Shown here piece after piece: positions 1 to 64,000 of a stretch of DNA of 64,000 nucleotides; the first letter of the stretch is position 1, and every line of letters begins with the position of its first letter. Below the pieces are notes generated by a model. It ran no database searches and was not told where the DNA came from. It saw only the letters and a program-made list of their open reading frames with translations. The translations under genes and the position numbers were made by a program. Origin of the DNA: Amycolatopsis alba DSM 44262 (lineage in GTDB: Bacteria > Actinomycetota > Actinomycetes > Mycobacteriales > Pseudonocardiaceae); the NCBI RefSeq assembly GCF_000384215.1, contig NZ_KB913032.1, forward strand, positions 9,747,275 to 9,811,274, given 5' to 3'.

Positions 1-1
1 C

Positions 2-313
2 CTCTCCGCCGGAGAGCGGCGGTTCCTGCTCTCGGCCGACCGCGGCCAGGGCCTGTTGTCCTCGGGCACGCAGCGAGTGGCGTTCCAGTCGCTGGCCTCG
101 CCCACGGAGAACTTCCTGATCACCACCGACCCCGCTGAGCTGGCCCGGTTCGCCGAACAGGATCCGGACGCCACCGACAGCGGCCTCGCCGACGCCTACA
201 TCGACCTCGGCCCGGCCGGCACCAACGGGAGCGCCGCCGAACCAGTCACCGATGCCGAATCCGGCGGCGACGAGTTCGGCGACGCGGGACAGATCGACCT
301 CGACACCGCGTGA
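2..313 (+). CDS. VirB4/TraC-type conjugation ATPase, C-terminus only
   Basis: The gene enters from outside the window; only the last 103 codons are visible, ending in TGA at 311-313. The visible start (LSAGERRFLLSADRGQGLL, then phenylalanine-leucine-isoleucine-threonine-threonine-aspartate near codon 42) matches the C-terminal end of VirB4-like ATPases of actinobacterial conjugation systems, which power assembly and transport through a type IV secretion channel. The nucleotide-binding core would lie upstream. The tail after about codon 55 is acidic and low in complexity. The stop overlaps a GTG at 310, and the coupling ATPase gene follows, which supports a transfer operon. The family call rests on a short segment. 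Confidence 0.55.
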   Translation, partial: LSAGERRFLLSADRGQGLLSSGTQRVAFQSLASPTENFLITTDPAELARFAEQDPDATDSGLADAYIDLGPAGTNGSAAEPVTDAESGGDEFGDAGQIDLDTA

Positions 314-378
314 TCCAGACCTCGTACCGCGTCCCGGTTTTGCCTGTCTCACAAGCGTTCCCGGAAGGGAGTTCCATC

Positions 379-2940
379 ATGGTCGTACCCACAGCAGCAT
401 CCCCGGTGACGCAGAACGGGGTGAGTGACTACCTCCGTGACCCCGGCGGCGTCGCCGGCCGCCTGCTCGCCGCCGCAGGCGACTGGGCACTGGCCTGGGG
501 ACCCATCGCCGTCCCAGCCCTGGCCATCGCCGTGATGGGCACGATCGTGGCACGCCGCTGGTGGCGCGCTCGTCGCCACACCGCGCTGCTGGCCGATGCT
601 CGCCGGATCACCGTGCTCGCCCCGCCCACCGTCGATCCCGCCGGCGGGGCCGCGGTCTGGTCCAACCTCGTCGGACTCCTCCGCCCCGCCTGGCGGCGGC
701 TCTGGGCCGGGCAACCACACCTGGCGACGGAGTACGTGTTCGGCGAGCACGGCGTCACCGTCCAGTTCTGGGTCCCCGGAGCCATCCCCCCATCACTGGT
801 GGAACGCGCCATCGAGGCCGCCTGGCCCGGATCCCACACCCGCACCGCACCGGCCACCTCGCCCATCCCAGCGCTAGAGACCGGGCGCCGGCGGATCACC
901 GTGGGCGGGCAGCTGCGCCTCGCCCGCTCCGAGGCCCTCCCGATCCGTACCGGGTTCGACGCCGACCCGATCCGCGGCCTGCTCGGCGCGCCGGTCGGGC
1001 TCGGCCGCGACGAGCGGGCGTGCGTGCAGATCCTCGCCCGCCCGGTCACCGGCCGCCGCGTCGCCCAGGCCCGCCGCGCCGCCCGCCGGGTCCACCACGG
1101 CTCCTCCGGGCGACTCGGGGGCCGGATCCTCGACGTGATCACCCCAGGGGTCAGCGCCACCCGTACTCGCCGGACCTCAGACTCGCGGCGCATCAGCCAG
1201 GATCCGCAGCTGTCGCTCGAATATTCGACACAGAACAAAGCGATCGTGAGTAAACAGCGCGGCTCGCAGTACGAGACAGTGATCCGCTACGCCGTTGCCA
1301 CCGACCTCCTCCACGACGCGACCGACGACCTGATCCGCCAAGCCCGCGAGACCGCCCGCGGACGGGCGCACGCCCTGGCCGCCGCGTTCGCCGCCTACAC
1401 CGACCACAACCACTACACCCGCACCCGCCTCCACCGGCCCGCCCGCGCCCTCGCCGAGCGGCGCCTCGCCCGCGGCGACCTGCTCTCCGTGCCGGAACTC
1501 GCGGCACTTGCGCACCTGCCCACCGACGCCGAGATCCCCGGCGTCGAACGCGCCGGAGCCAAAGCCGTCGCCCCACCACCCGGCATCCCCACCCCAGCAC
1601 CGGGCGTCATGCCACTCGGGCACTCCGACACCGGCCACGCCCGGCCGGTCGGCCTGCGGCTCGCCGACGCCCGCTACCACCTGCACCTGATCGGGCCGAC
1701 CGGCTCCGGGAAGTCCACCCTGCTCGGCCAGATCATCCTCGACGACGTCGACAACGGCCGCGGTGTCGTCCTGATCGACCCGAAAGGCGACCTGGTCACC
1801 GACATCCTCAACCGCCTCCCCCGCAGCGCGGCCGAGCGTGTGGTGCTGTTCGACGCCGACTCCCGGCACCGCCCACCCATCCTCAACCCTCTGGAGGGCG
1901 GGGAAACCGATCGCGAGGTCGACAACCTCGTCTCCGTCTTCCGCCGGGTGTACAGCGCGTTCTGGGGGCCTCGCACCGACGACCTCATGCGCGCGGCCTG
2001 TCTGACCCTGCGGGCCCAAGAGGCCGTGCCGACGCTGGCCGACCTGCCGAAACTACTCACCAGCGAAGCATTCCGCTCCCGCATCACCACCGGCCTGACC
2101 GACCCGGTGCTGCGCGGATTCTGGGAGTGGTACGACGAACTCACCGACTCCAGCCGTTCCCAGGTGATCTCGCCGCTGATGAACAAACTCCGCGCGTTCC
2201 TGCTGCGGCCCTTCGTGAAAGAAGCCATCGCCGGAGGACGCTCCACAGTGGACATGACCCAGGTTCTCGACGAAGGCGGTATCTGCCTCGTACGCATCCC
2301 CAAAGGGTCACTCGGGGAAGAGACCACGCGGCTGGTCGGGTCGCTGGTCGTGGCACGAACCTGGCAGGCCACCACCGCCCGCGCCCGCGTCCCGCAACGC
2401 CTGCGCCCCGACGCCCACACCATCATCGACGAATGCCACAACTTCCTGAATCTCCCCTACCCCATGGAAGACATGCTGGCCGAATCCCGCGCGTTCCGGA
2501 ACGGATTCATCCTGGCCCACCAGCACCTCGGACAGCTATCGAGAGAACTCAAAGAAGGCCTCTCCACCAACGCCCGCAACAAAATCATCTACTCCGTCTC
2601 CCCCGAAGACGCCCGCGAACTCGCCCGCCACACCACACCCCGCCTCTCCGAACACGACCTGTCACACCTCGGCGTCTACCACGCCGCCGCACGACTTGTC
2701 GTGCACGGCGAGGAAACCGAGCCCTTCACCATGACCACCCAGCCACTGCCCGAACCCATCCCCAGGCGAGCACGCGAGATCCGGGCCGCGCTTCGCGCCC
2801 AGCGCCGCGCACACACGACCGGCGACAGCGGCACGACACCTTGCGCCACAACCCCAGCGGCCGCCACCGCGACACAGCCCGGACACCGGCTTCCGCCGCC
2901 CCGCCCACCCAGGACCGACCCACGCCGCACCCGGCCCTAG
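379..2940 (+). CDS. TraG/VirD4-type coupling ATPase (conjugation)
   Basis: About 853 aa. It would bind and pump DNA-protein substrate to the conjugation channel at the membrane. A single hydrophobic segment lies at about residues 36-60. A Walker A motif (GPTGSGKST) lies at about residue 439, followed by LIDPKGDL, which is typical of TraG/TrwB-like ATPases, and an acidic Walker B-like stretch TIIDECHNF lies at about residue 682. The Arg/Pro-rich last 60 residues look disordered. I chose ATG 379 because AAGGGAG sits 8 nt upstream; a GTG at 310 overlapping the previous stop is possible but has no visible ribosome site. It follows the VirB4 C-terminus and precedes the replication-relaxation gene. 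The ATPase family is secure; the coupling role is inferred from context. Confidence 0.85.
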   Translation: MVVPTAASPVTQNGVSDYLRDPGGVAGRLLAAAGDWALAWGPIAVPALAIAVMGTIVARRWWRARRHTALLADARRITVLAPPTVDPAGGAAVWSNLVGLLRPAWRRLWAGQPHLATEYVFGEHGVTVQFWVPGAIPPSLVERAIEAAWPGSHTRTAPATSPIPALETGRRRITVGGQLRLARSEALPIRTGFDADPIRGLLGAPVGLGRDERACVQILARPVTGRRVAQARRAARRVHHGSSGRLGGRILDVITPGVSATRTRRTSDSRRISQDPQLSLEYSTQNKAIVSKQRGSQYETVIRYAVATDLLHDATDDLIRQARETARGRAHALAAAFAAYTDHNHYTRTRLHRPARALAERRLARGDLLSVPELAALAHLPTDAEIPGVERAGAKAVAPPPGIPTPAPGVMPLGHSDTGHARPVGLRLADARYHLHLIGPTGSGKSTLLGQIILDDVDNGRGVVLIDPKGDLVTDILNRLPRSAAERVVLFDADSRHRPPILNPLEGGETDREVDNLVSVFRRVYSAFWGPRTDDLMRAACLTLRAQEAVPTLADLPKLLTSEAFRSRITTGLTDPVLRGFWEWYDELTDSSRSQVISPLMNKLRAFLLRPFVKEAIAGGRSTVDMTQVLDEGGICLVRIPKGSLGEETTRLVGSLVVARTWQATTARARVPQRLRPDAHTIIDECHNFLNLPYPMEDMLAESRAFRNGFILAHQHLGQLSRELKEGLSTNARNKIIYSVSPEDARELARHTTPRLSEHDLSHLGVYHAAARLVVHGEETEPFTMTTQPLPEPIPRRAREIRAALRAQRRAHTTGDSGTTPCATTPAAATATQPGHRLPPPRPPRTDPRRTRP

Positions 2941-3070
2941 ACACCCACATAACGCGAATTTCCCCCGCCTCACAAGGGAACAGCCACTCGCGCCCAGTCC
3001 TCGGCCGGGGCCTGCACCGCTCTGTCCACAGCACTTGTCCACAGCTTGTTGACAATCAAGGGAGTGCCCG

Positions 3071-4138
3071 TTGATCACGACCACCACCCGCCAGCACACC
3101 TTGCGGGATCACCTGCCCGGACGTCACACCGCCCGAGCCGCCAGTTCCGTTGAGCACCAGGCCATGCTCGCCTCCCGCCTTACCGCCCGCGACAAGTGGC
3201 TCCTGGCCTTGCTGCACGAACACCGGGTCCTGACGAGTTTGCAGATCCAGGACGCAGCCTTCCCGTCTGGCCGGTCGGCACGCCAGCGGGTGCGGAATCT
3301 CTACCTCTGGCGTGCGGTATCGCGGTTCCAGCCGTTCCAGCAACTCGGGTCCGCCCCCATGCACTACGTCCTCGGTCCGGCCGGTGCCGCCGTGCTCGCC
3401 GCCGAGCACGGCCTCGAGGTCAAGGAAATCGGGTACCGGCACGACCGCGCCATGGGCATCGCCCACAATCAGCGCCTCGCCCACACCGTCGGCGTCAACG
3501 ACTTCTTCACCTCGCTGATCGCCCGCACCCGCAAGGGAGGACCTGCCGGGGCGTTGGTGGCGTGGTGGTCGGAATCCCGCTGCTCCCGCCACTTCGGCGA
3601 TCTCGTCATCCCCGACGGCTACGGCAGCTGGCGCACCCGCCACCGTGAGGTGGAGTGGTTTCTCGAATTCGACACCGGATCCGAGTCCCTGATCAAGGTC
3701 GGGCGGAAGCTGGCCGGATACGCGCGGCTGGCCGAGTCGACCGGGATCGCGACACCGGTGCTGGTGTGGCTGCCGACCACCCGACGTGAAGCCGGTGCCC
3801 GCACCGCTCTGGCCCGGGTGCACGCCGGACTCGACGACCCTCGCGCGGTGCCGGTGGCCACCGCCGCGGCCGACCTGCTCGACCCCGCCGCACCGCATCC
3901 GAGCCCCGCCGAGGCGGTCTGGCTGCCGCTGACCTCCGCACGCGCGAATCGCGCCGGCCCGCGCTACAACCTCGCCGACCTCGCCGACGCCTGGCCCGGC
4001 CTGGCGCCACCGGCCGACCCCGGCCCCGATGACGGCGAGAGCGGCGACGCCGCGGCTGCCTCGCCGTACCGGCTGCCACCACCGAGTCCGATCCCGCCGC
4101 GGGCAACGCCGAACCGGATCGCGCGCGGCGAGCAGTGA
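3071..4138 (+). CDS. Replication-relaxation family protein
   Basis: 355 aa, TTG start with AAGGGAG 6-7 nt upstream. Residues 35-110 read as a winged helix (LTARDKWLLALLHEHRVLTS, then a basic recognition-like helix), followed by an alpha/beta region with the acidic block EWFLEFDTGSESL near residue 200. This is the layout of the Replic_Relax family (PF13814), found on actinobacterial plasmids and integrative elements and thought to act in plasmid replication or DNA relaxation. The C-terminal 60 residues are Pro/Ala-rich. It lies 130 bp after the coupling ATPase and 60 bp before the cell-wall hydrolase, so it is part of the transfer/maintenance block. Family assignment is from remembered pattern. 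Confidence 0.75.
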   Translation: MITTTTRQHTLRDHLPGRHTARAASSVEHQAMLASRLTARDKWLLALLHEHRVLTSLQIQDAAFPSGRSARQRVRNLYLWRAVSRFQPFQQLGSAPMHYVLGPAGAAVLAAEHGLEVKEIGYRHDRAMGIAHNQRLAHTVGVNDFFTSLIARTRKGGPAGALVAWWSESRCSRHFGDLVIPDGYGSWRTRHREVEWFLEFDTGSESLIKVGRKLAGYARLAESTGIATPVLVWLPTTRREAGARTALARVHAGLDDPRAVPVATAAADLLDPAAPHPSPAEAVWLPLTSARANRAGPRYNLADLADAWPGLAPPADPGPDDGESGDAAAASPYRLPPPSPIPPRATPNRIARGEQ

Positions 4139-4197
4139 CCCGGAGCGCCGACTCGCCCGCACAAGTCCTGTCGCTGTGAAAGGAGCGCGATCCAGCC

Positions 4198-5172
4198 ATG
4201 GGAACCAAACTCGGGACCGCCGTCGCCGCCGTGGTCCTCGCCATCCCGTTGCTCATCGGCGCCGGAATAGCCGGCATCGTCAGCACGTTGTCCGGCGGCA
4301 ACGGCACGAGTTCGCTGATCTGCCCGCCCGACGGGACACCGACCGGCGTGGTGCCGGGCCTGACCGCCGAGCAGCTGGGCAACGCCGCCATCATCGTCGC
4401 GGTCGGCACACAGATGAACGTGCCCGAACCAGGCTGGGTGGTCGCGCTCGCCGCCGCCATGCAGGAATCCAAGCTCCGCAACCTGCGCTACGGCGACCGT
4501 GACTCCCTCGGACTTTTCCAGCAACGCCCCTCTATGGGCTGGGGCAGCCCACAGCAGATCACCACCCCGACCTACGCGGCGACCAAGTTCTTCGAGCGCC
4601 TCACCGCCACACCGGACTGGCAGACCATGAGCGTCAACGACGCCGCACAGACCGTGCAGGGCTCAGGATTCCCCAACGCCTACGCCCAGCACGAGGACAC
4701 GGCGCGCACGGTCGTCGCTGCGGTCTCCGGGGTCCGCTGCCAGCCCGCGCCCGCGAGGACCGGAACTGGTGACTGCAACAACATCCAGGCGCCGAACGCC
4801 GCCGCGATGACCGCGATCAACTACGCGTGCGGGCAACGAGGGCTGCCGTACGTGTGGGGCGGCAACGGCCCCTTGAACGGAGACAGCGGATTCGACTGCT
4901 CAGGCCTGACCAAAGCCGCCTATAACGCGGCCGGGATCTCACTCCCCCGCACCGCACACACCCAATACCACGCCGGACCACGAGTCCCCGACGGGCAACT
5001 CCTCCCAGGCGATCTCGTCTTCTACGGCCCGCCCTCGAAAATCCGGCACGTAGGGATCTATATCGGGCAGGGAAAGATGATGAACGCCCCCACATTCGGC
5101 CAGCCTGTTCAAATCGACGAATACCGCCATCCCCACGACGACTACGCGGGTGCCACACGACCCGCACCATGA
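4198..5172 (+). CDS. Bifunctional cell-wall hydrolase: lytic transglycosylase-like plus NlpC/P60
   Basis: 324 aa, exported or membrane-anchored. The N-terminus has a hydrophobic segment at residues 8-30. Residues 55-180 resemble the lysozyme-like fold of conjugation transglycosylases (catalytic Glu in AAAMQESKLRNL, followed by SLGLFQQRPSMGWG). Residues 200-320 are an NlpC/P60 cysteine peptidase: catalytic Cys in SGFDCSGL (about 233) and His in IRHVGIYIG (about 284). Such VirB1/Tgl-like enzymes open peptidoglycan locally for the conjugation channel. GAAAGGAG lies about 12 nt before the ATG. It is the last gene of the transfer block and is followed by a strong hairpin. Confidence 0.9.
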   Translation: MGTKLGTAVAAVVLAIPLLIGAGIAGIVSTLSGGNGTSSLICPPDGTPTGVVPGLTAEQLGNAAIIVAVGTQMNVPEPGWVVALAAAMQESKLRNLRYGDRDSLGLFQQRPSMGWGSPQQITTPTYAATKFFERLTATPDWQTMSVNDAAQTVQGSGFPNAYAQHEDTARTVVAAVSGVRCQPAPARTGTGDCNNIQAPNAAAMTAINYACGQRGLPYVWGGNGPLNGDSGFDCSGLTKAAYNAAGISLPRTAHTQYHAGPRVPDGQLLPGDLVFYGPPSKIRHVGIYIGQGKMMNAPTFGQPVQIDEYRHPHDDYAGATRPAP

Positions 5173-5260
5173 AGGAAAAAGTTACCGCGCCATGGAATGT
5201 GCCGCCCACGCCGCGAGTACGCGAACGTCGGCAACACTACCCTCTCGCAACGGCTAGGGT

Positions 5261-5297
5261 GCGCCTGTCGTCCAGTCACGCACCGGACGACAGGCGC
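5261..5297 (+). terminator. Rho-independent terminator after the transfer operon
   Basis: A perfect 13-bp inverted repeat, GCGCCTGTCGTCC (5261-5273) and GGACGACAGGCGC (5285-5297), encloses an 11-nt loop. It is followed within 10 nt by a T-rich stretch (ATTTTCT) and sits 88 nt after the stop of the cell-wall hydrolase. Confidence 0.8.
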
Positions 5298-5420
5298 CGC
5301 CGAGATTTTCTCTAGATTGCAGCCTGCTTAGTGGTGACGATGTACAGCTCGTTGCCGGTCGAGCATTTCAGAACGCATCGCCATATCTCGGGGGTTGTCG
5401 AGGCAAAACCTATACAACGC

Positions 5421-5460
5421 TTGACATATCGACATGTATGGAGCGTCCCTGGACATGTCA
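5421..5460 (+). promoter_or_regulatory. AT-richer promoter/operator candidate
   Basis: A TTGACA hexamer (5421-5426) stands in a locally AT-rich stretch. Just after it GACATGT (5431-5437) and ACATGTC (5453-5459) form an inverted pair separated by 15 nt; each contains the palindrome ACATGT. I see no convincing -10 at 17-nt spacing, so this is better read as an operator with a possible upstream promoter for the gene starting near 5505. The rest of 5298-5504 shows nothing else. Confidence 0.35.
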
Positions 5461-5504
5461 TAGCGCGAATTAAGCGCAGGGCTACCAAAGGGGATGTGTC
5501 ATCC

Positions 5505-6095
5505 ATGGTGTTAAACCACGCTGCCGTTCATGGCAGCAGCACAGCGGGCCCGGCGGTGCCGGACAAAGAAGTGTGGGTCGCGATGCCATATAAACCAGCA
5601 TTCCCCGGCATCATCCCCGCCGACGAGACGCCACCTGGCGTCATTGGCGATCGGGCCCGCTTCCCCACCCTGCACGACCTGAAGTGCGACGCCGAAATCG
5701 GCTTGCGATGCCGTCCTACCGTCGCGCGCTGGATCGGGATCTATCTGGAGTCGTTCTACGGCGCCGCCCAGTACCACTTCACCTGGTCCGGGGACGCCCT
5801 GGAAATCCACGACGCTCTGGGAGGAGGGGACGACGATTCCCCTTCGGGCGTGGTCCGTCCCGGAGATGACGGCCGTTACGAGATCCGCGATCTCTGGTAC
5901 CCCATGGCACCGACGGCGATCGGCGAACTACATCAACGGCATCCCGACGCCCTGGCTTCGCTGACACTCGACGCCGACCCTGCTCCGGTTTCGCACATGC
6001 TGGCGTACTTGACCGATCATCCCGGCGCCCCGTCGAGCCTGTGGCGGAACATAGAGACCCTGCTGGCGACACTCGCCGTCGAACCGGGGCGGTGA
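5505..6095 (+). CDS. Hypothetical protein
   Basis: 196 aa if ATG 5505 is the start. The frame stays open back to 5331, but that stretch is AT-rich and contains the operator-like repeat, so it is more likely a leader. AAAGGGGATG lies about 9 nt before ATG 5505; ATG 5584 is another option. The protein has no domain I recognise. Residues 60-110 (tryptophan-rich, with RWIGIYLESFYGAAQYHFTW) look like a folded core, and the last third is helical. The next gene starts 6 nt after its stop, so the two are probably co-transcribed. Confidence 0.6.
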   Translation: MVLNHAAVHGSSTAGPAVPDKEVWVAMPYKPAFPGIIPADETPPGVIGDRARFPTLHDLKCDAEIGLRCRPTVARWIGIYLESFYGAAQYHFTWSGDALEIHDALGGGDDDSPSGVVRPGDDGRYEIRDLWYPMAPTAIGELHQRHPDALASLTLDADPAPVSHMLAYLTDHPGAPSSLWRNIETLLATLAVEPGR

Positions 6096-6101
6096 CCTCC
6101 G

Positions 6102-7248
6102 ATGGCTTCGGCGCTCACCGCGTACGACGTCCCCGAGATCCGGGCACGGATGACCGAATGGGCCCGGGACCCTGGAACGGACGGTGCGGGCAACTGGTTC
6201 CGGTTCTTCGTCGGCCCCCGGCCCGACGATTCGGCGGGAGAGCCCGCGTTCCCGCCGCTGGACGACGTCGGCGCCACGATCACGGACACGCTCCGTGCCC
6301 AGCTGCCAGCCGCCGAGCTGTTCTACGTCTCCGCCGACCTGACCGATCTCGCGAGCCACGCAGCGACCACTCTGGCCGACTATCGCCTCCACCCCGAAGA
6401 CCTGCCCGCCCCCGTAGGCTTCCTGGTCTACGAGCACCCGCCCGTCGCCGGGACCGCGAGCGCCCGGCACGACGCGGTCTCTGTTGTCTCGTGGGGCCTG
6501 GGACGCGGCGGCTTGTGGGTACAGGCCTGGGGCGCCGTTCCCGATCCGGAGCCACCGGCGGTCGAGGTGGGGCGCGGACTCGCCCGCCTGTCCCGCGACT
6601 ACGCGCTGTCCCAGATGCGGAAAGCCGCCGCGCTGAACCTGCCGCTACCCACGCCGGGCAACAAGCCCGCCAGCCACGACGACACCGTCGACCACGGTGC
6701 CAAACACATCCTGGCCACGTTCCTGCGCAACGCCGAACGCGCACCGATTCCGCCGTCGTTCGCCCCGCCGCACGGCTACGAGTGGTGCGGCGTGACCCCC
6801 ATGCTGTTCACCGACATGAAGGGCTGGCCCAGCTCGCTGGCCGAAGGTACCTCCGCCGTCGACATCGACGCGCAGATCGCCCTCCAGCGCACCATCCTCA
6901 CCACCTGGCTGCTGCTGGGCCAGACCCTCGTGCGCTCCGAGCACACCCGAGCGCCTCGCGCCGCCCGCCGCCCGCCGCCGTATCGAACGCTACGACCCCG
7001 CCCTCGGCACAGCCGTCCGCCTCGTCGACCTCCGGCGCGCCCGCACCACGCCCGCCGACCGATCCCAGGGCGACGTCGGCGCGGGCACCCGCGAATACCA
7101 CCACAGCTGGGTCGTGCGCGGCCACTGGCGCAAGCAGTACTACCCGAGCCGAGGTGATCACTGCCCCGTCTGGATCGCCGATCACTTCGCCGGACCGGAA
7201 GACAAACCCCTCATCGGCGGCGAACGCGTCAACGTCCTGCGCCGCTAA
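6102..7248 (+). pseudogene. Hypothetical protein gene broken by a +1 frameshift
   Basis: The frame from ATG 6102 reads as normal protein to about residue 282 (ending TLVRSEHT), then turns into an Arg/Pro-rich run to 7157. From about 6943 the neighbouring frame instead reads PERLAPPAARRRIERYDP and ends with a W-V-V-R-G-H-W-R block, HCPVWIADHF and a GGERVNVLRR C-terminus before TAA 7246-7248. That C-terminal block recurs in actinobacterial hypothetical proteins. One extra base near 6945-6949, in a CACACCCGAG context, explains the break. It could be a real mutation or a base-call error. Function is unknown; it lies 6 nt behind the preceding gene. Confidence 0.7.
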
Positions 7249-7363
7249 CCCCGGACAGCCCCCGCCTGCTGACCACACCCACGTGGCGCGAGCTGGTCAC
7301 GACTGTCCACAACAGACGACCTGCACCCGCAGGTGACCGGAAAACAACGAAGGGAACCAGAAC

Positions 7364-7852
7364 ATGACCACCACAGAGGGAACCAGCGCCCCGGCGACCG
7401 AACCAGCACCCGCCCCCGTGGCGATCATCGGCGAACTCTACGACGAGACCGCCGAGCTGCCGCTTCGGGACATCGCCGCCCGCATCCGCGAAGACCTCGT
7501 CGCCGTCCAGGACGACGACATGATCCACGCCGATGCCGAGTTCGCTGTCGTGGCGGACGAATCCGGCCCGCAGAACCAGATCCGCATCACGATCTCGGGC
7601 CTGCCCCACAGCGATCACGGCACCGCCGACGCACCGACCATGGATATCACCCAGGACGTGTTCCGGGCGGCGTTCGCACTGGCTGGGCACTACAACCGGT
7701 TCACCAGCAGCCCCTATCAGCTGCGGTACCTCGTGGTCATCCACGCCGTCCACGACAGCGGCACCGTGTACGCCAAAGGCGTCGGCGCCATCGGGCTCTG
7801 GGGAACACTGCCCCAGCCCGAACCCGCGGAAGCGCCCTCCGACACCAGGTAA
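7364..7852 (+). CDS. Hypothetical acidic protein
   Basis: 162 aa, ATG with AAGGGAA 8 nt upstream. The first 20 residues are Thr/Ala/Pro-rich and probably disordered; the rest alternates short strands and helices (ADAEFAVVADESGP, LAGHYNRFTSSPYQLRYLVV). No domain recognised. It follows the frameshifted gene on the same strand and may belong to the same transcript. High third-position GC supports real coding. Confidence 0.6.
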   Translation: MTTTEGTSAPATEPAPAPVAIIGELYDETAELPLRDIAARIREDLVAVQDDDMIHADAEFAVVADESGPQNQIRITISGLPHSDHGTADAPTMDITQDVFRAAFALAGHYNRFTSSPYQLRYLVVIHAVHDSGTVYAKGVGAIGLWGTLPQPEPAEAPSDTR

Positions 7853-7994
7853 CAGGTGCCCGAGGCCGACAACAAGCCCACTACGGGGCGCGGCAGTCAC
7901 GAGGTGGGTGGTTGGACCACCCGCTGGACCGAAGCAAGTCCAGTTCGGCTCGACTCGGACTACGCGCACTCACGGGAACGGCAAGCTGCCGCGG

Positions 7995-8318
7995 CTAACA
8001 CAGTCTGCCGGTGTACTTGGCGCCACGGTACCTGGAAGCCAGGCCAAGATCTGTTTCGCCGGGTCCGACGCACCTGTCCTCGTCGCGACCGAGAGGAACA
8101 TCCAAGCGGATCACAATCCGGGAACCGTCGGACGTGCAGTGTTTGTACCAGGCATGCCCCTCGGATTCCGAGTAGCCGCATGGCTTGGAGGCTGCCACTG
8201 CCATGGTCGGTGACGCCGATGCTGTGCTCGCAATACCGCAAAGGCTGACGGTGGCCGCGCCGAGTACGACCGTTGCTCTCGCCGCGCGCCGGGCACGCCC
8301 GCTCTTCATACGTTGCAT
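7995..8318 (-). CDS. Small secreted cysteine-containing protein, DUF6355-like
   Basis: 107 aa. A Sec signal peptide is clear (basic start, hydrophobic core, ASTASA before the cleavage region). The mature part has conserved-looking cysteines in KPCGYSE, YKHC, DRCVGPGET and a C-terminal GRLC, which suggests disulphides outside the cell. The order CGY, Y-x-HC, CVGPG resembles DUF6355, annotated as associated with natural-product genes without known function. A second member lies at 38358-38717. The start is supported by TAGGAG 8 nt upstream. Confidence 0.7.
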   Translation of the reverse strand: MQRMKSGRARRAARATVVLGAATVSLCGIASTASASPTMAVAASKPCGYSESEGHAWYKHCTSDGSRIVIRLDVPLGRDEDRCVGPGETDLGLASRYRGAKYTGRLC

Positions 8319-8485
8319 GAATTGACTCCTAAGGCATCAACGAAAGATTCTTCTCGCCCAGTTTCAGTCGCCCAGGCAGTCGATAGCTGGCTCCGGCTGA
8401 CGGGATCGCCAGGGGTTCGCACCTCCTGAACCCGGAAGGATGGGACCTGCCGACGGAACTGGGGTTACCAAGGGGGTGGCATGTC

Positions 8486-8527
8486 GAGGGCCTGGCCTCG
8501 TTGGCTACGCAACGAGGCCAGGCCCTC
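8486..8527. terminator. 18-bp perfect hairpin between small-protein genes
   Basis: GAGGGCCTGGCCTCGTTG (8486-8503) and its exact complement (8510-8527) flank a 6-nt loop. It lies downstream of the minus-strand gene at 8636-9058 and upstream of 7995-8318, so it most likely ends transcription of the former. There is no T-tract, which is common for actinomycete terminators. The rest of 8319-8635 shows no gene. Confidence 0.7.
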
Positions 8528-8635
8528 GTCACCCGACTCGTCGTGGAACCCGGCTTGCTGCGGTTAGCGGTTTCGTCCGTATGCCGACGCTTCGGGCTAC
8601 GCGAGGCGGTATCGGTTTTTCTCTGGCGTGTGTAC

Positions 8636-9058
8636 TTAGTTTGGCGAGCCGATGGCCGTCGCGCCGTTGCAGCTGGAGATCGCGCCACGTGCTTGGACTA
8701 TGGAGGACATCTTGTCCCCGAACGAGACACTGTCCATGTTGCTCAGGTGGGAATTGGGCCGAACGCAGAGCGCCTTGCCCCCGCGGTTTTTGTGTTCGTA
8801 GATGAGCCAGTAGGTACTCGTCTTGTTCACGAAGCTGCTCGCTTTGTCTCCGAAACCGACATCGTCAAGGTTCTCACTGCCGTTGCCGGGTTCGAAGTCC
8901 TTGTACGTGTCCTTGTAGCCGGTGTCGTCCCAGAAGGTGATGCGGTTGGAAAGACCGGGCAGGGCGGTGACCGTGGCCGTGGCTGTTCCTGGGACCACCA
9001 CGCTGAGAACTCCGGCAAGACATGCCGCTAGCGCGAGTCCGGACTTCAGTTTCTTCAT
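8636..9058 (-). CDS. Secreted crystallin-fold protein (peptidase inhibitor I36-like)
   Basis: 140 aa from the ATG at 9058, which has GGAGGAG 6 nt upstream. The first 30 residues are a signal peptide (MKKLKSGLALAACLAG, cleaved near ATAT). The mature part carries two repeats of a beta/gamma-crystallin-like pattern: GNGSENLDDVGFGDKASSF, then RPNSHLSNMDSVSFGDKMSS, each with a following Ser/Ala-rich strand. This matches the peptidase inhibitor family I36 or SMPI-like proteins of streptomycetes, which bind extracellular metalloproteases or calcium. The substrate cannot be told from sequence. Confidence 0.75.
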   Translation of the reverse strand: MKKLKSGLALAACLAGVLSVVVPGTATATVTALPGLSNRITFWDDTGYKDTYKDFEPGNGSENLDDVGFGDKASSFVNKTSTYWLIYEHKNRGGKALCVRPNSHLSNMDSVSFGDKMSSIVQARGAISSCNGATAIGSPN

Positions 9059-9538
9059 TGTGACTCCTCCGTGCCGATTGTTGCTGCCGCACCGCGCGGT
9101 CGTGCAGATGCGGCGCTTTTCAGGGGCGATGACGGACGTTGCCAACTCGCTAATCTGGGGAGCCGAAGATCAACGTCCGAGTGTTCGGCTGTTCCGCGTT
9201 GAATCGCAAGGCCGGGGCACCCCAACCCCGGCTGGCCCCCTTCCTGAGCCCCAGGACGTAACGCTGTGAAGTGTTGTCTGCGAGGCAGGGCCTGTCTGCG
9301 TCATTTGACCTTGACCGGCTACTGGGTTGCTGGGTGTCGTCACATTGCGAGTCAGCACGGATCGGACAGCGGCCCTCTTTCTATAAGCCACGAGCGGCCC
9401 ACAGCACTGGCCAGGCAGACAGCCGCCGTCCGACGACAGGTCACTCTGATCTGCGCGAACAAGGGGGTCACTTGCCGCAGAACTGGCCCACCGGATGGTC
9501 GACTGAAGTGACCTCACTACTTCTGCTGTCCGCGCCAC
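9059..9538. other. Gene-free stretch
   Basis: No reading frame here has protein character. It holds the upstream region of the secreted crystallin-like gene and a short hairpin, GCCGGGG (9211-9217) with CCCCGGC (9226-9232). Nothing else is recognisable. Confidence 0.5.
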
Positions 9539-9703
9539 CGATCACGACGTGCTCGACCAACAGATTTCCCGGTCCCGCGTCGCTTCCACGGCCAGCACAA
9601 CCCGGCCGTCATCCAGGTGCTCGCGCCGAACTCGGCCTTTCGCTGCGAGGTCCGAACCGAGGCAGGTGCCGCGGGAGCGCGGGGGTGATGAGGTGGTCGG
9701 CAT
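9539..9703 (-). pseudogene. Collapsed remnant of the DUF2075-type helicase gene
   Basis: Bases 9539-9650 match 12768-12880 (inside the intact helicase gene), including an identical 23-nt block around CACGGCCAGCACAACCCGG, with scattered substitutions and at least one single-base gap. Bases 9671-9710 then match 13617-13665, the start of that gene including its start codon (9701-9703 here). About 740 bp of the helicase is missing between the two matches. A further match follows upstream: the hairpin sequence at 9841-9857 equals 13895-13911. This is a decayed, internally deleted duplicate in the same orientation. Confidence 0.75.
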
Positions 9704-9892
9704 GAATGAGTACGGACCTCTCCTCAGTGCTAGGGGCGAACGTGTGCCCGGAGTCTCAAGACTCGACCGTGGCCGCCCCTAGAGGTTGGTGTCTCGGCCG
9801 CCTGGCTCTGCCGCGATGTCGCGGCCGGATGCTGATTGACCCTCGGATTTCTCCGAGACGGCCTGGAAAGTCCATTCCTGGCTGTCGATCCG

Positions 9893-10402
9893 CTAGTTAC
9901 CGTCCTGATCGGGGGCGATCCGCAACGGCAGATAGCCGTCGTCGATGCGCCGGTGCTGGTGGACATCGACGAGGGTGTCGCCATCGAAGTACACCAGCGG
10001 GTGGTCGCCGGGAGCCAGGTCGTGGCTCGTCGCGCACCACACCGCCACGGCCTCGGCGATCTCCGGCCGGAACACTAGAGCCCGCGCGCCGGGCGAGGTG
10101 TCGATCCGGGCGGGAAACCCGCTCACGGGCAGGTTGTCAGGATCGCAGGTGACCACGATCTCGCCCGGTCGCGGGTAGTGCCGCTTGGCGTCGCGCAGCA
10201 CATCGAGCTGGCGGTGGAAGCGTTCGCGGGTGCGGGTCGGGCCGGACAGGAACCAGCGGCCCAGCTCGCCGAGCGGGTAACGGCCGTTCTCACCGAGAGC
10301 AACGTCGTGACGCTGGCAGGCGGCCTCCCCGGTGAATACCACCAGGCAGATCGTCCTCGATACGGCCAGCGGATACCAGCCCGGGGCGATCGGATACACC
10401 AC
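9893..10402 (-). CDS. Hypothetical protein
   Basis: 169 aa with a GTG start at 10402 (or 10399). It reads as a globular protein with several Trp/Tyr and a HPLVYFDGDTLVDVHQHRR stretch near the C-terminus. No family recognised. Its start lies 6 nt after the stop of a truncated frame on the same strand (10409-10555), the usual spacing of a coupled gene, which supports the pair being an old operon. It sits beside the helicase remnant in a debris-rich segment. Confidence 0.55.
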   Translation of the reverse strand: MVYPIAPGWYPLAVSRTICLVVFTGEAACQRHDVALGENGRYPLGELGRWFLSGPTRTRERFHRQLDVLRDAKRHYPRPGEIVVTCDPDNLPVSGFPARIDTSPGARALVFRPEIAEAVAVWCATSHDLAPGDHPLVYFDGDTLVDVHQHRRIDDGYLPLRIAPDQDGN

Positions 10403-10408
10403 GATGAG

Positions 10409-10555
10409 TCACTCGCACAGCGCCTCGGCGGCCTCCGGACGCAACCGGGGCCGTACCCACGGCCCGTGATGACGGGCGGGGTCGATCACAGCGGGAAAGC
10501 TCACGCGGTGCGGCTCGGCACCGACGGCGGGCAGTGCCCATGCCCCGTAGTGGGT
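10409..10555 (-). pseudogene. Truncated gene, C-terminal 48 codons only
   Basis: After an in-frame TAA at 10556-10558 this frame reads HYGAWALPAVGAEPHRV, then VIDPARHHGPWVRPRLRP and EAAEALCE before TGA. The composition is that of a real actinomycete protein, but no proper start exists and upstream sequence does not continue it. It is probably the tail of a gene cut by rearrangement. The following gene starts 6 nt downstream. Confidence 0.5.
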
Positions 10556-10775
10556 TTACCGCGACGATCCCTTCGCACGCGGACGGTTTCGACCGCTGAG
10601 CGTCATTGCCAGCGATAGCTGGCGCTGGCCACAGATCGTCATTGACGGACTTGACTTCGCGCCTTGACGGAAGCATCAATGGTGACAACTCCGATCCCTA
10701 CCCTGCGCACCGCAGACCTCTGGGCGAAAGCGTCGCGCAGGGAAAGTGTCGGCTCAACCGAGAAAGGGGAAGACA

Positions 10776-11096
10776 ATGCCGGGTATGAGCGCGTGTCGCC
10801 GTCACCGTGGCGTCCGCAAGGTGGACAGTGACCATTTCGATGACGGTCACTACCGGGCCTACGGGTTCAAGCGCGGATACGGCCGCGCCCACAACGGCAA
10901 GGGCGGAGGACGTCTCAGACGCCGTCTTGTCCGCCGCCGGGAAAGACCTCGTGTGGCGTCGCGATCACAACTGGTGACGGCGTCTCTGCCTGGTTGCCGC
11001 TTGCCACGAACCACGTCACCAGTTAGTCAAACAAGCAGCGCTGTCCACATGAGACACCTATCATGTTTGACGGATCGCTTGACAATGGCGCGGTGA
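10776..11096 (+). CDS. Small basic hypothetical protein (uncertain)
   Basis: Up to 106 aa. The ATG has an excellent ribosome site (AAAGGGGAAG, 4-8 nt upstream). The first 50 residues are rich in Arg, His, Gly and Asp with aromatic residues (HFDDGHYRAYGFKRGYGRAH), which suggests a nucleic-acid-binding peptide. The last 50 residues are unlike protein and may be a misframed tail. No homologue recalled. Confidence 0.35.
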   Translation: MPGMSACRRHRGVRKVDSDHFDDGHYRAYGFKRGYGRAHNGKGGGRLRRRLVRRRERPRVASRSQLVTASLPGCRLPRTTSPVSQTSSAVHMRHLSCLTDRLTMAR

Positions 11097-11206
11097 CGAA
11101 GCGTCCATAGACGTGTAGCCCGAACAACCGGATGCGCACCGGCGGGCCAAACGCCCCGGCCGGGGCATGACCATCCCCATTCCATACCTAACGCATGGAG
11201 ACCGTC

Positions 11207-12118
11207 ATGTCCCGCAAGAACCGCACCACCAGCACCGCCCCGATCGCCGACGCCACCGACGGCGGCCGCCACCTGCATGCCGTGTCCGATGCGCCCGGCA
11301 CGCAGAACACGCCCACCACGGAAGACAAAGTGCGGGCGGCGCTGACCGCCAATCCCGCCTCCACGACCGCCGCACTGGCGATGACCGCCGGAGTCGGCCG
11401 TTCGACCGCCGCGAAGATCCTGGCCCGCTGGGGGCGCAACGGCACCGCGATCCGGACCGCCGGAGACGGCCCGCGCAATCCCGACACGTGGGCGCTCGCC
11501 CCGTCGGACCGTGATGCCACACCCGGCATCGAGGACACGCGACCGGACACCACAGCGAGCGACACCGCCGACGGCACCGAGGCGGCAGCGGAGACCACCT
11601 CCAACACCGACGGCGCAACCATCGCCGACACCACGGCAGCGCAGGACACCACCGGGTCGGACGCCGATCACGACGCGGAGCCCCACGCCACGGACACCAC
11701 CGACGACAAGGCCGGTCCGGTCATTGCCGCCGACGTCGAGAACGACACCAACCCGGCACCCGACACCGCACCGGGGGATCCGGCTGACAGCACGACCGGA
11801 ACCGAGCCGTCTGCGGCGGAACCGCCTGCGATCGCTGACACCAACCGCCCGGACAAGGACCGACTGCCCAAGGGCGGGCTGCGAGCCATGGTGGAGGAGT
11901 ACCTGACCGAACACCAGGGCGAGGACTTCGGGCCCGCCAAAATCGGCAAGGACCTCGGCCGTTCGGGGGGCGCGGTCAACAACGCCCTGGAGAAGCTGGT
12001 CGCCGACGGGTACGCGATCAAGACATGCGAGGCGCCGAAGCGGTTCGCCATCAACCCGGACAAGACCGACGTCCCGAACACGAACACCGACGCCGCCGAG
12101 CCCGCGCTGAAAGCCTGA
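11207..12118 (+). CDS. Two-winged-helix protein with a long disordered linker
   Basis: 303 aa from ATG 11207 (GGAG 7 nt upstream); ATG 11195 is also in frame. Residues 35-90 form one winged helix (TTEDKVRAALTANPASTTAA then GVGRSTAAKILARWG). Residues 95-210 are Thr/Asp/Ala-rich and disordered. Residues 215-280 form a second winged helix (KGGLRAMVEEYLTEH, SGGAVNNALEKLVADGYAI). The second domain closely resembles the N-terminus of the MoxR-type ATPase at 21085-22266. A DNA-binding or regulatory role for element genes is inferred. Confidence 0.7.
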   Translation: MSRKNRTTSTAPIADATDGGRHLHAVSDAPGTQNTPTTEDKVRAALTANPASTTAALAMTAGVGRSTAAKILARWGRNGTAIRTAGDGPRNPDTWALAPSDRDATPGIEDTRPDTTASDTADGTEAAAETTSNTDGATIADTTAAQDTTGSDADHDAEPHATDTTDDKAGPVIAADVENDTNPAPDTAPGDPADSTTGTEPSAAEPPAIADTNRPDKDRLPKGGLRAMVEEYLTEHQGEDFGPAKIGKDLGRSGGAVNNALEKLVADGYAIKTCEAPKRFAINPDKTDVPNTNTDAAEPALKA

Positions 12119-12134
12119 CGGCTCACCCCGCCTG

Positions 12135-12192
12135 GATCCGCGCGCAGGACCACCACCCCGCCCCAGGGGCAACCCGGTCCTGCGCGCGGATC
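12135..12192 (+). terminator. 17-bp hairpin terminator after the winged-helix gene
   Basis: GATCCGCGCGCAGGACC (12135-12151) pairs exactly with GGTCCTGCGCGCGGATC (12176-12192) across a 24-nt loop, followed by TTTC. It starts 17 nt after the stop codon. The rest of 12193-12402 shows no gene. Confidence 0.8.
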
Positions 12193-12402
12193 TTTCATGC
12201 CCCCGGCGCGTAGGTCGAGACCCCGGTAGCGTCGTGGATCGCCTGCGACACCGGGTGTTAGGTGGCGGTGCCATCTACGCACGCCGCCGTAGGCCGCATC
12301 GCGCCCGGCCCCGCACGCGGGGGCGACTGTTCTTTTCGTTGCTCTATAACGTCGATGGGCCGTATATCCCATGGGACTGGTGGCAGCGGCGGGGCCTGTC
12401 GG

Positions 12403-13653
12403 CTACGTGTCGATCAGGTCGTGCAGCAGGGCGCGGGTTTCGGCATCGGTGGAGTAGAGCACGGTGCCCGCCCTGACGCGGGTGAGCAGCACGCGGTAGG
12501 TGCGGCGCACCCACAGGTCGACGTCGGCTGCTATCGCGCCGTTGAGGGCGTCGTCGTAGGTGGTGGCGGGATCGGTGACCCACTGGTCGTCGCGCCAGAG
12601 GAGGTCGGGGCCGAGGATGAGGCCGCCGTAGTCGTACTCGAAGCCTTGCGCGCTGTAGACGTTGCCGACCTGGCCGGCGCCCGCGGGATCGATCGCCCAC
12701 AACGGCGAGGGCGGCAGCCCGTTGACCGCGCGCTGGCCCTTCACATTCCACGGGCGGCGCCAATCGCCGATCACGATGTCCTCGAACAGCGGATTTCCTG
12801 GCCTCGCCTCGTTCCACGGCCAGCACAACCCGGCCGTGATCCGGGTGCTCGCGCCGAGGTCGGTCTTCGTGCGCAGAAGCTGCTCCAGCTCGCCGGGACT
12901 GTCGGCAACCCGTAGCTCGAACCGGGAGGCGGGTTCTTTATCCGCGTTCCATCGGGTCGGCGGGCACGATGGGTCGTCGAGGCCGAGGAGCCGACGGACC
13001 CAGCTGTCGTAGCGGACACTGCGGTGGCGGTGCTGGCTCGTCAGCTCGGCGGTGTGCACGGCCGCGCCGCAGATCCGGGCGGCGGCGGCGAGGTAGTCGC
13101 GGTTACCGAGCTGCCCAGGGCGGATCACCTGGTCCTCGTCGAGGAGGAACACCACGACGCGGGCGGCCTCGAGCAACTGCGCGGCCTGGGTACGGTCGCT
13201 GCGGCGCGAGGCGGGCGTGTAGCGGGTGTTCGAGGTGGCCCTCAGCTGGTGCGCGTCATCGCAAACGAGCAGATCCAGGCTGTCCGGGTCGGTGTCGGTG
13301 GCGGTGCCGAAGTACTGGAAGAGCCTCTGGGTGGCGCGGGAGCCGTGTCCGGCGGTCTTGCGCAGCGCGGTGGTGAACGCCTGCGAGCCTGTGGCATGCC
13401 GGGCCCGGTAGCCGGCGCGCAGGACCTCGCCGAGCAGAGTCAGCGCGAGAGCGCTCTTGCCCGTGCCCGCGGCCCCGGCAACCACGACCACGGCCCTCGG
13501 GCCGTCCTCGTCGGCGAGGCACCGCCGCACGCGGTCGAGGACAGCCCGCTGATCGCCAGACAGTGCGAACACGTCGGCGTGGGTGAGCGAGAGAGACGCG
13601 AGGTCGAACAGGGTGGGCGCCGCGGAGCGCGCGGGTGATCCGGCGGTCGGCAT
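12403..13653 (-). CDS. DUF2075-type P-loop helicase/ATPase
   Basis: 416 aa. Walker A is VVVVAGAAGTGKSALA (Gly60-Ser67) and Walker B LLVCDDAHQL (about 135). A sensor-like EDQVIRPG block and a late VYSAQGFEYDYGGLI block correspond to superfamily 1 motifs of DUF2075 (Schlafen group 3-like) proteins. A C-terminal YRVLLTRVRAGTV resembles the final UvrD motif. It is shorter than many relatives, which carry an N-terminal nuclease; none is visible here, although the N-terminal 35 residues are extra. A degenerate duplicate lies at 9539-9703. Role in the element is unknown; related enzymes occur in plasmid and defence regions. Confidence 0.75.
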   Translation of the reverse strand: MPTAGSPARSAAPTLFDLASLSLTHADVFALSGDQRAVLDRVRRCLADEDGPRAVVVVAGAAGTGKSALALTLLGEVLRAGYRARHATGSQAFTTALRKTAGHGSRATQRLFQYFGTATDTDPDSLDLLVCDDAHQLRATSNTRYTPASRRSDRTQAAQLLEAARVVVFLLDEDQVIRPGQLGNRDYLAAAARICGAAVHTAELTSQHRHRSVRYDSWVRRLLGLDDPSCPPTRWNADKEPASRFELRVADSPGELEQLLRTKTDLGASTRITAGLCWPWNEARPGNPLFEDIVIGDWRRPWNVKGQRAVNGLPPSPLWAIDPAGAGQVGNVYSAQGFEYDYGGLILGPDLLWRDDQWVTDPATTYDDALNGAIAADVDLWVRRTYRVLLTRVRAGTVLYSTDAETRALLHDLIDT

Positions 13654-13981
13654 GGCGAGTACGTCCTTCCCTGTGCGGCGTTGAAGGTGTGTGCCAGGAT
13701 CGCAGGACTCGGGCTGGACCGCCTGGAGATGGCCGTCGGCCGGGTGGGCCTGCCGGGCATGATGAGCGGTCGGTGCACGTGCAACGCCGCCTCTAGGGCG
13801 GTGTCGCTACGCATCCGAGGACGCAGAGGCCTGGCACCAACGCTCGTGCGGAGCCCCGCAGCACTCGCCGACGTCGCGACCGGGTATACGTCACCCTCGG
13901 ATTTCTCCGAGGCGATCTGAAAGGTAGCCCTCGGCGAGATCGCTGCCCCGCGCGTGAAACCGGCCGATTGGTGAGTGTCGG
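13654..13981. promoter_or_regulatory. Helicase upstream region with hairpin CCTCGGA/TCCGAGG
   Basis: A 328-bp gap between two minus-strand genes. It contains a 7-bp perfect hairpin (13895-13901 and 13906-13912, loop TTTC) that recurs almost exactly at 9841-9857 beside the helicase remnant. It may be a short terminator for the genes arriving from the right or an operator of the helicase gene. No other element seen. Confidence 0.4.
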
Positions 13982-14338
13982 TCATCGAGGCGCTTCTTCG
14001 GCAGTCGTGCCGTGGTCGGTCGAGGTCTGGTGGACGGGGCGTATCCAGCGATGCGCGACCGGATCCCAGGCGGCAGTGGACATCAGGCGGTTGAAGTCGG
14101 GGAGACCGTCCCCGTAGGTCCAGCCGTACTCGAAGCACTCGGCCGCGCCGGGCCATCGCCCAGACCAGGTGTCTTCCGGACACGGGCAGGTTTCATCGTG
14201 GCCTGTGCGCTGCAGCGCGGTGGCCAGGCAGCGAGCCACGGGGCACCGCTCGTGGTGGACGCGGCCGATCTTGGCGTGGCAGCGCGGGCAGGACCGCTGC
14301 CTCCACCCACGACGACGCAACCAACGCGGAGTGCTCAT
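13982..14338 (-). CDS. Zinc-ribbon-like hypothetical protein
   Basis: 118 aa from ATG 14338, with GAGAGG 6 nt upstream. Residues 5-45 contain four cysteines in CPRCH, HERCPVARC spacing plus CPCPED further on, likely a metal-binding ribbon. The C-terminal half is Trp-rich (CFEYGWTYGDGLPDFNRLM). No family recognised. The start overlaps the preceding stop as ATGA, so translation is coupled to 14335-14682. Confidence 0.65.
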   Translation of the reverse strand: MSTPRWLRRRGWRQRSCPRCHAKIGRVHHERCPVARCLATALQRTGHDETCPCPEDTWSGRWPGAAECFEYGWTYGDGLPDFNRLMSTAAWDPVAHRWIRPVHQTSTDHGTTAEEAPR

Positions 14339-14682
14339 GCCGACCTCTCTGCCGGGTCGTGCTGGTTCTTGATGTACTCGTTCCACGGCCGGGTCTCGGC
14401 ATTGATGTAGGTGTCGTACAGGGGCACGTCGGGGTTCGCGCGCAGTTGTCGGTGGGCGAGGACCAGACTGGCTCCGGCGGTAATGGTCTCGGCGAGGCGC
14501 AGGTGCATGCGCGCCCAGTCGAGGCAGCGCCGGTATTCATCTTGGTCGTGCGCGCGGCTGCTGAGTGTCGGGTAGATCTCGCGGGCGCGGGTAAACAGGG
14601 CCTCGGCGGCGGCGCAGTGCTCGGCGGCACTGCGCGCCTCTGTCGTAGTGGCAGGGTCGGCAGGTGAGGTGTTCGGTGACAT
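14335..14682 (-). CDS. Hypothetical helical protein
   Basis: 115 aa, with GAAGGAG 9 nt before the ATG. Mostly helical, with a Thr/Ala/Glu-rich start and a block DEYRRCLDWARMHLRLAE. The C-terminus PLYDTYINAETRPWNEYIKN looks conserved in character but I do not recognise it. It is the middle gene of the coupled minus-strand run and overlaps the next gene by ATGA. Confidence 0.65.
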   Translation of the reverse strand: MSPNTSPADPATTTEARSAAEHCAAAEALFTRAREIYPTLSSRAHDQDEYRRCLDWARMHLRLAETITAGASLVLAHRQLRANPDVPLYDTYINAETRPWNEYIKNQHDPAERSA

Positions 14683-14754
14683 CGGTGTCGTCTCCTTCGG
14701 GAGTTGTGACTGGAACGCGATCAGAAAGCGGTGAGCACCGCGCGGGCGCGCGGA

Positions 14755-15288
14755 TCACCCAGCACCGGGTGCGTGGGTGTGGCGGCCGTCGTCGGCGATG
14801 AGCACGCGTACGCCGAAGCGGGGAGGCCCGCCGAGGGGATCGGCCCATCCGTAAAGGGCGGGCAGCGTCCACAAGGCCTGGGCGGTGGTCTTGGCGGCGG
14901 GGTCGCCGTCGCGGTAGCCGAAGACCTCGAATCCCAGCTCCACCGCCGTCTCGTCGGCCGTGACGGCGTAGCGCAGGTGCGGTGGTAGCTGTGCCCGGAG
15001 CTCGGTGAGGGCGCTGGGTGCGCCGGGTACCGGTGGCCCGGTGAGGTCGGCCAGGATCCGCAGCCCGAGCTGGGGCAGGTCGTGGAGGTAGCTGTCGCCC
15101 AGCAGCGGCCCGTAGCGGCGGGTGGTGGTGTCGGCGGCGTCGATCCCGGTGTAGTCGCAGTACTCGCGCATGGCCGGGAACACCAGCAGTGTCTCGTCCA
15201 GTCCGGGCGGGATGTACTCGTCGGCGCGCAGCGACCACCGGTCACCCCGTCTCGCGGTCCACAGCGCCGGTGTCGAACGCATGGACAT
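14755..15288 (-). CDS. Hypothetical protein
   Basis: 177 aa if ATG 15288 is used (ATG 15282 is also possible), overlapping the end of the preceding gene by about 45 nt. The overlap segment has weaker protein character, so the true start may lie further in. The body reads as globular: LRADEYIPPGLDETLLVFPA, a DLPQLGLRILADLTG helix and a PRFGVRVLIADDG strand near the end. No domain recognised. It follows the first FYLG-family gene. Confidence 0.6.
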   Translation of the reverse strand: MSMRSTPALWTARRGDRWSLRADEYIPPGLDETLLVFPAMREYCDYTGIDAADTTTRRYGPLLGDSYLHDLPQLGLRILADLTGPPVPGAPSALTELRAQLPPHLRYAVTADETAVELGFEVFGYRDGDPAAKTTAQALWTLPALYGWADPLGGPPRFGVRVLIADDGRHTHAPGAG

Positions 15289-15535
15289 AGTCCGTGCCGT
15301 GGCTGGTGGGCCAAGGCCACGGCCACGCCTGGTTGCCGAGGGTCACCTCGCCGGCCTCGTGGATCTCGGCGGTGCGCAGGAAGAGGGCGACGAGGGTGAG
15401 GAACTCGGCCGCGGACCGGGTCCGGGTGATCTCGTCGAACCAGCGGCCATCCGGGGTGGTGCCGAGACGAACCGAGCCGAGCCAAGCGGCGTCTTCGCCG
15501 CGCCCGAGGTAGAAGTCGTGCGTCGTGCTACTCAT
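15242..15535 (-). CDS. FYLG-family hypothetical protein, copy 1
   Basis: 97 aa. It begins SSTTHDFYLGRGEDAAWLGSV, the signature shared with three neighbours (15532-16020, 16317-16790, 16829-17746). After a strand-rich middle it carries WPWPWPTSHGTDYVHAFD, matching WPWPWYSSHNSSWII and WPWDWDTSHSNDWII in copies 2 and 3. It is the shortest copy, stopping after that block. The start overlaps the stop of copy 2 (ATGA). Function unknown; cytoplasmic by appearance. Confidence 0.7.
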   Translation of the reverse strand: MSSTTHDFYLGRGEDAAWLGSVRLGTTPDGRWFDEITRTRSAAEFLTLVALFLRTAEIHEAGEVTLGNQAWPWPWPTSHGTDYVHAFDTGAVDRETG

Positions 15536-16020
15536 CGGGTATCACCGCCGATGATCGGCATGTCGGAGGGTTTCTCTCGCATCAACGGCATCGGCACCGA
15601 GGGTGGCGCGGCCGGATCACGCAGCCACGCGTAGAGGTCCGGTGGGCCGAGCGGGTCGTCGCCTTCGGGGAACCTGGGGTTGTGCGGGTCGATGCAGTGC
15701 CAGCGAATACCGCCGCCGACCGTGACGAACACCGCGCTGTCGCCGGGGTCGAAGGTGATGATCCAGCTGCTGTTGTGGCTGGAGTACCACGGCCATGGCC
15801 AGCCGAGCTCGCGCCGGTACGCGTGACCGAGCGGTTCCTCCTCCCAGATATCGAGAATGTCGGCCACGGCCGCGCGGAACGTCGCCTCGTCGGTCGCGGT
15901 CACCGCCAGCCTCAAGGGTGGGACGGCGTGGAAGTTCTCGGGGTAGCACTCCCCGTGCAGGGAGCCGATCCACTCGGCGGCCTCGCCGCGTCCGAGGTAG
16001 AAGTCGGTGCTGCTCGACAT
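15532..16020 (-). CDS. FYLG-family hypothetical protein, copy 2
   Basis: 162 aa from ATG 16020, with AAGGAGG 9 nt upstream. N-terminus SSSTDFYLGRGEAAEWIGS; middle WPWPWYSSHNSSWIITFD; then a GGGIRWHCIDPHNPRFP block and a C-terminus DLYAWLRDPAAPP. Copy 3 has the same order of blocks (GGGDRWHRLDPDDPRPP, DLARWLCDPGAPP), so the two are clear paralogues over their whole length. No catalytic motif is apparent. Confidence 0.75.
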   Translation of the reverse strand: MSSSTDFYLGRGEAAEWIGSLHGECYPENFHAVPPLRLAVTATDEATFRAAVADILDIWEEEPLGHAYRRELGWPWPWYSSHNSSWIITFDPGDSAVFVTVGGGIRWHCIDPHNPRFPEGDDPLGPPDLYAWLRDPAAPPSVPMPLMREKPSDMPIIGGDTR

Positions 16021-16033
16021 CGCCAGGTCCTCC

Positions 16034-16252
16034 TTACCGTGACGGCGCAATGCGGGTTCGGCTCCCTGGAGCCGGGACACAGGCGTACGGATCGGGCGGC
16101 GGATACGGCGGGGCCCCGTCGTGGCACGGCGTCTCCCGGTCACGGTCAGCGAGGCGGTCGAGGACGTAGGCGAGCACGACCACCGGGGTCCACGGTCCGG
16201 GTAGGACCACGGCCAGCACTGTCCACAAGAGACGCTTCTTCCTGTCCTGCAC
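16034..16252 (-). CDS. Small membrane protein
   Basis: 72 aa, GTG start with GGAGGAGAACTA just upstream. One hydrophobic segment (LLWTVLAVVLPGPWTPVVVL, residues 8-27) follows a basic start, with a proline-rich tail. Placed between FYLG copies 2 and 3 in the same orientation, so it may be a membrane partner of that set. Function unknown. Confidence 0.6.
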   Translation of the reverse strand: MQDRKKRLLWTVLAVVLPGPWTPVVVLAYVLDRLADRDRETPCHDGAPPYPPPDPYACVPAPGSRTRIAPSR

Positions 16253-16316
16253 TAGTTCTCCTCCGATTCGCTTTGGGTGGCACGGAAATGGGGCTGTCTT
16301 CCACGGGGCTTGGCAC

Positions 16317-16790
16317 TCAGGGCTGCTGCCAGCTGGTCACGGGGTCGGTCACGCCGGGAGCGCGGAAGGCCGGGAGCCGGAGCGCGGGGGGCGCGCCCGG
16401 GTCGCACAGCCATCTCGCCAAGTCCGGCGGGCCGCACCGCAACGGCGGGCGCGGGTCGTCGGGGTCGAGGCGGTGCCAGCGGTCGCCGCCGCCCGCCGTC
16501 ATGTGCGCGGCGCCGTCGTAGTGGGTGATGATCCAGTCATTGCTGTGGCTGGTGTCCCAGTCCCAGGGCCACCCGTTGCGGGGCTCGTGTGCCGCGCCGA
16601 GTCCTCCGACTGCCCACATCAGCAGCAGGTCTCCCACCGCCGTCTGGTAGGCCGAGGGTTGTCGCGCGGTCAGCGCGGCGCGGCCGTAGGGGTCTTTGAG
16701 GAGGTTGTCGGGGTGACAGGCGAACTGCAGCGAACCCAGCCACTGCGCCGTCGGCCCGGTGCCGAGGTAGAAGTCGGTACGCGTGACCAT
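16317..16790 (-). CDS. FYLG-family hypothetical protein, copy 3
   Basis: 157 aa from ATG 16790, with GGAGAGG upstream. N-terminus TRTDFYLGTGPTAQWLGSL, then WPWDWDTSHSNDWIITHYDG, GGGDRWHRLDPDDPRPP and DLARWLCDPGAPP. Full-length paralogue of copy 2. The frame is open further upstream, but no paralogue extends there and that stretch has poor protein character, so I use this start. Confidence 0.75.
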   Translation of the reverse strand: MVTRTDFYLGTGPTAQWLGSLQFACHPDNLLKDPYGRAALTARQPSAYQTAVGDLLLMWAVGGLGAAHEPRNGWPWDWDTSHSNDWIITHYDGAAHMTAGGGDRWHRLDPDDPRPPLRCGPPDLARWLCDPGAPPALRLPAFRAPGVTDPVTSWQQP

Positions 16791-16828
16791 CACGAAGTCC
16801 TCTCCTTGGGGTGCGCGGGGTGGCCTGG

Positions 16829-17746
16829 TCAGAGGTCCTCGCGGACCGGGCAGGCGGGTGTGTGGCCGACTCCGGAGGTCAGTCCAGGCGGGCACGGCAC
16901 GGGTGTGCCCGTGGCCCGAGCGTCGAGGTAGCGTCCCAGCGCGGCGGGGTCGTTGGCCGAGATCAACGGTACGTCGCCGTCGCATTCCGGGCACGGCCCG
17001 AGTACACGCAGGTCGTCCACCGTGCCGTTGAAACAGGTCAGCCGGTACTCGGTGCCGCCGTCGGTGATGGTCACCCGGAACCAGTTCCACCCGCCGTGCT
17101 GACGGTCGGGGTCGTCGGTGACCATCACCGCCGTTCTCGCCACGCCGAACTCCTCGGCCACGTCACGTCCCAGGGCACGGCGGAGGGCGGCGCGCTTGAG
17201 GTAGGCGGGGTCGCGGCCGAGGTCGGGACCGGGGTCTTGCCGTCGCGCCCGGTCGAAGGCCATACGTGCTCGCCCAGCGAGCGTGATATCTCCCCGAGCC
17301 GGAAGCTGCACGTGGCCAAGAGTGACGGTGTGCCAGTCGTTCTCGGCGTTGTCGATAGCGAAGACACCTTCGGGCAGGTACAGCACTCGCCCGCCGTCAA
17401 AGGTGTATGCGCCGCCCACATCGAGGTCTCTGCGCCGCCACGCCTTCCACGTCGCGATGTCGTGGTTGCAGTCGGACACCGCTGGCCCGAACCCGCACAT
17501 CGACCATGCCTCAGCCAAGATGTCCAGCGCGGAGCGGAAGCCGGTCTCGGTGGTAGCGGTCAGGAATCGCCGTCCGACGGGCAGTAAGGCGACGGTCGCG
17601 GGGTCGGGTGTCCCGTCCGGGTATGCGGATTCCAGGTAGCCGACGTACTGGGTTCCAGGGCCTGTGCCGAGGAAGACCTCAACGCGGGAGGCCTTGCGAG
17701 GATCGCGGGGGCGCGGGCGTGTGAGGGTGGCGTTGATCGTGGTCAT
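16829..17746 (-). CDS. FYLG-family protein with added C-terminal zinc-ribbon-like domain, copy 4
   Basis: 305 aa. N-terminus VEVFLGTGPGTQYVGYLESA is the diverged family signature. From about residue 160 an added domain reads ITLAGRARMAFDRARRQDP, TAVMVTDDPDRQHGG, LGPCPECDGDVPL and later CPPGL plus ACPVREDL, giving four cysteines that could bind zinc. The same added domain, without the FYLG part, makes up the frameshifted gene at 18381-18934. Coupled by ATGA to the gene at 17743. Function unknown. Confidence 0.7.
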   Translation of the reverse strand: MTTINATLTRPRPRDPRKASRVEVFLGTGPGTQYVGYLESAYPDGTPDPATVALLPVGRRFLTATTETGFRSALDILAEAWSMCGFGPAVSDCNHDIATWKAWRRRDLDVGGAYTFDGGRVLYLPEGVFAIDNAENDWHTVTLGHVQLPARGDITLAGRARMAFDRARRQDPGPDLGRDPAYLKRAALRRALGRDVAEEFGVARTAVMVTDDPDRQHGGWNWFRVTITDGGTEYRLTCFNGTVDDLRVLGPCPECDGDVPLISANDPAALGRYLDARATGTPVPCPPGLTSGVGHTPACPVREDL

Positions 17747-18384
17747 GTCGTCTCCTGGGTTTCCGTCGATGTGGACGGTGCGGTGGTGGTGTCGTCACGG
17801 AGTGCCTGTGCGAGCACGGGAATGCGGGCGAGTGCGTCGTCGGCCGCCATGGTCAGCGTGATGCTCACGAGGTCGTCGCTGATGAAGTAGATGCGAGCAG
17901 GTTGAGGTGCCTGCGGAAACGCCTTTTCCAGTTGGTCGGCGATCTCGCGCTGAGCTTTGTACAGGCGCGCTTGGGTTTTGGCGCGTTCGCGTCGGGCGGT
18001 CTGGGCGCGGTCGAGCCACTGGCGGAAGGCCGGGATCAGCCGCTGGTGGATGTCGGTCGCGACCTCGGCGGCCGGAGCGCCGACGGCGAACGTGGCAGCA
18101 GGAAACGGGTCTCGGTGCCAGAGGAAAACGTCGTCAAGTTCTCGCGGCAGGTCCCCCGGAACGAGCCGGTAGCGCCACGCGCCCGGTCCTGGTACCGGCT
18201 CGAAGCCGACACGGTCCCCGGTGGCCAAGCACACGACGTCGGCGACCTGGTCTCGGTCTCGGCCACGGCCGACCGTCCACTTGCCCGGTAGCGCGGTCGC
18301 GACGTCGATCGCGGCGAGGGCCACTCGGTCGTCTTTGCTGATGCGGGCGGGTTTGTCAGCCGCCGCGACTGTGGTCGTTGTCAT
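17743..18384 (-). CDS. Hypothetical protein with helical middle
   Basis: 213 aa from ATG 18384, with GAAAGGAG about 8 nt upstream. Residues 20-100 look alpha/beta (ISKDDRVALAAIDVATALPG). Residues 125-170 form a long charged helix (RQWLDRAQTARRERAKTQAR), possibly coiled coil, followed by a C-terminal PARIYFISDDLVSITLTMA. No family recognised. It overlaps the FYLG copy 4 start and, on its other side, the stop of 18381-18934, so it is translationally coupled in both directions. Confidence 0.7.
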   Translation of the reverse strand: MTTTTVAAADKPARISKDDRVALAAIDVATALPGKWTVGRGRDRDQVADVVCLATGDRVGFEPVPGPGAWRYRLVPGDLPRELDDVFLWHRDPFPAATFAVGAPAAEVATDIHQRLIPAFRQWLDRAQTARRERAKTQARLYKAQREIADQLEKAFPQAPQPARIYFISDDLVSITLTMAADDALARIPVLAQALRDDTTTAPSTSTETQETT

Positions 18385-18934
18385 GACAGGGGCTCCTTTC
18401 GGCGTCCCGCGCGGAGTTCCGACACGTTCGCGGAGTAGAGGCAGTGCGGGTGGTGGCCAGGGTCGCCGTGGAATTCGATCGGCGCGGTGTCGAGACCGTG
18501 GTGCTCGGACTCGGGGTCGAGGTGAGCACCGAGGTCGGCGAGGCCAGCGACTCGCGTGAACCGGGACCCGCGGTGCCTCGCAGTCCGGGCACGGGCCGAG
18601 TAACAGCCAGGACCACATCACGAACCTGGTCATGTCGGGAATGAAGTACCAGGCGCGGCCGTCGCTGGTGACCTCGATGAGGTCGCCCAGGCTGGTACTG
18701 GCGCCGATTCCGTATCGTCGGTCGGGGTCGTCCCGCACGATCACGGACTCGACACCGACGCCGAGCGCGACCGCAAGATGGGTGGTGGTGATCGCGCGGC
18801 GATTCCACGAGGACGGGATCGTGTCGCGGTCGGCGAAGGCGCGCGGGTCGATGGCGCGGTGTCGGCGGGCGACGGTGATCGCGCGGTCTGCCAGCGAGAC
18901 TTCGTGTGGCGCCGTGTGTTTCGTTGGTGGCCAT
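18381..18934 (-). pseudogene. Zinc-ribbon-like domain gene with two +1 frameshifts
   Basis: ATG 18934 overlaps the previous stop (TAATG) and reads MATNETHGAT. The next frame then gives EVSLADRAITVARRHRAIDP through SVIVRDDPDRRYGIG to WLLLGPCPDCEAPR, which matches the C-terminal domain of 16829-17746. A third frame finishes with GSRFTRVAGLADLGAHLDPE and SANVSELRAGRRKEPLS, with TGA 18381-18383 overlapping the next ATG. Two single extra bases, near 18901-18906 and near 18566-18575, explain it. The gene is either broken or affected by base-call errors. Confidence 0.75.
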
Positions 18935-19188
18935 TACGACCACCCCAGCGCGTCTGTGGCGGGCGCGGGCGCATATCCGACCTGTTCGCCCGCGCCGAGC
19001 CACACCACGGGCTGGTCGGTGTCGGCGGGCCTGTCGCCGTCGGCATGGTCCGGGGTGCACGCGACCCGCGCGAGAAGGTGTTCCAGTGGGTAGTCGGGTT
19101 GTGTCGCGAGCCGCAACGGGGTTGCCGGGTCGTAGCGGTCGAGGGCGGCGATCAGCTCGCCCACGGTGGCGATGGTGGTATCGGTCAT
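18934..19188 (-). CDS. Small hypothetical protein
   Basis: 84 aa from ATG 19188, with AGGAG about 11 nt upstream. It begins TDTTIATVGELIAALDRYDP, a pattern seen in small actinomycete and phage proteins that end in strand-rich sequence (here VVWLGAGEQVGY). No function known. A hairpin (19221-19229 with 19254-19262) sits just upstream. Confidence 0.65.
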   Translation of the reverse strand: MTDTTIATVGELIAALDRYDPATPLRLATQPDYPLEHLLARVACTPDHADGDRPADTDQPVVWLGAGEQVGYAPAPATDALGWS

Positions 19189-19220
19189 CGGTAAGTCATC
19201 TCCTGGTCTCGGTGTGGGCC

Positions 19221-19262
19221 CAGGCGGGGCGGACATGAGGGGGAGGGTGCCCACCCCGCCTG
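19221..19262 (-). terminator. Hairpin between the VWA gene and 18934-19188
   Basis: CAGGCGGGG (19221-19229) pairs with CCCCGCCTG (19254-19262) across a purine-rich loop, 15 nt after the stop of the VWA gene. Likely a partial terminator within the minus-strand run. Confidence 0.5.
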
Positions 19263-19276
19263 GGGTCTGGGGGTGG

Positions 19277-21034
19277 TTAGCGTGTGGCGCGCAGCGCGGC
19301 GGTGGCGGCTTGTCCGATGGCGCGGGCGGTGGCGGCGGGGTCGGTGAGCGTGTGATTCGTGACGCCGTCCATCGGCCGATTCCACGGGCTACCGCCGGGA
19401 AGCAGCCACAGGACCGCGCATCCTGTGGCGCGTAGGCGATCGAGGAGTCGCTGGCCCGGTTCGCGGGTCTCGTCCTCGAAGTCACCATCGGAGATGACCA
19501 CCAGGAGGCGGGCGGCGTTCGGACGGGAGAGGTCGAGGGCGCCGTCGAGGGCTTCGATGGCGTCGTCGATGACGTGTCCGGCGAGGCCTGTGCCGAATTC
19601 GGTGATCCGGGCGGGGGTGGCTCCGGGGCGGGTGATCGGGGTGACCAGGCCCGAGCCGAAGGTCACGGTCGCGGTGGTGGCGGGCACATCGGTGTGATGT
19701 GCGGCGTGGGCGAGAATCCACGCGGCCGAGGCGACCGGTGCCGTGTAGTCCGTCATGGAATCGGTGACGTCGCAGGCGATACCGAGCCGTAGTGGCGGTG
19801 CGGGCACGGTTGTGCGGGTGGTGCGGGTGGTGCGGGTGAAGGGTTCGGCGGTGGGGATGGCGCCCGCCGCGCGTTGCGCGGCGGCGGTCATGGCGCCGCG
19901 CACCCGTAGCCGTCCGGGCGGTATGACCGAGGTGGTCGTGGTGGTGGTGCGGTCACGGACTCCGGCGGTGGTCAGCGCGCGGGCCAAGTGCCGCGCGGCG
20001 GTGCGTTCGTCTGTGGTGGGCGGGCGGGTGCCCGTGATGTGGGTGGCGTGCGGGCTGGTCCCGCTGCCGAAGGTCTTGTTCGCCACGCGAACCGCGCGGG
20101 CGCGGGCGGCGTCCTCGGCGGCCCGTGCCTCCATGGCCATGGTGACGGGATCAGTGGGCGCGGGGTCGTCGGCGGCCGCGCTGGTGATGGCGGCGGCAGT
20201 GGCGGTGATCGCTTGCGCCAACGGTGACGGCTTCCCGTTCCCGCTACCGGGCTGGGCGCTTCCGTCGCGTTCGGGCGGCGGCTGGTCGGGGTCGTCGCCG
20301 AGGACCTCGCACCAGCGGTGCCCGAGTTCGATCATGGCGGTGGCGTTGTCGTCGGCGACACGGTGCGCCGTGCGCCAGATGGCGCGCAGGTCGGCGAGGG
20401 TGTCGTCGCCGAGAATGCCGCGCACGACCCGTTCGACCTGAGCGACTTCGCGACGGTTGAGGACACCGCCGTCCACGCGTGCCAGCAACAGCGCGGCAGT
20501 CTGCGCGGCATCCTGTTTCGTCATGGTCGGTGCGGCGGCAGGGTCGTTGGCGCGGGTGTCGGCGAGAATGAGGTTCGTGGCGCTCCCCCGCAGCCAGTAC
20601 CGGTCCTGCGGGCGGCGTCGCAAGTGCGCGGCTTCGATCCTGGACTCTTCCAGCAGGATCGCGGCCGCCGCCGCGCCCGGTGGCGCCCCAGGAGGCTTAC
20701 GCCATACCGAATGCCGCGCGTGGGCGGATTCGTGGGTCAGCAGCCCCCACAATGTGCGGTAGCGCTTACGATCCCCGACCCGGTGCGGTTCGACGGTGGC
20801 GGGGTCGACCCCGCTGGGGAGATAAGTTCCGTCGACTTCGATGGCCGCGAGGTCGGGGAAGAAACACGCGGGGGCGTCGTGGCCCGCTCCGGGGGCGACG
20901 GTGACCACGAGGTCGTCGCGGTCGGCTATGGCGGGAACCTCGTCCCCGAACCGGGCGGAGAGGGTCAGCCATCCCGGTTTGGCGGGGAACACGGCGGTCG
21001 GTGCGGCGGCGGGTGCGGCGATATCCGCGGTCAT
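19277..21034 (-). CDS. VWA-domain protein with metallopeptidase-like N-terminus (MoxR partner)
   Basis: 585 aa from ATG 21034 (GGAAAGGA upstream). Near residue 98 lies HESAHARHS, an H-E-x-x-H-like helix lacking the second His at the usual place. Residues 410-580 form a von Willebrand A domain with a MIDAS-like DVTDSMTD (about 416) and a late VVISDGDFEDE. Residues 240-400 are Ala/Thr-rich. The gene pairs with the MoxR-type ATPase upstream, the usual arrangement of MoxR/VWA chaperone pairs that remodel protein complexes or load metals. The client in this element is unknown. Confidence 0.8.
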   Translation of the reverse strand: MTADIAAPAAAPTAVFPAKPGWLTLSARFGDEVPAIADRDDLVVTVAPGAGHDAPACFFPDLAAIEVDGTYLPSGVDPATVEPHRVGDRKRYRTLWGLLTHESAHARHSVWRKPPGAPPGAAAAAILLEESRIEAAHLRRRPQDRYWLRGSATNLILADTRANDPAAAPTMTKQDAAQTAALLLARVDGGVLNRREVAQVERVVRGILGDDTLADLRAIWRTAHRVADDNATAMIELGHRWCEVLGDDPDQPPPERDGSAQPGSGNGKPSPLAQAITATAAAITSAAADDPAPTDPVTMAMEARAAEDAARARAVRVANKTFGSGTSPHATHITGTRPPTTDERTAARHLARALTTAGVRDRTTTTTTSVIPPGRLRVRGAMTAAAQRAAGAIPTAEPFTRTTRTTRTTVPAPPLRLGIACDVTDSMTDYTAPVASAAWILAHAAHHTDVPATTATVTFGSGLVTPITRPGATPARITEFGTGLAGHVIDDAIEALDGALDLSRPNAARLLVVISDGDFEDETREPGQRLLDRLRATGCAVLWLLPGGSPWNRPMDGVTNHTLTDPAATARAIGQAATAALRATR

Positions 21035-21084
21035 CGTAGGTCCTTTCCGGACGGTCGCGGTCGGCGGAACCGGTGGGGCGGGGG

Positions 21085-22266
21085 CTAGAACTGTTCGCCG
21101 ACGGCGAGCGGGGTGACGTGGGCGCCGAAGATGTTGCGGACCACGTCGGCGACGATGTCCTGGTCTTCTTCCGGCGCGGCGGCGATCAGGTTCCCGGCGG
21201 CGGTGATGGTGTCCAGCGCGGCGGTGGCGTCTTTGAACGCGAGGAGTTCCCGCATCTGGGGCGCCCACCCGATCTCGCCCTTCCGGTGCCGTGCGGCGAG
21301 GTTCTTCGCGACCCGCACCGCTTTCGGGTCGACCCCGATCCGGGCGGCGAGGTCGTAGTCGGTGGTCACCTCGATCTTGACCCGGAACCTCGATGCCAGC
21401 GCGGGACTCAATACCGCGCCGTGTACCCCAGGGTTGTGCCCACCCACCACGTAGAAACCGGGTGCGGCGTCGACCCGTTCCCAGTTGTTGGTCTTGATGG
21501 TGATGTGCCCGCGCCCGTCCATGACCGGGTACACGACCGCGAGCACGGGCGCGGGAATCAGGGTGAAGTCGTCGATGAAGAACGCGCGCCCCTCACGCAT
21601 CGCGGTCACCAGCGGCCCGTGCGCGAACTCGTAGGTTCCGCCCAGGGCGGGCACGTACCCGCCCACGATGTCGTCCACCGTGGTGTCACTGTCGCCCGGA
21701 AGGGTCACCGCATCACCGAACGCCGCCTCGACCAGCGACGTCTTACCCGTGCCGGGGGGCCCGTACAGCAGCGAGGGAATTTTGTTCTGCCGCAACCGCC
21801 GCAACACTGTCACGTCCGAACTTCCCGCCAGTTTGCGCGGGTGGTAGAGCTGCCCGTTCGGGCGCCGTACGGGTGTGGTCACCAGCGCGGGCGCTTTCGG
21901 CCAGGGGGCGCGTTTCGGCGTGACGGGCGGCGTGGCGGCGGTTGCAGTGGCGGGTTCGGTGGTGCGCGTGCTGATCACGGCGGTCGCGGCGGCGGCGGTG
22001 TTGGCGTTCGCACGGTAAGCACGGGACGGCTGTCCCATGTAGTCCGCTTCCCCGCGCGATGCCAGGGTTTCCAAGGCGTTGCCCACCGCGCCGGATGACC
22101 GGCTCAGGAGTCGGGCGGCGGCACCCGCCGTCAGTCCGGCGTTGCCGGGTTGCTGAGTGAGCAGTTCGGCCACCATGCGGCGGAGTTCGCCGCCGCGCAA
22201 CCGGTTGGCCGCGCCCGGGGCGGCGGGCGCGGTGCCCGTGGCCGGAGTCGTGGCGTTCGTGGTCAT
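21085..22266 (-). CDS. MoxR/CbbQ-type AAA+ ATPase with N-terminal winged helix
   Basis: 393 aa, with AAGGGAAA upstream of ATG 22266. Residues 25-85 are a winged helix (LRRMVAELLTQQPG, SSGAVGNALETLASRGEADY) related to the C-terminal domain of the protein at 11207-12118. The AAA+ core has Walker A LLYGPPGTGKTSLV (about 170), Walker B AFFIDDFTLI (about 230) and an arginine-finger-like SPALASRFRVKIEV. It probably remodels a partner together with the VWA protein 50 bp downstream. The DNA-binding-like domain is unusual for this family. Confidence 0.85.
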   Translation of the reverse strand: MTTNATTPATGTAPAAPGAANRLRGGELRRMVAELLTQQPGNAGLTAGAAARLLSRSSGAVGNALETLASRGEADYMGQPSRAYRANANTAAAATAVISTRTTEPATATAATPPVTPKRAPWPKAPALVTTPVRRPNGQLYHPRKLAGSSDVTVLRRLRQNKIPSLLYGPPGTGKTSLVEAAFGDAVTLPGDSDTTVDDIVGGYVPALGGTYEFAHGPLVTAMREGRAFFIDDFTLIPAPVLAVVYPVMDGRGHITIKTNNWERVDAAPGFYVVGGHNPGVHGAVLSPALASRFRVKIEVTTDYDLAARIGVDPKAVRVAKNLAARHRKGEIGWAPQMRELLAFKDATAALDTITAAGNLIAAAPEEDQDIVADVVRNIFGAHVTPLAVGEQF

Positions 22267-22342
22267 CGTGCTGGTTTCCCTTCACAGCAATGGGTTTCGA
22301 CGTGTTGGCGACGTGGGGACCGGTGCGGTTGGGTGCGGATTG

Positions 22343-22669
22343 CTACGCGCGGCGCAACGTGGTGGTGAGCGCGAGCACGGCGTGGCCTTCGCTGGGGGCG
22401 GGGTATTCCGCGCCGTCGGCGGTCACCACCCGCCACTCCGATTGCCGCACGATGTCGGCGGGAAAGTAGCTACCGACGAAACGGCCGTCGGGACCGGTTA
22501 CGGTGCCGTACAACAGTTGTTGACGGTCGGCGGGGTCGATCACCACACCCGTGACGGCGCACTCGTTTTCGGTGTTGGTGCGGGTCACCAGTTCGGGTTG
22601 CACGTCACGGCCCATGGTCGGGTCGACCACGTACACCACGCGTTCCGGTGAGTCGTCGTTGTCGTTCAC
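22343..22669 (-). CDS. Hypothetical protein
   Basis: 108 aa, GTG start with AAAGGG 8 nt upstream. Strand-rich; contains RVVYVVDPTMGRD and GRFVGSYFPADIVRQSEWR. No domain recognised. It is second from the start of the long minus-strand run, just upstream of the MoxR-type gene. Confidence 0.6.
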   Translation of the reverse strand: MNDNDDSPERVVYVVDPTMGRDVQPELVTRTNTENECAVTGVVIDPADRQQLLYGTVTGPDGRFVGSYFPADIVRQSEWRVVTADGAEYPAPSEGHAVLALTTTLRRA

Positions 22670-22719
22670 GGTGTTGCCCTTTCGTTGTGGTGTCGCGGTT
22701 TTCGCGGCGGGGGTGTTCA

Positions 22720-23013
22720 CTAGCCGAAGCGGGGAAGACCGCCTACGACGGCGACGGTGTGGGCGGTGTCGTCGTAGGTCGCGGCGTCGATCACGTGCCC
22801 GCATCCGTCGCACTTGTACAAGGGTTCGACCCACCGTTCGGGGGCGTGGGCGGTGTCGTCGCCATTCCTGTCGATCATGCAAAAACCGCTACTGTGCGGC
22901 GTGTTCCCGCATGTGCACACCCAGCGTTCGCAGTCGTGGGCGGTGATTGCGGTGACGGCGGCGGCGTGCATGGTCGGCACGTCCGGGTGTGGCGTGGCGG
23001 CGTCGCGGTTCAT
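22720..23013 (-). CDS. Small zinc-ribbon protein
   Basis: 97 aa. Two cysteine pairs, WVCTCGNTPHSSGFC and YKCDGCGHVID, suggest one or two bound zinc ions. The start overlaps the stop of the preceding gene as ATGA. A regulatory or nucleic-acid role is possible but unsupported. Confidence 0.65.
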   Translation of the reverse strand: MNRDAATPHPDVPTMHAAAVTAITAHDCERWVCTCGNTPHSSGFCMIDRNGDDTAHAPERWVEPLYKCDGCGHVIDAATYDDTAHTVAVVGGLPRFG

Positions 23014-23213
23014 GGTGTTCGCCCCGTTCGCGTATGGATGTTGGCGCGGTCAGTGGGTGGCGGCGAATTCGGCTTCCGCCGCTTCGGCTTCCCGTGCGTG
23101 GTTTCGGCGGCGGCGTCGGCGGTGTCGTGGTCGGGGTAGGTGTTGGACCAACCGCAATAGCAGTGCGCGGCGGCGGTGCCGTCGGGGTTGTCGGTGGTGC
23201 CGGCGTAGCACAT
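23010..23213 (-). CDS. Small Cys-containing protein, first gene of the minus-strand run
   Basis: 67 aa from ATG 23213 (GGGGATTT upstream). Begins MCYAGTTDNPDG, then HCYCGWSNTYPDH, with a basic proline-rich tail. The frame is open further upstream but that part is AT-rich leader. A plausible first gene of the transcript that runs towards 12.4 kb. Confidence 0.55.
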   Translation of the reverse strand: MCYAGTTDNPDGTAAAHCYCGWSNTYPDHDTADAAAETTHGKPKRRKPNSPPPTDRANIHTRTGRTP

Positions 23214-24145
23214 AGAAATCCCCAATCGCGAATTTTCCGGTTTCCGCTTTCCGGGGCCATTCGCGCCCGGCGCGGTGGTTTGTTGTGATTTCCGGTTTCC
23301 CGGTGACACAACAAACATAACTCGGCCCCCGGTGCCCGCGCAATAGTTTTCCGGGTTAATTCCAGGGAATTTTGCCTATCTTTTCGCGTGAATGCGTATG
23401 CTTTCATGGACCTGTTTGCGCAGGTCAGGAGGTTGCGCATTGCAATGGAAAGAGACGGCTGACCACGGGTGAAACCGCGGATGAATGTAGTCCTTTTCAA
23501 TAAATAGTACGGCAATGAAGGAAAGAGGGAAGGCGAGCGAGGTACCGGGGTGAGTATTGGTGAGCAGATGACGGAGCCGCGTGACATCGCCGCCGGGCCT
23601 GATGTGTTCACCTGCTTGGCGTCAAGCGAGTCTGGGATACCGGTGGATCCCCCTGGAGGGGGTGTGGCCTGCGAGAACGTCTGACACGGGGGGATCCACT
23701 TTAGGCGGATACCGGAGGACGAGGCTGATAGGCCGGGTCGGCGGCCCCACGGTTGGCAGTCGCGCTCCGCGCCGCCGGAGGCGGCGGGGACGGCACTGAG
23801 TGACCGCGCCGACGGTGCGGGTCCGGCATGCGAGGCGGTGTCCGCGCGCCGGATATGCGGATCGCCACGGCGGTGGAGTGTCTTTGCGGCGCGCGAGAGT
23901 CGCCGATAACACTCGGTGAGAGCCGATGTCAGACGTGCCGGGGAATGCGTTTGTGCGCCCACGAAGTTCTTTTTCTCTGGCCTCGATGGTTGTGCTGCCA
24001 CGGTCGACGCTAGCATCGGCGCGGGCGGAATCGCGGCGGGAAATCGAGGTATTTCGCTGTTCCGCGCAAATACCTTTACCGCGCGGGAAGCACGCCTTGA
24101 TTCCCGAAGGGGTGGGACGTGTTCGCGAACCTGTGGCGTGGTCAT
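23214..24145. promoter_or_regulatory. 930-bp non-coding control region with several repeats
   Basis: This is among the most AT-rich parts of the left half, consistent with the promoter of the minus-strand run. It contains an inverted repeat GACCTG (23409-23414)/CAGGTC (23421-23426), and a larger one, GTGGATCCCCC (23643-23653) with GGGGGATCCAC (23689-23699), flanked by two direct copies of GGATACCGG. A short frame, GTG 23550 to TGA 23684 (45 codons, MTEPRDIAAGPDVF core), may be a real small protein. Frames on the opposite strand look random. Confidence 0.45.
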
Positions 24146-26995
24146 TCATGGCGCCGTGGATGGAGAGAATTCCTCGGCCGGTATCCCGGTGGCGCGGGCG
24201 CGCAAGCGCTGGGCGAGGCTGACGGTGTCCGCGGTGGGCGTGGTGTCGATTTCGGCGAGGCGGGTTCGCAGGAGGTGAAGGGTGCGGGAGATGGCGTCGT
24301 GCCGGCCGAGGGTGTGCTGCAGGCGCATGATGTCGCGGTAAATCAGCTCGTTGTGTGGATCGAACGCCCGCGCGGTTTCCAGCAGATCCAAGGTGTAGTC
24401 GGGGTCGGTCCCGACCTGGGTGCGGGCGAGCGCGGCCACGGCGTCGAGCGCGTCGCGCCGTGTCGCTTCCCGGGCGGCGGTGAGCCAGTCGGCGTCCAGG
24501 CCTTCGGCCAGGGCACCGCCGTAGTGCGCCACGATCGCCTCGTAGCCCTCAGCGCGCCGCTCGGCGGTGCCGGCGGTCCGGCGGCGGGTCACCGCGTCGG
24601 CGAAGTTCCAGTAGTCCGCCTCCACCACAGCCGGGTCGAGCCGGTACTGACCGTGCTCGGCCAGGACCAGCTCGCCGACGGTGCCGCGGGTAGCGGTGTC
24701 GAGGGCGCGCCGGATACGCGACAGGACGGTGCGCAGCACGCTGGCGGGATTGCGGGGCGGCGCGTTCGGCCACAGGGCGTCGACGACCACGTCCCGCGAC
24801 ACTCCGCCGGGATGCACCGCGAGGAAAACCAGTAGTTCGAGCGGGCGGCTGCTCAGCTCACCGGTGAGGTCGCGCGTCTCCCCCACCGGGCCGGGGTCGA
24901 GTCGCCAATGCAGGGCCGGGGCGCCGAAGACCGTCAGCGCCAGCGGCGCGGGTGGCCTCGGCTCCGTGCCGACCGCGTGCGGGCGGGGTGTTTCGCCAGA
25001 GGTGCCGGCCGGGGACAGTTCCGGCGCGGGCGGTCCCGCGGTGATCTCCAGTCGCCGGGGATCGCCTGCGGCGTTCCCCGGCGAGGCCGGGAAAGCCGTG
25101 TCCGGTGGTGTCGCTGCCTGCCGGGGTTCGGGGCCGTCGCGGGGCGGGTCGGCGTCGGTGGTGCCGCTGTCGCGGGGTGCGGTGGTGCGGAGGAAGGCCA
25201 GGAGGTCGCGGGTCGCGGTCTCGGGCAGGGTGAAGGCGCGGGTCCCGCGCAGGGGTTCGCCGAGGCCGGGATCGGTGGCCGAAATGATGCCGCCGCCGGT
25301 GACGTAGGCGGTCACCCCGGCCCGCCATTGGCCCAGCAGCAGCGCGGTGAGCCCGTCCTGGCCGTGGTTGTCGAGCAGGTGCTGCACCCGCGCCTGCCGG
25401 CCAGGATCACCGGGTGGGGATGCGATCAGGACGGCGGGCCGCGGCGGCACCGGGGCCTCGATGGAGGCCAGGGCGGTGTCCAGGTCAGCCACCACGGTGA
25501 TCGACTCCGGCAGGTCGGTGGTAGCACCTGGCACACCGAGCAGGCGGGCCACGTCGGCGCTGGGCACGTAGACCCTGCGCGTGGACGCGTTCTCGGACGC
25601 GGTGGTCAGAAGAGTGAGCAGCAGGGCGCGGGCCGCGGCGTAGCCGCCGGGCCCGACCAGGCCGAGGCCGTGGACATGGGCCAGATCGAGGGCGATCTGG
25701 ATACCCTCACCGGCTGTAGCGGCCTCACCGTCGGCGTGCGAGGGCGTGGTGTCGAGCGCGATGTCGACCACGGATGGCAGCGTCGCCGGTCCGGCGACGC
25801 CACCAGCGGGTGTGGCGGCGCCGATCACACGGCGGACACGAGGTAGGAACACCGTCGGGCGGGCCTCGTCGCCCGTTCCTTCCGGTGCGGTCTCGGCGTC
25901 CAGTTCACAGTCTTCGTCGTGGTGCTGGGCGCGCAGATGAGCCAGGCGCAGCTGATACACCACCGGGGCGGCGGGCGGGTCGTCGTCGCGCCGTCCGCTG
26001 CCCGGCCAGTAGCGGGCGTGGCGCCGCCGGCGCGTGAGCACGAGCAGGGCGCTGACCGCCGCGGCCAGGCCCAGGCTGACGAACACCTCGCCGCTGCCCC
26101 AGCTCACCACTCCGCCGGCAGGTCTGTCCGTAGCGGGAGCGGCGGTAGGCGTCGCGGCCGGAGCGGTCTCCGAGGACGGTGGTGTGGTCGTGCTCGGTGC
26201 CGGTGGTGCCGGTTCGGGCGCGGGTACCGGGGGCGCGGGCGTCGATCCCGCCAGGGGCGGCCCAGGTGGGTCAGGCGGCGGGCTGGTGGTGGGGAGGTGG
26301 AGGGTGTCGCCGGGGTGGATCCGGTTCGGGTTGGTCAGGGTCCGTCCGCCGGGCTGGGCGCTGCCGTGGTTGAGGGCCCAGATTTCCGGCCAGCGATCGC
26401 CCTCGCCCAGGCAGCGTTGCGCAATTCTCCACAGCGAGTCGTGCACGCCGTTCTCCGGCGGGCGGACCCGCTCGGTCCTGGGCGCGGCCCGAACTCGGGT
26501 CTGTTCCTGGATATCCGGTGCCGTGGCGCTGGGCGTGGTGACAGCCACCTGGGCGTGACCGGCGGGTTGTGCGGCGTCGGCGGGGGTGAGGGGCGCGGCG
26601 GTGGCGGTACGGTCCAGCACGGCCACAAGCAGGGAGCCGACGAGCACAGCCGCGACGCGCCGCACCGGGCCTGTCTGCAGTCTCAGGTCCGGTAGCCGTG
26701 CTCCGCGGGCGACGTCGGCCGCGCACGCGGCGAGGTCGAGGACGAACACCAGCCACAGCAGCCAGGCCAGGCAGGCGAGGGTGTTGAGCAGGAACCGTGT
26801 GGACATGGACGTCATCAGCCGCGAGCCGATCTCGTCCAGGCCTGGCAGGTGATCCGGCAGCGGCCAGCCGACGCCGTGGATCAGCGCCCACGGCAGGCCC
26901 GCCACCAGCCCTGTCAGCACGACGGCGGCGAACAGTCCCCGCGTCACCCGGCCCAGCAGCCGCGCGGTGCGCGTGAACGGCACGCGGCCAGGCAT
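24146..26995 (-). CDS. Membrane LysM/BTAD-domain putative transcriptional regulator
   Basis: 949 aa. Two or three membrane segments lie in the first 150 residues (FAAVVLTGLVAGLPWALIHG; LLNTLACLAWLLWLVFVLDL). A LysM domain lies at about 185-235 (SLWRIAQRCLGEGDRWPEIW, IHPGDTLHLP). A proline-rich linker and another hydrophobic segment near 290 precede a large middle region. Residues 680-945 are a SARP-like winged helix (RPLELLVFLAVHPGGVSRD) plus bacterial transcriptional activation (BTAD) domain. This architecture recurs next to Tad pilus loci in actinobacteria and may link cell-wall sensing to control of pilus or transfer genes. Overlaps the upstream small gene. Confidence 0.85.
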   Translation of the reverse strand: MPGRVPFTRTARLLGRVTRGLFAAVVLTGLVAGLPWALIHGVGWPLPDHLPGLDEIGSRLMTSMSTRFLLNTLACLAWLLWLVFVLDLAACAADVARGARLPDLRLQTGPVRRVAAVLVGSLLVAVLDRTATAAPLTPADAAQPAGHAQVAVTTPSATAPDIQEQTRVRAAPRTERVRPPENGVHDSLWRIAQRCLGEGDRWPEIWALNHGSAQPGGRTLTNPNRIHPGDTLHLPTTSPPPDPPGPPLAGSTPAPPVPAPEPAPPAPSTTTPPSSETAPAATPTAAPATDRPAGGVVSWGSGEVFVSLGLAAAVSALLVLTRRRRHARYWPGSGRRDDDPPAAPVVYQLRLAHLRAQHHDEDCELDAETAPEGTGDEARPTVFLPRVRRVIGAATPAGGVAGPATLPSVVDIALDTTPSHADGEAATAGEGIQIALDLAHVHGLGLVGPGGYAAARALLLTLLTTASENASTRRVYVPSADVARLLGVPGATTDLPESITVVADLDTALASIEAPVPPRPAVLIASPPGDPGRQARVQHLLDNHGQDGLTALLLGQWRAGVTAYVTGGGIISATDPGLGEPLRGTRAFTLPETATRDLLAFLRTTAPRDSGTTDADPPRDGPEPRQAATPPDTAFPASPGNAAGDPRRLEITAGPPAPELSPAGTSGETPRPHAVGTEPRPPAPLALTVFGAPALHWRLDPGPVGETRDLTGELSSRPLELLVFLAVHPGGVSRDVVVDALWPNAPPRNPASVLRTVLSRIRRALDTATRGTVGELVLAEHGQYRLDPAVVEADYWNFADAVTRRRTAGTAERRAEGYEAIVAHYGGALAEGLDADWLTAAREATRRDALDAVAALARTQVGTDPDYTLDLLETARAFDPHNELIYRDIMRLQHTLGRHDAISRTLHLLRTRLAEIDTTPTADTVSLAQRLRARATGIPAEEFSPSTAP

Positions 26996-27420
26996 CAGGT
27001 ACTCGCCGCGGCGAGGGCTATCCCGCCGTTGCCGCCGGCTTCCGGTGCGGGCCCGGTGGGCTGGGTGGCGCGCGCCGGGGTGGCCTCCGGGGTGTTCTTA
27101 CCGGGAGAGCTGCTCTTCTTCGCGATGTCGGGACGTTTGCGTTTGCCGGCGCGGCTGGATTTGGTCGTCTGGTCGCGCCAGTGGGTGAGGTCGGCGGCGG
27201 GAACGTCGGTGACCGCGGCGAGCTCAGGCACGTCGATGACGTCGGCGGCCGCGGTGAGGACCTCGCCGAGCTCGCGTTCGAGGTCGGCGAGCTGCCCGGC
27301 CAAGTCGGTGTGCCGGCGCGCCAGCTGTCCGACGGTGGCCGCCGCTCGCTGACGGCGGGCGCTGCGCGCGGAATCGGTTTCTTCCAGGCGGCGAGCGATC
27401 TCTTCGTCTGTGGTGACCAT
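26995..27420 (-). CDS. Small coiled-coil hypothetical protein
   Basis: 141 aa. The N-terminal 70 residues are a heptad-rich helix (QLARRHTDLAGQLADLEREL); the C-terminal half is Lys/Pro/Ala-rich and disordered. A short TDVPAADLTHWRDQ segment resembles a helix-turn-helix recognition region. The stop overlaps the BTAD regulator start. Probably an accessory of the pilus or regulator block. Confidence 0.6.
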   Translation of the reverse strand: MVTTDEEIARRLEETDSARSARRQRAAATVGQLARRHTDLAGQLADLERELGEVLTAAADVIDVPELAAVTDVPAADLTHWRDQTTKSSRAGKRKRPDIAKKSSSPGKNTPEATPARATQPTGPAPEAGGNGGIALAAAST

Positions 27421-27454
27421 TCCGGTGTTCTCCCTTCCGTTGGCAGAGGGTGGG

Positions 27455-27901
27455 TCAGGGCTCGATGCCGGCGACCCCGCGCTGCGGATGTGCCGCGCCT
27501 CGTCCGTGGGTGTGGATGTCGTCGATCCCGGCCAGCGACAGCAGCTGGGTCCGGTAGACGGCGGTGACCGTGACCGTCACCGTCTCCCCGGCGACTGTCA
27601 CCGTGCCGGTCGCGCCGACACTGTCGAGGTAGCGCTGCGCGAGGTCACGCGCCCGCGCCGGATCGACGCGAACCGCGCCGGTGGCGCGATAGGCGGCGAG
27701 GTCGAGCGCCTGGGCGCCGGCGCGGGCGGCGGACTCGGCCTGCCCGCCGGCGCGGACCTTGCTCGCCAGGGCGAGGCCGCCGTCCAGGCTCAGCCCGGTC
27801 AGGGCGAGCAGCCCGAGCAGGAGAGCGAGCACGAACGCGGTCACCCGGCCTTCCTCGGCACGCCACCACCGGCGCAGCCGGTACACGGACGCGCTGGGCA
27901 C
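27455..27901 (-). CDS. TadE/TadG-like pilus assembly protein
   Basis: 148 aa. After a basic start (YRLRRWWRAEEGRVTAF) comes one hydrophobic helix (VLALLLGLLALTGLSLDGG), the N-terminal signature of Tad-type pseudopilins, with the peptidase site expected after the conserved Gly. The rest is small, Ala/Val-rich and outside the membrane. The start is GTG 27901 or an internal GTG; no strong ribosome site is visible. Third member of this kind in the locus. Confidence 0.7.
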   Translation of the reverse strand: MPSASVYRLRRWWRAEEGRVTAFVLALLLGLLALTGLSLDGGLALASKVRAGGQAESAARAGAQALDLAAYRATGAVRVDPARARDLAQRYLDSVGATGTVTVAGETVTVTVTAVYRTQLLSLAGIDDIHTHGRGAAHPQRGVAGIEP

Positions 27902-27934
27902 GCCGGTACACGACGAGACACTGGGGCGGCGAGA

Positions 27935-28451
27935 ATGAGTGGTGTGACCGCGACGCTGGCATCGCCTGAGCTGACCGAGGACCGCGTGGCACGAGGCCGG
28001 CCACGCGATCGTCTACCTGTTGCAAGGCCGATCGCTGCGCTACGTCACGCTCCGGCCCCGAGGCGCCGGGCGCGCGGGTTTCACCGCGGTCCGGCCCCGC
28101 CGTGTCGATGTGTCGTCGGTAGCGGTCGTCGCCCATGCCGGTCCGCTCGCCCAGGCACGCTACGTCCTCGAGGCGACCAGCCTGGCCGACCGCCTCGACG
28201 ACGACGTGACCGACGAGGACATCCGCCTCGGCTCCTACCTGTGCGGCGGGCACGACGACCTCGCCCTGATCACCCAGGCCCGCCAGGCCTACGGGTTCTC
28301 CGGCCGGCAACCCGATCCGTGGGCCGGGATCGCGCAGGACCTCGTCGACCGGCATTGGGCGGACATCGGCCGTATCGCCGGAGCGTTGCTCGAGCACCGG
28401 ACGCTGACCGGCGCCCAGCTCCGCGCCTGCGTTCCCGCCCTCGCGCGCTGA
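27935..28451 (+). pseudogene. HExxH (FtsH-peptidase-like) protein gene with a frameshift
   Basis: ATG 27935 reads MSGVTATLASPELTEDR, then the frame fails. One base over, the sequence continues as WHEAGHAIVYLLQGRSLRYV and runs cleanly to the stop, ending GALLEHRTLTGAQLRACV. HEAGH is the zinc-binding helix of M41-type peptidases, and such small proteins occur on actinomycete mobile elements. A net +1 shift near 27990 separates start and catalytic helix. The longest intact frame (TTG 28020) would lack the zinc site. It is the only plus-strand gene inside the Tad block. Confidence 0.7.
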
Positions 28452-28459
28452 CAACGCCA

Positions 28460-28915
28460 TCAGCCACCACCCCGCTGGGCCTGGGACCGGTAGGTGTCGA
28501 CGACTTCGCTGGCGGAGGAGACCAGGGTCTTCCCGCCGGGGACGCCGAGCAGGACGGCCTGGCCGAAGTCGACGGTGCAGCGGACCTGCACGGTCACCGC
28601 GCTGGCCGGGGCCAGGGTGCCGGACATCGTGGTCGTCACGTCGCGGCACACCACCCCCGCGTGGTTGAGCGCGGAGCCGGCGGTGTCGCGGGCGGCGGCG
28701 GTCGCGGCCGTGGTGCTGCGGTGCAGCGTGGCGGCGCGGGCGCCCTGGTGCGCGGCGTCGTCGAGCCGCAGCCGCGCGTCGACGCCGCGGTGCACCACCA
28801 CCGCCAACAGCACCAGCAGCATGACCAGCACCGGCGTCAGCAGGACGGCTTCGGCGGTCACCGAACCGCGCTCGGCGCGCCACCAGGCCCGTGCGGCCAG
28901 CCGGATTCCTTGCAT
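28460..28915 (-). CDS. TadE-like pseudopilin
   Basis: 151 aa from ATG 28915 (GGAGCAG upstream). N-terminal [19 protein letters not shown] leads into the hydrophobic helix [18 protein letters not shown], the TadE pattern with Glu after the cleavage Gly. The remainder is extracellular. It follows the membrane protein at 28918 with 2 nt between stop and start, so the two are coupled. Confidence 0.75.
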
Positions 28916-28917
28916 CC

Positions 28918-29850
28918 TCACGGCTGCTCCTCCCCTGCCGGGTCGCCGGGTCCTGGTGGGGTCGCGCGGTGCGGTGGGAGCAGCGTGAGGCGGGGCCACT
29001 GTGAGGGTGGCCGTTCCCAGGGGAATTCCCCGGCCTGGGTGAGGTCGCGGGCGGCGGTGACGTGAGCGAAGACGTTCCGCGGCAGCATTTCCGCAGCGCT
29101 GGTCAGGCCGCGCAGCTCGGTGCGGCCGGGCAGTGCGGCCAGGACACGGTCGGCGCGGTGAGTCAGGTCGGTGCGCCGTAGTTTCGTTTCCCACGCGCGG
29201 GTCAGCACCAGGCAGCCGCGCAGATGCCGGGCGACTTCGTCCAGGTCGTGGTCGATCGTGGTGACCGCCTGGCGTGCCGCGGCCACCAGGTCTTCGCCGG
29301 CGTCGGGGTCGGTGGCGAGTTCCTCGGCGAGCGCGTGCGCGTCGCGGCCGCGGTCCAGGCAGCACAGGGCCTCCCACACCACCCGGTGCGCCTCTCCTGG
29401 GAGTGCGGGTTCGATCCAGGCGCGGGCCGGTGTGCGGTGCAGCTCGTCGACACCCGCCAGTAATTCGCGCACCATCCTCGCGACATCAGGCCCGAGGTCG
29501 GCGAAATCCCTGCTGCGCCACCCCTCTCCGCGTCGCAACCGGGTCCGGGGCACGTCATCGCGCAACCCCCGGTACTCGCGCACCGCGCACCGTGCCCGCC
29601 AGCCGGCGAGCACGACGATCAGCGCCACAGCAGTGAGGATGAACTTCCCTGCGAATCCGTTTCCCGCCAGCAGTGCGAATCCCACGACGGACACACCGGC
29701 CAGTCCTTTCAGGACAGTCTCCGGTCGCAGCGCGGCGAGGATCTCGCGGCGCCGCCAGTGGCGTGCGCTGACGGCGGGATGGAGCAACACGAGATCCGGC
29801 CCGTCCGGGAACACGCCGTTGAGCACCGGTGAATGTCTGAGGTCGCCCAT
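28918..29850 (-). CDS. Hypothetical membrane protein of the Tad operon
   Basis: 310 aa from ATG 29850 (AGGAGTCACC upstream). Two adjacent hydrophobic stretches at about residues 48-85 ([34 protein letters not shown]) anchor it; the rest is a charged helical cytoplasmic domain ([34 protein letters not shown]). No recognised domain. It sits between TadE-like genes and is probably an accessory of this pilus type. Confidence 0.65.
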
Positions 29851-29902
29851 CAGGTGACTCCTGTCGGTCTCGTACCAGAAGCTGTTTCTGGATAAGAAAA
29901 AG

Positions 29903-30355
29903 TCAGGGTGTGGTGCCCCTGTCGGGCACGAAACGCTCGACCTCGCCAGCGGTTTCGGCGTGCACGTGCAGCTGCACACCGGGCAGGACCATGGCGGCCT
30001 CGCCACGGACACTCACCGACACCGAGGCCGCGTCCCGGAGCACGGTGAGCCGGGGCTCGCGTAGCGGGCCGGCGGCGAGGTCGTCGAGCAGCCGCTGCCC
30101 CGCAGCATGCCCGGCGTCGGCGGTACCGTGCTGGACGCGGGCCGCGGCAAGCGCTTGTGAGGCGGCGGCCTGGGCGACGTGGGTCGCGTGGGACCACACG
30201 GCGAACTGGATGATCGCCAGCAACGCCAGCAGCAGCAACGGTGTCGCGATGACCAGCTCGACGGTGACCTCACCCCGGTCCCCGGACAACGCGTGCCGGA
30301 CACGGCGGGACAGTGAACCGGAAGGCCGCCGCGATGAGCGGTGTCGGGCCGTCAT
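29903..30355 (-). CDS. TadE/TadG-like pseudopilin
   Basis: 150 aa. Basic start, then GDRGEVTVELVIATPLLLLA and a continuing hydrophobic helix to about residue 52 (IIQFAVWSH). Gly-Glu at the mouth of the helix matches a class III prepilin cleavage site, and the prepilin peptidase at 37351-37998 is the likely processor. It starts 2 nt after the Flp-like pilin gene. Confidence 0.8.
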   Translation of the reverse strand: MTARHRSSRRPSGSLSRRVRHALSGDRGEVTVELVIATPLLLLALLAIIQFAVWSHATHVAQAAASQALAAARVQHGTADAGHAAGQRLLDDLAAGPLREPRLTVLRDAASVSVSVRGEAAMVLPGVQLHVHAETAGEVERFVPDRGTTP

Positions 30356-30357
30356 GG

Positions 30358-30555
30358 TCAGCCGATCCCGAGGTTGATGGAACTGGCCTTCTCGGTCAGT
30401 TTCGCGACGATGATCGCGATGATCGCGATCGCGGCGATGGCCATCAGGGCGGTGACGATGACGGTGGTGGTGATCTCACCGCGCTCGGGTTCGGCCCGCA
30501 GCACGGCGATCCTCGCCGACACCACCGTCCATATCGTACGGACGTATTGCTTCAT
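30358..30555 (-). CDS. Flp-like pilin
   Basis: 65 aa. A 28-residue leader (RTIWTVVSARIAVLRAEPER) is followed by GEITTTVIVTALMAIAAIAI and a hydrophobic run to residue 52, then a short tail. Size and Gly-Glu junction fit Flp-type major pilins, which polymerise into the Tad pilus after processing. It precedes the TadE-like genes, as in other Tad loci. Confidence 0.75.
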   Translation of the reverse strand: MKQYVRTIWTVVSARIAVLRAEPERGEITTTVIVTALMAIAAIAIIAIIVAKLTEKASSINLGIG

Positions 30556-30608
30556 GGCTCCTTCTTTCTTTTCCGCGAAAGGCTTTCTTCACGCTAGGTG
30601 CGGGCTGG

Positions 30609-31502
30609 CTAGAGGCCGTTGAGGACCTGGATGACCGCGGGGTAGGCGATGAATCCCAGGAATCCGAGGAAGAGCAAGGTGACTGGCAGGGCCATGCGCT
30701 CGGTGGCGGCCTGGGCATCGGTCTCTGCGTCGGTGACCTGGTGGGTACGCAGCGCCTGGGCTTTCGCGGCCAGGGACGCGCGGACGCGGGCGCCTTCGGT
30801 GCCGGCCAGGGAGATCGACGCGGCGAGTTCGGCGAGTTCGGTGATGCCGAGTTCCTCGCCGAGCCGGCGCAGCGTGGCCCAGGGGGTGGTGCGGGTCAGC
30901 TGGGCGGCGTGAAGGGCGCGGCGGATCTTGTCGAACGCCGGCCCGGTCCCCACAGCCGCGGCATCGCCAAGGGCGGCCTCGACCCCGGCTCCCCCGGCGA
31001 GCGTGATCCAGACGAGGTCGAGGAAGGCCGAAAGCGCGTCGCGGAACTCGCGCCGCGACCGGGTGGCCTTGGCACGGACCTCGAGGTCGGGGGCCAGGAA
31101 GCCGACCGCAGCGAGCACGAGACCGGCCAGCAAAGGCACCTCGGCACCCAGCGACAGCCCGCCCAGGGCCAGCAACGCCTGCAGCAGCCACGGCGCCAGC
31201 AGCCCTGCAACGGCGAGCACGGCTTTGGACGCCAGGTGGGTGTCGACGCCGCGGCCGGTGACCCGCAAATCGGCTTCGATCTTCGCGCCGGGAAGCCCGA
31301 ACATCCGCAGGCCGGACACGAACACGCGGCCCCAGGCGCGCACCCACGCGGCGTCACCGGTGAGGACGATCGGCATAGCCGGCCGCCCGGCGCTGACCTG
31401 GGCTAGCCGGTCGCTCAGCGCCGGGCGAGGTGGCACGGCCCAGGCCAGCAGCAGCCACAGCCCGGCACCAGCGCCCGTGCCGAAGACGAGAGCGGGGATC
31501 AT
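30609..31502 (-). CDS. tadC: TadC-type inner-membrane pilus platform protein
   Basis: 297 aa from ATG 31502, overlapping the TadB stop (ATGA). Hydrophobic segments at the N-terminus, around 100-150 and at the extreme C-terminus (LPVTLLFLGFLGFIAYPAVI) flank a type II secretion F-like helical domain (REFRDALSAFLDLVWITLAG, GTEGARVRASLAAKAQALR). With TadB it forms the membrane platform on which the TadA ATPase drives pilin assembly. Confidence 0.85.
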   Translation of the reverse strand: MIPALVFGTGAGAGLWLLLAWAVPPRPALSDRLAQVSAGRPAMPIVLTGDAAWVRAWGRVFVSGLRMFGLPGAKIEADLRVTGRGVDTHLASKAVLAVAGLLAPWLLQALLALGGLSLGAEVPLLAGLVLAAVGFLAPDLEVRAKATRSRREFRDALSAFLDLVWITLAGGAGVEAALGDAAAVGTGPAFDKIRRALHAAQLTRTTPWATLRRLGEELGITELAELAASISLAGTEGARVRASLAAKAQALRTHQVTDAETDAQAATERMALPVTLLFLGFLGFIAYPAVIQVLNGL

Positions 31503-32428
31503 GAGCGCTCGCCTCCACCTGAGGTCGCTGCGCCGTCTCGCGCGCCGGTGGCGTCCGGAGTGTCCAGGGCGAGCACCTGCGGTTGCCGTCCGCCGGCCGC
31601 GATCCGGGCGAGCCAGGCGAACCCGGCCGCGAACAGGGATCCGATGAGCAGCAGGACGAGCTGGCCGGTGGCGGTGTTGTAGACGTCGAGGTAGGCACGG
31701 TTGAGCACCACGACCCCGATAGCGAAGCCGAGGGTGGTGGCGACGATGACCCGCACCGAGGTCCGGGTCCGTGCCCGTCCGGTCTCCACGCGCATCCGCA
31801 TCGCGGCCTGTTCGCGGGCGGTGGTGGCCAGTGAGCCGAGCAGGTCGCCGAGCTGGCGGGCCTGGTGCTCGGCCGCGAGGACGAGGGCGGCGAGGACGAG
31901 GTCCGCGGTCGGGTCGTCCAGCTCGCGTGCGAGAGCCCGCAGGGCCGGTGCCAGTCGCTGCCCGCTTTGCAGCCTCGCGGTGAGGGTGGCGACCTCGCTG
32001 CGGATGGCCGCAGGCGCGAGGCCGACGGTGACGAGGATGGCTTGCTCGAGTCCCGCCGCGGCGGACAGGACGTCGCGCAGCATCTCCGTCCACGACGCGA
32101 TGGCCTCGATCCGCGCGACCCGGCGGGCGTGGGCGCGGTCCGGGCCGACCAGCCGGGGCAGGAACCACGCTCCAGCGGCGGCCAGCACCGCGCCGACCAC
32201 CCACCCGGTCGCAGCCCCGGTCAGCACGCCCATACCAACCACCACAGCTAGGCGTAGCAGAACCCGCCGGTCTCCGGCCTGGTCGCGTGCGGAGCGCAGC
32301 AGCGGATGAGAGCGCGAGGACGACGGCACCGCCGCGGGCCGGCGCCAGGCGGCCGCGATCAGCAGCAGGCCGACGGCGGCGCCCAAGCCGAGTGCGGCGT
32401 CGATCATGGTGGTGGTGTCGATGGTCAT
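31499..32428 (-). CDS. tadB: TadB-type inner-membrane pilus platform protein
   Basis: 309 aa from ATG 32428, overlapping the TadA stop. Membrane segments near residues 10-28, 60-92 and 235-280. The type II secretion F-like core reads RIEAIASWTEMLRDVLSAAA, GLEQAIL and ARELDDPTADLVLAALVLAA. The overlap order tadA-tadB-tadC is the standard one. The C-terminal 25 residues are an unstructured tail. Confidence 0.85.
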   Translation of the reverse strand: MTIDTTTMIDAALGLGAAVGLLLIAAAWRRPAAVPSSSRSHPLLRSARDQAGDRRVLLRLAVVVGMGVLTGAATGWVVGAVLAAAGAWFLPRLVGPDRAHARRVARIEAIASWTEMLRDVLSAAAGLEQAILVTVGLAPAAIRSEVATLTARLQSGQRLAPALRALARELDDPTADLVLAALVLAAEHQARQLGDLLGSLATTAREQAAMRMRVETGRARTRTSVRVIVATTLGFAIGVVVLNRAYLDVYNTATGQLVLLLIGSLFAAGFAWLARIAAGGRQPQVLALDTPDATGARDGAATSGGGERS

Positions 32429-33789
32429 GGCGTCCACCGCCCCTCCGGACGGGACAGCAGGTCCGGGTCGAATCCGGCGGCGGCGAGGTCGTCGAGGGTG
32501 TCGGCGCGCAGCGCCCCCGCTACCGGGACGGCACGACGGTCCGGGCCGCGGCGATAGACCTCGTTGGAGATCACCACCCCGGCCTCGGCGTCGATCACCT
32601 CCCGGATCGAGGCGATCACCCGCGTCGTCCGGTCGACGGCCCGGTCGAGGTGCACCACGAAGTGCACCGCGCTCGCCACGAGCAGCGCGGTGGCCTCCAG
32701 CGGGAGCCGTTCCGGACCTTGGGCGGCGTAGGAGGCGAGGCGGGTGAACGCGATCTTCGAGCTGGACGCGTGGAGGGTGGCCATGGAGCCGTCGTTGCCC
32801 TGCGACATCGCGTTGCACATCGGAATGACCTCAGGCCCGCGGATCTCACCGACGATGACCCGGTCCGGGGACATGCGCAGGCCCCAGCGGACCAGCTCTG
32901 CCTGGTCGATGGCGCCCTCGCCCTCGACGTTGGGTTCGCGGGCCTGCAGGGCGGTGACATCGGCGTGCCGCTCCGGGTCTCGGTCCAGGCCGAGTTCGAA
33001 GGCGTCCTCGACAGTGACGATCCGCTCCAGTGGGTCAATCTCCGCGGCCAGGCCCCGCAGCAGCGTGGTTTTCCCGGCTCCGGTGCCGCCGGTGATCAGC
33101 ACGTTCTTCCGCGTCCGCACCATCGCGCGCAAGAACCGTTCCAGGCCGATGTCGAGGGTGCCGCGGCGACGTAACTGCGGAAGGGTGGCGGTGAGGTAGC
33201 CGTGCCGGCGGATCGTGCACGCCGTCACGCCACCCGCTGTCAGGCCGAGGACGGCGAAGAGCCGTTCACCGCCGGGCAGCTGGAGGTTCAGTGCCGGACT
33301 GCCGCGGTCGAATCTGCGCTCCTCTGACGACGCCCGAGCGGCGAGGGTGCGGATCAGGTCGGTGAGTTCCGCGTCCGACGAAGCCACCGGCGCTACTTGG
33401 GCACGGCGGCCGTCGTTGTACTGCACGAACACCCGGTCGAAGCGGTTGACCGCGATCGTCTCCACCGAGCGATCCGCCAGCAGCGGCTGCAGTCCGCCCA
33501 ACCCGAACACCTCATCCAGAACCTGGTCGACGACTCGCTGCTCGACTACGGAGTCCACGAGGGCACGTCCGGCGAGAAGTTCGGCCTCGCTATGTGCGGC
33601 CACCGCGATGTCGAGGACCTGGCGGCCGATCTCGCGACGCCGCGCCACGCTCAACACACCGCCGCCCATACGGGAAGCGATCTCGACCCGGCCAGGCAGA
33701 TCCGTGGTCAGCGCCTGTCGGAGCCGAGTGTGCAACCGCTGCTCGGCATCCCCCGTATCGCCCGCGGCGGCGAGGTCGGTCTGCGTCAT
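32425..33789 (-). CDS. tadA: TadA/CpaF-type secretion ATPase
   Basis: 454 aa. A PulE/VirB11-superfamily ATPase: Walker A ITGGTGAGKTTLLRG (about 230-245), Asp box VTVEDAFELGL, Walker B-like VIVGEIRGPEVIPM and a His box MATLHASS. The N-terminal 140 residues match the CpaF N-domain (DEVFGLGGLQPLLADRSVET). It powers both pilin polymerisation and related export. Both neighbours overlap it by ATGA. All key motifs are intact. Confidence 0.92.
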   Translation of the reverse strand: MTQTDLAAAGDTGDAEQRLHTRLRQALTTDLPGRVEIASRMGGGVLSVARRREIGRQVLDIAVAAHSEAELLAGRALVDSVVEQRVVDQVLDEVFGLGGLQPLLADRSVETIAVNRFDRVFVQYNDGRRAQVAPVASSDAELTDLIRTLAARASSEERRFDRGSPALNLQLPGGERLFAVLGLTAGGVTACTIRRHGYLTATLPQLRRRGTLDIGLERFLRAMVRTRKNVLITGGTGAGKTTLLRGLAAEIDPLERIVTVEDAFELGLDRDPERHADVTALQAREPNVEGEGAIDQAELVRWGLRMSPDRVIVGEIRGPEVIPMCNAMSQGNDGSMATLHASSSKIAFTRLASYAAQGPERLPLEATALLVASAVHFVVHLDRAVDRTTRVIASIREVIDAEAGVVISNEVYRRGPDRRAVPVAGALRADTLDDLAAAGFDPDLLSRPEGRWTP

Positions 33790-34712
33790 GAGCGTGGCTC
33801 CTTCCCGGAAGTGCTGGGCTGATGGCCGTTGTGCCGCGGATCGCCCACTCGATGCGGCGCGGACGCCGTGCGTAGCCCGAAGGCGGGCGGGGTGATGGGA
33901 ACGCCACCGGGTCGGCGCACCTGCTGGGCAGGTACCCCTGGGACACCGGCCGGTACGGACCCCGGAAGCGGGGCCATGGGACTGACGGGTACAGCGAGAG
34001 TGCGGGCGAGAGCGGCGGCGTGGCGGGCAAGACCACCGTTGGTGCCGCGGCGGCGAGCCGGTGGCTGCCGGTGCCCGGTCAGTGTGGCGGCAGTGACCGG
34101 GTCGTGCGGGAGACGTCCGATCGCGGGTATCCCCAGCTCACGCTCGACATCCACGGTCGGATAACCATCCCCGGTCAGCAGCAAGCCGGGACGTGGCGTC
34201 CAGCGCGCCAGTTCCCCCAGCCGCGCCGCGGCATGCGCGAGGTCGTCGCCCTGAGTACCAGTCACCAACACCAGAGCATCGGCGCAGCGCGCGATCGCCT
34301 CGGCCGGTGATGCGGGATCCACCCGTCCGCAATCGGCGAGCACCACCACACTCGTGTCGCGGGCCACGATGGGCAGCAGCGGCTCGTCCGGAGCCGTGGC
34401 CAGGGTCGACAGTGCGGCGCGCGCGTGCGTGCCACCCGGTGGGGCCACCAGCGCGCGGACGCCGCCGGGCAGGGTCTGGGTGTGGTCCCACACCATCGCG
34501 GGATCACGAGTACGGCGTGCCGCGGCGGCGAGGCTCACGAGCCCTGGGGTGGCCGGCAGGCCGAACCGCATCGCCAGATCGCCTCCGGACGGGTCGACCT
34601 CGGCGACCAGCCGGCGCGTGCTCTCGACGTGCGGCCACGCCATGGCCAGAGCGACAGCCAGGGTCGTCACGCCCGGCGAACCTTTCACCGAGCACAAGAC
34701 GATCAGCATCAC
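33786..34712 (-). CDS. CpaE/ParA-like protein with altered P-loop
   Basis: 308 aa. It starts LIVLCSVKGSPGVTTLAVAL where MinD/ParA ATPases have KGGxGKTT; the signature Lys before TT is replaced by Val, although the first Lys is present. A later switch-like VAEVDPSGGDLAMRFG and VVVLADCGRVDP are recognisable. In Tad loci this slot is CpaE/TadZ, which positions the pilus at a pole; several TadZ proteins are non-canonical in ATP binding. The last 60 residues are Pro-rich. Confidence 0.75.
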   Translation of the reverse strand: MMLIVLCSVKGSPGVTTLAVALAMAWPHVESTRRLVAEVDPSGGDLAMRFGLPATPGLVSLAAAARRTRDPAMVWDHTQTLPGGVRALVAPPGGTHARAALSTLATAPDEPLLPIVARDTSVVVLADCGRVDPASPAEAIARCADALVLVTGTQGDDLAHAAARLGELARWTPRPGLLLTGDGYPTVDVERELGIPAIGRLPHDPVTAATLTGHRQPPARRRGTNGGLARHAAALARTLAVPVSPMAPLPGSVPAGVPGVPAQQVRRPGGVPITPPAFGLRTASAPHRVGDPRHNGHQPSTSGKEPRS

Positions 34713-35416
34713 CGCTCACCACCCGCCGGTTGCATCACCAGTGCCAGCTGCCCGGCCGGGACCTGTGCCAGTTGTGACGCCCCGGTGGTGTCGATTTCCA
34801 GCGACACCACCGTGGTCTGGTCCGTACCCGCAGGAGTCACCCCGACGACCGTGGCACGCCAGGACGTTCCCGACGCGTGTCCGAACATCGAGCTTTCTGC
34901 CGCAGCGGCGGTTACCACGACAGTCACCGGGGTACCGGCGGCCAGCTCAGGCGGGGCCTGCCCCGGCTTCACCACGACCGCGACCACCGCCCGACCCGCC
35001 GCGGGGATCGCGGCAGCGCTCACCGCGTCCGGCGTCAGCAACGTTCCCGCGCCGAGGCTGGTCGCCATCGGCCGCCCCAGCACGCTCGCCGCCCGATCCG
35101 CCGGAATCAGCGCCATGCCCGGCGTGGCGGACACGTCGATGCTGCGCAGGTCCGCGGACGTCAGCACATGTCCGAGCGGGACCGGCTTCGCCAGCGCCAG
35201 CACCGAAACCCGGTCCTGGGTGCTGGTCGTCCACCACACCGCGCCACCGACACACAGCACCACCAGCAGCACCCCCGCCACCAGATACGGCAACCGGCGC
35301 CGCCGCCCCCGGCGCACAGCCGACCTCGACGGCGAACCCGAGGAATCCAGCCACGACCCCGGCCGGGCTTCACCGGTCGCGCTGTCGCCGCGCGCCGGAC
35401 TGTCAGTACTGGTCAC
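34709..35416 (-). CDS. cpaB: CpaB/RcpC-like SAF-domain protein
   Basis: 235 aa. A basic N-terminus, one membrane helix (YLVAGVLLVVLCVGGAVWW, about 44-62), then a SAF domain (VLALAKPVPLGHVLTSADLR) and a strand-rich extracellular part. CpaB helps organise the pilus periplasmic channel. It overlaps the CpaE-like gene by ATGA. A 127-bp A-rich gap separates it from the secreted-protein gene upstream, where a second promoter could lie. Confidence 0.8.
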   Translation of the reverse strand: MTSTDSPARGDSATGEARPGSWLDSSGSPSRSAVRRGRRRRLPYLVAGVLLVVLCVGGAVWWTTSTQDRVSVLALAKPVPLGHVLTSADLRSIDVSATPGMALIPADRAASVLGRPMATSLGAGTLLTPDAVSAAAIPAAGRAVVAVVVKPGQAPPELAAGTPVTVVVTAAAAESSMFGHASGTSWRATVVGVTPAGTDQTTVVSLEIDTTGASQLAQVPAGQLALVMQPAGGER

Positions 35417-35543
35417 GAGAAACCCCTCCAGACATAGCTCACCCGCACCACGTATTCACCCGGCCAGCAAATGCCGCCGCGAATACACGGTCAGGAAAAG
35501 GAAAGAAAAGAAAACTGCCGATCAGTTGGGAACGTCGTCCGGG

Positions 35544-36566
35544 TTATCCAGTGCCCAAGGCTTGAGCTTCGGCGACCCGGAAGGACGCCGCCGCGCTGGT
35601 GGTCATGTCCGGGAACGTGCCCGCCGCCCCGGCACCCGACCACGTGATCCGCCACGACACCGACGCCACGGCAGGAAACCGCTCGCCCGGCGCACCGGCC
35701 GAGGAACGCTGGTAGGTGTGGCCGCAATCAGGGGACGCCGCCTGCGGATCCCCATGGGCGGGGAACGGTGTGCCCGGTCCAGCGCAGGACACGGTGCTGC
35801 CATCACCCATCGCCCAGGACACCGAGGTCGGGGTCGCGGTCGCGGTGACCGACACTCCAGGAACCGAAGCCGTCGCCGACTGCGGCCGCCACATCGCCCG
35901 GTCCAACCACAACCACGTCGGCAGCTGCACCAGCTGCGTTCCGGCCGGGCTCGACGCGATCACCGGACTCGGCAACCGCAACTGCGACCGCGCCTGCTCG
36001 GCCAACTCTTCTGGCGAGGGCAGCGGCGCGGCACCCGGCGCCTGACCATCGGGAATCCACACCGGCGCCCGGTAGAGCGCGTCCCGCTGCCCCTGACCGG
36101 AACACTGATAGACGTACCACGCACCGCCCGGACCCGGTGCCTGCGCCGGCACCACATCTTGGGGCCGCGGACGGGCCAGCGACACGAACTGCACCCCGCC
36201 AGAGTCCCAGCGATGTCGGTGGAAGCGGATCGTCAGCACACCGTTCGCCGGCGGCTGGTAATTACTGCGCACGTACGAGCAATCGGCTTGGTTGTTGTCT
36301 CCGTCGACAACCCGGTCGCCGGGCGACGGAGCGGCTTTGCCCTGTTCGCCTACCGGCGATTTCGGGCCACCGGGTTTCGGGCCGGGCACTGGGCCTGGGA
36401 TGGGAGCGGAGTGGCCGCCGCTACCAGCGCCGAGATCGCAGGACGGGTTTCCGGCTTCACCGCACTTGACGTTGCCCCAACCATCGGCCAAAGCCGGGCT
36501 TGCCGCAGCGAGAGAAAAGACGATCGCCGCGCCCGCTGTCAGCGCGGTCCTGTTTACCCTGTGCAT
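35544..36566 (-). CDS. Secreted proline-rich protein of the Tad operon
   Basis: 340 aa from ATG 36566 (GAGGTCGG upstream), overlapping the end of the lipoprotein gene by 13 nt. Signal peptide RTALTAGAAIVFSLAAASPA, cleaved near ADG. A Gly/Pro-rich linker is followed by a strand-rich domain with Cys pairs (NNQADCSYVRS, WYVYQCSGQG) and a PKD-like region (SVSWAMGDGSTVSCAG). Probably a surface component or minor pilus partner; no family name is secure. Confidence 0.65.
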   Translation of the reverse strand: MHRVNRTALTAGAAIVFSLAAASPALADGWGNVKCGEAGNPSCDLGAGSGGHSAPIPGPVPGPKPGGPKSPVGEQGKAAPSPGDRVVDGDNNQADCSYVRSNYQPPANGVLTIRFHRHRWDSGGVQFVSLARPRPQDVVPAQAPGPGGAWYVYQCSGQGQRDALYRAPVWIPDGQAPGAAPLPSPEELAEQARSQLRLPSPVIASSPAGTQLVQLPTWLWLDRAMWRPQSATASVPGVSVTATATPTSVSWAMGDGSTVSCAGPGTPFPAHGDPQAASPDCGHTYQRSSAGAPGERFPAVASVSWRITWSGAGAAGTFPDMTTSAAASFRVAEAQALGTG

Positions 36567-37129
36567 GACCCGACCTCGTGCACCGCGAAGGTCGTCACTT
36601 TCCAAGAGCCGTCGATGGCTTTCTTCACCAAGGCCTCGATCTGTCGGCGTCCGCTTGGCCCGTCGTTGGCGGGTTGACCATTGTCAGCCCGGTACTTGAG
36701 CCAGTTCGTTGAGTCGCCGCAATCGGTGAGTGTGACCGAAGTCGGGTTGTCCAGTGGCTCTACGGAAACCGGCTTCGGGTGATTGACGGGCTGCCCTTTG
36801 GTGATCAGGCCGTTGTAGTGATCGGCGTACAAACTTCGGGAAATGGTCTGCAGCGCTTCGCCTGTCGCGTTCTGAGCCAGTTTTGGTGTTTGCCAGTCCG
36901 AGGTTGTCGCGGCTTCGGCCATGTCGCTCCACATGCCTAGGTAGGCGGTAGTGGCCTTCTGCTTGGCGATATCGGCGGGCGAGGCGGCTGTGGTGCTGGG
37001 TGCGATTGGCGGTGCTGACGTCGCGGATGCCGGGGTTGCACTGTCGTCCGAGCTGCAGGCGCTCAAGCCAAGTCCGGCCGCAGCGGCAAGGCCGGCCAGG
37101 GCGAGGCGGGTGCTGCGGTAGTGGGTCAT
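36554..37129 (-). CDS. Putative lipoprotein
   Basis: 191 aa. Lipobox LGLSAC at about residues 20-25 after a basic start, then a Ser/Thr/Ala-rich spacer. The folded part (KATTAYLGMWSDMAEAATTS, SVTLTDCGDSTNWLKY, ALVKKAIDGSWKVTTF) resembles NTF2-like lipoproteins found with actinobacterial secretion or pilus genes. First gene of the Tad transcript; the promoter should lie in 37130-37350, opposite the prepilin peptidase. Confidence 0.7.
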   Translation of the reverse strand: MTHYRSTRLALAGLAAAAGLGLSACSSDDSATPASATSAPPIAPSTTAASPADIAKQKATTAYLGMWSDMAEAATTSDWQTPKLAQNATGEALQTISRSLYADHYNGLITKGQPVNHPKPVSVEPLDNPTSVTLTDCGDSTNWLKYRADNGQPANDGPSGRRQIEALVKKAIDGSWKVTTFAVHEVGSCTG

Positions 37130-37350
37130 TGCGGTCCCCGTTTCATCGACGATCGTAAATCAGTGTGGGCGAGCCGCACCGCCGTGACGCTCCACTTCAG
37201 CGGGTTCGCCTCAAGGCCGACTTTCGTGGTGATGGTGCTCTGGGCAGCAGCTCTCGCGTGAAATTCACCCGTTGGTTTGAGAGCCGGTCGGCCGGAAGAT
37301 CGGACGGGCAGGATGGCGTACAAGGTGATCAGACGAGGGGTGGAGGACTT

Positions 37351-37998
37351 GTGCAGCTGACGGCGAGCAGCTGGTGGTGGGGTGGCGGTGCTGCCGCCGG
37401 CCTGGTGCTCGGTGCGGCGGTGAGTGGGCTCACGCGCCGGTTCCTGCGACAGGAGCGGAGGCTGGCCGCAGCGTGGTGGTTCGGCGCGGTACTCACGGCC
37501 GCCGCCATGGGGTTGCTGGGCTGGCGTGTGGAAGCACGCGGCGAACTCGCCGTCTACGGGTTGGTCACCGTCCTGGCGGTTCCCTTGGCGGTAATCGACT
37601 GGTGCGAACACCGGCTTCCCCGGGCCTGGATATGGCCTCTGCTTGCCGGTGCCATGGCGGGTTTCGCGGTGCTGTGTTTGGTCCGTCGCGACCCCGCGCC
37701 GGGTGTACGAGCGCTTGCCGCACTCGCCGCGGCGGGTGGACTGTTCCTCATTCTCGCCGTGGCCACCGGCGGGGGTATCGGTGCTGGCGACGTCAGCGCC
37801 GCCGCCGTGGTCGGGCTGGTGACCGGTTGGATCGGCTGGGCCCAGGTCGTCGGGGCGCTGCTGACGGCCTCTCTGCTCGCGTTGGTCATGGTCGCTGTGC
37901 CCGGCGTCCGACGCCGTGATGAAGACGGCGCCGTGGTGGTGCCGTTCGGACCGTGTCTTCTGGCGGGCGCGCTGGTTATGGTGCTGGCGAACGGTTAG
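37351..37998 (+). CDS. Prepilin peptidase (TadV/CpaA-like, A24)
   Basis: 215 aa, GTG start with GGAGG 4-5 nt upstream. Six to seven hydrophobic segments. The two catalytic aspartates of aspartyl prepilin peptidases are visible: AVIDWCEHRLPRAWI and GGIGAGDVSAAAVV (GxGD type). It would cut the Flp pilin and TadE-like leaders on the cytoplasmic face. It is transcribed away from the Tad operon, leaving a 220-bp divergent promoter region. Confidence 0.88.
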   Translation: MQLTASSWWWGGGAAAGLVLGAAVSGLTRRFLRQERRLAAAWWFGAVLTAAAMGLLGWRVEARGELAVYGLVTVLAVPLAVIDWCEHRLPRAWIWPLLAGAMAGFAVLCLVRRDPAPGVRALAALAAAGGLFLILAVATGGGIGAGDVSAAAVVGLVTGWIGWAQVVGALLTASLLALVMVAVPGVRRRDEDGAVVVPFGPCLLAGALVMVLANG

Positions 37999-38357
37999 AA
38001 CGCCTGTCGCCGTGTGATGTGACTCCACGGGTGCCTGGCTCGTCATCGTTCTTCCCTGCTTCCCTGACAACGCTCGTAGCGGGACTGTCCTACCTGCTGA
38101 CTTGTGGGCTTGCGGGGTTGCCGGGGTGGCACTTGAGGGGAGGGGCGCCACCCCGGCGGCTTCCGTCGATCCCCGGATGACACCGACGGAGCGCTTGCCG
38201 CTGAGCGGCAAGTTGGGTGCGGCGTGACGGGCCAAGCTGGGGCGGAGAGCTTGGTTTCCCGCCACGCCGCGTCCGGGGCGCTGACCTCCCCGGAGCGCCA
38301 GAGCAACCGCCGATCAGCAAGTCCCAGGCCAGCGATGACGGCTCTGGCGAGTCTTTA
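37999..38357. terminator. Convergent gap with two hairpins
   Basis: GCCGGGGTGGC (38120-38130) and GCCACCCCGGC (38147-38157) form a perfect 11-bp hairpin about 120 nt after the prepilin peptidase, its probable terminator. A second palindrome, CTTGCCGCT/AGCGGCAAG (38194-38212), may serve the gene arriving from the right. No coding sequence seen. Confidence 0.65.
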
Positions 38358-38717
38358 TCACGCTGGGCCGTAGTAGCCCGGAATGCAGCGGACGCCTCCG
38401 TTCCACCAGGCGCCGGTCACCCGCCATCTGATGACCGGCTGGAGATTGGTCGTGCCGGGCCCGACGCAGTAGCGGAAAAGACCTCCAAAGAAATCCTCGA
38501 CGTCCAGCATCACAGTGGACCCGGTACCGCCATCGCAATGCCGATACTTTCCCCAGCCGAGATAGCCACATCCTTCGCTGACGGTCGCAGGACTGCCAGC
38601 CGCTGTTTCCCTTGTCGTGACAGCGTTTGCCGTCACACCCGACCCCGCGACAGCGAGTGCTGCAACCGCTCCAGCCAAACCGTATCGAACCGCACGAGTC
38701 CGCGAAATTCCAATCAT
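38358..38717 (-). CDS. Small secreted DUF6355-like protein, second copy
   Basis: 119 aa from ATG 38717 (AAGGGTGAGG upstream). Signal peptide AGAVAALAVAGSGVTANA. The mature part has EGCGYLGWGKYRHCDGG and FRYCVGPGTTNLQ, the same cysteine order as 7995-8318, with an aromatic C-terminus (WWNGGVRCIPGYYGPA). Secreted and probably disulphide-bonded. DUF6355 proteins are annotated near natural-product genes but no activity is known to me. Confidence 0.7.
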   Translation of the reverse strand: MIGISRTRAVRYGLAGAVAALAVAGSGVTANAVTTRETAAGSPATVSEGCGYLGWGKYRHCDGGTGSTVMLDVEDFFGGLFRYCVGPGTTNLQPVIRWRVTGAWWNGGVRCIPGYYGPA

Positions 38718-39111
38718 ATCCTCACCCTTAAGAGTAATGGAATTGACTAGCCGAACGACGAGCCACTGATATCCACAATTTCGATGAAATCGATCTGCGG
38801 CGGGTTGCGTTGTTCTGCTATTCACTATCCACTGCCACAACAGGAATGGGAACCCGTTAGGCGAGCACAATGCTGTGCCGATTCTGTGTTGATCTTGTCA
38901 TGACCCTGTCAAGACGGCAACGATTTTCATTAACAGCGAAAGCTTCTGGATACCAGAAGGCAACAGTTCGCCCGGCACCGAAACCAGTTAAGCCCAGCCA
39001 GATCTAGCCTGACTGGGCTCATACTGAATACCAGATTCATGAACTAGAGCGCGTGCCAGCTTAGCCGAACAGCGGGCCCGAGCCATCGCATAAACCGTGG
39101 TTGGAAATACT
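38718..39111. other. Gene-free stretch, AT-richer
   Basis: About 390 bp that includes the upstream region of the DUF6355-like gene and the downstream end of the STAND gene. Lower GC than its surroundings. A minus-strand frame at 38988-39212 lacks protein character and overlaps the STAND gene end. No repeat or promoter could be assigned with confidence. Confidence 0.4.
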
Positions 39112-41412
39112 TTACCGTGCCCACGAAGGAAAGCGCAGCACGGTACCAGCGGGCTCGTTCTTCGCCGCCCAGTCAGGTTTTCCGCCCAACGCGGCGCGCG
39201 CGCGAATTTCATGCGCCCGTGAATCGCGGAGGCTCTCCAGTATGTCGGCTGCTCTTTCGTAGGTGGCTGTGGCCTGCGGACGTACTCCCAGGGCTAACAG
39301 GGAGTCCGCTCGGGCGATGAGTGTGTCAGCAAGGTTCCATTGTTGCCACGAGCGCCGCCGAAGTGAGGCTGCGGCATCGAAGTGTGTAAGGGCCGCCCTA
39401 TGTTCGCCTCTGCGCTGCAGCAGGAGGCCGAGGCTGTGGTGCGCGGCGCTGTGGATGCCGTCAGAGTCGTGCCTTTGAGCGAGGCTCAGTGCCTCGCGCG
39501 CAGTGTCGACGGCACGCTCGCGATCACCGACTTCGTGGAAGGCAAGGGCGAGTGCTGCCCGGTTCATGACGACGCCGATGTCGTGGTGAAGTGCCTGGAA
39601 CCGATCATCCGCCGCCAGGAAGTGGGCGATCGCTTCACCGTGCCGCTGGCTATCGGTAAGAGCGAGCGCCAAGCCGTATGCGGTCCATGCCGCGGGCAGC
39701 TCGTCTCCGAGTTCGGCATAAAGCTTGAGGGCTTGCGTGAGATGAGAGATGGCTTCGGCCGTCCGGCCGAGGTCACGCTCGGCCCATCCGAGGACTTGCA
39801 GGCTACGAGCAGTGCCCGGAGTGCTTTCCGCCGCGGTCGCGGCGTCGAGCCCGTCGTTGGCGGCAATGAGCCAGTCCGTCCAGCTTCGGGTGATGGCGAA
39901 GAAGGGGAGGAACGCAGTCGGCAGGACCCACAGGAGGTCCTTTGCGAGGTGACTGCGGGTGTTCTTCGCGATTTGCAGGGCGGTCGCGACCTCGGTCTGG
40001 CACCAGGACATCGCCTCGTCGAAGCCAAGGCTGCCTTGGCCGAAGTCCGCGAGCAGGCTGTTGATCGTCGAGTCACGCCAGTTCGGGATTAGCGAGTTGT
40101 TGGCGGAAAGCGCTCGTGCCGTGTACCACCTCAGAACCCGGTCTTGGGCCTTCTCCACTTCCCGGAGGTCCTCCTCGACCAGCGCGCGCTGATATGCGTA
40201 TGCCCGCAGGAGGTAGTCGATGCAGTAGCGACCATCCGGCATGGCTGTCACCAGGTGAACCTGCCGAAGCACGGCGAGAAGAGACTCCGCTAGGTCGGAC
40301 TCGATGTCGGCAAGCACGGCAGCGGAGTCCGCGCTGACGGTGTACGCGGGGCTGATCCCCAGCAGGCGGAACAGCCGTGCCGCGGCCGGCGGCAGAGCGA
40401 GGTAGGACAGATCGATGACGCCATGGATGTTGACCGAGGGGTCCGGCGAGGTGAAGAGGTCCAGCCGGTGATGGTCAGTCGCCAGCTTGGCTGCGATCTT
40501 GCCCATTGTGCTGTCGGGCCGCTGCTGGAGGTGTTCCGCGACGATCAGGACTGCCATGGGCAGTCGGCCGCAGCGCCGTACGACCGCTTCCGCGGCCACG
40601 GGGTCTGTGGCTAGCCGATGACGGCCGACGCGGCGGGCGAGCAAGGTCAGCGCGTCGGCGGCCGGCAAGGCGGGCAAGTCGATCGACACTCCGCCGGTCC
40701 GCAACAGCAGGCTGGTTTGGTGCTCGCGGCTGGTAACGACGACGACGCTGCCGCCGCCGGGCAGCAGATGCCGCACCTGGCTGTAGTCGGTGATGTTGTC
40801 GAGGACCACCATGGCGGGGCGTTCGGCGAGGATCGATCGGAAGCGTGCCGCCCGGACCTCAAGTGCGCCATTCAGGTCTGCCTGACCGGCGCCCAATGCC
40901 TGCAAGAAGCCATCGAGTACATCCTCCGGCGTCCTGGGTGCCCCAGGGCCCAGCCCGCGCATATCGGCGAAGAGGCAGCCACCGGGAAACCGATCCAGGT
41001 TTCGGGTGACCCAGTGCACGGCCAACGCCGTTTTCCCGACCCAGAAGCCTCCTTCGATCACGATCGCGTGGGCACCCCCCTCTGCCGGGCTCACGAGTGC
41101 GGCGTCCATCATCCGCAGGACGTCTGCGCGTCCGACGAAGCCTGGGACGTCGGCGGGCAACTGCATCGGCTTGCCCCCACCTACCGAGCCTTCGGAGCGT
41201 TGTTGTTCGGCGAGGCGTTCGAGCTGCCCCTTCGCGTCGAGGACCCTGTCGATCTGGCGCACGACCTCCGGCAGCAGGCGCCGGTGGCCATGGAGCAGCT
41301 TGGATAAGTAGCTCGGGCTGTAGCGAGCCTTCGCGGCCACATCACCCAGGCTCATTCCCCGCTCACGGCGCAGCCGATGCACCGCCTCAGCAAAGCTGTT
41401 GATCTGTCGCAT
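39112..41412 (-). CDS. HTH-STAND (NB-ARC-like) ATPase with TPR tail
   Basis: 766 aa. Residues 5-65 are an XRE helix-turn-helix (GMSLGDVAAKARYSPSYLSK). Residues 95-400 are a STAND NTPase with Walker A IEGGFWVGKTALAVHW (about 122) and Walker B-like PAMVVLDNITDY. Residues 400-500 look like a winged-helix/arm region, and 540-750 are helical repeats of TPR type (AISHLTQALKLYAELGDELP, GLLLQRRGEHRAALTHFDAA). Such switches control antibiotic clusters or act in defence; here it faces the EspR-like operon across a shared promoter region. The P-loop is intact. Confidence 0.85.
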   Translation of the reverse strand: MRQINSFAEAVHRLRRERGMSLGDVAAKARYSPSYLSKLLHGHRRLLPEVVRQIDRVLDAKGQLERLAEQQRSEGSVGGGKPMQLPADVPGFVGRADVLRMMDAALVSPAEGGAHAIVIEGGFWVGKTALAVHWVTRNLDRFPGGCLFADMRGLGPGAPRTPEDVLDGFLQALGAGQADLNGALEVRAARFRSILAERPAMVVLDNITDYSQVRHLLPGGGSVVVVTSREHQTSLLLRTGGVSIDLPALPAADALTLLARRVGRHRLATDPVAAEAVVRRCGRLPMAVLIVAEHLQQRPDSTMGKIAAKLATDHHRLDLFTSPDPSVNIHGVIDLSYLALPPAAARLFRLLGISPAYTVSADSAAVLADIESDLAESLLAVLRQVHLVTAMPDGRYCIDYLLRAYAYQRALVEEDLREVEKAQDRVLRWYTARALSANNSLIPNWRDSTINSLLADFGQGSLGFDEAMSWCQTEVATALQIAKNTRSHLAKDLLWVLPTAFLPFFAITRSWTDWLIAANDGLDAATAAESTPGTARSLQVLGWAERDLGRTAEAISHLTQALKLYAELGDELPAAWTAYGLALALTDSQRHGEAIAHFLAADDRFQALHHDIGVVMNRAALALAFHEVGDRERAVDTAREALSLAQRHDSDGIHSAAHHSLGLLLQRRGEHRAALTHFDAAASLRRRSWQQWNLADTLIARADSLLALGVRPQATATYERAADILESLRDSRAHEIRARAALGGKPDWAAKNEPAGTVLRFPSWAR

Positions 41413-41592
41413 CTGCGTCTCCCCATCCGCAGAGCAATCGACCGCGCTAGACGCGAGCCGCTCTTGCCCCGCTACGCCGGGGCGAGCCCGGACCTGCCTC
41501 CTGCACTGGCGCCTTTGCGGTCACCATCAACTTCCTCCGACCGTGAGGCTCCAAGCCCGCTAGCCCACCTGGGTGGCGAACCTTCTCCTCAG

Positions 41593-41641
41593 TTGAGGCT
41601 TCGTGGAGTCGAGACTATTCTCAGGAGAAAGTTCTTTTCAA
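41593..41641. promoter_or_regulatory. Overlapping divergent promoters
   Basis: On the plus strand TTGAGG (41593-41598) and TATTCT (41616-41621) are spaced by exactly 17 nt, facing the EspR-like operon. On the minus strand TTGAAA (41641-41636) and TAGTCT (41617-41612) are 18 nt apart, facing the STAND gene. The two -10 boxes overlap, so simultaneous firing seems impossible. The region is visibly less GC-rich than its surroundings. Rest of 41413-41712: nothing further. Confidence 0.55.
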
Positions 41642-41712
41642 CTGACAAGAAAGTGATCACCCGATTGGGTGTCTCATCAGTGAAGACACGGCGGCTGTCA
41701 TGGAGGCCTGGG

Positions 41713-42189
41713 GTGGCAGAGCAAGCGACGCGAACGCTCGCCGCGAAGCTGAACGACCTCTTCGCGACGAAGAAGCGACCGGACGGCAAGGAGTACAGCA
41801 ACGAGCAGGTCGCCGAATTCATTGTCGCCGGCGGATACGCCAGGACGGCATCTCAGAGCTACATCTGGGGACTCCGTAACGGCACGAAGACCAATCCGAC
41901 GAAGAGCTACCTGGAAGGGCTAGCCGCCTTCTTCGAGGTCCCTGTCGCGTACTTCTTCGATGACGACGAGTTGGTGCGGCAAGTCGACCAGCAACTGGAA
42001 GCGCTGAAGGCGGAGCGCGCCAGGATGGCCAGCCTGTCCGGTGACGAGGAGATTCAACTGCTGGCGATGCGCGCCGGCCAGCTGTCACCCGAACGCCTGA
42101 AGCTGGTGAAAGACATGCTCGAACTCGTCTACCAGCAAGAGCAAGCCGAGAGGCCCCCGCCACCCGATGGAGGGCTTCCAGGCGTCTAG
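41713..42189 (+). CDS. EspR-like nucleoid/transcription regulator
   Basis: 158 aa, GTG start with GGAGG 6 nt upstream; the open frame continues upstream through the promoter, so I reject earlier starts. Residues 5-75 follow the mycobacterial EspR N-domain: KLNDLFATKKRPDGKEYSNE, then SQSYIWGLRNGTKTNPTKSY, then AAFFEVPVAYFFDDD. The C-terminal helix (LSPERLKLVKDMLELVYQQ) fits the EspR dimer domain. EspR binds many loci and controls secretion genes. First gene of a four-gene operon. Confidence 0.85.
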   Translation: MAEQATRTLAAKLNDLFATKKRPDGKEYSNEQVAEFIVAGGYARTASQSYIWGLRNGTKTNPTKSYLEGLAAFFEVPVAYFFDDDELVRQVDQQLEALKAERARMASLSGDEEIQLLAMRAGQLSPERLKLVKDMLELVYQQEQAERPPPPDGGLPGV

Positions 42190-42254
42190 AACGGACTGGC
42201 CATAGCGATTTCTGCGATGCTGCCTGAAGTCGCTGCTGCGAAGGGAGGGTGCGG

Positions 42255-42800
42255 GTGTCTGAACGGCGCATACGCCGACAATGCCGTGAGATGCTGAGCA
42301 AGCTCGATATTCGCCCACCCCTGGACGTGACCGAGCTATGCCGTCAGATGGGCGAGATCCGCGGCAAACCCATCCGCCTGATCGCCTACCCCATCCCCGT
42401 CCCCGGCCCTTTCGGCATGTGGATCTCCACCCGAGAAGCGGACTACATCCTCTTCCAGCAGGAAACGTCCAAACTGCACCAGGACCACATCGTCCTGCAC
42501 GAACTCGGCCACATCCTCGGCGGCCATCAGTGGGCTCTCGACAGCGACGTCCTTCCCGACGGGCTCACAACGCCAGGAACACGATCGCTGAGCGAGCAGT
42601 ACCCGGATATCGGCGACGACGCAGTGAAACGAGCGCTGCGGAGAACTGCCTACGACACCGACCACGAACGGGAGGCTGAGGCAGTCGCGACGATCATCCT
42701 CGAATGGGCATCCATCCTGAACATCGCGGCCCCTCGGCCCTCTGACGGCGCCGCGCGCGGCATGGACACCGCTCTCGGCGCCCGGATCGGCTGGCTATGA
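42255..42800 (+). CDS. ImmA/IrrE-type metallopeptidase
   Basis: 181 aa, GTG 42255 with AAGGGAGG 6 nt upstream (GTG 42249 also in frame). Zinc site HELGH (about residue 82) with a third ligand likely in DHEREAEAVATIIL. ImmA/IrrE proteases cleave or inactivate XRE-type repressors, so the EspR-like regulator 65 bp upstream, or another HTH protein here, is a candidate partner. Its stop overlaps the next start (ATGA). Confidence 0.85.
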   Translation: MSERRIRRQCREMLSKLDIRPPLDVTELCRQMGEIRGKPIRLIAYPIPVPGPFGMWISTREADYILFQQETSKLHQDHIVLHELGHILGGHQWALDSDVLPDGLTTPGTRSLSEQYPDIGDDAVKRALRRTAYDTDHEREAEAVATIILEWASILNIAAPRPSDGAARGMDTALGARIGWL

Positions 42801-43906
42801 GCTGGCTCATCAGCGCCGCCCTGATCTGCTGTCTCCTCGGCGGTCTGGTCTGGAAGGGCTATCAGCTCAGCCGACAACCCTGGAACCTCCCTCTGCAAGG
42901 CATCGTCGGCTTCCTCGCCTTCGCGCTCATCGGGCGCATCCTGCGTGACGTCGTCGGCGACGCGTCGCTCGTGCGCGGGGGTCCGGTGTGGTCTGCCGTC
43001 GCATGGCACGCTCCCACGTCGGCCGCCGTTCTCTCTCTGCTGTTCTTCTTCGATGCTGCGACGCTGTCTCGACAGGTAGCCAAACGCCGCACTCGCCGCA
43101 ACCTGATGGTGCTCGTCACCGCCGAACTCGTCATGATCGGTGCGGCGGCTTCGGCACCGGCGCCGCGGTCCGTTCCGCACATGTCGGTCATCTACTTCGC
43201 CGCCAACCTCTTCATGGGCTGCGCGCTCGCAGCATGCGCGGTCTCGGCACTGCGCTACGCCCGCCAGGCCGAACGGCGACTAAGCATGGGACTTCGCGTA
43301 GCGGCCGTCGGCTTCGTCATGGTCGCGGTGACCAGCGGGATATTCGCCGCGATCGACGTCGAGTACTGGTTCACCGGAACCCTGTTCATGGACATCATCG
43401 GCATGAACGGGACGCTGTCGTTCACCGGCATCGTCGCGATCGTCGTTGGCCTCCTCTATCCGGCGGCCCGCATGCGGCTGACCGCCATACGTATCTGGTG
43501 GCGTCAACGTCGCGCTTACCAAGCACTCGAGCCGTTGTGGACGGCGCTACACCATGCGTTCCCTGAAGACGAATTTCTCCGCGCCTCCACCACCCCGTGG
43601 GACTCCCTACGCGTATGGGACGTGCACCGGCGCTACTACCGTCGGATGATCGAATGCCGAGACGGACTCGTCCGAGTCAGCCCACGCGTAGCAGAACTCC
43701 GCGAAGACCATCCAGCCGACACACCGCTGTCAAACCTCATCGCCGAAGCGCTCCGGGGCTCCCCTGACGACCACGGCAAGCATCAGCGGGCCGTCCCTCT
43801 CGCAATCCCGGAGACCAGCTCAACGCGCGACGAGGTCGACGAACTCGTAGCGCTCTCACGTGCCTTTGCTGCCAGAGACTTAGCCACCTCAGGGAGGGCC
43901 GCGTGA
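42797..43906 (+). CDS. MAB_1171c-type multi-pass membrane protein
   Basis: 369 aa. Seven or so hydrophobic segments in the first 240 residues (LISAALICCLLGGLVW; AAVLSLLFFFDAATL; GIVAIVVGLLYPAARM), then a cytoplasmic helical domain (RRAYQALEPLWTALHHAFPE). This matches the family annotated as MAB_1171c putative transporter, typically found behind an XRE gene and an ImmA-like protease in actinobacteria. Substrate unknown. Coupled on both sides by ATGA. Confidence 0.75.
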   Translation: MSWLISAALICCLLGGLVWKGYQLSRQPWNLPLQGIVGFLAFALIGRILRDVVGDASLVRGGPVWSAVAWHAPTSAAVLSLLFFFDAATLSRQVAKRRTRRNLMVLVTAELVMIGAAASAPAPRSVPHMSVIYFAANLFMGCALAACAVSALRYARQAERRLSMGLRVAAVGFVMVAVTSGIFAAIDVEYWFTGTLFMDIIGMNGTLSFTGIVAIVVGLLYPAARMRLTAIRIWWRQRRAYQALEPLWTALHHAFPEDEFLRASTTPWDSLRVWDVHRRYYRRMIECRDGLVRVSPRVAELREDHPADTPLSNLIAEALRGSPDDHGKHQRAVPLAIPETSSTRDEVDELVALSRAFAARDLATSGRAA

Positions 43907-45075
43907 CCCATCACGCGATCATCGTCGGCGGCGGCATCGCGGGATCCGCAGCTGCCCTAGCTCTGCGCAAAGCCGGGATCACAGCCGAAGTCTATGAAGC
44001 TCGGCACGACGGAGGCGACTACAGCGGAGCCGCACTTCGCCTTCCACGCAACGGTCTCAACGCCCTGCGCGCCATCGACGCACACGACATCGTCACCGAC
44101 ATCTCCTACCCGGTCGCCAACACCGAGCTCAGCTCAGGAACCGGCCGCCACCTCGGCACGGTCTCCTTCGCGGGTAACGGACACAACGACGTCCCCCGCA
44201 CGATGCCCCGCGCTCGCCTCGCCCGCGTCTTGCGCTCCACGGCCGCCGACCGCGGAGCGGCCGTCACCATGAACAAGCGCCTGATAGCCGCAACTAGCCG
44301 CTACGGCACCGTAATAGCAACCTTCGACGACGGCTCCACAGCCGAAGGCACCGTGCTCATCGGCGCAGACGGACTCAACTCCACAACCCGCCGGCTGACC
44401 TTTCCCTCCGCACCAGAACCCCACTACGCCGGAACCCACCTCGTCTACGGCTACGCCCCCGCGAGCACCGCCGCTCCTCCGTCGCCGGACGCCTTTCACA
44501 TCTGCTGGGGGCGGAAGGCAACGTTCGGCTATACGACCGCCGGCGGCGACATCTACTGGTATGCCAACATCGCCTCGCCAGAGGCACTATCTGCGCAGGA
44601 ACCCCGCGACACCGAAACCTGGCGTAAACGCCTCGTGAAGCTCTTTCGGCGCGACCGTACGCCAGCCGTGGACATCATCCGAGCGGCGACCGTCATCCTG
44701 CCCTCCAACACACGCACCCTCGACACCCTGCCGACATGGCGCACGGAGCAAGTCATCCTCATCGGTGACGCAGCCCACGCCGTCCCCCCAGCTACAGAGC
44801 AAGGCGCCGCGTTAGCCCTCGAAGACGCAGTTGTTCTAGCCCAACAACTTCGCTGCAACGAAGAGGCAGCGACGGCACTCGAAGCCTTCGAGGCCGTACG
44901 ACGTGAAAGAGTCATTCGAGCTGGGGCTAGCCGCCGCAGCCGCACGACACACCGACGCGGCACGCCGCGGTGGATCGAACAGCGAAGCCGCGATCGCAGA
45001 ATTGCTCAAGCAGCTCAAAGCGGCGCCATGGACCCACCAGCGTGGTTACACGAGCACCAAATCGTTTGGGACTAA
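43903..45075 (+). CDS. FAD-dependent monooxygenase
   Basis: 390 aa. Rossmann motif HHAIIVGGGIAGSAAALALR at the N-terminus; FAD-binding Asp in ILIGDAAHAVPPATEQGAAL (about 285-305); internal VLIGADGLNSTTR, the DG motif of class A flavoprotein hydroxylases. The C-terminus PPAWLHEHQIVWD is typical. Substrate unknown. Last gene of the EspR/ImmA/MAB_1171c set, which suggests the set senses or processes a small molecule. Confidence 0.88.
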   Translation: MTHHAIIVGGGIAGSAAALALRKAGITAEVYEARHDGGDYSGAALRLPRNGLNALRAIDAHDIVTDISYPVANTELSSGTGRHLGTVSFAGNGHNDVPRTMPRARLARVLRSTAADRGAAVTMNKRLIAATSRYGTVIATFDDGSTAEGTVLIGADGLNSTTRRLTFPSAPEPHYAGTHLVYGYAPASTAAPPSPDAFHICWGRKATFGYTTAGGDIYWYANIASPEALSAQEPRDTETWRKRLVKLFRRDRTPAVDIIRAATVILPSNTRTLDTLPTWRTEQVILIGDAAHAVPPATEQGAALALEDAVVLAQQLRCNEEAATALEAFEAVRRERVIRAGASRRSRTTHRRGTPRWIEQRSRDRRIAQAAQSGAMDPPAWLHEHQIVWD

Positions 45076-45121
45076 GCAGCTTTCAGCCGCTACTACCTGT
45101 TCTACTTCTATTGCTGCAATC

Positions 45122-45676
45122 CTATGGGGTTCGACCGAACTCGGCGTAGTACGTCGAACCGTCAAGAAGTGCTCGATGCGCCAGGCTAACTCGCCGAGCC
45201 ATTGATGGGCGAAGGTGTTGTTTGGCAGCGTCAACGTGGAGGAACTCAAGGCGACTGACCTCGTTGGCCGCCGGTCGAATCGCCTCGATCTGCTCGACTC
45301 CGAGTACGCCACCGTCAAAGATGAACTGGACGCTGTCACGCCACACGCCGTGAGTTGGCATCCAGTCAATGAGTAACAGTCGGCCAATCTGCAAGTCGAC
45401 CCCAAGTTCCTCCCGAACCTCGCGGTAGCAAGCGGCTAGCGGCGATTCCTCGTCCTCGGTCAAGCCTCCCGGTATGTCCAGAAACGGCTTGTAGGTCGGT
45501 GATATGAAGAGGATCCGACCCGAATCGTCACGGATGAGCACACCTGCTGCAACGTTCTTTCGTGGCAGCCGCTCGGCGATTCCCACGTTGAACTCGGGCT
45601 CTGGATCGCCCTCGTCCTTCAAGTCGTGCTGGAAGACTGTGCGATCACCGCAGTGGTTGGGCTGCTCATGCGTCAA
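45122..45676 (-). CDS. Nudix hydrolase
   Basis: 184 aa. Nudix box GGLTEDEESPLAACYREVRE followed by ELGV is complete (G-x5-E-x7-REVREELG). It would hydrolyse a nucleoside diphosphate linked to another group. Its start overlaps the stop of the XRE-TPR regulator, which presumably controls it. Convergent with the FAD monooxygenase; 46 bp separate them. Confidence 0.88.
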   Translation of the reverse strand: MTHEQPNHCGDRTVFQHDLKDEGDPEPEFNVGIAERLPRKNVAAGVLIRDDSGRILFISPTYKPFLDIPGGLTEDEESPLAACYREVREELGVDLQIGRLLLIDWMPTHGVWRDSVQFIFDGGVLGVEQIEAIRPAANEVSRLEFLHVDAAKQHLRPSMARRVSLAHRALLDGSTYYAEFGRTP

Positions 45677-47010
45677 GGTGCCTCACTTGGTAGGAGCGTG
45701 ACCACCGTCTCTGTCAACTCGCGTACAGGCCGCAGCTGCCGGTGCCCTTCAAGCTGGCTGAGCAGGTCGCGGACGATGTGATGCGAGCGCTTCGAGTTGG
45801 CGGCCGCAGCGGCTTTAGCCGCCATCGTGCCATAGTGAACACATCGCTCCACATCCTGTTCGAGCAGGGCAGCCTTGGCGCGTTGCCCAGCCGCGAAAAC
45901 CTCGCGACGCACCTGCCCCTGGGCCCTGTCCGCCAGGAGCTGCAGGTACGGTTCCGCCGCGCGAACATCTCCTAGATCGAGCCATGCCGAGCTGGCGAAG
46001 CTCGCGAACACCGCGTCATCCCAGTGTGCAATCCAGTAGGGCGTCTCATCTGCCGAACCGTGATGGTCGTACGACTTCTCACCTCGGCGTAAGGCCTCAG
46101 TGCTACCCCTGTGATCGCCAAGGGCCGCGGATGCAGTTGCTTCGAGCATGGCTGCTTCGGTCTTCACTGCCGCGACGGAGCTAGACGAAGCAGTCTCCTG
46201 TGCAGCTCGAGCAAGCGCCAACGCCTGGTCAGGTCGATCAAGGTACAACGCCTGATGGCTCATGGTGGCGAAAACGAACGATCCGTACGCAGGGTTACCC
46301 GCTTCTTTGGCAAGCCGGAGAGAGTGGACAAAATAGTGCTGCGCCAGGCGGTGAAACTGAGAATCATAAGCCATGTATCCGATAACCTCGGCCAATACTG
46401 CCGAAGCCTGGAATAGCTCACGACGCACCGAATCAGATGCAGGCCTCCGGAGGGTCGGCAATACACGGCTCGTTAGATATTTCACAGCTAGCCCGCGGCA
46501 GTAGTCTCCACCAAACTGGCGATCGAGGCGATCGAGCGCAGTAGTCGTCGCTTTAATCTCGTCGATGTCGCGCACACTTGTCGGGGCTCCGGTCGTCGGC
46601 ATATCGAAATGCTCCACACCGAAACGCCAAGCACGGACGGCCTGCGCGGGCAGTCGCCCCTCAAAGACACGCATACCGGGCTTCGTGTCCGCCCCGTTGT
46701 CAACGAGAGCCACTGCTTCCAAGGCACTTAACGCATCATCAAGCGACGGGGTGTAGCGGGGCGACGTCGTCAGCTCTAATGACCGAGCCCGCCGGGACGG
46801 CGAGAGCAAGACCTCCAACTCGGCCAGGCTCACTTTGAGCACCTGAGCAATGCGCGGCCGCCGGTACGGCTGCGGAGTCAACTCGCCCCGTTCCCAACGC
46901 CCGACGGTAGAGAACTCCACCCCCACCGCTCTACCGAAGCTCTCTTGGGTGTAGCCCATCTGCTCGCGCCGGTCAGCGAAGGCAACTCGCCGCTCCCCCA
47001 TGAACATCAC
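45673..47010 (-). CDS. XRE-TPR regulator
   Basis: 445 aa. HTH at residues 8-60 (REQMGYTQESFGRAVGVEFS, TVGRWERGELTPQPYRRPRI). Residues 170-430 are helical repeats (HYFVHSLRLAKEAGNPAYGS, ALALARAAQETAS). Such proteins occur in large numbers in actinomycetes, each beside a small metabolic gene. It is a paralogue of the frameshifted 58634-59877 gene, and both share upstream DNA (47030-47093 and 59899-59962). Several ATG codons occur at the start; 47001 aligns with the paralogue's MG. Confidence 0.8.
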   Translation of the reverse strand: MMFMGERRVAFADRREQMGYTQESFGRAVGVEFSTVGRWERGELTPQPYRRPRIAQVLKVSLAELEVLLSPSRRARSLELTTSPRYTPSLDDALSALEAVALVDNGADTKPGMRVFEGRLPAQAVRAWRFGVEHFDMPTTGAPTSVRDIDEIKATTTALDRLDRQFGGDYCRGLAVKYLTSRVLPTLRRPASDSVRRELFQASAVLAEVIGYMAYDSQFHRLAQHYFVHSLRLAKEAGNPAYGSFVFATMSHQALYLDRPDQALALARAAQETASSSSVAAVKTEAAMLEATASAALGDHRGSTEALRRGEKSYDHHGSADETPYWIAHWDDAVFASFASSAWLDLGDVRAAEPYLQLLADRAQGQVRREVFAAGQRAKAALLEQDVERCVHYGTMAAKAAAAANSKRSHHIVRDLLSQLEGHRQLRPVRELTETVVTLLPSEAP

Positions 47011-47029
47011 CTCACCCGTCGGTCACCGT

Positions 47030-47093
47030 CACAATAGCCAGCTATCCGTCAAGTCTGATCACCCACTCAATGAGCTGCACCCGTTCGGACTAC
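47030..47093 (-). promoter_or_regulatory. Control region shared with the second XRE-TPR gene
   Basis: CACAATAGCCAGCTAT (47030-47045) and, 42 nt from its start, GAGCTGCACCCGTTCGGAC (47072-47090) recur upstream of the frameshifted XRE-TPR gene as CACGATAACCGGCTAT (59899-59914) and GAGCTACACCCGTTCGGAC (59941-59959), with identical spacing. On the gene's strand the first block contains the palindrome ATAGCTGGCTAT. Probably the promoter plus autoregulatory operator. Confidence 0.65.
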
Positions 47094-47136
47094 AAACCCG
47101 AAATGAGTCGTTTGCGCAGGTCAGACCTAGTGGCGC

Positions 47137-47169
47137 CTCATAGCCGCCTCATTGCCGCTTCATTGCCGC
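47137..47169 (+). repeat. Three tandem 11-bp repeats
   Basis: CTCATAGCCGC, CTCATTGCCGC and TTCATTGCCGC follow each other without gaps, with a degenerate fourth unit after them. Eleven bases is one helical turn, so proteins bound here would stack on one face. They lie in the 376-bp gap between the divergent XRE-TPR gene and the first gene of the preQ0 region. Confidence 0.6.
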
Positions 47170-47386
47170 TCTGGCTGCCGCTTGATCACCGAGCGTTCAC
47201 TAGCTTCCCTGCAATCCGGACGGGCCGCGCGCCGCGCGGGATGGACGCGCGGCGTCTGAGGATGTGGGGGTATCGCTTTCCAGCCTCACAGCGGGTGCAC
47301 CCACAGCGGCCCGTCTGACGCCCGGAGTCAGTCGCAGGCGTGCGTATAGCGCTGGCGTCCGCCCGCCGTTACCGAGGAGTCGTCCC

Positions 47387-47629
47387 ATGCCCCACCCGCT
47401 CGATGCCGTCACTACGGCTCAGCTTCACACTGTCAGCGGCGTCGACTATGCCGACGTGTTCACCGCCGCTGCCGCGTGGTTCGCCGCGCCGGCCCAAGCC
47501 GACGTGGCGATATGGAGCCTTGAGCTCGACCAACAAGGTCGGTTGTATATCGAGTCCGACGAACGTCTCTATCTCGAAATCTATTATCAGCGCTTTGACA
47601 AACCGCGTCTCCTACGGGGGGCGCATTGA
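47387..47629 (+). CDS. Small hypothetical protein
   Basis: 80 aa, ATG with GAGGAG 9 nt upstream. Reads as folded: DYADVFTAAAAWFAAPAQAD, IWSLELDQQGRLYIESDERL. No family recognised. It may be the first gene on the plus strand before the preQ0 region, but 420 bp without genes follow. Confidence 0.55.
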   Translation: MPHPLDAVTTAQLHTVSGVDYADVFTAAAAWFAAPAQADVAIWSLELDQQGRLYIESDERLYLEIYYQRFDKPRLLRGAH

Positions 47630-48052
47630 ACTGGGCGGCAAGCACGCCGGTTCTGCTTTCCCGTCCGCCAAGCACGGCAGCGCTCCAGACTTCGGGCAGG
47701 TCAGCGTGGGCAACGATCTATGAACGCCGCATTGACGCCACGTAGCCGCTCTGGACCGGGACCTGTTACAGACGTTTAGCTAATTATCGCCTACGGACCG
47801 CTGCTACACCGGTACGTACCGGCTGTACACCGTGAGACTTAACGAGAACGCTTGACCAACTGCGCGGCTGACAATCCGACGCAGCAAACCAAATAGGGAC
47901 TCGCTGACTATTGGAGTAGTTATGCTCTTCCAGCGATTCGTGGCGCCACGCGCGTCACGATACCCAAAGACTCAGCTCGCTGTGCCGTGTTTGTTCGTGC
48001 AGCCGGTGTGTCGACGGGAATGGAGTAGGGACACCGCGCGAGGTGGTGGCGC
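47630..48052. promoter_or_regulatory. Gene-free stretch with a 14-bp perfect palindrome
   Basis: CCGGTACGTACCGG (47809-47822) is a perfect palindrome, extended by TACA on the left and TGTA one base away on the right. The surrounding 300 bp are AT-richer than average. It is a good operator candidate for the plus-strand operon that begins at 48053. No promoter hexamers with good spacing were found. Confidence 0.5.
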
Positions 48053-48424
48053 ATGACGAACACCGGACCCTGGTCCATCGCGTGCCGTGACGTGACCGGC
48101 CGTGAAGGGACGCTGTGTGTTGCCGTGCGCGACTCGGAAGTCGTGGTCGTGGCTCCCCCAGGAGAGAGCTTGATCCTCGACTACGGGGCCGCCGCGAAGT
48201 TCCGCTCTGCCGTTATGAAAGCTGCCGAGGTAGCGGCCACACCCGTGTCGACCACATCTGGCGCTGTCACGACCACGGACACGGCGAGCACGGCGGAGCA
48301 GAACCTCGGTGGGCTTCCCCAACCGCCGTGGGGCCGCTCTGCTCTGTCGCCATGTCGCGGCGGGACCATGACCCCGATATCTGGTCCCGCCGCGATCCCC
48401 GCCTCCAGGGGTGAGGGCGCATGA
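48053..48424 (+). CDS. Hypothetical protein, first gene of the long plus-strand operon
   Basis: 123 aa, ATG with GAGGTGG upstream. The first 65 residues look folded and strand-rich (LCVAVRDSEVVVVAPPGESL). They resemble short actinomycete proteins encoded beside XRE regulators, but I assign no family. The tail is Ser/Pro/Gly-rich. The stop overlaps the next ATG. Confidence 0.6.
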   Translation: MTNTGPWSIACRDVTGREGTLCVAVRDSEVVVVAPPGESLILDYGAAAKFRSAVMKAAEVAATPVSTTSGAVTTTDTASTAEQNLGGLPQPPWGRSALSPCRGGTMTPISGPAAIPASRGEGA

Positions 48425-48633
48425 TCCCCTTGTGCATCACGGCGAGCGCCGCGCTGACGTTCATCTGTTGCATGCTGCGTATGGTGTGGCGGCGACGGCA
48501 GCAAGCCGAGTCCGCCTATGCAGGTTCGCATCGCCGCGCGCCGCGCCAGCCCCCCAACCGAGTCCTGCGGTACGCGATCGCGACCGCCGGGACCCACGGC
48601 CTCGGCTTGATCAGGAAGGCCGAGGGCCCATGA
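48421..48633 (+). CDS. Small membrane peptide
   Basis: 70 aa. One N-terminal hydrophobic helix (IPLCITASAALTFICCMLRM) followed by a basic, Pro/Arg-rich tail. Start and stop both overlap neighbours by ATGA, so it is translationally coupled in the middle of three small genes. Function unknown. Confidence 0.55.
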   Translation: MIPLCITASAALTFICCMLRMVWRRRQQAESAYAGSHRRAPRQPPNRVLRYAIATAGTHGLGLIRKAEGP

Positions 48634-48890
48634 GGCGGCCATGTCACACCGTGCCCGCCGCCGCCTTGCTTCGTCGGCTGGGTTGGCAGCACCGCAGGGT
48701 CGACTGCCGCGACGGCGACGGCCATCGGTCCGCGCTGCACCTACGGCGGCGTACTTCCGCGGACGTCGAGATCGAGCTGCCGGGCGGGCGACTCGCCCGG
48801 TTGACCAACGTCGAGGCCGGGCAGCTCCGTGCGGCACTGCGCGATGTCCTGCTCGCGGATCAACCGTCGCACCGAGCGGGGGCCATCTAG
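48630..48890 (+). CDS. Small hypothetical protein
   Basis: 86 aa. After a basic start it reads ADVEIELPGGRLARLTNVEA and GQLRAALRDVLLADQ, a strand-helix pattern. Likely a small soluble accessory protein. Coupled by ATGA to the membrane peptide upstream. Confidence 0.55.
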   Translation: MRRPCHTVPAAALLRRLGWQHRRVDCRDGDGHRSALHLRRRTSADVEIELPGGRLARLTNVEAGQLRAALRDVLLADQPSHRAGAI

Positions 48891-49038
48891 CCAGACCTCG
48901 CGGGCCAGGTCGGCTTTCCCGTGGTGCCTTATCGGCTGAGCACGTCCGCGACACCGACTGCGGCCGGGCGGGAGTGGTTACTCGACGCCTCCCGTTCGGC
49001 CGCGCCCAACGCCCAACTCTTTCGAGGAGGAACGAATC

Positions 49039-49521
49039 ATGACCGCCGTCATCGACGCCCCACCCGCCCAGCCCGAGCAGCAACCAGGCCAACGGGTGCG
49101 GAATTACCGCGACGTATTCGCGTGGCCAACCACGATCGACAGTGTCTCCGGCGACGTCTACCTCCAGCTCGGTGCCACGGTCGACGCGCTCATCATGCGC
49201 GCCGGGTCCGGCGCGGAGGTCAACAACTTCCTTGCGCGGCACATGTTGCGTGTGCCCATCATCGTGGTTCCAGGCGATCCCAATGACTGGATTTTCCTTA
49301 CCCAGCCGCGCACGACCATGCGCATGTCGTCGTGGGGTGATCTGGTGCGCACGCAGATCGGCTGGAAACGGCGCCGTGACACTGTTCTGCTTCCCGCGTC
49401 GGACAACGTGAAGGAGGGCGTCCGGTGGCTTGAGCGGCCACAACCACACATGACCCTTCCGCCGTGGACCACAGTGGCCGACGCTGCCCGCTGGGCGTCC
49501 TCACCTTGCGGGACGTGGTGA
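49039..49521 (+). CDS. Hypothetical protein preceding QueC
   Basis: 160 aa, ATG with GAGGAGGAAC 6 nt upstream, a strong site. A folded core RNYRDVFAWPTTIDSVSGDV, IIVVPGDPNDWIFLTQP is reminiscent of proteins related to bifunctional primase-polymerase N-domains, but the match is too weak to name. Its stop overlaps the QueC start (TGATG), so it is tied to preQ0 synthesis by coupling. Confidence 0.6.
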   Translation: MTAVIDAPPAQPEQQPGQRVRNYRDVFAWPTTIDSVSGDVYLQLGATVDALIMRAGSGAEVNNFLARHMLRVPIIVVPGDPNDWIFLTQPRTTMRMSSWGDLVRTQIGWKRRRDTVLLPASDNVKEGVRWLERPQPHMTLPPWTTVADAARWASSPCGTW

Positions 49522-50228
49522 TGGTGCCGATCGGCTCGCCTGCTCACCGGCACCCGCGGCACGCCATTGTGATCGCCTCCGGAGGCCTGGACTCCACTGT
49601 GCTGGCGTACTGGCTAGCCCAGCGCGGAGCAGAGCTGACGCTCTTGTCCTTCGATTATGGTCAACGGCACCGGGTCGAACTGGAGCACGCGGCTGAGATC
49701 GCGCGACTGCTTGACTGTCCACACGAGATCGTTGACCTGGCGATGCTTGGCCGGCTGCTGGCTGGTTCCGCGCTGACCGACGCCGACGTGCAGGTGCCTG
49801 ACGGCCACTACACCGACGAGTCGATGCGGGCGACGATCGTCCCGAACCGCAACGCGATCATGCTCGACATCGCGGTCTCGCTGGCCGTTGTCCGCAACGC
49901 CGACGTGGTCGCGTTCGGCGCACACGCCGGTGACCACACCGTCTACCCGGACTGCCGCCCGGAGTTCGTCAAGCGGTACGCCTGGTCTGCCCGCGTCGCC
50001 AACGACGGACTTCTGGACGACGATTTCGAGATTCTCGCCCCGTTTATCACCCAAAGCAAGACCGACATCGTCCGGATCGGCGCGGCATTCCGCGTGCCGT
50101 TCGAGAAAACGTGGTCGTGCTACCGGGGCGGAACGACGCACTGCGGCACGTGCGGGACCTGCACCGAACGCAAGGAGGCGTTCCAGCAGAACGGCATCCC
50201 GGACCCCACCACCTACGGCAGCGCGTGA
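49521..50228 (+). CDS. queC: QueC, 7-cyano-7-deazaguanine (preQ0) synthase
   Basis: 235 aa. Converts 7-carboxy-7-deazaguanine (CDG) to preQ0 with ATP and ammonia in the cytoplasm. PP-loop SGGLDST at residues 20-26. Zinc site with four cysteines, C200, C208, C211 and C214 (CYRGGTTHCGTCGTC). Further matches: LSFDYGQRHRVEL and IVPNRNAIMLDIA. All catalytic features are present. It is separated from queD and queE, which lie 11 kb downstream, with the decoration genes in between. Length is normal for the family. Confidence 0.95.
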   Translation: MVPIGSPAHRHPRHAIVIASGGLDSTVLAYWLAQRGAELTLLSFDYGQRHRVELEHAAEIARLLDCPHEIVDLAMLGRLLAGSALTDADVQVPDGHYTDESMRATIVPNRNAIMLDIAVSLAVVRNADVVAFGAHAGDHTVYPDCRPEFVKRYAWSARVANDGLLDDDFEILAPFITQSKTDIVRIGAAFRVPFEKTWSCYRGGTTHCGTCGTCTERKEAFQQNGIPDPTTYGSA

Positions 50229-50241
50229 GGAGATGACGACG

Positions 50242-51222
50242 ATGGCGGACGCGGAGTTCGGATCACCGGCAGGGCCTGGGCGGGGCCGTCGTTCCCGGCG
50301 CCACAGCTCGCGCGTGTCGGGTAGCGAGCCGGTACAGCGTGGCGAGGGGATCGTTCCTGCCGCCCAAGCACCCAGCACGGTAGCGCACCCGGACGCAACC
50401 GCGCCAGCATCCCCGGCTGCCGGGCCGCAATCGCACTCACTGATGCCGCTGCTGTCCGAGCCGCGTCTGCGCCGCGCGTTACGTCAGTGCGGCAGGCGGG
50501 CCTCCACCCCCGGTGCCGACGGCATGACCTGGGGGCGACTACGCAGCGAGGCCCACGTGATGCTGCCGCAACTGGCCCTCGAGCTCGCCGAGGGCACCTG
50601 GCGGCCCGAACCGGTCCGGGAGGTGCAGCTGCCCACCTATACCGGCAAACAGATGCACACCTTCATCCCCACTGTACGGGACCGTCTGGTGCACCGCGCG
50701 CTGCGCATCGCGTTGGAGCCGGTGCTGGAAGCGAGCGCCTTCCGCGACTGGGTCTCGGGATTCCGCCCACGCCGAAATCGCATCACCGCGTTGCGGCAGG
50801 CCGCCGTGCATCATCAGGCAGGCTTCCGTTGGATCGCCGATCTCGATGTCGCGTCGGTGTCCGAGGGCGCGACGATCGACGAGGTCATCGACTGGCATGC
50901 CGAGCACATCCACGACGGCACTTTCCTGGCCCGCTTGCGTACGGCGCTCGCCGCGATGCCGAGTCCGATCGCGGCGGGCTCAGGTCTGGCGCCCCTGCTG
51001 ATCAACCTTCGTTTGTCCCAAGTGGACACACAACTTCCGCAGCTTCGGGTCGTCCGTTTCGCCGACAACTATGCCGCTTTTGCCCCGACCTGTGAGGAAG
51101 CGCACGGGGCCTTCGACACCATTAGCGACGCGCTCCTGCGGCTTCGGTTACGTCCCAACGAGCGCAAGAGCCGCATCAGGAATGACGCCAATGTCGAAGA
51201 CCTGTTCCTGATCGGCGGCTGA
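50242..51222 (+). CDS. Degenerate reverse-transcriptase-like protein
   Basis: 326 aa from ATG 50242, with GGAG 9 nt upstream (ATG 50233 has no spacing). Residues 1-65 are disordered. The body aligns by eye with group II intron-type RTs: STPGADGMTWGRLR, MHTFIPTVRDRLVHRALRIA, FRDWVSGFRPRRNRITALRQ, RWIADLDVASVSEGA, LAPLLINLRLSQVD and RVVRFADNYAAFAP. Motif A keeps Asp200, but the aromatic gate residue is not evident. Motif C is FADN (273-276) instead of YADD, and the usual PQGG before SPLL is GSGLAP. There is no maturase or endonuclease domain. Polymerase activity is doubtful. It lies between queC and the FGE-fold gene, 13 and 3 nt away. Confidence 0.8.
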   Translation: MADAEFGSPAGPGRGRRSRRHSSRVSGSEPVQRGEGIVPAAQAPSTVAHPDATAPASPAAGPQSHSLMPLLSEPRLRRALRQCGRRASTPGADGMTWGRLRSEAHVMLPQLALELAEGTWRPEPVREVQLPTYTGKQMHTFIPTVRDRLVHRALRIALEPVLEASAFRDWVSGFRPRRNRITALRQAAVHHQAGFRWIADLDVASVSEGATIDEVIDWHAEHIHDGTFLARLRTALAAMPSPIAAGSGLAPLLINLRLSQVDTQLPQLRVVRFADNYAAFAPTCEEAHGAFDTISDALLRLRLRPNERKSRIRNDANVEDLFLIGG

Positions 51223-51225
51223 GAC

Positions 51226-51783
51226 ATGCATCTGGAATGGATCAAGGTCACCGGCGGGATCTGCGCATACGGGGACACCGGGCGCCCGGTCAAGGTCCCG
51301 ACCCTGTTGTGGACGCGTACCCCGCTCGCCTACGGGCACCTGCCGAGCGACCAGGCTGGTCTCGGGGGGCGGTATCCCGTCACCGAGATCAGTCACGCCG
51401 AGGCGATCCAGATCGCCGGTCGCCTGGGCGGCCGGTTGCCGTGCTCGGTGGAGTGGGAGTGGATGGCTGCCGGAGCCGGGCGCCGACGCTGGCCGTGGGG
51501 TGCCGCACCCTGGCAACCGGCGTTCGCGAACCTGCGGGACTCCCTGCACGACACGGTCACCCCGGTCGACACTCATCCCGCCGGAGCCACACCCGAAGGC
51601 ATTCTCGACGTCGCGGGCAACGTCTGGGAATGGACCGCCAGCACCGCGATGAGCGACGGCGTCGTCATCCGAGGCGGCTCCTTCGCCTCGTCGCCGTTGT
51701 ACGCGCAATGCACGTTCCTCAACGCCGCCCCCGGCGAGTTGCGCTCGCGCGGTATCGGCATGCGGGTGGTGCGCGAGCTATGA
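51226..51783 (+). CDS. Short FGE-sulfatase (SUMF1/EgtB-fold) protein
   Basis: 185 aa, shorter than the usual 250-300. Motifs of the C-type-lectin-like FGE fold are plain: GRLPCSVEWEWMAAGAG, RWPWG, LDVAGNVWEWTAS, VVIRGGSFAS and GIGMRVVREL. The N-terminal third of normal FGEs is missing. It could be a non-haem-iron or copper enzyme of the EgtB/PvdO group, or a binding protein using the fold. The start follows the RT stop by 3 nt and the stop overlaps the next ATG. The pairing RT plus FGE-fold protein recalls diversity-generating retroelements. Confidence 0.82.
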   Translation: MHLEWIKVTGGICAYGDTGRPVKVPTLLWTRTPLAYGHLPSDQAGLGGRYPVTEISHAEAIQIAGRLGGRLPCSVEWEWMAAGAGRRRWPWGAAPWQPAFANLRDSLHDTVTPVDTHPAGATPEGILDVAGNVWEWTASTAMSDGVVIRGGSFASSPLYAQCTFLNAAPGELRSRGIGMRVVREL

Positions 51784-52268
51784 CTCTCCAGCCACCCACT
51801 ACTCGTGTCCTCGCACCCAACCATGGACTGATCATCCTCAACTGTTCACGGCGCAAGATCGTCACCGCCGCGCCGGTCGTGGCGCTCGACCTCTACCAGG
51901 GCGGATGCGTCCCTAGCGCGCGAGAACATTTCGCCGCGGATCCCGCTCGCCGAGCTCGGATCCGGATCCTGTCCGGCGCCCACGGCCTGCTGCGACCTGA
52001 GACCCCGATCAGCACCTACGACCACCGGCTCACGACCCGAGCCGAAGCCGCACGCCTGCACAAGCGGACGGTCGCCGCGCAACTGGACGCCGAACTCGCC
52101 GACGCACCATCGCTGCAGCACGTGCTGATCCTGGTCGAGCCTCTGTACCTGCACGCTCTCCAACGCGTGTTCGACCATCCCGCCCTGTTCGGGCAGATCA
52201 CGATCATCCCGGATACGAGGGCATGGCACGACGCACTGCCCCACCTTCGGGACTGGGGGTGGGCGTGA
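51780..52268 (+). CDS. DUF6884-like protein
   Basis: 162 aa. LIILNCSRRKIVTAAPVVAL with LDLYQGGCVPSAREHF, then RIRILSGAHGLLRPETPIST and YDHRLT, follow the pattern of DUF6884/YaaA-related small domains (Cys near the first strand, LS-x-HGLL). Molecular function of these is not established. Overlaps both neighbours (ATGA before, GTGA after). Confidence 0.65.
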   Translation: MTLQPPTTRVLAPNHGLIILNCSRRKIVTAAPVVALDLYQGGCVPSAREHFAADPARRARIRILSGAHGLLRPETPISTYDHRLTTRAEAARLHKRTVAAQLDAELADAPSLQHVLILVEPLYLHALQRVFDHPALFGQITIIPDTRAWHDALPHLRDWGWA

Positions 52269-53299
52269 CCACGCTGGACGAGAAATTACTGCACCGCAAC
52301 AACTTTCACACCAGCAGCACCCGAAGCTGGGAGGCCGTGTCGGGGATCGGCTGGCACGAGCCCACGCCCTCGGGCCTTCCGCTGGCCGCCATACGCACCC
52401 TCTCGGTCGTCATCCCGGCCCACAACGTCGGCTACTGCCTTTCGGCCGTCCTCGACGCCTTGGAAGGCCAGCACCACCGGTACAGGTTCGAGGTCATCGT
52501 CGTCGACGACGCCAGTACCGACACAACAGCCACCATCGCCGCTCAGCATCCGATCGTCACCACCGCCCTGCGGCTCCCTGAACGGGCGGGCGCGGGCACC
52601 GCGCGCAACCTCGGCACCGCGGTCGCCCGCGGGCAAACCGTCGTCTACCTCGACGGTGACATGGTCCTGCCGCCGCACGTGATCACCGACATCGCCGCCC
52701 GCGCGACCGACACCACGGTGCTCGTCGGGTTCCGGCACAACCTCCCCTACGACCTGCACCAGGGCGGACGTGGAGTGCTCGCTGAGCACCCGCACCTCGC
52801 CGCCGACCACCGCGTCGTCTGGCGACCACCGGTCGGCCGCCCCTTGCTCTACACGGGAATCACGCTGGACCAGCGCCTCGAAGGCCGGCCGCTGGATCAC
52901 ACCCGCGATTTCCTCGACCTCGGCTACGGCCAGCGCTATATCGACTGGGACCTCCCCCGCATGGTCGTCACAGCCCTCGTCGCCGTTCCCCGCGCCGCTG
53001 TCCTCGATGTCGGAGGGTTCGATCCCGAATTCGGGCGCATCGGCTGGGGCATGGAAGACACCTACCTCGGCGCGTGCCTGATCGCAGCCGGCCTGTTGAT
53101 CATCCCGCTCCGGCAGGCCGTCGGGTTCCACCTCGATCCACCGGACGCCGGCCAGCAATGGCAGCACAAACTCGCTCGCTGGCCCGCCACCCTCGCCCGC
53201 TACCGGGAACTCATGCGGCGGCCCGCCCTCTACGGCCGCTCCCGGACATTCATGGCCGACATGACCGAGCTACTGCACACCTGCGAGGTACTGCGATGA
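52265..53299 (+). CDS. Family 2 glycosyltransferase
   Basis: 344 aa, GTG start overlapping the previous stop. A 45-residue N-terminal extension precedes the GT-A fold: LSVVIPAHNVGYCLSAVLDA, VIVVDDASTDTT, AGAGTARNLGTAVARGQ and the metal-binding YLDGDMVLPP. Late GWGMEDTYLG is the acceptor-side ED motif of polypeptide-GalNAc-like GT2 enzymes. Donor sugar cannot be read from sequence. It sits in the decoration block between DUF6884 and the radical SAM gene. Confidence 0.85.
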   Translation: MTTLDEKLLHRNNFHTSSTRSWEAVSGIGWHEPTPSGLPLAAIRTLSVVIPAHNVGYCLSAVLDALEGQHHRYRFEVIVVDDASTDTTATIAAQHPIVTTALRLPERAGAGTARNLGTAVARGQTVVYLDGDMVLPPHVITDIAARATDTTVLVGFRHNLPYDLHQGGRGVLAEHPHLAADHRVVWRPPVGRPLLYTGITLDQRLEGRPLDHTRDFLDLGYGQRYIDWDLPRMVVTALVAVPRAAVLDVGGFDPEFGRIGWGMEDTYLGACLIAAGLLIIPLRQAVGFHLDPPDAGQQWQHKLARWPATLARYRELMRRPALYGRSRTFMADMTELLHTCEVLR

Positions 53300-54273
53300 C
53301 CCCGTCACTGCCGACGATGACGACCACGGTGCGAACTTTCGCGGCGCGGCCAGACGGAGCCGAAGGTGTCGTCCACGACCCGCTCACCGGATTGACCCAC
53401 CGCACCAGTCGCGCGCTCGGCTCCGGACGTGTCCGGCTGTCCGCCACCGATCTCGCCTCCTGGCCTGAGGTTCATCCGGCGGCCGTCCAGACGGACGTGC
53501 CGATCAGCGTGTGCTGGTCGCCCGTGGTGCGTTGCAACCTCGCCTGCTCGTACTGCCTAGACGACAAATCCGTGTCTGAGCTGGCCCGGCCCGAGCGCCA
53601 CCGCATCGCGAACCTGATCGCCGAGACCGCGGTTCTGGGTGTGGACATCTCCGGCGGCGAACCATTGCTGCTGCGCGACCTGCCCGACCTGATCGACGTG
53701 CTCGTCGCGGGTGGTTGCGCGGTCAGTGTGACAACCAACGGAACGCACCTCGCCCGCCGCGCCGAAGCCCTGGCCGGCCGCGTGGACGCCGTACGAGTGA
53801 GCCTGGACGGACCTGACGCGGAACGTCACGACCGGTGGCGCGGCGCAGGCAGCTTCGACCACGCCGTCACCGGAATCCGTGCAGCGATCGCCCAAGACAT
53901 CCCCACCCAGATTCAAGCCGTGCTCCTACGCTCCACAGCCCAGGCCAGCATGCGGGCGATGGTCGACCTGGCCGCCACGGTAGGGGCGAGCGGAGTGACC
54001 TTCCTGCAGATGCTTCCCATCGGGGAAGGCGCCGCCCTGGCCGGGACCGAGCAACTGACCGATGACGAGGCTCTCGGTCTCCTCGCCGAACTGAAGACCA
54101 CCGCGGCCGTGCCCGTCCGTCTGCGTACTCGCCAGGCGGCCGGAGGCTTCACAGTGATCCGCTCCGACGGCCAGATCTGGCGCAACCAGCCGGGCGCACA
54201 CGCCATCAGCGCCCTCCGCCCCCTGCACACGGCCAGTGACCTCGCACTGACTGCCTGGGACGGATCGGCATGA
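53296..54273 (+). CDS. Radical SAM enzyme
   Basis: 325 aa from ATG 53296, overlapping the GT2 stop. The cluster motif CNLACSYC places the three iron-sulphur Cys at 80, 84 and 87; GGEP follows in GVDISGGEPLLLRDL. The middle resembles MoaA/PqqE-type enzymes (SVTTNGTHLARRAEAL, VRVSLDGPDAERHDRWRG). No second C-terminal Cys cluster (SPASM) is seen. Substrate unknown; a carbon-skeleton or sugar modification of the deazapurine product is plausible. Confidence 0.87.
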   Translation: MTPSLPTMTTTVRTFAARPDGAEGVVHDPLTGLTHRTSRALGSGRVRLSATDLASWPEVHPAAVQTDVPISVCWSPVVRCNLACSYCLDDKSVSELARPERHRIANLIAETAVLGVDISGGEPLLLRDLPDLIDVLVAGGCAVSVTTNGTHLARRAEALAGRVDAVRVSLDGPDAERHDRWRGAGSFDHAVTGIRAAIAQDIPTQIQAVLLRSTAQASMRAMVDLAATVGASGVTFLQMLPIGEGAALAGTEQLTDDEALGLLAELKTTAAVPVRLRTRQAAGGFTVIRSDGQIWRNQPGAHAISALRPLHTASDLALTAWDGSA

Positions 54274-54845
54274 GCGCCTCTCCGGACACACCTCGAGCCG
54301 GCCCAGCTCGCAAGCACACGCCCTGGAGAGGACAAGACATGAACACACCGACGAGCGAACAGCTCGATCAGTTCGCGCACGCCCTGGGCGACACCCTGCG
54401 GGCTGCGCGGAGAGAACGCGGCTGGACCCGCAAACAGATGCGCGCCGCGATGTGCACCGACGACGACCTCTCCCTGCAAACGCTCGCCAGCTATGAACTC
54501 GGCACACGCCGGATATCCGTCGAGCGGCTGATCGAAGTGTGCGCTGTACTGAAGAGACAGCCGGACGAGCTCCTTCGCCGCGCGACCACCCTCGCGTTCA
54601 GCGGTCACTACGGGACCCGCATCAACATCGACCTCCTCAGCCTCGCACACACCGCCGATCCTCGGCTGCGGCCGCTCCAGCGCTGGGCGCAGGTCCGTGT
54701 CCAGCAATCCACCCCAGAACGGGTCTTGGTCGAAGAGCTCGACGCCACCGCGCTGTCCGCGATGGCCGACATCGCCGGGACCACTGTGTACGACCTCGTA
54801 CACGCATTACGCGGAATCAGTTCAGCCCACCACGTAAGCGCCTAA
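54270..54845 (+). CDS. XRE-family regulator inside the biosynthetic operon
   Basis: 191 aa from ATG 54270 (overlap with previous stop) or 168 aa from ATG 54339, which has GGAGAGG 7 nt upstream and begins at the HTH domain; I find the second more likely. HTH: LRAARRERGWTRKQMRAAMC, LQTLASYELGTRRISVERLI. The C-terminal part (FSGHYGTRINIDLLSLAHTA) is unassigned. Probably controls the operon. Confidence 0.75.
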   Translation: MSASPDTPRAGPARKHTPWRGQDMNTPTSEQLDQFAHALGDTLRAARRERGWTRKQMRAAMCTDDDLSLQTLASYELGTRRISVERLIEVCAVLKRQPDELLRRATTLAFSGHYGTRINIDLLSLAHTADPRLRPLQRWAQVRVQQSTPERVLVEELDATALSAMADIAGTTVYDLVHALRGISSAHHVSA

Positions 54846-54889
54846 CTCGCCAACGCGATTTCCCCGCCCTGTAAGGAATAGGACCGCGC

Positions 54890-55453
54890 ATGACCACCGC
54901 ACGCCGAGACTTCGATCACCGCAAGATCTGGCGCGTGACACCGGAGGCTCTCCACGACGCTGCCACGCTTCTGGCCGACACGATCCTGCGTGATCACTCG
55001 TCGGTCGAGCGCGTCATCGGCATCGCCAACGGCGGTGTCTCACCCGCCCACCTCATCGCCACCACACTTCGGATGAACGCCCGCATGGTCCGCGCCCGCC
55101 ACAACATCGGTGACGACGTCTACCAGCAAGCCACCGGTGACGTGTCCCTCGATCTCACCCCGCTGACCCGTGCCCTCAACGGTCGACGGCTCACAGGCAC
55201 GGTGCTGGTGGTGGACGACATCTGCGGCAGCGGCGCGACCCTTCGGCGCGTCCACGACGACTTCGCCCCTTTGCTCAGCCCCAGCGCCCAGATCCTGACC
55301 GCGGTCCTGTGCCTCAACACCGGAGCGACCACGCTGCCGGACTACTCGATCTGGACTGTCTCGGACTGGGTCGTCTTTCCCTGGGAAACCCCGCCCGCCG
55401 ACCAGGACACCACGCCCTTGCCGCCGCCGAGGAAGGTCCTCCACCATGTCTAG
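54890..55453 (+). CDS. Phosphoribosyltransferase (type I)
   Basis: 187 aa, ATG with GTAAGGAATAGG upstream. PRPP-binding loop VLVVDDICGSGAT at 105-117; an N-terminal VIGIANGGVSPAHL and RMVRARHNIGDDV complete a xanthine/guanine-PRT-like fold. In this setting it could attach preQ0 or a relative to ribose-5-phosphate, a step needed for deazapurine nucleotides; the base specificity is inference. Confidence 0.85.
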   Translation: MTTARRDFDHRKIWRVTPEALHDAATLLADTILRDHSSVERVIGIANGGVSPAHLIATTLRMNARMVRARHNIGDDVYQQATGDVSLDLTPLTRALNGRRLTGTVLVVDDICGSGATLRRVHDDFAPLLSPSAQILTAVLCLNTGATTLPDYSIWTVSDWVVFPWETPPADQDTTPLPPPRKVLHHV

Positions 55454-56567
55454 CGCGCCCCCGCTGACCGTCGCGTTCGTCCTGGCCTCCTACACCCCGA
55501 ACGCGCCGGCCGGGATCGAACGCGCCACCGCCGCCCTCGCGCACGGCCTGCGCCAGCTCGGCCACCGCAGTCTCATCCTGACCGCCGCCCCGATCGACAC
55601 CCCGGACGACACCGTGATGCGGCTGCGCTCGGTGGGCGTCACCTTCCCCTGTGACGACGGTGAACTGCGCGACGCGATCAGCACCCACGGCCAAGACGCG
55701 CTGCTCGCCGCCGAACTGTGCGAGGTCTACCGCAGGCACCGAGTCGACGTCGCCGTCTACACCGACGGTCTATGGGGCCTAGGCAGAGCGGCACCGATCA
55801 GCCGGGCACGCACAGTCCTCGCCATGCACGTCGTCGGCCACGACCAGGACCTCGAGCCCGCCCTGGCTCGCGCCGACCTGGTCATCGCCCCGTCCCAGGT
55901 GGTGCTCGACCAAGCACACGCTCGCGTCTACGACACCGGTGGCTGGCTGGTCGTGCCCAACGCCCTGCTGCACACTGCGCCACTCCCCTCCGACTCGCGA
56001 CGGGAGGCGCTGCGACGACACGGCCCGATCCGCGTCCTGGCCCGGCTCGGAGCAGAGAAGAACGTCCGGGCCTTGCTGGACGCCGGTCGGCTGGTGGACC
56101 GCACGGTCGAGGTGATCGTCGGTGAGGCCGGTTTCGAGGCAGCCATCGGCGACCAGGCGGCCGAACTCGACCAGTGCCGCTATTCGGCCGCGCACCTCGC
56201 CCTCGGGACCGTCCACGGCGGCGGCCTCGGCTGGGACCGGGTGCCGGCCTGGCTCGCGCAGGCGGCCGTGGTGATCGTGCCCTCGCTACGCGAGACCTTC
56301 GGGCTGGTCGCGCTGGAGGCCATGAGTGTCGGGACCCCGGTCGTCGCCTTCGACGTGGGCAACCTGCCCTCGCTGGTCGGCACCGGCGACGGCTCGGGCG
56401 GCGTGATCATCCCCCGATCGTGGGGCGAACACGGTCTCTGGCGCGCCGCCGAACAGCTACTCGCAGATCCAGTACGCTACGCGCACCTATCCAGGGCTGC
56501 GTACTACCGCTCGCGGGACTATCTGCCCACCACAGTCGCCGAGACATTCGTAAAGGCGGTGCGGTGA
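55446..56567 (+). CDS. Family 4 glycosyltransferase
   Basis: 373 aa, overlapping the phosphoribosyltransferase end by 8 nt. GT-B fold: VAFVLASYTPNAPAGIERAT at the N-terminus; RVLARLGAEKNVRALLDAGR and VPSLRETFGLVALEAMSVGT (the E-x7-E donor motif) in the C-domain. Mycothiol MshA is of this class and moves GlcNAc. Linked by TGATG overlap to the exonuclease gene. Confidence 0.87.
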   Translation: MSSAPPLTVAFVLASYTPNAPAGIERATAALAHGLRQLGHRSLILTAAPIDTPDDTVMRLRSVGVTFPCDDGELRDAISTHGQDALLAAELCEVYRRHRVDVAVYTDGLWGLGRAAPISRARTVLAMHVVGHDQDLEPALARADLVIAPSQVVLDQAHARVYDTGGWLVVPNALLHTAPLPSDSRREALRRHGPIRVLARLGAEKNVRALLDAGRLVDRTVEVIVGEAGFEAAIGDQAAELDQCRYSAAHLALGTVHGGGLGWDRVPAWLAQAAVVIVPSLRETFGLVALEAMSVGTPVVAFDVGNLPSLVGTGDGSGGVIIPRSWGEHGLWRAAEQLLADPVRYAHLSRAAYYRSRDYLPTTVAETFVKAVR

Positions 56568-57424
56568 TGCCTGCTGGCGTCCCTTTGCTCCTGATTGACG
56601 GTCACAACTTGCTATGGCGCGCGGCGTTCGGGTTCCCCGCCGCGATCCTCTCCCGCGACAAAACCCGCGATCTCACCGCCGAGTTCGGGTTCTTCGCCCT
56701 GCTCCGCGTCGCGATCCGCGAGGAGATACCGGAACCACCCGAGGTCCTCGTCGTGTTCGACGGCGAGCACGGAGCCGCCGGCCGCAAGGACAGCGACGCC
56801 GGCTACAAAGCCAACCGCGTCATCGACGAGGCCGCCCTCAAACCCTTGCGCGCGATCCCGCACGTCCAGCAGGCCCTGACCGGCTACGGCATCCACTGGA
56901 TCGAAATCGACACCGCCGAGGCCGACGACGTCATCGCCACCCTCGTCGCCGCCACCCGCGAACGCGAACCCGGCCGCCGGGTCTGGATCATGTCCGGCGA
57001 CCGCGACTTCTACCAGCTCGTCGACGAGCACGTCCGCGCGCTCAACACCGTGATGAAACGCGGCCGGCGGCACATCGGCCCCGCCGAGGTCGCCGAACGC
57101 TACAACGTCACTCCCGCGCAATGGCCCGACTTCTGCGCCCTCAAAGGCGACCCCGCGGACAACATCCCCGGCGTGCGCGGGATCGGCGAGGGCACAGCGG
57201 CCACGCTCCTGTCAGGCGGGTTGCACCTCGACCAGCTCCCGGACTCCGGACGACTGACCGGCGCCAGGAAAGCCAAGGTCACCGAGACTTGGGAACAAGT
57301 ACTCGCCTGGCGCGAGCTCATCCGGATGCGCACCGACCTCACACTCCCCTGCCACCCGACCGGTGTTCCCACGCGAGAACTGCCCAAGCCCGCCGACGTC
57401 ATCGAGAAACTCGGGCTCTGGTGA
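56567..57424 (+). CDS. FEN-type 5'-3' exonuclease
   Basis: 285 aa from ATG 56567. PIN/FEN acidic residues are all present: Asp11 in LLIDGHNLLWRA, VVFDGEHGAAGRKDSDAGYK, EIDTAEADDVIATLV and IMSGDRDFYQLV. A helix-3-turn-helix (CALKGDPADNIPGVRGIGEG) binds DNA. Standalone relatives occur beside DNA polymerase genes and in phages; here it is flanked by two tailoring genes, which is unexpected. It could act on modified DNA. Confidence 0.85.
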   Translation: MPAGVPLLLIDGHNLLWRAAFGFPAAILSRDKTRDLTAEFGFFALLRVAIREEIPEPPEVLVVFDGEHGAAGRKDSDAGYKANRVIDEAALKPLRAIPHVQQALTGYGIHWIEIDTAEADDVIATLVAATREREPGRRVWIMSGDRDFYQLVDEHVRALNTVMKRGRRHIGPAEVAERYNVTPAQWPDFCALKGDPADNIPGVRGIGEGTAATLLSGGLHLDQLPDSGRLTGARKAKVTETWEQVLAWRELIRMRTDLTLPCHPTGVPTRELPKPADVIEKLGLW

Positions 57425-58053
57425 GCACCATGCCCTTCGCCGCTCCGGCGTCCGTGCTGACCGTGATGGCCCACCCCGACGACGCCGAACTCTGGGCCGG
57501 CGGAACTCTCGCACGCTGCAGCGCCTCCGGGGCCGCCGTCACCATCGCCGTCCCGCGCCACACCCAACCAGGACGGGACGCCGAAGCCGCTGCGGGCGCG
57601 GCGATCCTCGGGGCCGCGCTCCACGAGTACGACCACCCCACGGCGGCGATGCTGCGCGAACTTCTGCTCGCTATCCGGCCCGAGGTCGTCATCACCCACC
57701 CGCTGCGCGACGTCCACGCCGACCACCGCACGCTCGCCGAAGCCCTCGTAACCGCCCTGCCCGACGTCGTCATCGCCACAGGTCATCCGCGCCGGGTCTA
57801 CACCGCTGACTCCTACAACAGCCTCACTCTCGACGGCGCCATTCCCGCGCACACCATCATCGACATCACCGAGACCTACGAGCAGAAGCGACGTGCCCTC
57901 GCGGCGCACGCCTCCCAGCCGATCACCGGCCATTTCGGGCCGATGGCCGAGACACTCGCACGCCTGTGGGGAAGCCGTATCGGCGTCACCCACGCGGAGA
58001 ACTTCGTGCCGCTGCCGGTACTCGGACGCCTTCCAGCAGCCCCCGCTCTATAA
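57421..58053 (+). CDS. PIG-L/LmbE-type deacetylase
   Basis: 210 aa, GTG 57421 overlapping the previous stop (ATG 57430 possible). Zinc site AHPDDAE (17-23) and a late HPLRDVHADHRTLAEAL; the Asp after HP is the general base. PIG-L enzymes such as MshB remove acetyl from GlcNAc conjugates, which fits the GT4 two genes upstream. Last gene of the plus-strand run, convergent with the flavoprotein. Confidence 0.88.
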   Translation: MSTMPFAAPASVLTVMAHPDDAELWAGGTLARCSASGAAVTIAVPRHTQPGRDAEAAAGAAILGAALHEYDHPTAAMLRELLLAIRPEVVITHPLRDVHADHRTLAEALVTALPDVVIATGHPRRVYTADSYNSLTLDGAIPAHTIIDITETYEQKRRALAAHASQPITGHFGPMAETLARLWGSRIGVTHAENFVPLPVLGRLPAAPAL

Positions 58054-58088
58054 CCAGTCAAGCTGCACCACGTCGCACGCCGGTCGAC

Positions 58089-58637
58089 TCATTTGTCCGT
58101 AGCGGAGGTAACGGCACTGCGCAGGGAGGAGATGAGGTACGACCAGTCGAAGGTGGCCAGGCCGTCCTCGACGCGGGTGGTGATCGTGTCCGGGTCGAGC
58201 AGCGTCACACCGGCCTCCGTGAGCCGGGTGACGCTGTCCGCGTAAGCGGGATGCCGGCGAAGGGCTGGTTTGACGCACGGGGCCGCGACGATGGGGACAT
58301 CGGTGCCGAGCATCTCGTTGAGCACGCCCAGCGCGAACGTGTCACTGATACCTGCCGCCCACCTGTTCACCGAGTTGAAGGTCAGTGGCGCGGCGAGAAC
58401 AGCGTCGGCACGCGGAAGCGACTTCTCCCCCTGACGAGGTGGCCGCGGAAATACCCGCGTCACGCATCCTGTCATCGCAGCCAAAGCGTCGAGGTCAATC
58501 CACGAGGCGGCCGTCGGTGTCGCGATCACGCACACCGTCCAGCCGTCGGCCGACAGCCGGGGAACGAATTCCTTGAGCCGCAACACCGGCGGCGCTGCCG
58601 ACGCCACCAGATAGAGACACTGCCGGGCAGAGGTCAC
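58089..58637 (-). CDS. HFCD-type flavoprotein
   Basis: 182 aa. LYLVASAAPPVLRLKEFVPR, then VIATPTAASWID, APLTFNSVNRWAAGISD and PIVAAPCVKPALRRHP match the flavin-binding homo-oligomeric Cys decarboxylase/phosphopantothenoylcysteine decarboxylase fold, with the PxMN-like motif changed to PCVK. May decarboxylate or reduce a small molecule. Overlaps the stop of the XRE-TPR gene that probably controls it. Confidence 0.8.
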   Translation of the reverse strand: MTSARQCLYLVASAAPPVLRLKEFVPRLSADGWTVCVIATPTAASWIDLDALAAMTGCVTRVFPRPPRQGEKSLPRADAVLAAPLTFNSVNRWAAGISDTFALGVLNEMLGTDVPIVAAPCVKPALRRHPAYADSVTRLTEAGVTLLDPDTITTRVEDGLATFDWSYLISSLRSAVTSATDK

Positions 58638-59877
58638 ACCGCGACCCCTGCCCGCACCGCGAGACCACGCAGAGCCGGTACTTCGATGCGCCGCTCGCGG
58701 GCCAGCAAGTTTTCGATCAGCGATCGCGCGTTCGGGTTGGCTCGAACCAATTCAGGAGCGACACGCTCGGTTTCCAGCAGGTGAATCACTGCCTGGGGGT
58801 CTTCAGTGAGCTGTGTGTGCGCCCACGCGCTGTCCAGGTGGAACTGAGCCTGGCGACCGTTCAGGCCGCCCGGCAATCTAGTGATGTCCAGCTGCTCTGC
58901 TGTCGTGAGCGCCCGATGGGGATCGTTCAGCGTGACAGCCACTGAGGAGCGATGGATCAGCACGTTCGACGGCCCGAACGCGGTCCATCCGATGTTGCCG
59001 TCGACGCCGAGCCGCCGTGCGAGTTCATCAGCGTGGTCGAGCCGTTCGTCCGCTTCGACAGGGTCGGCGCGGCGCGCGGCGATGACAGCGCTGATCAGGG
59101 TCAAGGCGCCACACCATGTCACGCTTTGCGCGTCCTGGTCTCGCAATGCGGCAGCGGCGGAGACGGCTAGCTCCTCGGCCTCCCTGATCCGTTCGGAATC
59201 CACTGCGCTGCTGGTGCGCAGCAGCGCACAGGCTCGTTGGTACGCCGCCGCGGCAAGGCCGAAGATGTCCCCAGCGTCTTCGGCCGCGATGCGCGCTTGC
59301 TCAGCGGCGGCCAGACTCGCCTCTCCATCGCCCTTTTTCGTCGCCAGCTTGGCCGCGACGATCTCCAGGCTGCACTGCAGTCTCAGTGCTTCTCGTCGCT
59401 TCTGCACTGGTCCGTCGATGATCAGGGCGTTGACAGCTTCCCGGACCGATGGCAGTCGCTGGGCGACATCGACATACCGGGCGGCCTGATAGCGCCGGTG
59501 CAGGTCCGCAATCCGCGCTGACAGCCCAGGGGGATCCATCCGACGCTTCGGCTCCACACCGCTCTTGCCAGCACGGTGGGCTGTCTCCCCCTCGCAGAGA
59601 AGGGCGTCATGCACCACGACCTCGCGCCGATTCATTGAGGCCGTCTCGACCAGAGCAGTCGATGAGGGTTGGAGGAGGATCTCAAGTTCGTCGAGAGAGA
59701 CTCGAAGTACCTCAGCAATGCGAGGACGTCTCCAGGGATGCGGCGTCTGTGTTCCGCGCTCCCAGCGCCCGACCGTGGAGAGTTCCGTCTTGAGCTGCTG
59801 GGCGAGGTCTCCTGAGTGAAGCCGAGGGCCTCGCGCCGAGCCGCGAAGGCCTCTCTCTGAGCTCCCATGAACGTCAC
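58634..59877 (-). pseudogene. XRE-TPR regulator gene with a -1 frameshift in the HTH
   Basis: From the start (GTG 59877 or ATG 59868) the sequence reads MGAQREAFAARREALGFTQE, then loses frame. One base back it continues DLAQQLKTELSTVGRWERGT, PHPWRRPRIAEVLRVSLDEL and on into a TPR-type body to 58634. The intact paralogue (45673-47010) has exactly the same spacing between TQE and STVGRWERG, so a single G lost near 59810 explains it. Without the repair no helix-turn-helix is made. The control region is conserved with the paralogue. Confidence 0.8.
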
Positions 59878-60478
59878 CTTGTCTCGCCAGTCGCCTGTCA
59901 CGATAACCGGCTATTGATCAAGGCCGAGTACGCCCTCAGCGAGCTACACCCGTTCGGACTACCACACCCCAGCAACCTGGTCGAGGAAGCACCAGACCTT
60001 CACCACGTCGTGCGCATCCATCACACAATCCCACATCCGATGGCGCAGCGTAGAGCACTCAACGCCGCACCAACGCCCCATGATCGCGTCATACGCGCTC
60101 TGGCTATGTCACGGCGGCAGGCGTTCTACTGGCGCTCAGCGCTATCTGCGGAAGCGCAGGCTGGCAGCTCACGGTTCTCCGGTTCACATCGCGAACTAAT
60201 TCTCGCGGAAGCGATTTCGTCGCGCGGCTTTCTCCGGAAGCGCGAAAATCGCGTCGAAACCTACAGGTAAGGGTGCCCGGACAAGTCATGAAGGGAAAGA
60301 ATTCGATGCACTCACTCACTCCAGAGGTACGACATGGCAGTGTAGCCTGTCTTGTCGCCATCGTCGCCCGTAGCCGCTTTCGTGCGGCACGGGCGTCCAT
60401 ATCAGCATTTGCCGCGCTCCGCGGCGGGCCATCAGCGCGATCGAGAACGACCCTGTTTCCCGCATGGAGCCCACGGCC
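59878..60478. promoter_or_regulatory. Divergent control region, 600 bp
   Basis: Holds the block conserved with 47030-47093 (here 59899-59962), which serves the minus-strand XRE-TPR gene. Around 60097-60112 CGCTCTGGCTATGTCAC resembles the palindrome block again. AT content rises towards 60180-60300, where the plus-strand promoter for the HTH/RbpA genes should lie. A frame at 59914-60270 runs through the operator and lacks protein character, so I do not call it. Confidence 0.5.
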
Positions 60479-60739
60479 ATGACATCGGACTTGAAGTTCA
60501 CAAAAGGGAAACAGGTCACCGGCGTCGCAAGATCCCGCATGGGGTCGAAACTGAAGAAAATGTACGAACGTGGTTCCAGCATTCGAGCGTTGGCCGAGCT
60601 GACTGGCCGCTCCTACGGCTTCATTCACCGGCTCCTGCTTGAATCCGGCGTACAGCTGCGTCCGCGCGGCGGCCGCCCTTTCACCCGCTCGCCCAGGCGG
60701 AGCGCTGAGCGTGTGGCTCGCCGGATCGGTGTCAGGTAG
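60479..60739 (+). CDS. Small helix-turn-helix protein
   Basis: 86 aa from ATG 60479 (GGAG upstream). TKGKQVTGVARSRMGSKLKK, then YERGSSIRALAELTGRSYGF and IHRLLLESGVQLRPRGG form a resolvase-like or YlxM-like helix-turn-helix common in actinomycetes. Basic throughout. Immediately followed by the RbpA paralogue (0 nt gap), so the two are co-expressed. Confidence 0.75.
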   Translation: MTSDLKFTKGKQVTGVARSRMGSKLKKMYERGSSIRALAELTGRSYGFIHRLLLESGVQLRPRGGRPFTRSPRRSAERVARRIGVR

Positions 60740-61144
60740 ATGCCACGAACTGTGTTGCGCGGTTACCGCTGGGGTGGTGCGAGTGTGGAGTCCGATCAGG
60801 GTGTTGAGCCCGCGGCTCGATTGACAGCCCGGTTCGCATGTTCACGCGGTCACGTGTTCACCGTGCCTTTCGCGGCGGACGCGGAACCTCCGCCGCACTG
60901 GAGCTGCCGACAGCATGGACTCGAGGACTGCGCGCGGATCCCGGAACTGGCCGACGACTCGACCGGGGACCTTGGGATCAAGCCGCGTCGGACGCACCTG
61001 GACATGCTGCATGAACGGCGCAGCGCAGCCGATTTGGAGACGCTGCTCGCCGAGGCTCTCACAGCGATCCGCCGGCAAGGAGGTCCGCGGCCGGGCTGTG
61101 TCCACGTCGGAGACAGGACGTACTCGTTCAGCTACGACAGCTGA
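60740..61144 (+). CDS. rbpA: RbpA-family RNA polymerase-binding protein (paralogue)
   Basis: 134 aa. Starts PRTVLRGYRWGGASVESDQG, continues FTVPFAADAEPPPHWSCRQH and ends its conserved part with PRRTHLDMLHERRSAADLET, all hallmarks of RbpA, which binds sigma factor and stabilises promoter complexes in actinobacteria. It is longer than housekeeping RbpA by a Gly/Tyr tail. A second copy beside biosynthetic genes suggests dedicated transcription of this region, perhaps with an alternative sigma factor. Confidence 0.88.
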   Translation: MPRTVLRGYRWGGASVESDQGVEPAARLTARFACSRGHVFTVPFAADAEPPPHWSCRQHGLEDCARIPELADDSTGDLGIKPRRTHLDMLHERRSAADLETLLAEALTAIRRQGGPRPGCVHVGDRTYSFSYDS

Positions 61145-61435
61145 ACTCATTCGCCCAGCCTGCCCATCGTGAGAACCCGACCCGGTGAATACGTGCCAGC
61201 GGATATGCCCTGTGCCGTCGCCTCGCTTCCCTGCTCAGGGAGTGCGACGCCCTGTCCGCGCTTCATCGACGCCGCATCGGCGCTCTGGATAGCGCTGGCT
61301 ATCCGTCGTTGACTGCCGTGGTGTGCGGCGGAAGGCACCTCCCGCCCCTCGATCTTCCGCCGCACACCCCAACCATCTTCCGCAGGGCGAGATAGCCGAG
61401 CCGCGTACACGCGGTGAAGGGATTCGACACTCACG
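61145..61435. promoter_or_regulatory. Region before queD with palindrome and 15-bp hairpin
   Basis: GGATAGC (61287-61293) and GCTATCC (61298-61304) form a palindrome related to the ATAGC/GCTAT block at the two XRE-TPR promoters. GGTGTGCGGCGGAAG (61320-61334) pairs with its exact complement (61354-61368) across 19 nt. The hairpin could end the rbpA transcript or act as an attenuator ahead of queD. It does not look like a preQ1 riboswitch: no A-rich tail or CUGGGA-type core was found. Confidence 0.55.
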
Positions 61436-61999
61436 ATGCACGACACGGAGACACACGAGCAGGTCAGCCCCGGCCAGGAGAAACCCGCGGTGGCCGTGGT
61501 CGCGCCGACGGCCCACCAGATCAGCATCGAGCACACTTTCGAAACCGCCCATCGGCTACCGCAGCTGCCGGGCAAGTGCACCAGCCTGCATGGACATTCC
61601 TGGCGGGTCACGGTATCCGTGTCCGCTCCCGCTCTGAGCAGCGACGGGACAGTCGTGGAGTTCGGCGCGCTCAAGGCCGGAGTCCGGCAATGGATCGACA
61701 CCCACCTTGACCACGGAACCATGCTCGGCATCCGGGATCCGCTCGCGCTGCACCTCTACACCGCGGGATCCAAAGTCTTCCGCTTCGGCGCGGACGGCAG
61801 GGAGAGCGCCAGCGATGAGGAACGACTGGCATCCGACTTGCCCTGGCCGACTGTCGAAGCAGTAGCGGTGCTGCTTCGCCGAGTGAGCCAAGCCGCGCTC
61901 GTCGCGCTGCCCAGCGCCCCCGACGCCTCGATCGGGCGGGTACTCGTTCGTGAAACGCATCTCAACACCGCCACCTACGGGCCGTCGGACGCGCTGTGA
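61436..61999 (+). CDS. queD: QueD, 6-carboxytetrahydropterin synthase
   Basis: 187 aa. Converts 7,8-dihydroneopterin triphosphate to 6-carboxytetrahydropterin, the second step to preQ0. Zinc histidines H39, H52 and H54 and catalytic Cys48 (TAHRLPQLPGKCTSLHGHSW) are present; VRETHLNTATYG supplies the late Glu and His. An N-terminal 25-residue extension is atypical; a start at 61508 is possible. Ends in an overlap with queE (GTGA). No folE-type GTP cyclohydrolase is in the window, so the first step must come from elsewhere. Confidence 0.93.
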   Translation: MHDTETHEQVSPGQEKPAVAVVAPTAHQISIEHTFETAHRLPQLPGKCTSLHGHSWRVTVSVSAPALSSDGTVVEFGALKAGVRQWIDTHLDHGTMLGIRDPLALHLYTAGSKVFRFGADGRESASDEERLASDLPWPTVEAVAVLLRRVSQAALVALPSAPDASIGRVLVRETHLNTATYGPSDAL

Positions 62000-62724
62000 A
62001 GCCACCCACGGTGCCCGCCCCAGACCGCGACCTCGTCGTCAACGAAACCTTCGGCCCCACCTTCCAAGGTGAAGGACCAAGCACTGGCCGGTACGCGCAC
62101 TTCATCCGCCTGTTCGGCTGCCACCTGTCGTGCACGTGGTGCGACACCCCGCACACCCATGACCCAACCCGGTACGACCTCACCGCAGAGCAGCGAATTC
62201 TCTCGATCGACGACATCCTGTCCTGGCTCGCCGCCGCACCGGTCGACCTGCTCGTGATCACGGGCGGCGAACCGATGCTGCAGCCGCGTGTCTTGGAACG
62301 GCTGCTGCTCGCGATCCGGGACCGCTCGCTCGCCACCGATATCGAGATCGAGATCGAGACCTCCGGCACCATCCCGCCCACTGACCTGCTCACCGCGGCG
62401 GCGACACGATTCAACGTTTCACCGAAGCTCGCGCATTCGGGACTGCGCCGGCATCAACGCATTCGCCCAGCGGTGCTGCGCCACCTCGCCGGTACCGGGA
62501 AGGCTGTCTGGAAGTTCGTCGTCCAAGAGATCGACGACTTGGATGAGGTCCAAGAACTGACGGAGGCCTACGACCTGCACCCCGTCTGGATCATGCCGGA
62601 GGGCACCGACAGCTCCACCGTGCTGACACGGATGCGGCTGCTGGCCGAACCCGTGCTGTCACGCCGCTGGCATCTGTCTCCCCGGCTTCACACGCTGTTG
62701 TGGGAGAACGACCGCGGCCGCTGA
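61996..62724 (+). CDS. queE: QueE, 7-carboxy-7-deazaguanine (CDG) synthase
   Basis: 242 aa, GTG start overlapping queD. Radical SAM enzyme: NETFGPTFQGEGPSTGRYAH leads to the cluster motif GCHLSCTWCDTPHTHD (Cys 42, 46, 49), with LVITGGEPMLQP following. It makes CDG, the QueC substrate. C-terminal part (VQEIDDLDEVQELTEAYDLH) is normal. Complete. Confidence 0.95.
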   Translation: MKPPTVPAPDRDLVVNETFGPTFQGEGPSTGRYAHFIRLFGCHLSCTWCDTPHTHDPTRYDLTAEQRILSIDDILSWLAAAPVDLLVITGGEPMLQPRVLERLLLAIRDRSLATDIEIEIETSGTIPPTDLLTAAATRFNVSPKLAHSGLRRHQRIRPAVLRHLAGTGKAVWKFVVQEIDDLDEVQELTEAYDLHPVWIMPEGTDSSTVLTRMRLLAEPVLSRRWHLSPRLHTLLWENDRGR

Positions 62725-62804
62725 CACCCGCAACTCCCCTTGTCAGCAAGCTAACTGAGCACCACCCGGCGGCACCGCCGACAACGCGAAGTCTGAGGAA
62801 TCAC

Positions 62805-63674
62805 ATGGCGCAGCGGCTTGATCTCACGTCGGCACTCTCCAGAGCCCACACCGCGATGGACCTCGCAGTAGACCACGTGCTCAGCCACCGTCCACATCGG
62901 ATTCACTACAAAGGTGACCGCGACCCCGTTTCGGATGTCGATGAGACCGTCGAGCGGCTCGTGCACCAGTGCTTGGCAACCGACGACGCCGGCACAGGTT
63001 TCCTTGGTGAAGAGACAGGCCCGACCGGAGATCGTCACACTTACTGGGTCCTCGATCCCATCGACGGCACGATCAACCACCAGCACGGCAACCCACTCTG
63101 CGCGATCGCACTCGGCCTGGTCCACAGCGGACAACCTGTGCTCGGGGTCATCGCCCTGCCCTTCCTCGGGCACCGGTACTCGGCCGCCGAGGGCGGCGGA
63201 GCCTTTCGCGACGACGAGCCGATCACAACCTCCAGCACCGACAGGCTGAACAAAGCCTTGATCGGCTTCGGCGACTACGGCAGCGGTACCGACGCGGGTC
63301 TGCGTGACGTCCTGTGCGCCTCCCTGGACCGCTCCTTCACCGCACGCGCCCAGGGACTTCGCCGATACGGATCCACCGCACTCGACTTGGTCTGGGTCGC
63401 CGACGGAACCCTCGACGCCTGCGTTCTGCTCGGCAACCGCACCCGGGACACCGCGGCCGGCGCCGTCATCGCCCGTGAGGCCGGAGCTCTCGTTCTCGAC
63501 TCCGACGCCACTCCGCACTCCGTGCGTTCCCGGTGCGCTGTGGCGGTCACTCCAGGACTGTCCGAGGAAGTGATGCCCCTGCTACGCCTCCTGCGGGGGA
63601 GCCCGTTTTGGCCCGGCCGTGACCAGACCGACCCAGATCGTCTCGCCTCCACAACCTCGGCGCCGGACCGTTGA
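62805..63674 (+). CDS. Inositol-monophosphatase-family phosphatase
   Basis: 289 aa from ATG 62805 (TGAGGA upstream). Metal sites FLGEETGPTGD and YWVLDPIDGTINHQHG, and a late DLVWVADGTLDACVLLGNRT, are complete. The family removes phosphate from inositol, sugar or nucleotide-like substrates (SuhB, HisN, CysQ types). Downstream of queE it may dephosphorylate the deazapurine nucleotide or sugar conjugate. The Pro/Arg-rich tail is not conserved-looking. Confidence 0.88.
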   Translation: MAQRLDLTSALSRAHTAMDLAVDHVLSHRPHRIHYKGDRDPVSDVDETVERLVHQCLATDDAGTGFLGEETGPTGDRHTYWVLDPIDGTINHQHGNPLCAIALGLVHSGQPVLGVIALPFLGHRYSAAEGGGAFRDDEPITTSSTDRLNKALIGFGDYGSGTDAGLRDVLCASLDRSFTARAQGLRRYGSTALDLVWVADGTLDACVLLGNRTRDTAAGAVIAREAGALVLDSDATPHSVRSRCAVAVTPGLSEEVMPLLRLLRGSPFWPGRDQTDPDRLASTTSAPDR

Positions 63675-64000
63675 GCCACGACTTCCCGTGAGGAACAACG
63701 CGGGTGACGACCCCTCCTTCCCAGAAAGCCCGCCTAGGCAGCACCTAGGCCACCCCAGCGCGTACAGGACCGTCGAGCCCCTGTGCACCTGCGCCGGACA
63801 CAGCCCCCTGCCCCCTTGATCCGCGACTGGATGCGTGCCTGATGCCCCAAAGCAGCCGGACCGGCGATGAACCCGGCCCTGCTTATAGGCCTCGCAGCCG
63901 TCCTGTTGGTGGCGGGCTTGCCCTGCGGGCCCGCGCCCGCCAACGACGTCGGTGCTGGAACGCCCGCCCAGACTCCGTAGCGGGTATCACCGAACGCATC
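63675..64000. other. End of window, possibly a small hydrophobic peptide gene
   Basis: No clear gene. A short frame, ATG 63867 to TAG 63980 (37 codons), starts with a signal-like ALLIGLAAVLLVAGLPCG and could be a tiny lipoprotein or exported peptide; no good ribosome site is visible. CGCCTAGGCAGCACCTAGGC (63731-63750) contains two CCTAGG copies. Nothing else recognised. Confidence 0.3.

Follow-up and report, generated by a model that had tools for sequence, protein, structure and literature searches.

An operon that is horizontally mobile among actinomycetes combines the genes for preQ0 (7-cyano-7-deazaguanine) biosynthesis with a gene for a reverse transcriptase (RT)-like enzyme that has a rebuilt active site, a hint of new nucleotide chemistry. 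Our preferred reading, to which we assign a probability of roughly 0.45 on the basis of sequence comparisons, is that the product of the operon is a 7-deazaguanine nucleotide decorated with sugar and that the RT-like protein serves as a nucleotidyltransferase. The gene set is as unusual as the first-pass annotation had claimed, since no known kind of system was found to combine these genes, and hence the operon is regarded as a new kind. The open-access literature, with subscription journals mostly outside, also yielded no description of such a cluster. In the excerpted main text of the QueC-family paper PMC13329287 the term "reverse transcriptase" does not occur, nor does "queuosine" in the excerpts of the RT surveys PMC4244168 and PMC8934634.

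Gene content, conservation and mobility

The window, i.e. the entire 64,000-nucleotide stretch of Amycolatopsis alba DSM 44262 DNA that was analysed, contains every gene that had been named before, on the + strand, according to a Pfam search (Table 1). The operon runs entirely on this strand in the order QueC, RT-like, FGE-fold, DUF6884, GT2, radical SAM, (XRE), PRTase, GT4, FEN and PIG-L, and the QueD-QueE pair is situated 3.4 kb downstream. With the annotated starts, QueC and RT are separated by 4 nt and RT and FGE by 3 nt, the FGE-DUF6884, DUF6884-GT2 and GT2-radical SAM junctions overlap by 4 nt each, PRTase overlaps GT4 by 8 nt and GT4 overlaps FEN by 1 nt. The remaining gaps are 65 nt between radical SAM and XRE (or an overlap of 4 nt with the XRE start at 54270), 44 nt between XRE and PRTase, and 5 nt between FEN and PIG-L (or an overlap of 4 nt with the GTG at 57421).

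Table 1. Features of the operon and its surroundings in the window
Feature	Position	Strand	Match and remarks
Conserved protein, stop codon overlapping QueC start	49039..49521	+	no Pfam match; 17 sequences including the window
QueC, preQ0 synthase	49521..50228	+	Pfam PF06508, 220 bits
RT-like protein, fingers and palm only	50233..51222	+	RVT_1, 38.8 bits
FGE/C-type-lectin-fold protein	51226..51783	+	PF03781 (FGE-sulfatase), 65 bits
DUF6884, YaaA/DpdC-fold protein	51780..52268	+	PF21818, 39 bits
Glycosyltransferase family 2 (GT2)	52265..53299	+	PF00535, 77 bits
Radical SAM protein, CxxxCxxC, MoaA/BlsE-like	53296..54273	+	PF04055, 65 bits; NCBIfam, PDB
XRE-type regulator	54339..54845	+	HTH_3, 37 bits; in-frame ATG also at 54270
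Purine-type phosphoribosyltransferase (PRTase)	54890..55453	+	PF00156 (Pribosyltran), 51 bits
Glycosyltransferase family 4 (GT4), MshA/BshA-like	55446..56567	+	PF13692/PF00534, 76 bits
PolA-type 5'-3' exonuclease/flap nuclease (FEN)	56567..57424	+	PF02739, PF01367, 120 bits
PIG-L/BshB-like de-N-acetylase	57430..58053	+	PF02585, 45 bits; GTG start 57421 possible
Flavoprotein	58089..58637	-	PF02441; 7 sequences including the window
Protein upstream of flavoprotein gene	58634..59635	-	no Pfam match; operon membership uncertain
QueD, 6-carboxytetrahydropterin synthase	61436..61999	+	PF01242 (PTPS), 82 bits
QueE, 7-carboxy-7-deazaguanine synthase	61996..62724	+	PF04055/PF13353, radical SAM, 47 bits
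IMPase family, Inositol_P	62700-63674	+	Pfam, 163 bits

The widely conserved block starts at QueC and not at 48053, where the region first noted begins; the ORF at that site (48029-48421) has relatives in 12 loci, the window counted. The XRE-type regulator is restricted to the nearest relatives (8 sequences including the window). Two minus-strand genes (58089-59635) separate PIG-L from QueD. The flavoprotein gene is common to a part of the Pseudonocardiales loci, its operon membership being uncertain, and the protein encoded upstream of it is grouped by similarity with the XRE-type gene at 45673-47010. The IMPase gene noted after QueE is indeed present in the window, however, within L031-L090, loci that mostly stop short of its position, it was found elsewhere only beside QueE of the close relative G076 and was rejected as an operon member.

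In 30 of 34 loci the ten core genes share order and strand; these 34 are 37 loci minus two near-copies of L042 (L043, L050) and three contig-edge pieces (L056, L064, L066), plus L083 and the window. Gene order is conserved far beyond chance, and the proposed pairing of the RT-like and FGE-fold genes with QueC is borne out, as the neighbours are conserved together. Sugar-tailoring genes occur near the operon in 9-13 loci, and some loci add a DegT aminotransferase, a GFO/IDH/MocA oxidoreductase and a methyltransferase-like protein. The divergent Embleya variant keeps QueC, QueD, QueE, DUF6884, PIG-L, FGE, GT4, RT and FEN and has a nucleoside 2-deoxyribosyltransferase-family gene, while PRTase, GT2 and a cluster-type radical SAM protein were not matched there. 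L061 was rejected as a natural minimal cluster, because one ORF fuses GT2 residue 326 to FEN residue 163, which indicates that a deletion removed the genes between; its QueE match changes frame. The mirror-tree correlation with RT ranged from 0.49 (FGE) to 0.92 (PIG-L), with 0.50 for QueE, 0.50 for radical SAM and 0.62 for FEN; truncated ORFs may account for the low values, which do not support co-inheritance of FGE, QueE, radical SAM and FEN, and we base no argument on any of these correlations.

The operon is horizontally mobile, patchily distributed and cargo of a mobile island. Of 249 genomes drawn from the order, four matched both RT and GT2 (E <= 1e-40) and 245 matched neither, with 9 (RT) and 8 (GT2) candidates per genome scored and identical genomes listed in both draws. 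Matches were found in 8/80 congeners, the own genome included. With 5 or fewer candidates per genome scored, only the own genome matched at such strength among 396 genomes of the phylum; 24/396 matched at E 1e-25, all but the own (525 bits) with 131 bits or less, which is the strength of group II-type RTs. A 51-kb operon-bearing contig and a stretch of another genome share >99.9% identity, and one relative in IMG/VR, L083, carries the whole operon; in phage records only distant RTs were found.

preQ0 genes and 7-deazaguanine systems

The formation of preQ0 by QueD, QueE and QueC is established chemistry, and all three enzymes are present and clustered according to Pfam, in line with the complete pathway proposed initially. 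The operon QueC, whose P-loop and Cys residues are kept at 97% or more in 37 sequences, is the sole full QueC match of the genome; two other matches are partial (27.3 and 23.6 bits). In 15 of the 34 loci a QueE relative separates QueC from RT. A gene for GTP cyclohydrolase I occurs within or beside the operon in six loci plus L085, namely between QueE and RT in L055 and L067, downstream of PIG-L in L059 and L083, and with weaker similarity near QueC in L060 and L062.

The TGT family (tRNA-TGT or DpdA; PF01702) was found in none of the 20 operon carriers searched, which comprise 19 genomes and one plasmid record with completeness told for 8 (control 14/14), and QueF was absent from 8/8 carriers (control 8/14). 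The absence of TGT, DpdA and QueF first noted for the window hence holds genome-wide in the searched carriers, which lack the bTGT and QueF required for queuosine tRNA modification. The related claim that hallmarks of DNA 7-deazaguanine systems are missing stands for DpdA, but one dpd hallmark is present at the level of the domain, because DUF6884 is described as a domain of DpdC in the excerpted text of PMC11888242 and a profile comparison agrees. The DUF6884 profile matched DpdC of a DpdB-bearing dpd locus with a hhalign probability of 91.7 (E 7.6e-7), while the PADLOC DpdC model reached only E 0.0044; none of the ten core proteins scanned with PADLOC matched DpdA, DpdB or DpdD-K, i.e. including the restriction genes dpdD-K, at E 0.01. 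The DUF6884 protein is probably a preQ0-nitrile-modifying enzyme, however, nitrile chemistry is not assured, since DUF6884 is a broad family that includes phage proteins. The operon thus shares with dpd genomic islands the preQ0 precursor, a DpdC-domain protein and horizontal mobility, but the carriers searched are without the DpdA/TGT family, and RT, FEN, glycosyltransferases and PRTase are found instead.

These similarities could indicate hypermodification of DNA or RNA, in which the RT-like protein and FEN would insert a preQ0 nucleotide by excision and resynthesis (nick translation). Such a polymerase route would replace the transglycosylation by DpdA, and the DpdC-like enzyme and the glycosyltransferases would then complete the base within the polymer. 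The substrate of DpdC is preQ0 in DNA, and a polymerase with a 5' nuclease is the Pol I combination; the DUF6884-DpdC link, the lack of TGT/DpdA in every carrier searched, the mobile island and the 2-deoxyribosyltransferase-family gene of Embleya also argue for this route. We nevertheless consider it unlikely, given that the gate and fingers replacements described below are unlike those of a DNA polymerase, the RT-like protein has no thumb, no restriction partner was recognised among the ten proteins scanned, and the DegT, MocA and methyltransferase-like genes resemble metabolite biosynthesis.

The RT-like protein and its neighbours

Retroelements, CRISPR adaptation and phage defence are the settings in which bacterial reverse transcriptases are known. 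The 329-aa RT-like protein ends at the RT7 block, and neither thumb nor maturase domain was found by alignment and model. It has D205 in motif A, D278-N279 in motif C and Ser210 at the steric-gate position. An alignment of 220 RT-like family proteins revealed that the catalytic aspartates are kept (D203 in 220/220, D205 in 217/220, D278 in 218/218), with three of 120 first-clade proteins being without D205 in the alignment. Motif C is xxDN with N279 in 218/218, and the gate residue is Ser or Thr in 214/220. By contrast, 46 other RTs, presumed to be of group II type and not individually classified, have Phe at the gate (46/46), Asp279 (39/39 with a letter) and Arg141 (46/46). The aromatic residue of the steric gate, the Lys/Arg of the fingers and the Gln of motif B are replaced in the RT-like family. 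The protein differs from the RTs of group II introns and from group II-like RTs (GsI-IIC, G2L4) in its domains as well as in its gate, fingers and motif C residues; an intron RNA was not detected in 40000-64000 by Rfam at gathering score. In the Embleya RT the gate residue is Ala and Arg141 is retained, and the second RT clade, with members in Streptomyces, Actinomadura and Nocardiopsis, was seen in genomic context only once (L085). The RT-like gene is under purifying selection, with dN/dS of 0.12-0.24 in 8 comparisons, which is within the range of QueC and FEN.

Where the canonical FGE motif has its two copper-binding cysteines, the FGE-fold protein shows RGxS-[YFH]-[AN]-[SA]-x-x-LYA in an alignment of 18 sequences. 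A role as copper oxidase was rejected, as both positions are replaced; one other Cys, C13, is invariant in 18/18. An RT adjoining an FGE-fold gene is also seen in diversity-generating retroelements (excerpts of PMC7159879 and PMC8195603), where the RT mutates the adjacent FGE/C-type-lectin gene. We virtually dismiss this explanation, because no template/variable repeat (TR/VR) pair was found in 47000-60500 and the FGE gene is not hypervariable, its C-terminus being conserved in 18 sequences and its dN/dS being 0.15-0.32. The sole direct repeat of at least 40 nt in this region is a 66-nt, 77% pair. It sits upstream of two minus-strand genes.

The mobile and patchy occurrence of the operon might also suit an anti-phage defence system with a deazaguanine nucleotide or polymer as effector, comparable in concept to DRT or viperin systems, and the radical SAM protein, in which Cys80/84/87 are conserved in 35 sequences, resembles prokaryotic viperins (71 bits). 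However, this protein scores 90 bits with MoaA and only 48 bits with the NCBIfam viperin model (cut-off 180), so it was rejected as a viperin. The best UG/DRT/Abi class model reaches 24 bits with the window RT and 33 bits with the Embleya RT, compared to 127 and 128 bits for the generic RT model, and no sensor or toxic effector was recognised. On balance, we regard a defence function as quite improbable.

Proposed pathway and its meaning

According to our preferred reading, a dedicated mobile operon would make preQ0 via QueD, QueE and QueC, and the PRTase would attach it to a sugar-phosphate. In the PRPP loop DDICGSGxT of this enzyme, D109, D110 and G113 are conserved in 35 sequences, and its nearest solved relatives in the PDB are mostly purine PRTases. 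The DpdC-like DUF6884 enzyme would then alter the 7-nitrile, probably to the amide, and GT2, whose DxD (D130, D132) is invariant in 13 sequences, may together with GT4 and PIG-L decorate the molecule with an amino sugar, in some loci with participation of the DegT, GFO/IDH/MocA and methyltransferase-like proteins. The radical SAM and FGE-fold proteins could catalyse tailoring steps. A deazapurine nucleoside or nucleotide as product is consistent with the purine-type PRTase, two glycosyltransferases and a deacetylase. The pair of GT4 and PIG-L deacetylase is also known from the mycothiol/bacillithiol enzymes (MshA/BshA, BshB), but here the context is different and the scores are far below the equivalog cut-offs, as seen for GT4 with the MshA/BshA models of NCBIfam and for PIG-L with BshB1 (64.9 bits, cut-off 182.5).

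The RT-like protein may descend from a group II-type reverse transcriptase that was domesticated and turned into a metal-dependent nucleotidyltransferase. Since the aspartates are kept while gate, fingers Lys/Arg and motif-B Gln are lost, it would most likely use an acceptor 3'-OH to which it joins ribo- or modified nucleotides, the deazaguanine nucleotide perhaps among them. FEN, whose acidic residues are conserved among relatives, might trim or recycle the phosphodiester product. We know of no precedent for an RT-fold enzyme making a small molecule, which counts against this proposal, and FEN and RT together would fit polynucleotide work at least as well. It is quite possible, with the odds somewhat against it, that the RT-family ribo- or modified-nucleotide transferase and the flap nuclease install or link 7-deazaguanine nucleotides, either in a polymerase-route modification of nucleic acids or by templated or untemplated nucleotidyl transfer, and that these nucleotides are glycosylated and changed at the nitrile afterwards. 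The gate Ala, the kept Arg141 and the unmatched PRTase, GT2 and radical SAM of Embleya imply that not every proposed step is fixed.

The clustering of QueC, QueD and QueE with sugar attachment in actinomycetes is shared with huimycin and toyocamycin. An ordinary deazapurine nucleoside-antibiotic cluster would follow the same logic, as far as the excerpted accounts describe it, and would suit the hosts and the tailoring genes, with the RT-like protein and FEN as self-protection or regulatory passengers. This appears decidedly unlikely, because RT and FEN belong to the core, are under constraint as strong as that on QueC and persist even in the Embleya variant. In these excerpts the minimal huimycin set comprises seven genes (huiA-huiG) and is without the RT, FEN, FGE-fold, DUF6884 and PIG-L of the operon. 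Neither an exporter nor a resistance function was recognised in any of the core proteins. The novelty rests on the gene combination and would be smaller if the product were an ordinary deazapurine nucleoside.

Collectively, a family of RT-like proteins, of which 220 were aligned, is tied to preQ0 biosynthesis and displays coherent active-site replacements with the catalytic aspartates kept, and the operon offers a ready gene set for expression. If the proposal is true, this would be, to our knowledge, the first reverse-transcriptase fold in a base-modification or metabolite pathway. An RT-like protein acting on modified nucleotides would open a new route for deazapurines into nucleic acids or nucleotide metabolites, and the operon would give preQ0 a purpose in actinomycetes where no TGT was found.

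Gene order of the operon and its variants

The window (G000:C1:9747275-9811274) represents the final 64 kb of a 9.81-Mb one-contig genome, and Pfam searches confirmed every gene named there by the first-pass annotation. Ten genes form the core of the operon in the order QueC, RT-like, FGE-fold, DUF6884, GT2, radical SAM, phosphoribosyltransferase (PRTase), GT4, FEN and PIG-L, and in the closest relatives an XRE gene precedes the PRTase gene. Most core genes overlap by 1-8 bases or are separated by gaps of 3-5, a tight spacing as would be expected of one translationally coupled operon. QueD and QueE lie 3.4 kb farther downstream; just upstream of this pair lies a gene for an HTH_58 protein, directly followed by one for an RbpA-type RNA polymerase-binding protein. 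The IMPase-family gene overlaps the end of QueE and adjoins it also in one close relative (G076). Moreover, a 66-nt direct repeat (77% identical) flanks the operon, each copy being located just upstream of a minus-strand gene, and is perhaps a shared promoter or operator.

Features in the window and in two variant loci
Feature	Coordinates	Strand
BTAD regulator, upstream of the operon	24146-26995	
TadE (Tad-type secretion)	29903-30355	
T2SSE (Tad-type secretion)	32425-33789	
Tad/BTAD stretch	24146-33789	
HTH-NB-ARC-TPR protein (STAND-type regulator), upstream of the cluster	39112-41412	-
Genes behind the repeat copies	45673-47010; 58634-59635	-
66-nt direct repeat	47028-47093; 59897-59962	
HTH_58 and RbpA-type proteins	60464-61144	
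IMPase-family gene	62700-63674	
Decaying copy, Streptoalloteichus hindustanus	L061:11789-17172	
Rearranged cluster, Embleya	L085:11983-22214	

A pattern scan with the RT alignment over 84,980 species genomes, which reaches relatives sharing two conserved peptides, yielded 37 loci; QueC occurs in 36 of them, the exception (L066) starting inside the RT gene. For the synteny count, two near-copies of L042 (L043, L050) and three contig-edge pieces (L056, L064, L066) were dropped, while the window and the IMG/VR relative L083 were added (n=34). The ten core genes retain identical order and strand in 30 of these loci; of the other four, L040 shows no match to GT2, L046 lacks FEN and PIG-L, L055 lies at a contig end and L061 carries a deletion. 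In L061, the decaying copy, the GT2 reading frame continues into the end portion of FEN, and the QueE match shifts frame. QueE could be located in 19/34 loci, in 15 of these between QueC and RT; for the other 15, no QueE was detected up to about 10 kb from RT, a distance that the window's own QueE would also escape.

A divergent arrangement resides on a linear plasmid of Embleya (L085), where QueC, QueD, QueE, DUF6884, PIG-L, FGE, GT4, RT and FEN are retained in a different order. The additional genes here encode WbqC, GTP cyclohydrolase I, another GT4 and a member of the nucleoside 2-deoxyribosyltransferase family, and the PRTase, GT2 and cluster-type radical SAM were unmatched. The RT of this cluster falls in a second clade, to which many Streptomyces and Actinomadura sequences also belong.

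Candidate product and proposed role of the RT-like enzyme

The PRTase most resembles purine PRTases and the radical SAM protein MoaA and cytosylglucuronate decarboxylase; GT4 and PIG-L are nearest to mycothiol/bacillithiol enzymes, with scores well below those models' cut-offs. The two cysteines typical of true FGE are missing from the FGE-fold protein. Genes past PIG-L encode a DegT aminotransferase in 13 loci, a GFO/IDH/MocA oxidoreductase in 12 and a methyltransferase-like protein in 9, calls based on Pfam searches of two, one and one representatives, respectively. In 6 loci a GTP cyclohydrolase I gene lies within or next to the operon, in two of them between QueE and RT. Taken together, the dedicated preQ0 pathway and the purine-type PRTase, along with the DpdC-like and sugar enzymes, point to a glycosylated nucleoside or nucleotide of 7-deazaguanine as the putative product.

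RT and FEN are retained in both the main and the Embleya versions, which speaks for the two being integral to the function; an ordinary nucleoside cluster carrying them as passengers appears rather unlikely. RT and FEN could contribute nucleotidyl transfer and phosphodiester cleavage. We tentatively favor a free nucleotide compound with the RT-like enzyme acting as nucleotidyltransferase (probability about 0.45). The DpdC-like domain recalls DNA 7-deazaguanine systems, and modification of DNA or RNA by a polymerase route is an unlikely, yet the next most plausible, reading. A role in defence seems more doubtful still, and a diversity-generating retroelement is highly improbable. No published description of the cluster turned up in searches of an open-access library, subscription journals being mostly outside this scope.

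Probable transfer and distribution

Two Amycolatopsis species and Prauserella flavalba, hence three species of two genera, hold segments (L042, L043, L050) that are 99.99% identical over 20.9 kb. L043 sits on a 51-kb contig that aligns with part of a one-contig genome, the identity being 99.998% across 42.1 kb and 99.989% across 9.0 kb. These near-identical loci are read as a recent horizontal transfer of the island; assembly contamination is a less likely explanation, one copy being placed in a one-contig genome. As a probably very recent transfer, the three loci offer a natural system for finding the ends of the element. The Tad-type secretion genes and the BTAD regulator of the window receive translated matches to the 51-kb contig and are possibly part of a conjugative element.

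The loci of the pattern scan fall in Amycolatopsis, Actinosynnema, Saccharothrix, Spongiactinospora, Thermomonospora, Streptomyces, Nocardiopsis, Micromonospora and other genera, and a protein of Amycolatopsis keratiniphila is the nearest named relative of the RT-like protein in the window (97%), which makes an Amycolatopsis the probable host. Of 249 genomes sampled from the order, 4 contain RT matches (E 1e-40), and the same 4 contain GT2 matches. Some RT match was found in 28 of 80 congeneric genomes, an orthologue of at least 66% identity in 8 (own included), and across a phylum-wide spread of 396 genomes a match of that strength only in the own genome. The system is rare and patchy, and its genes are kept together.
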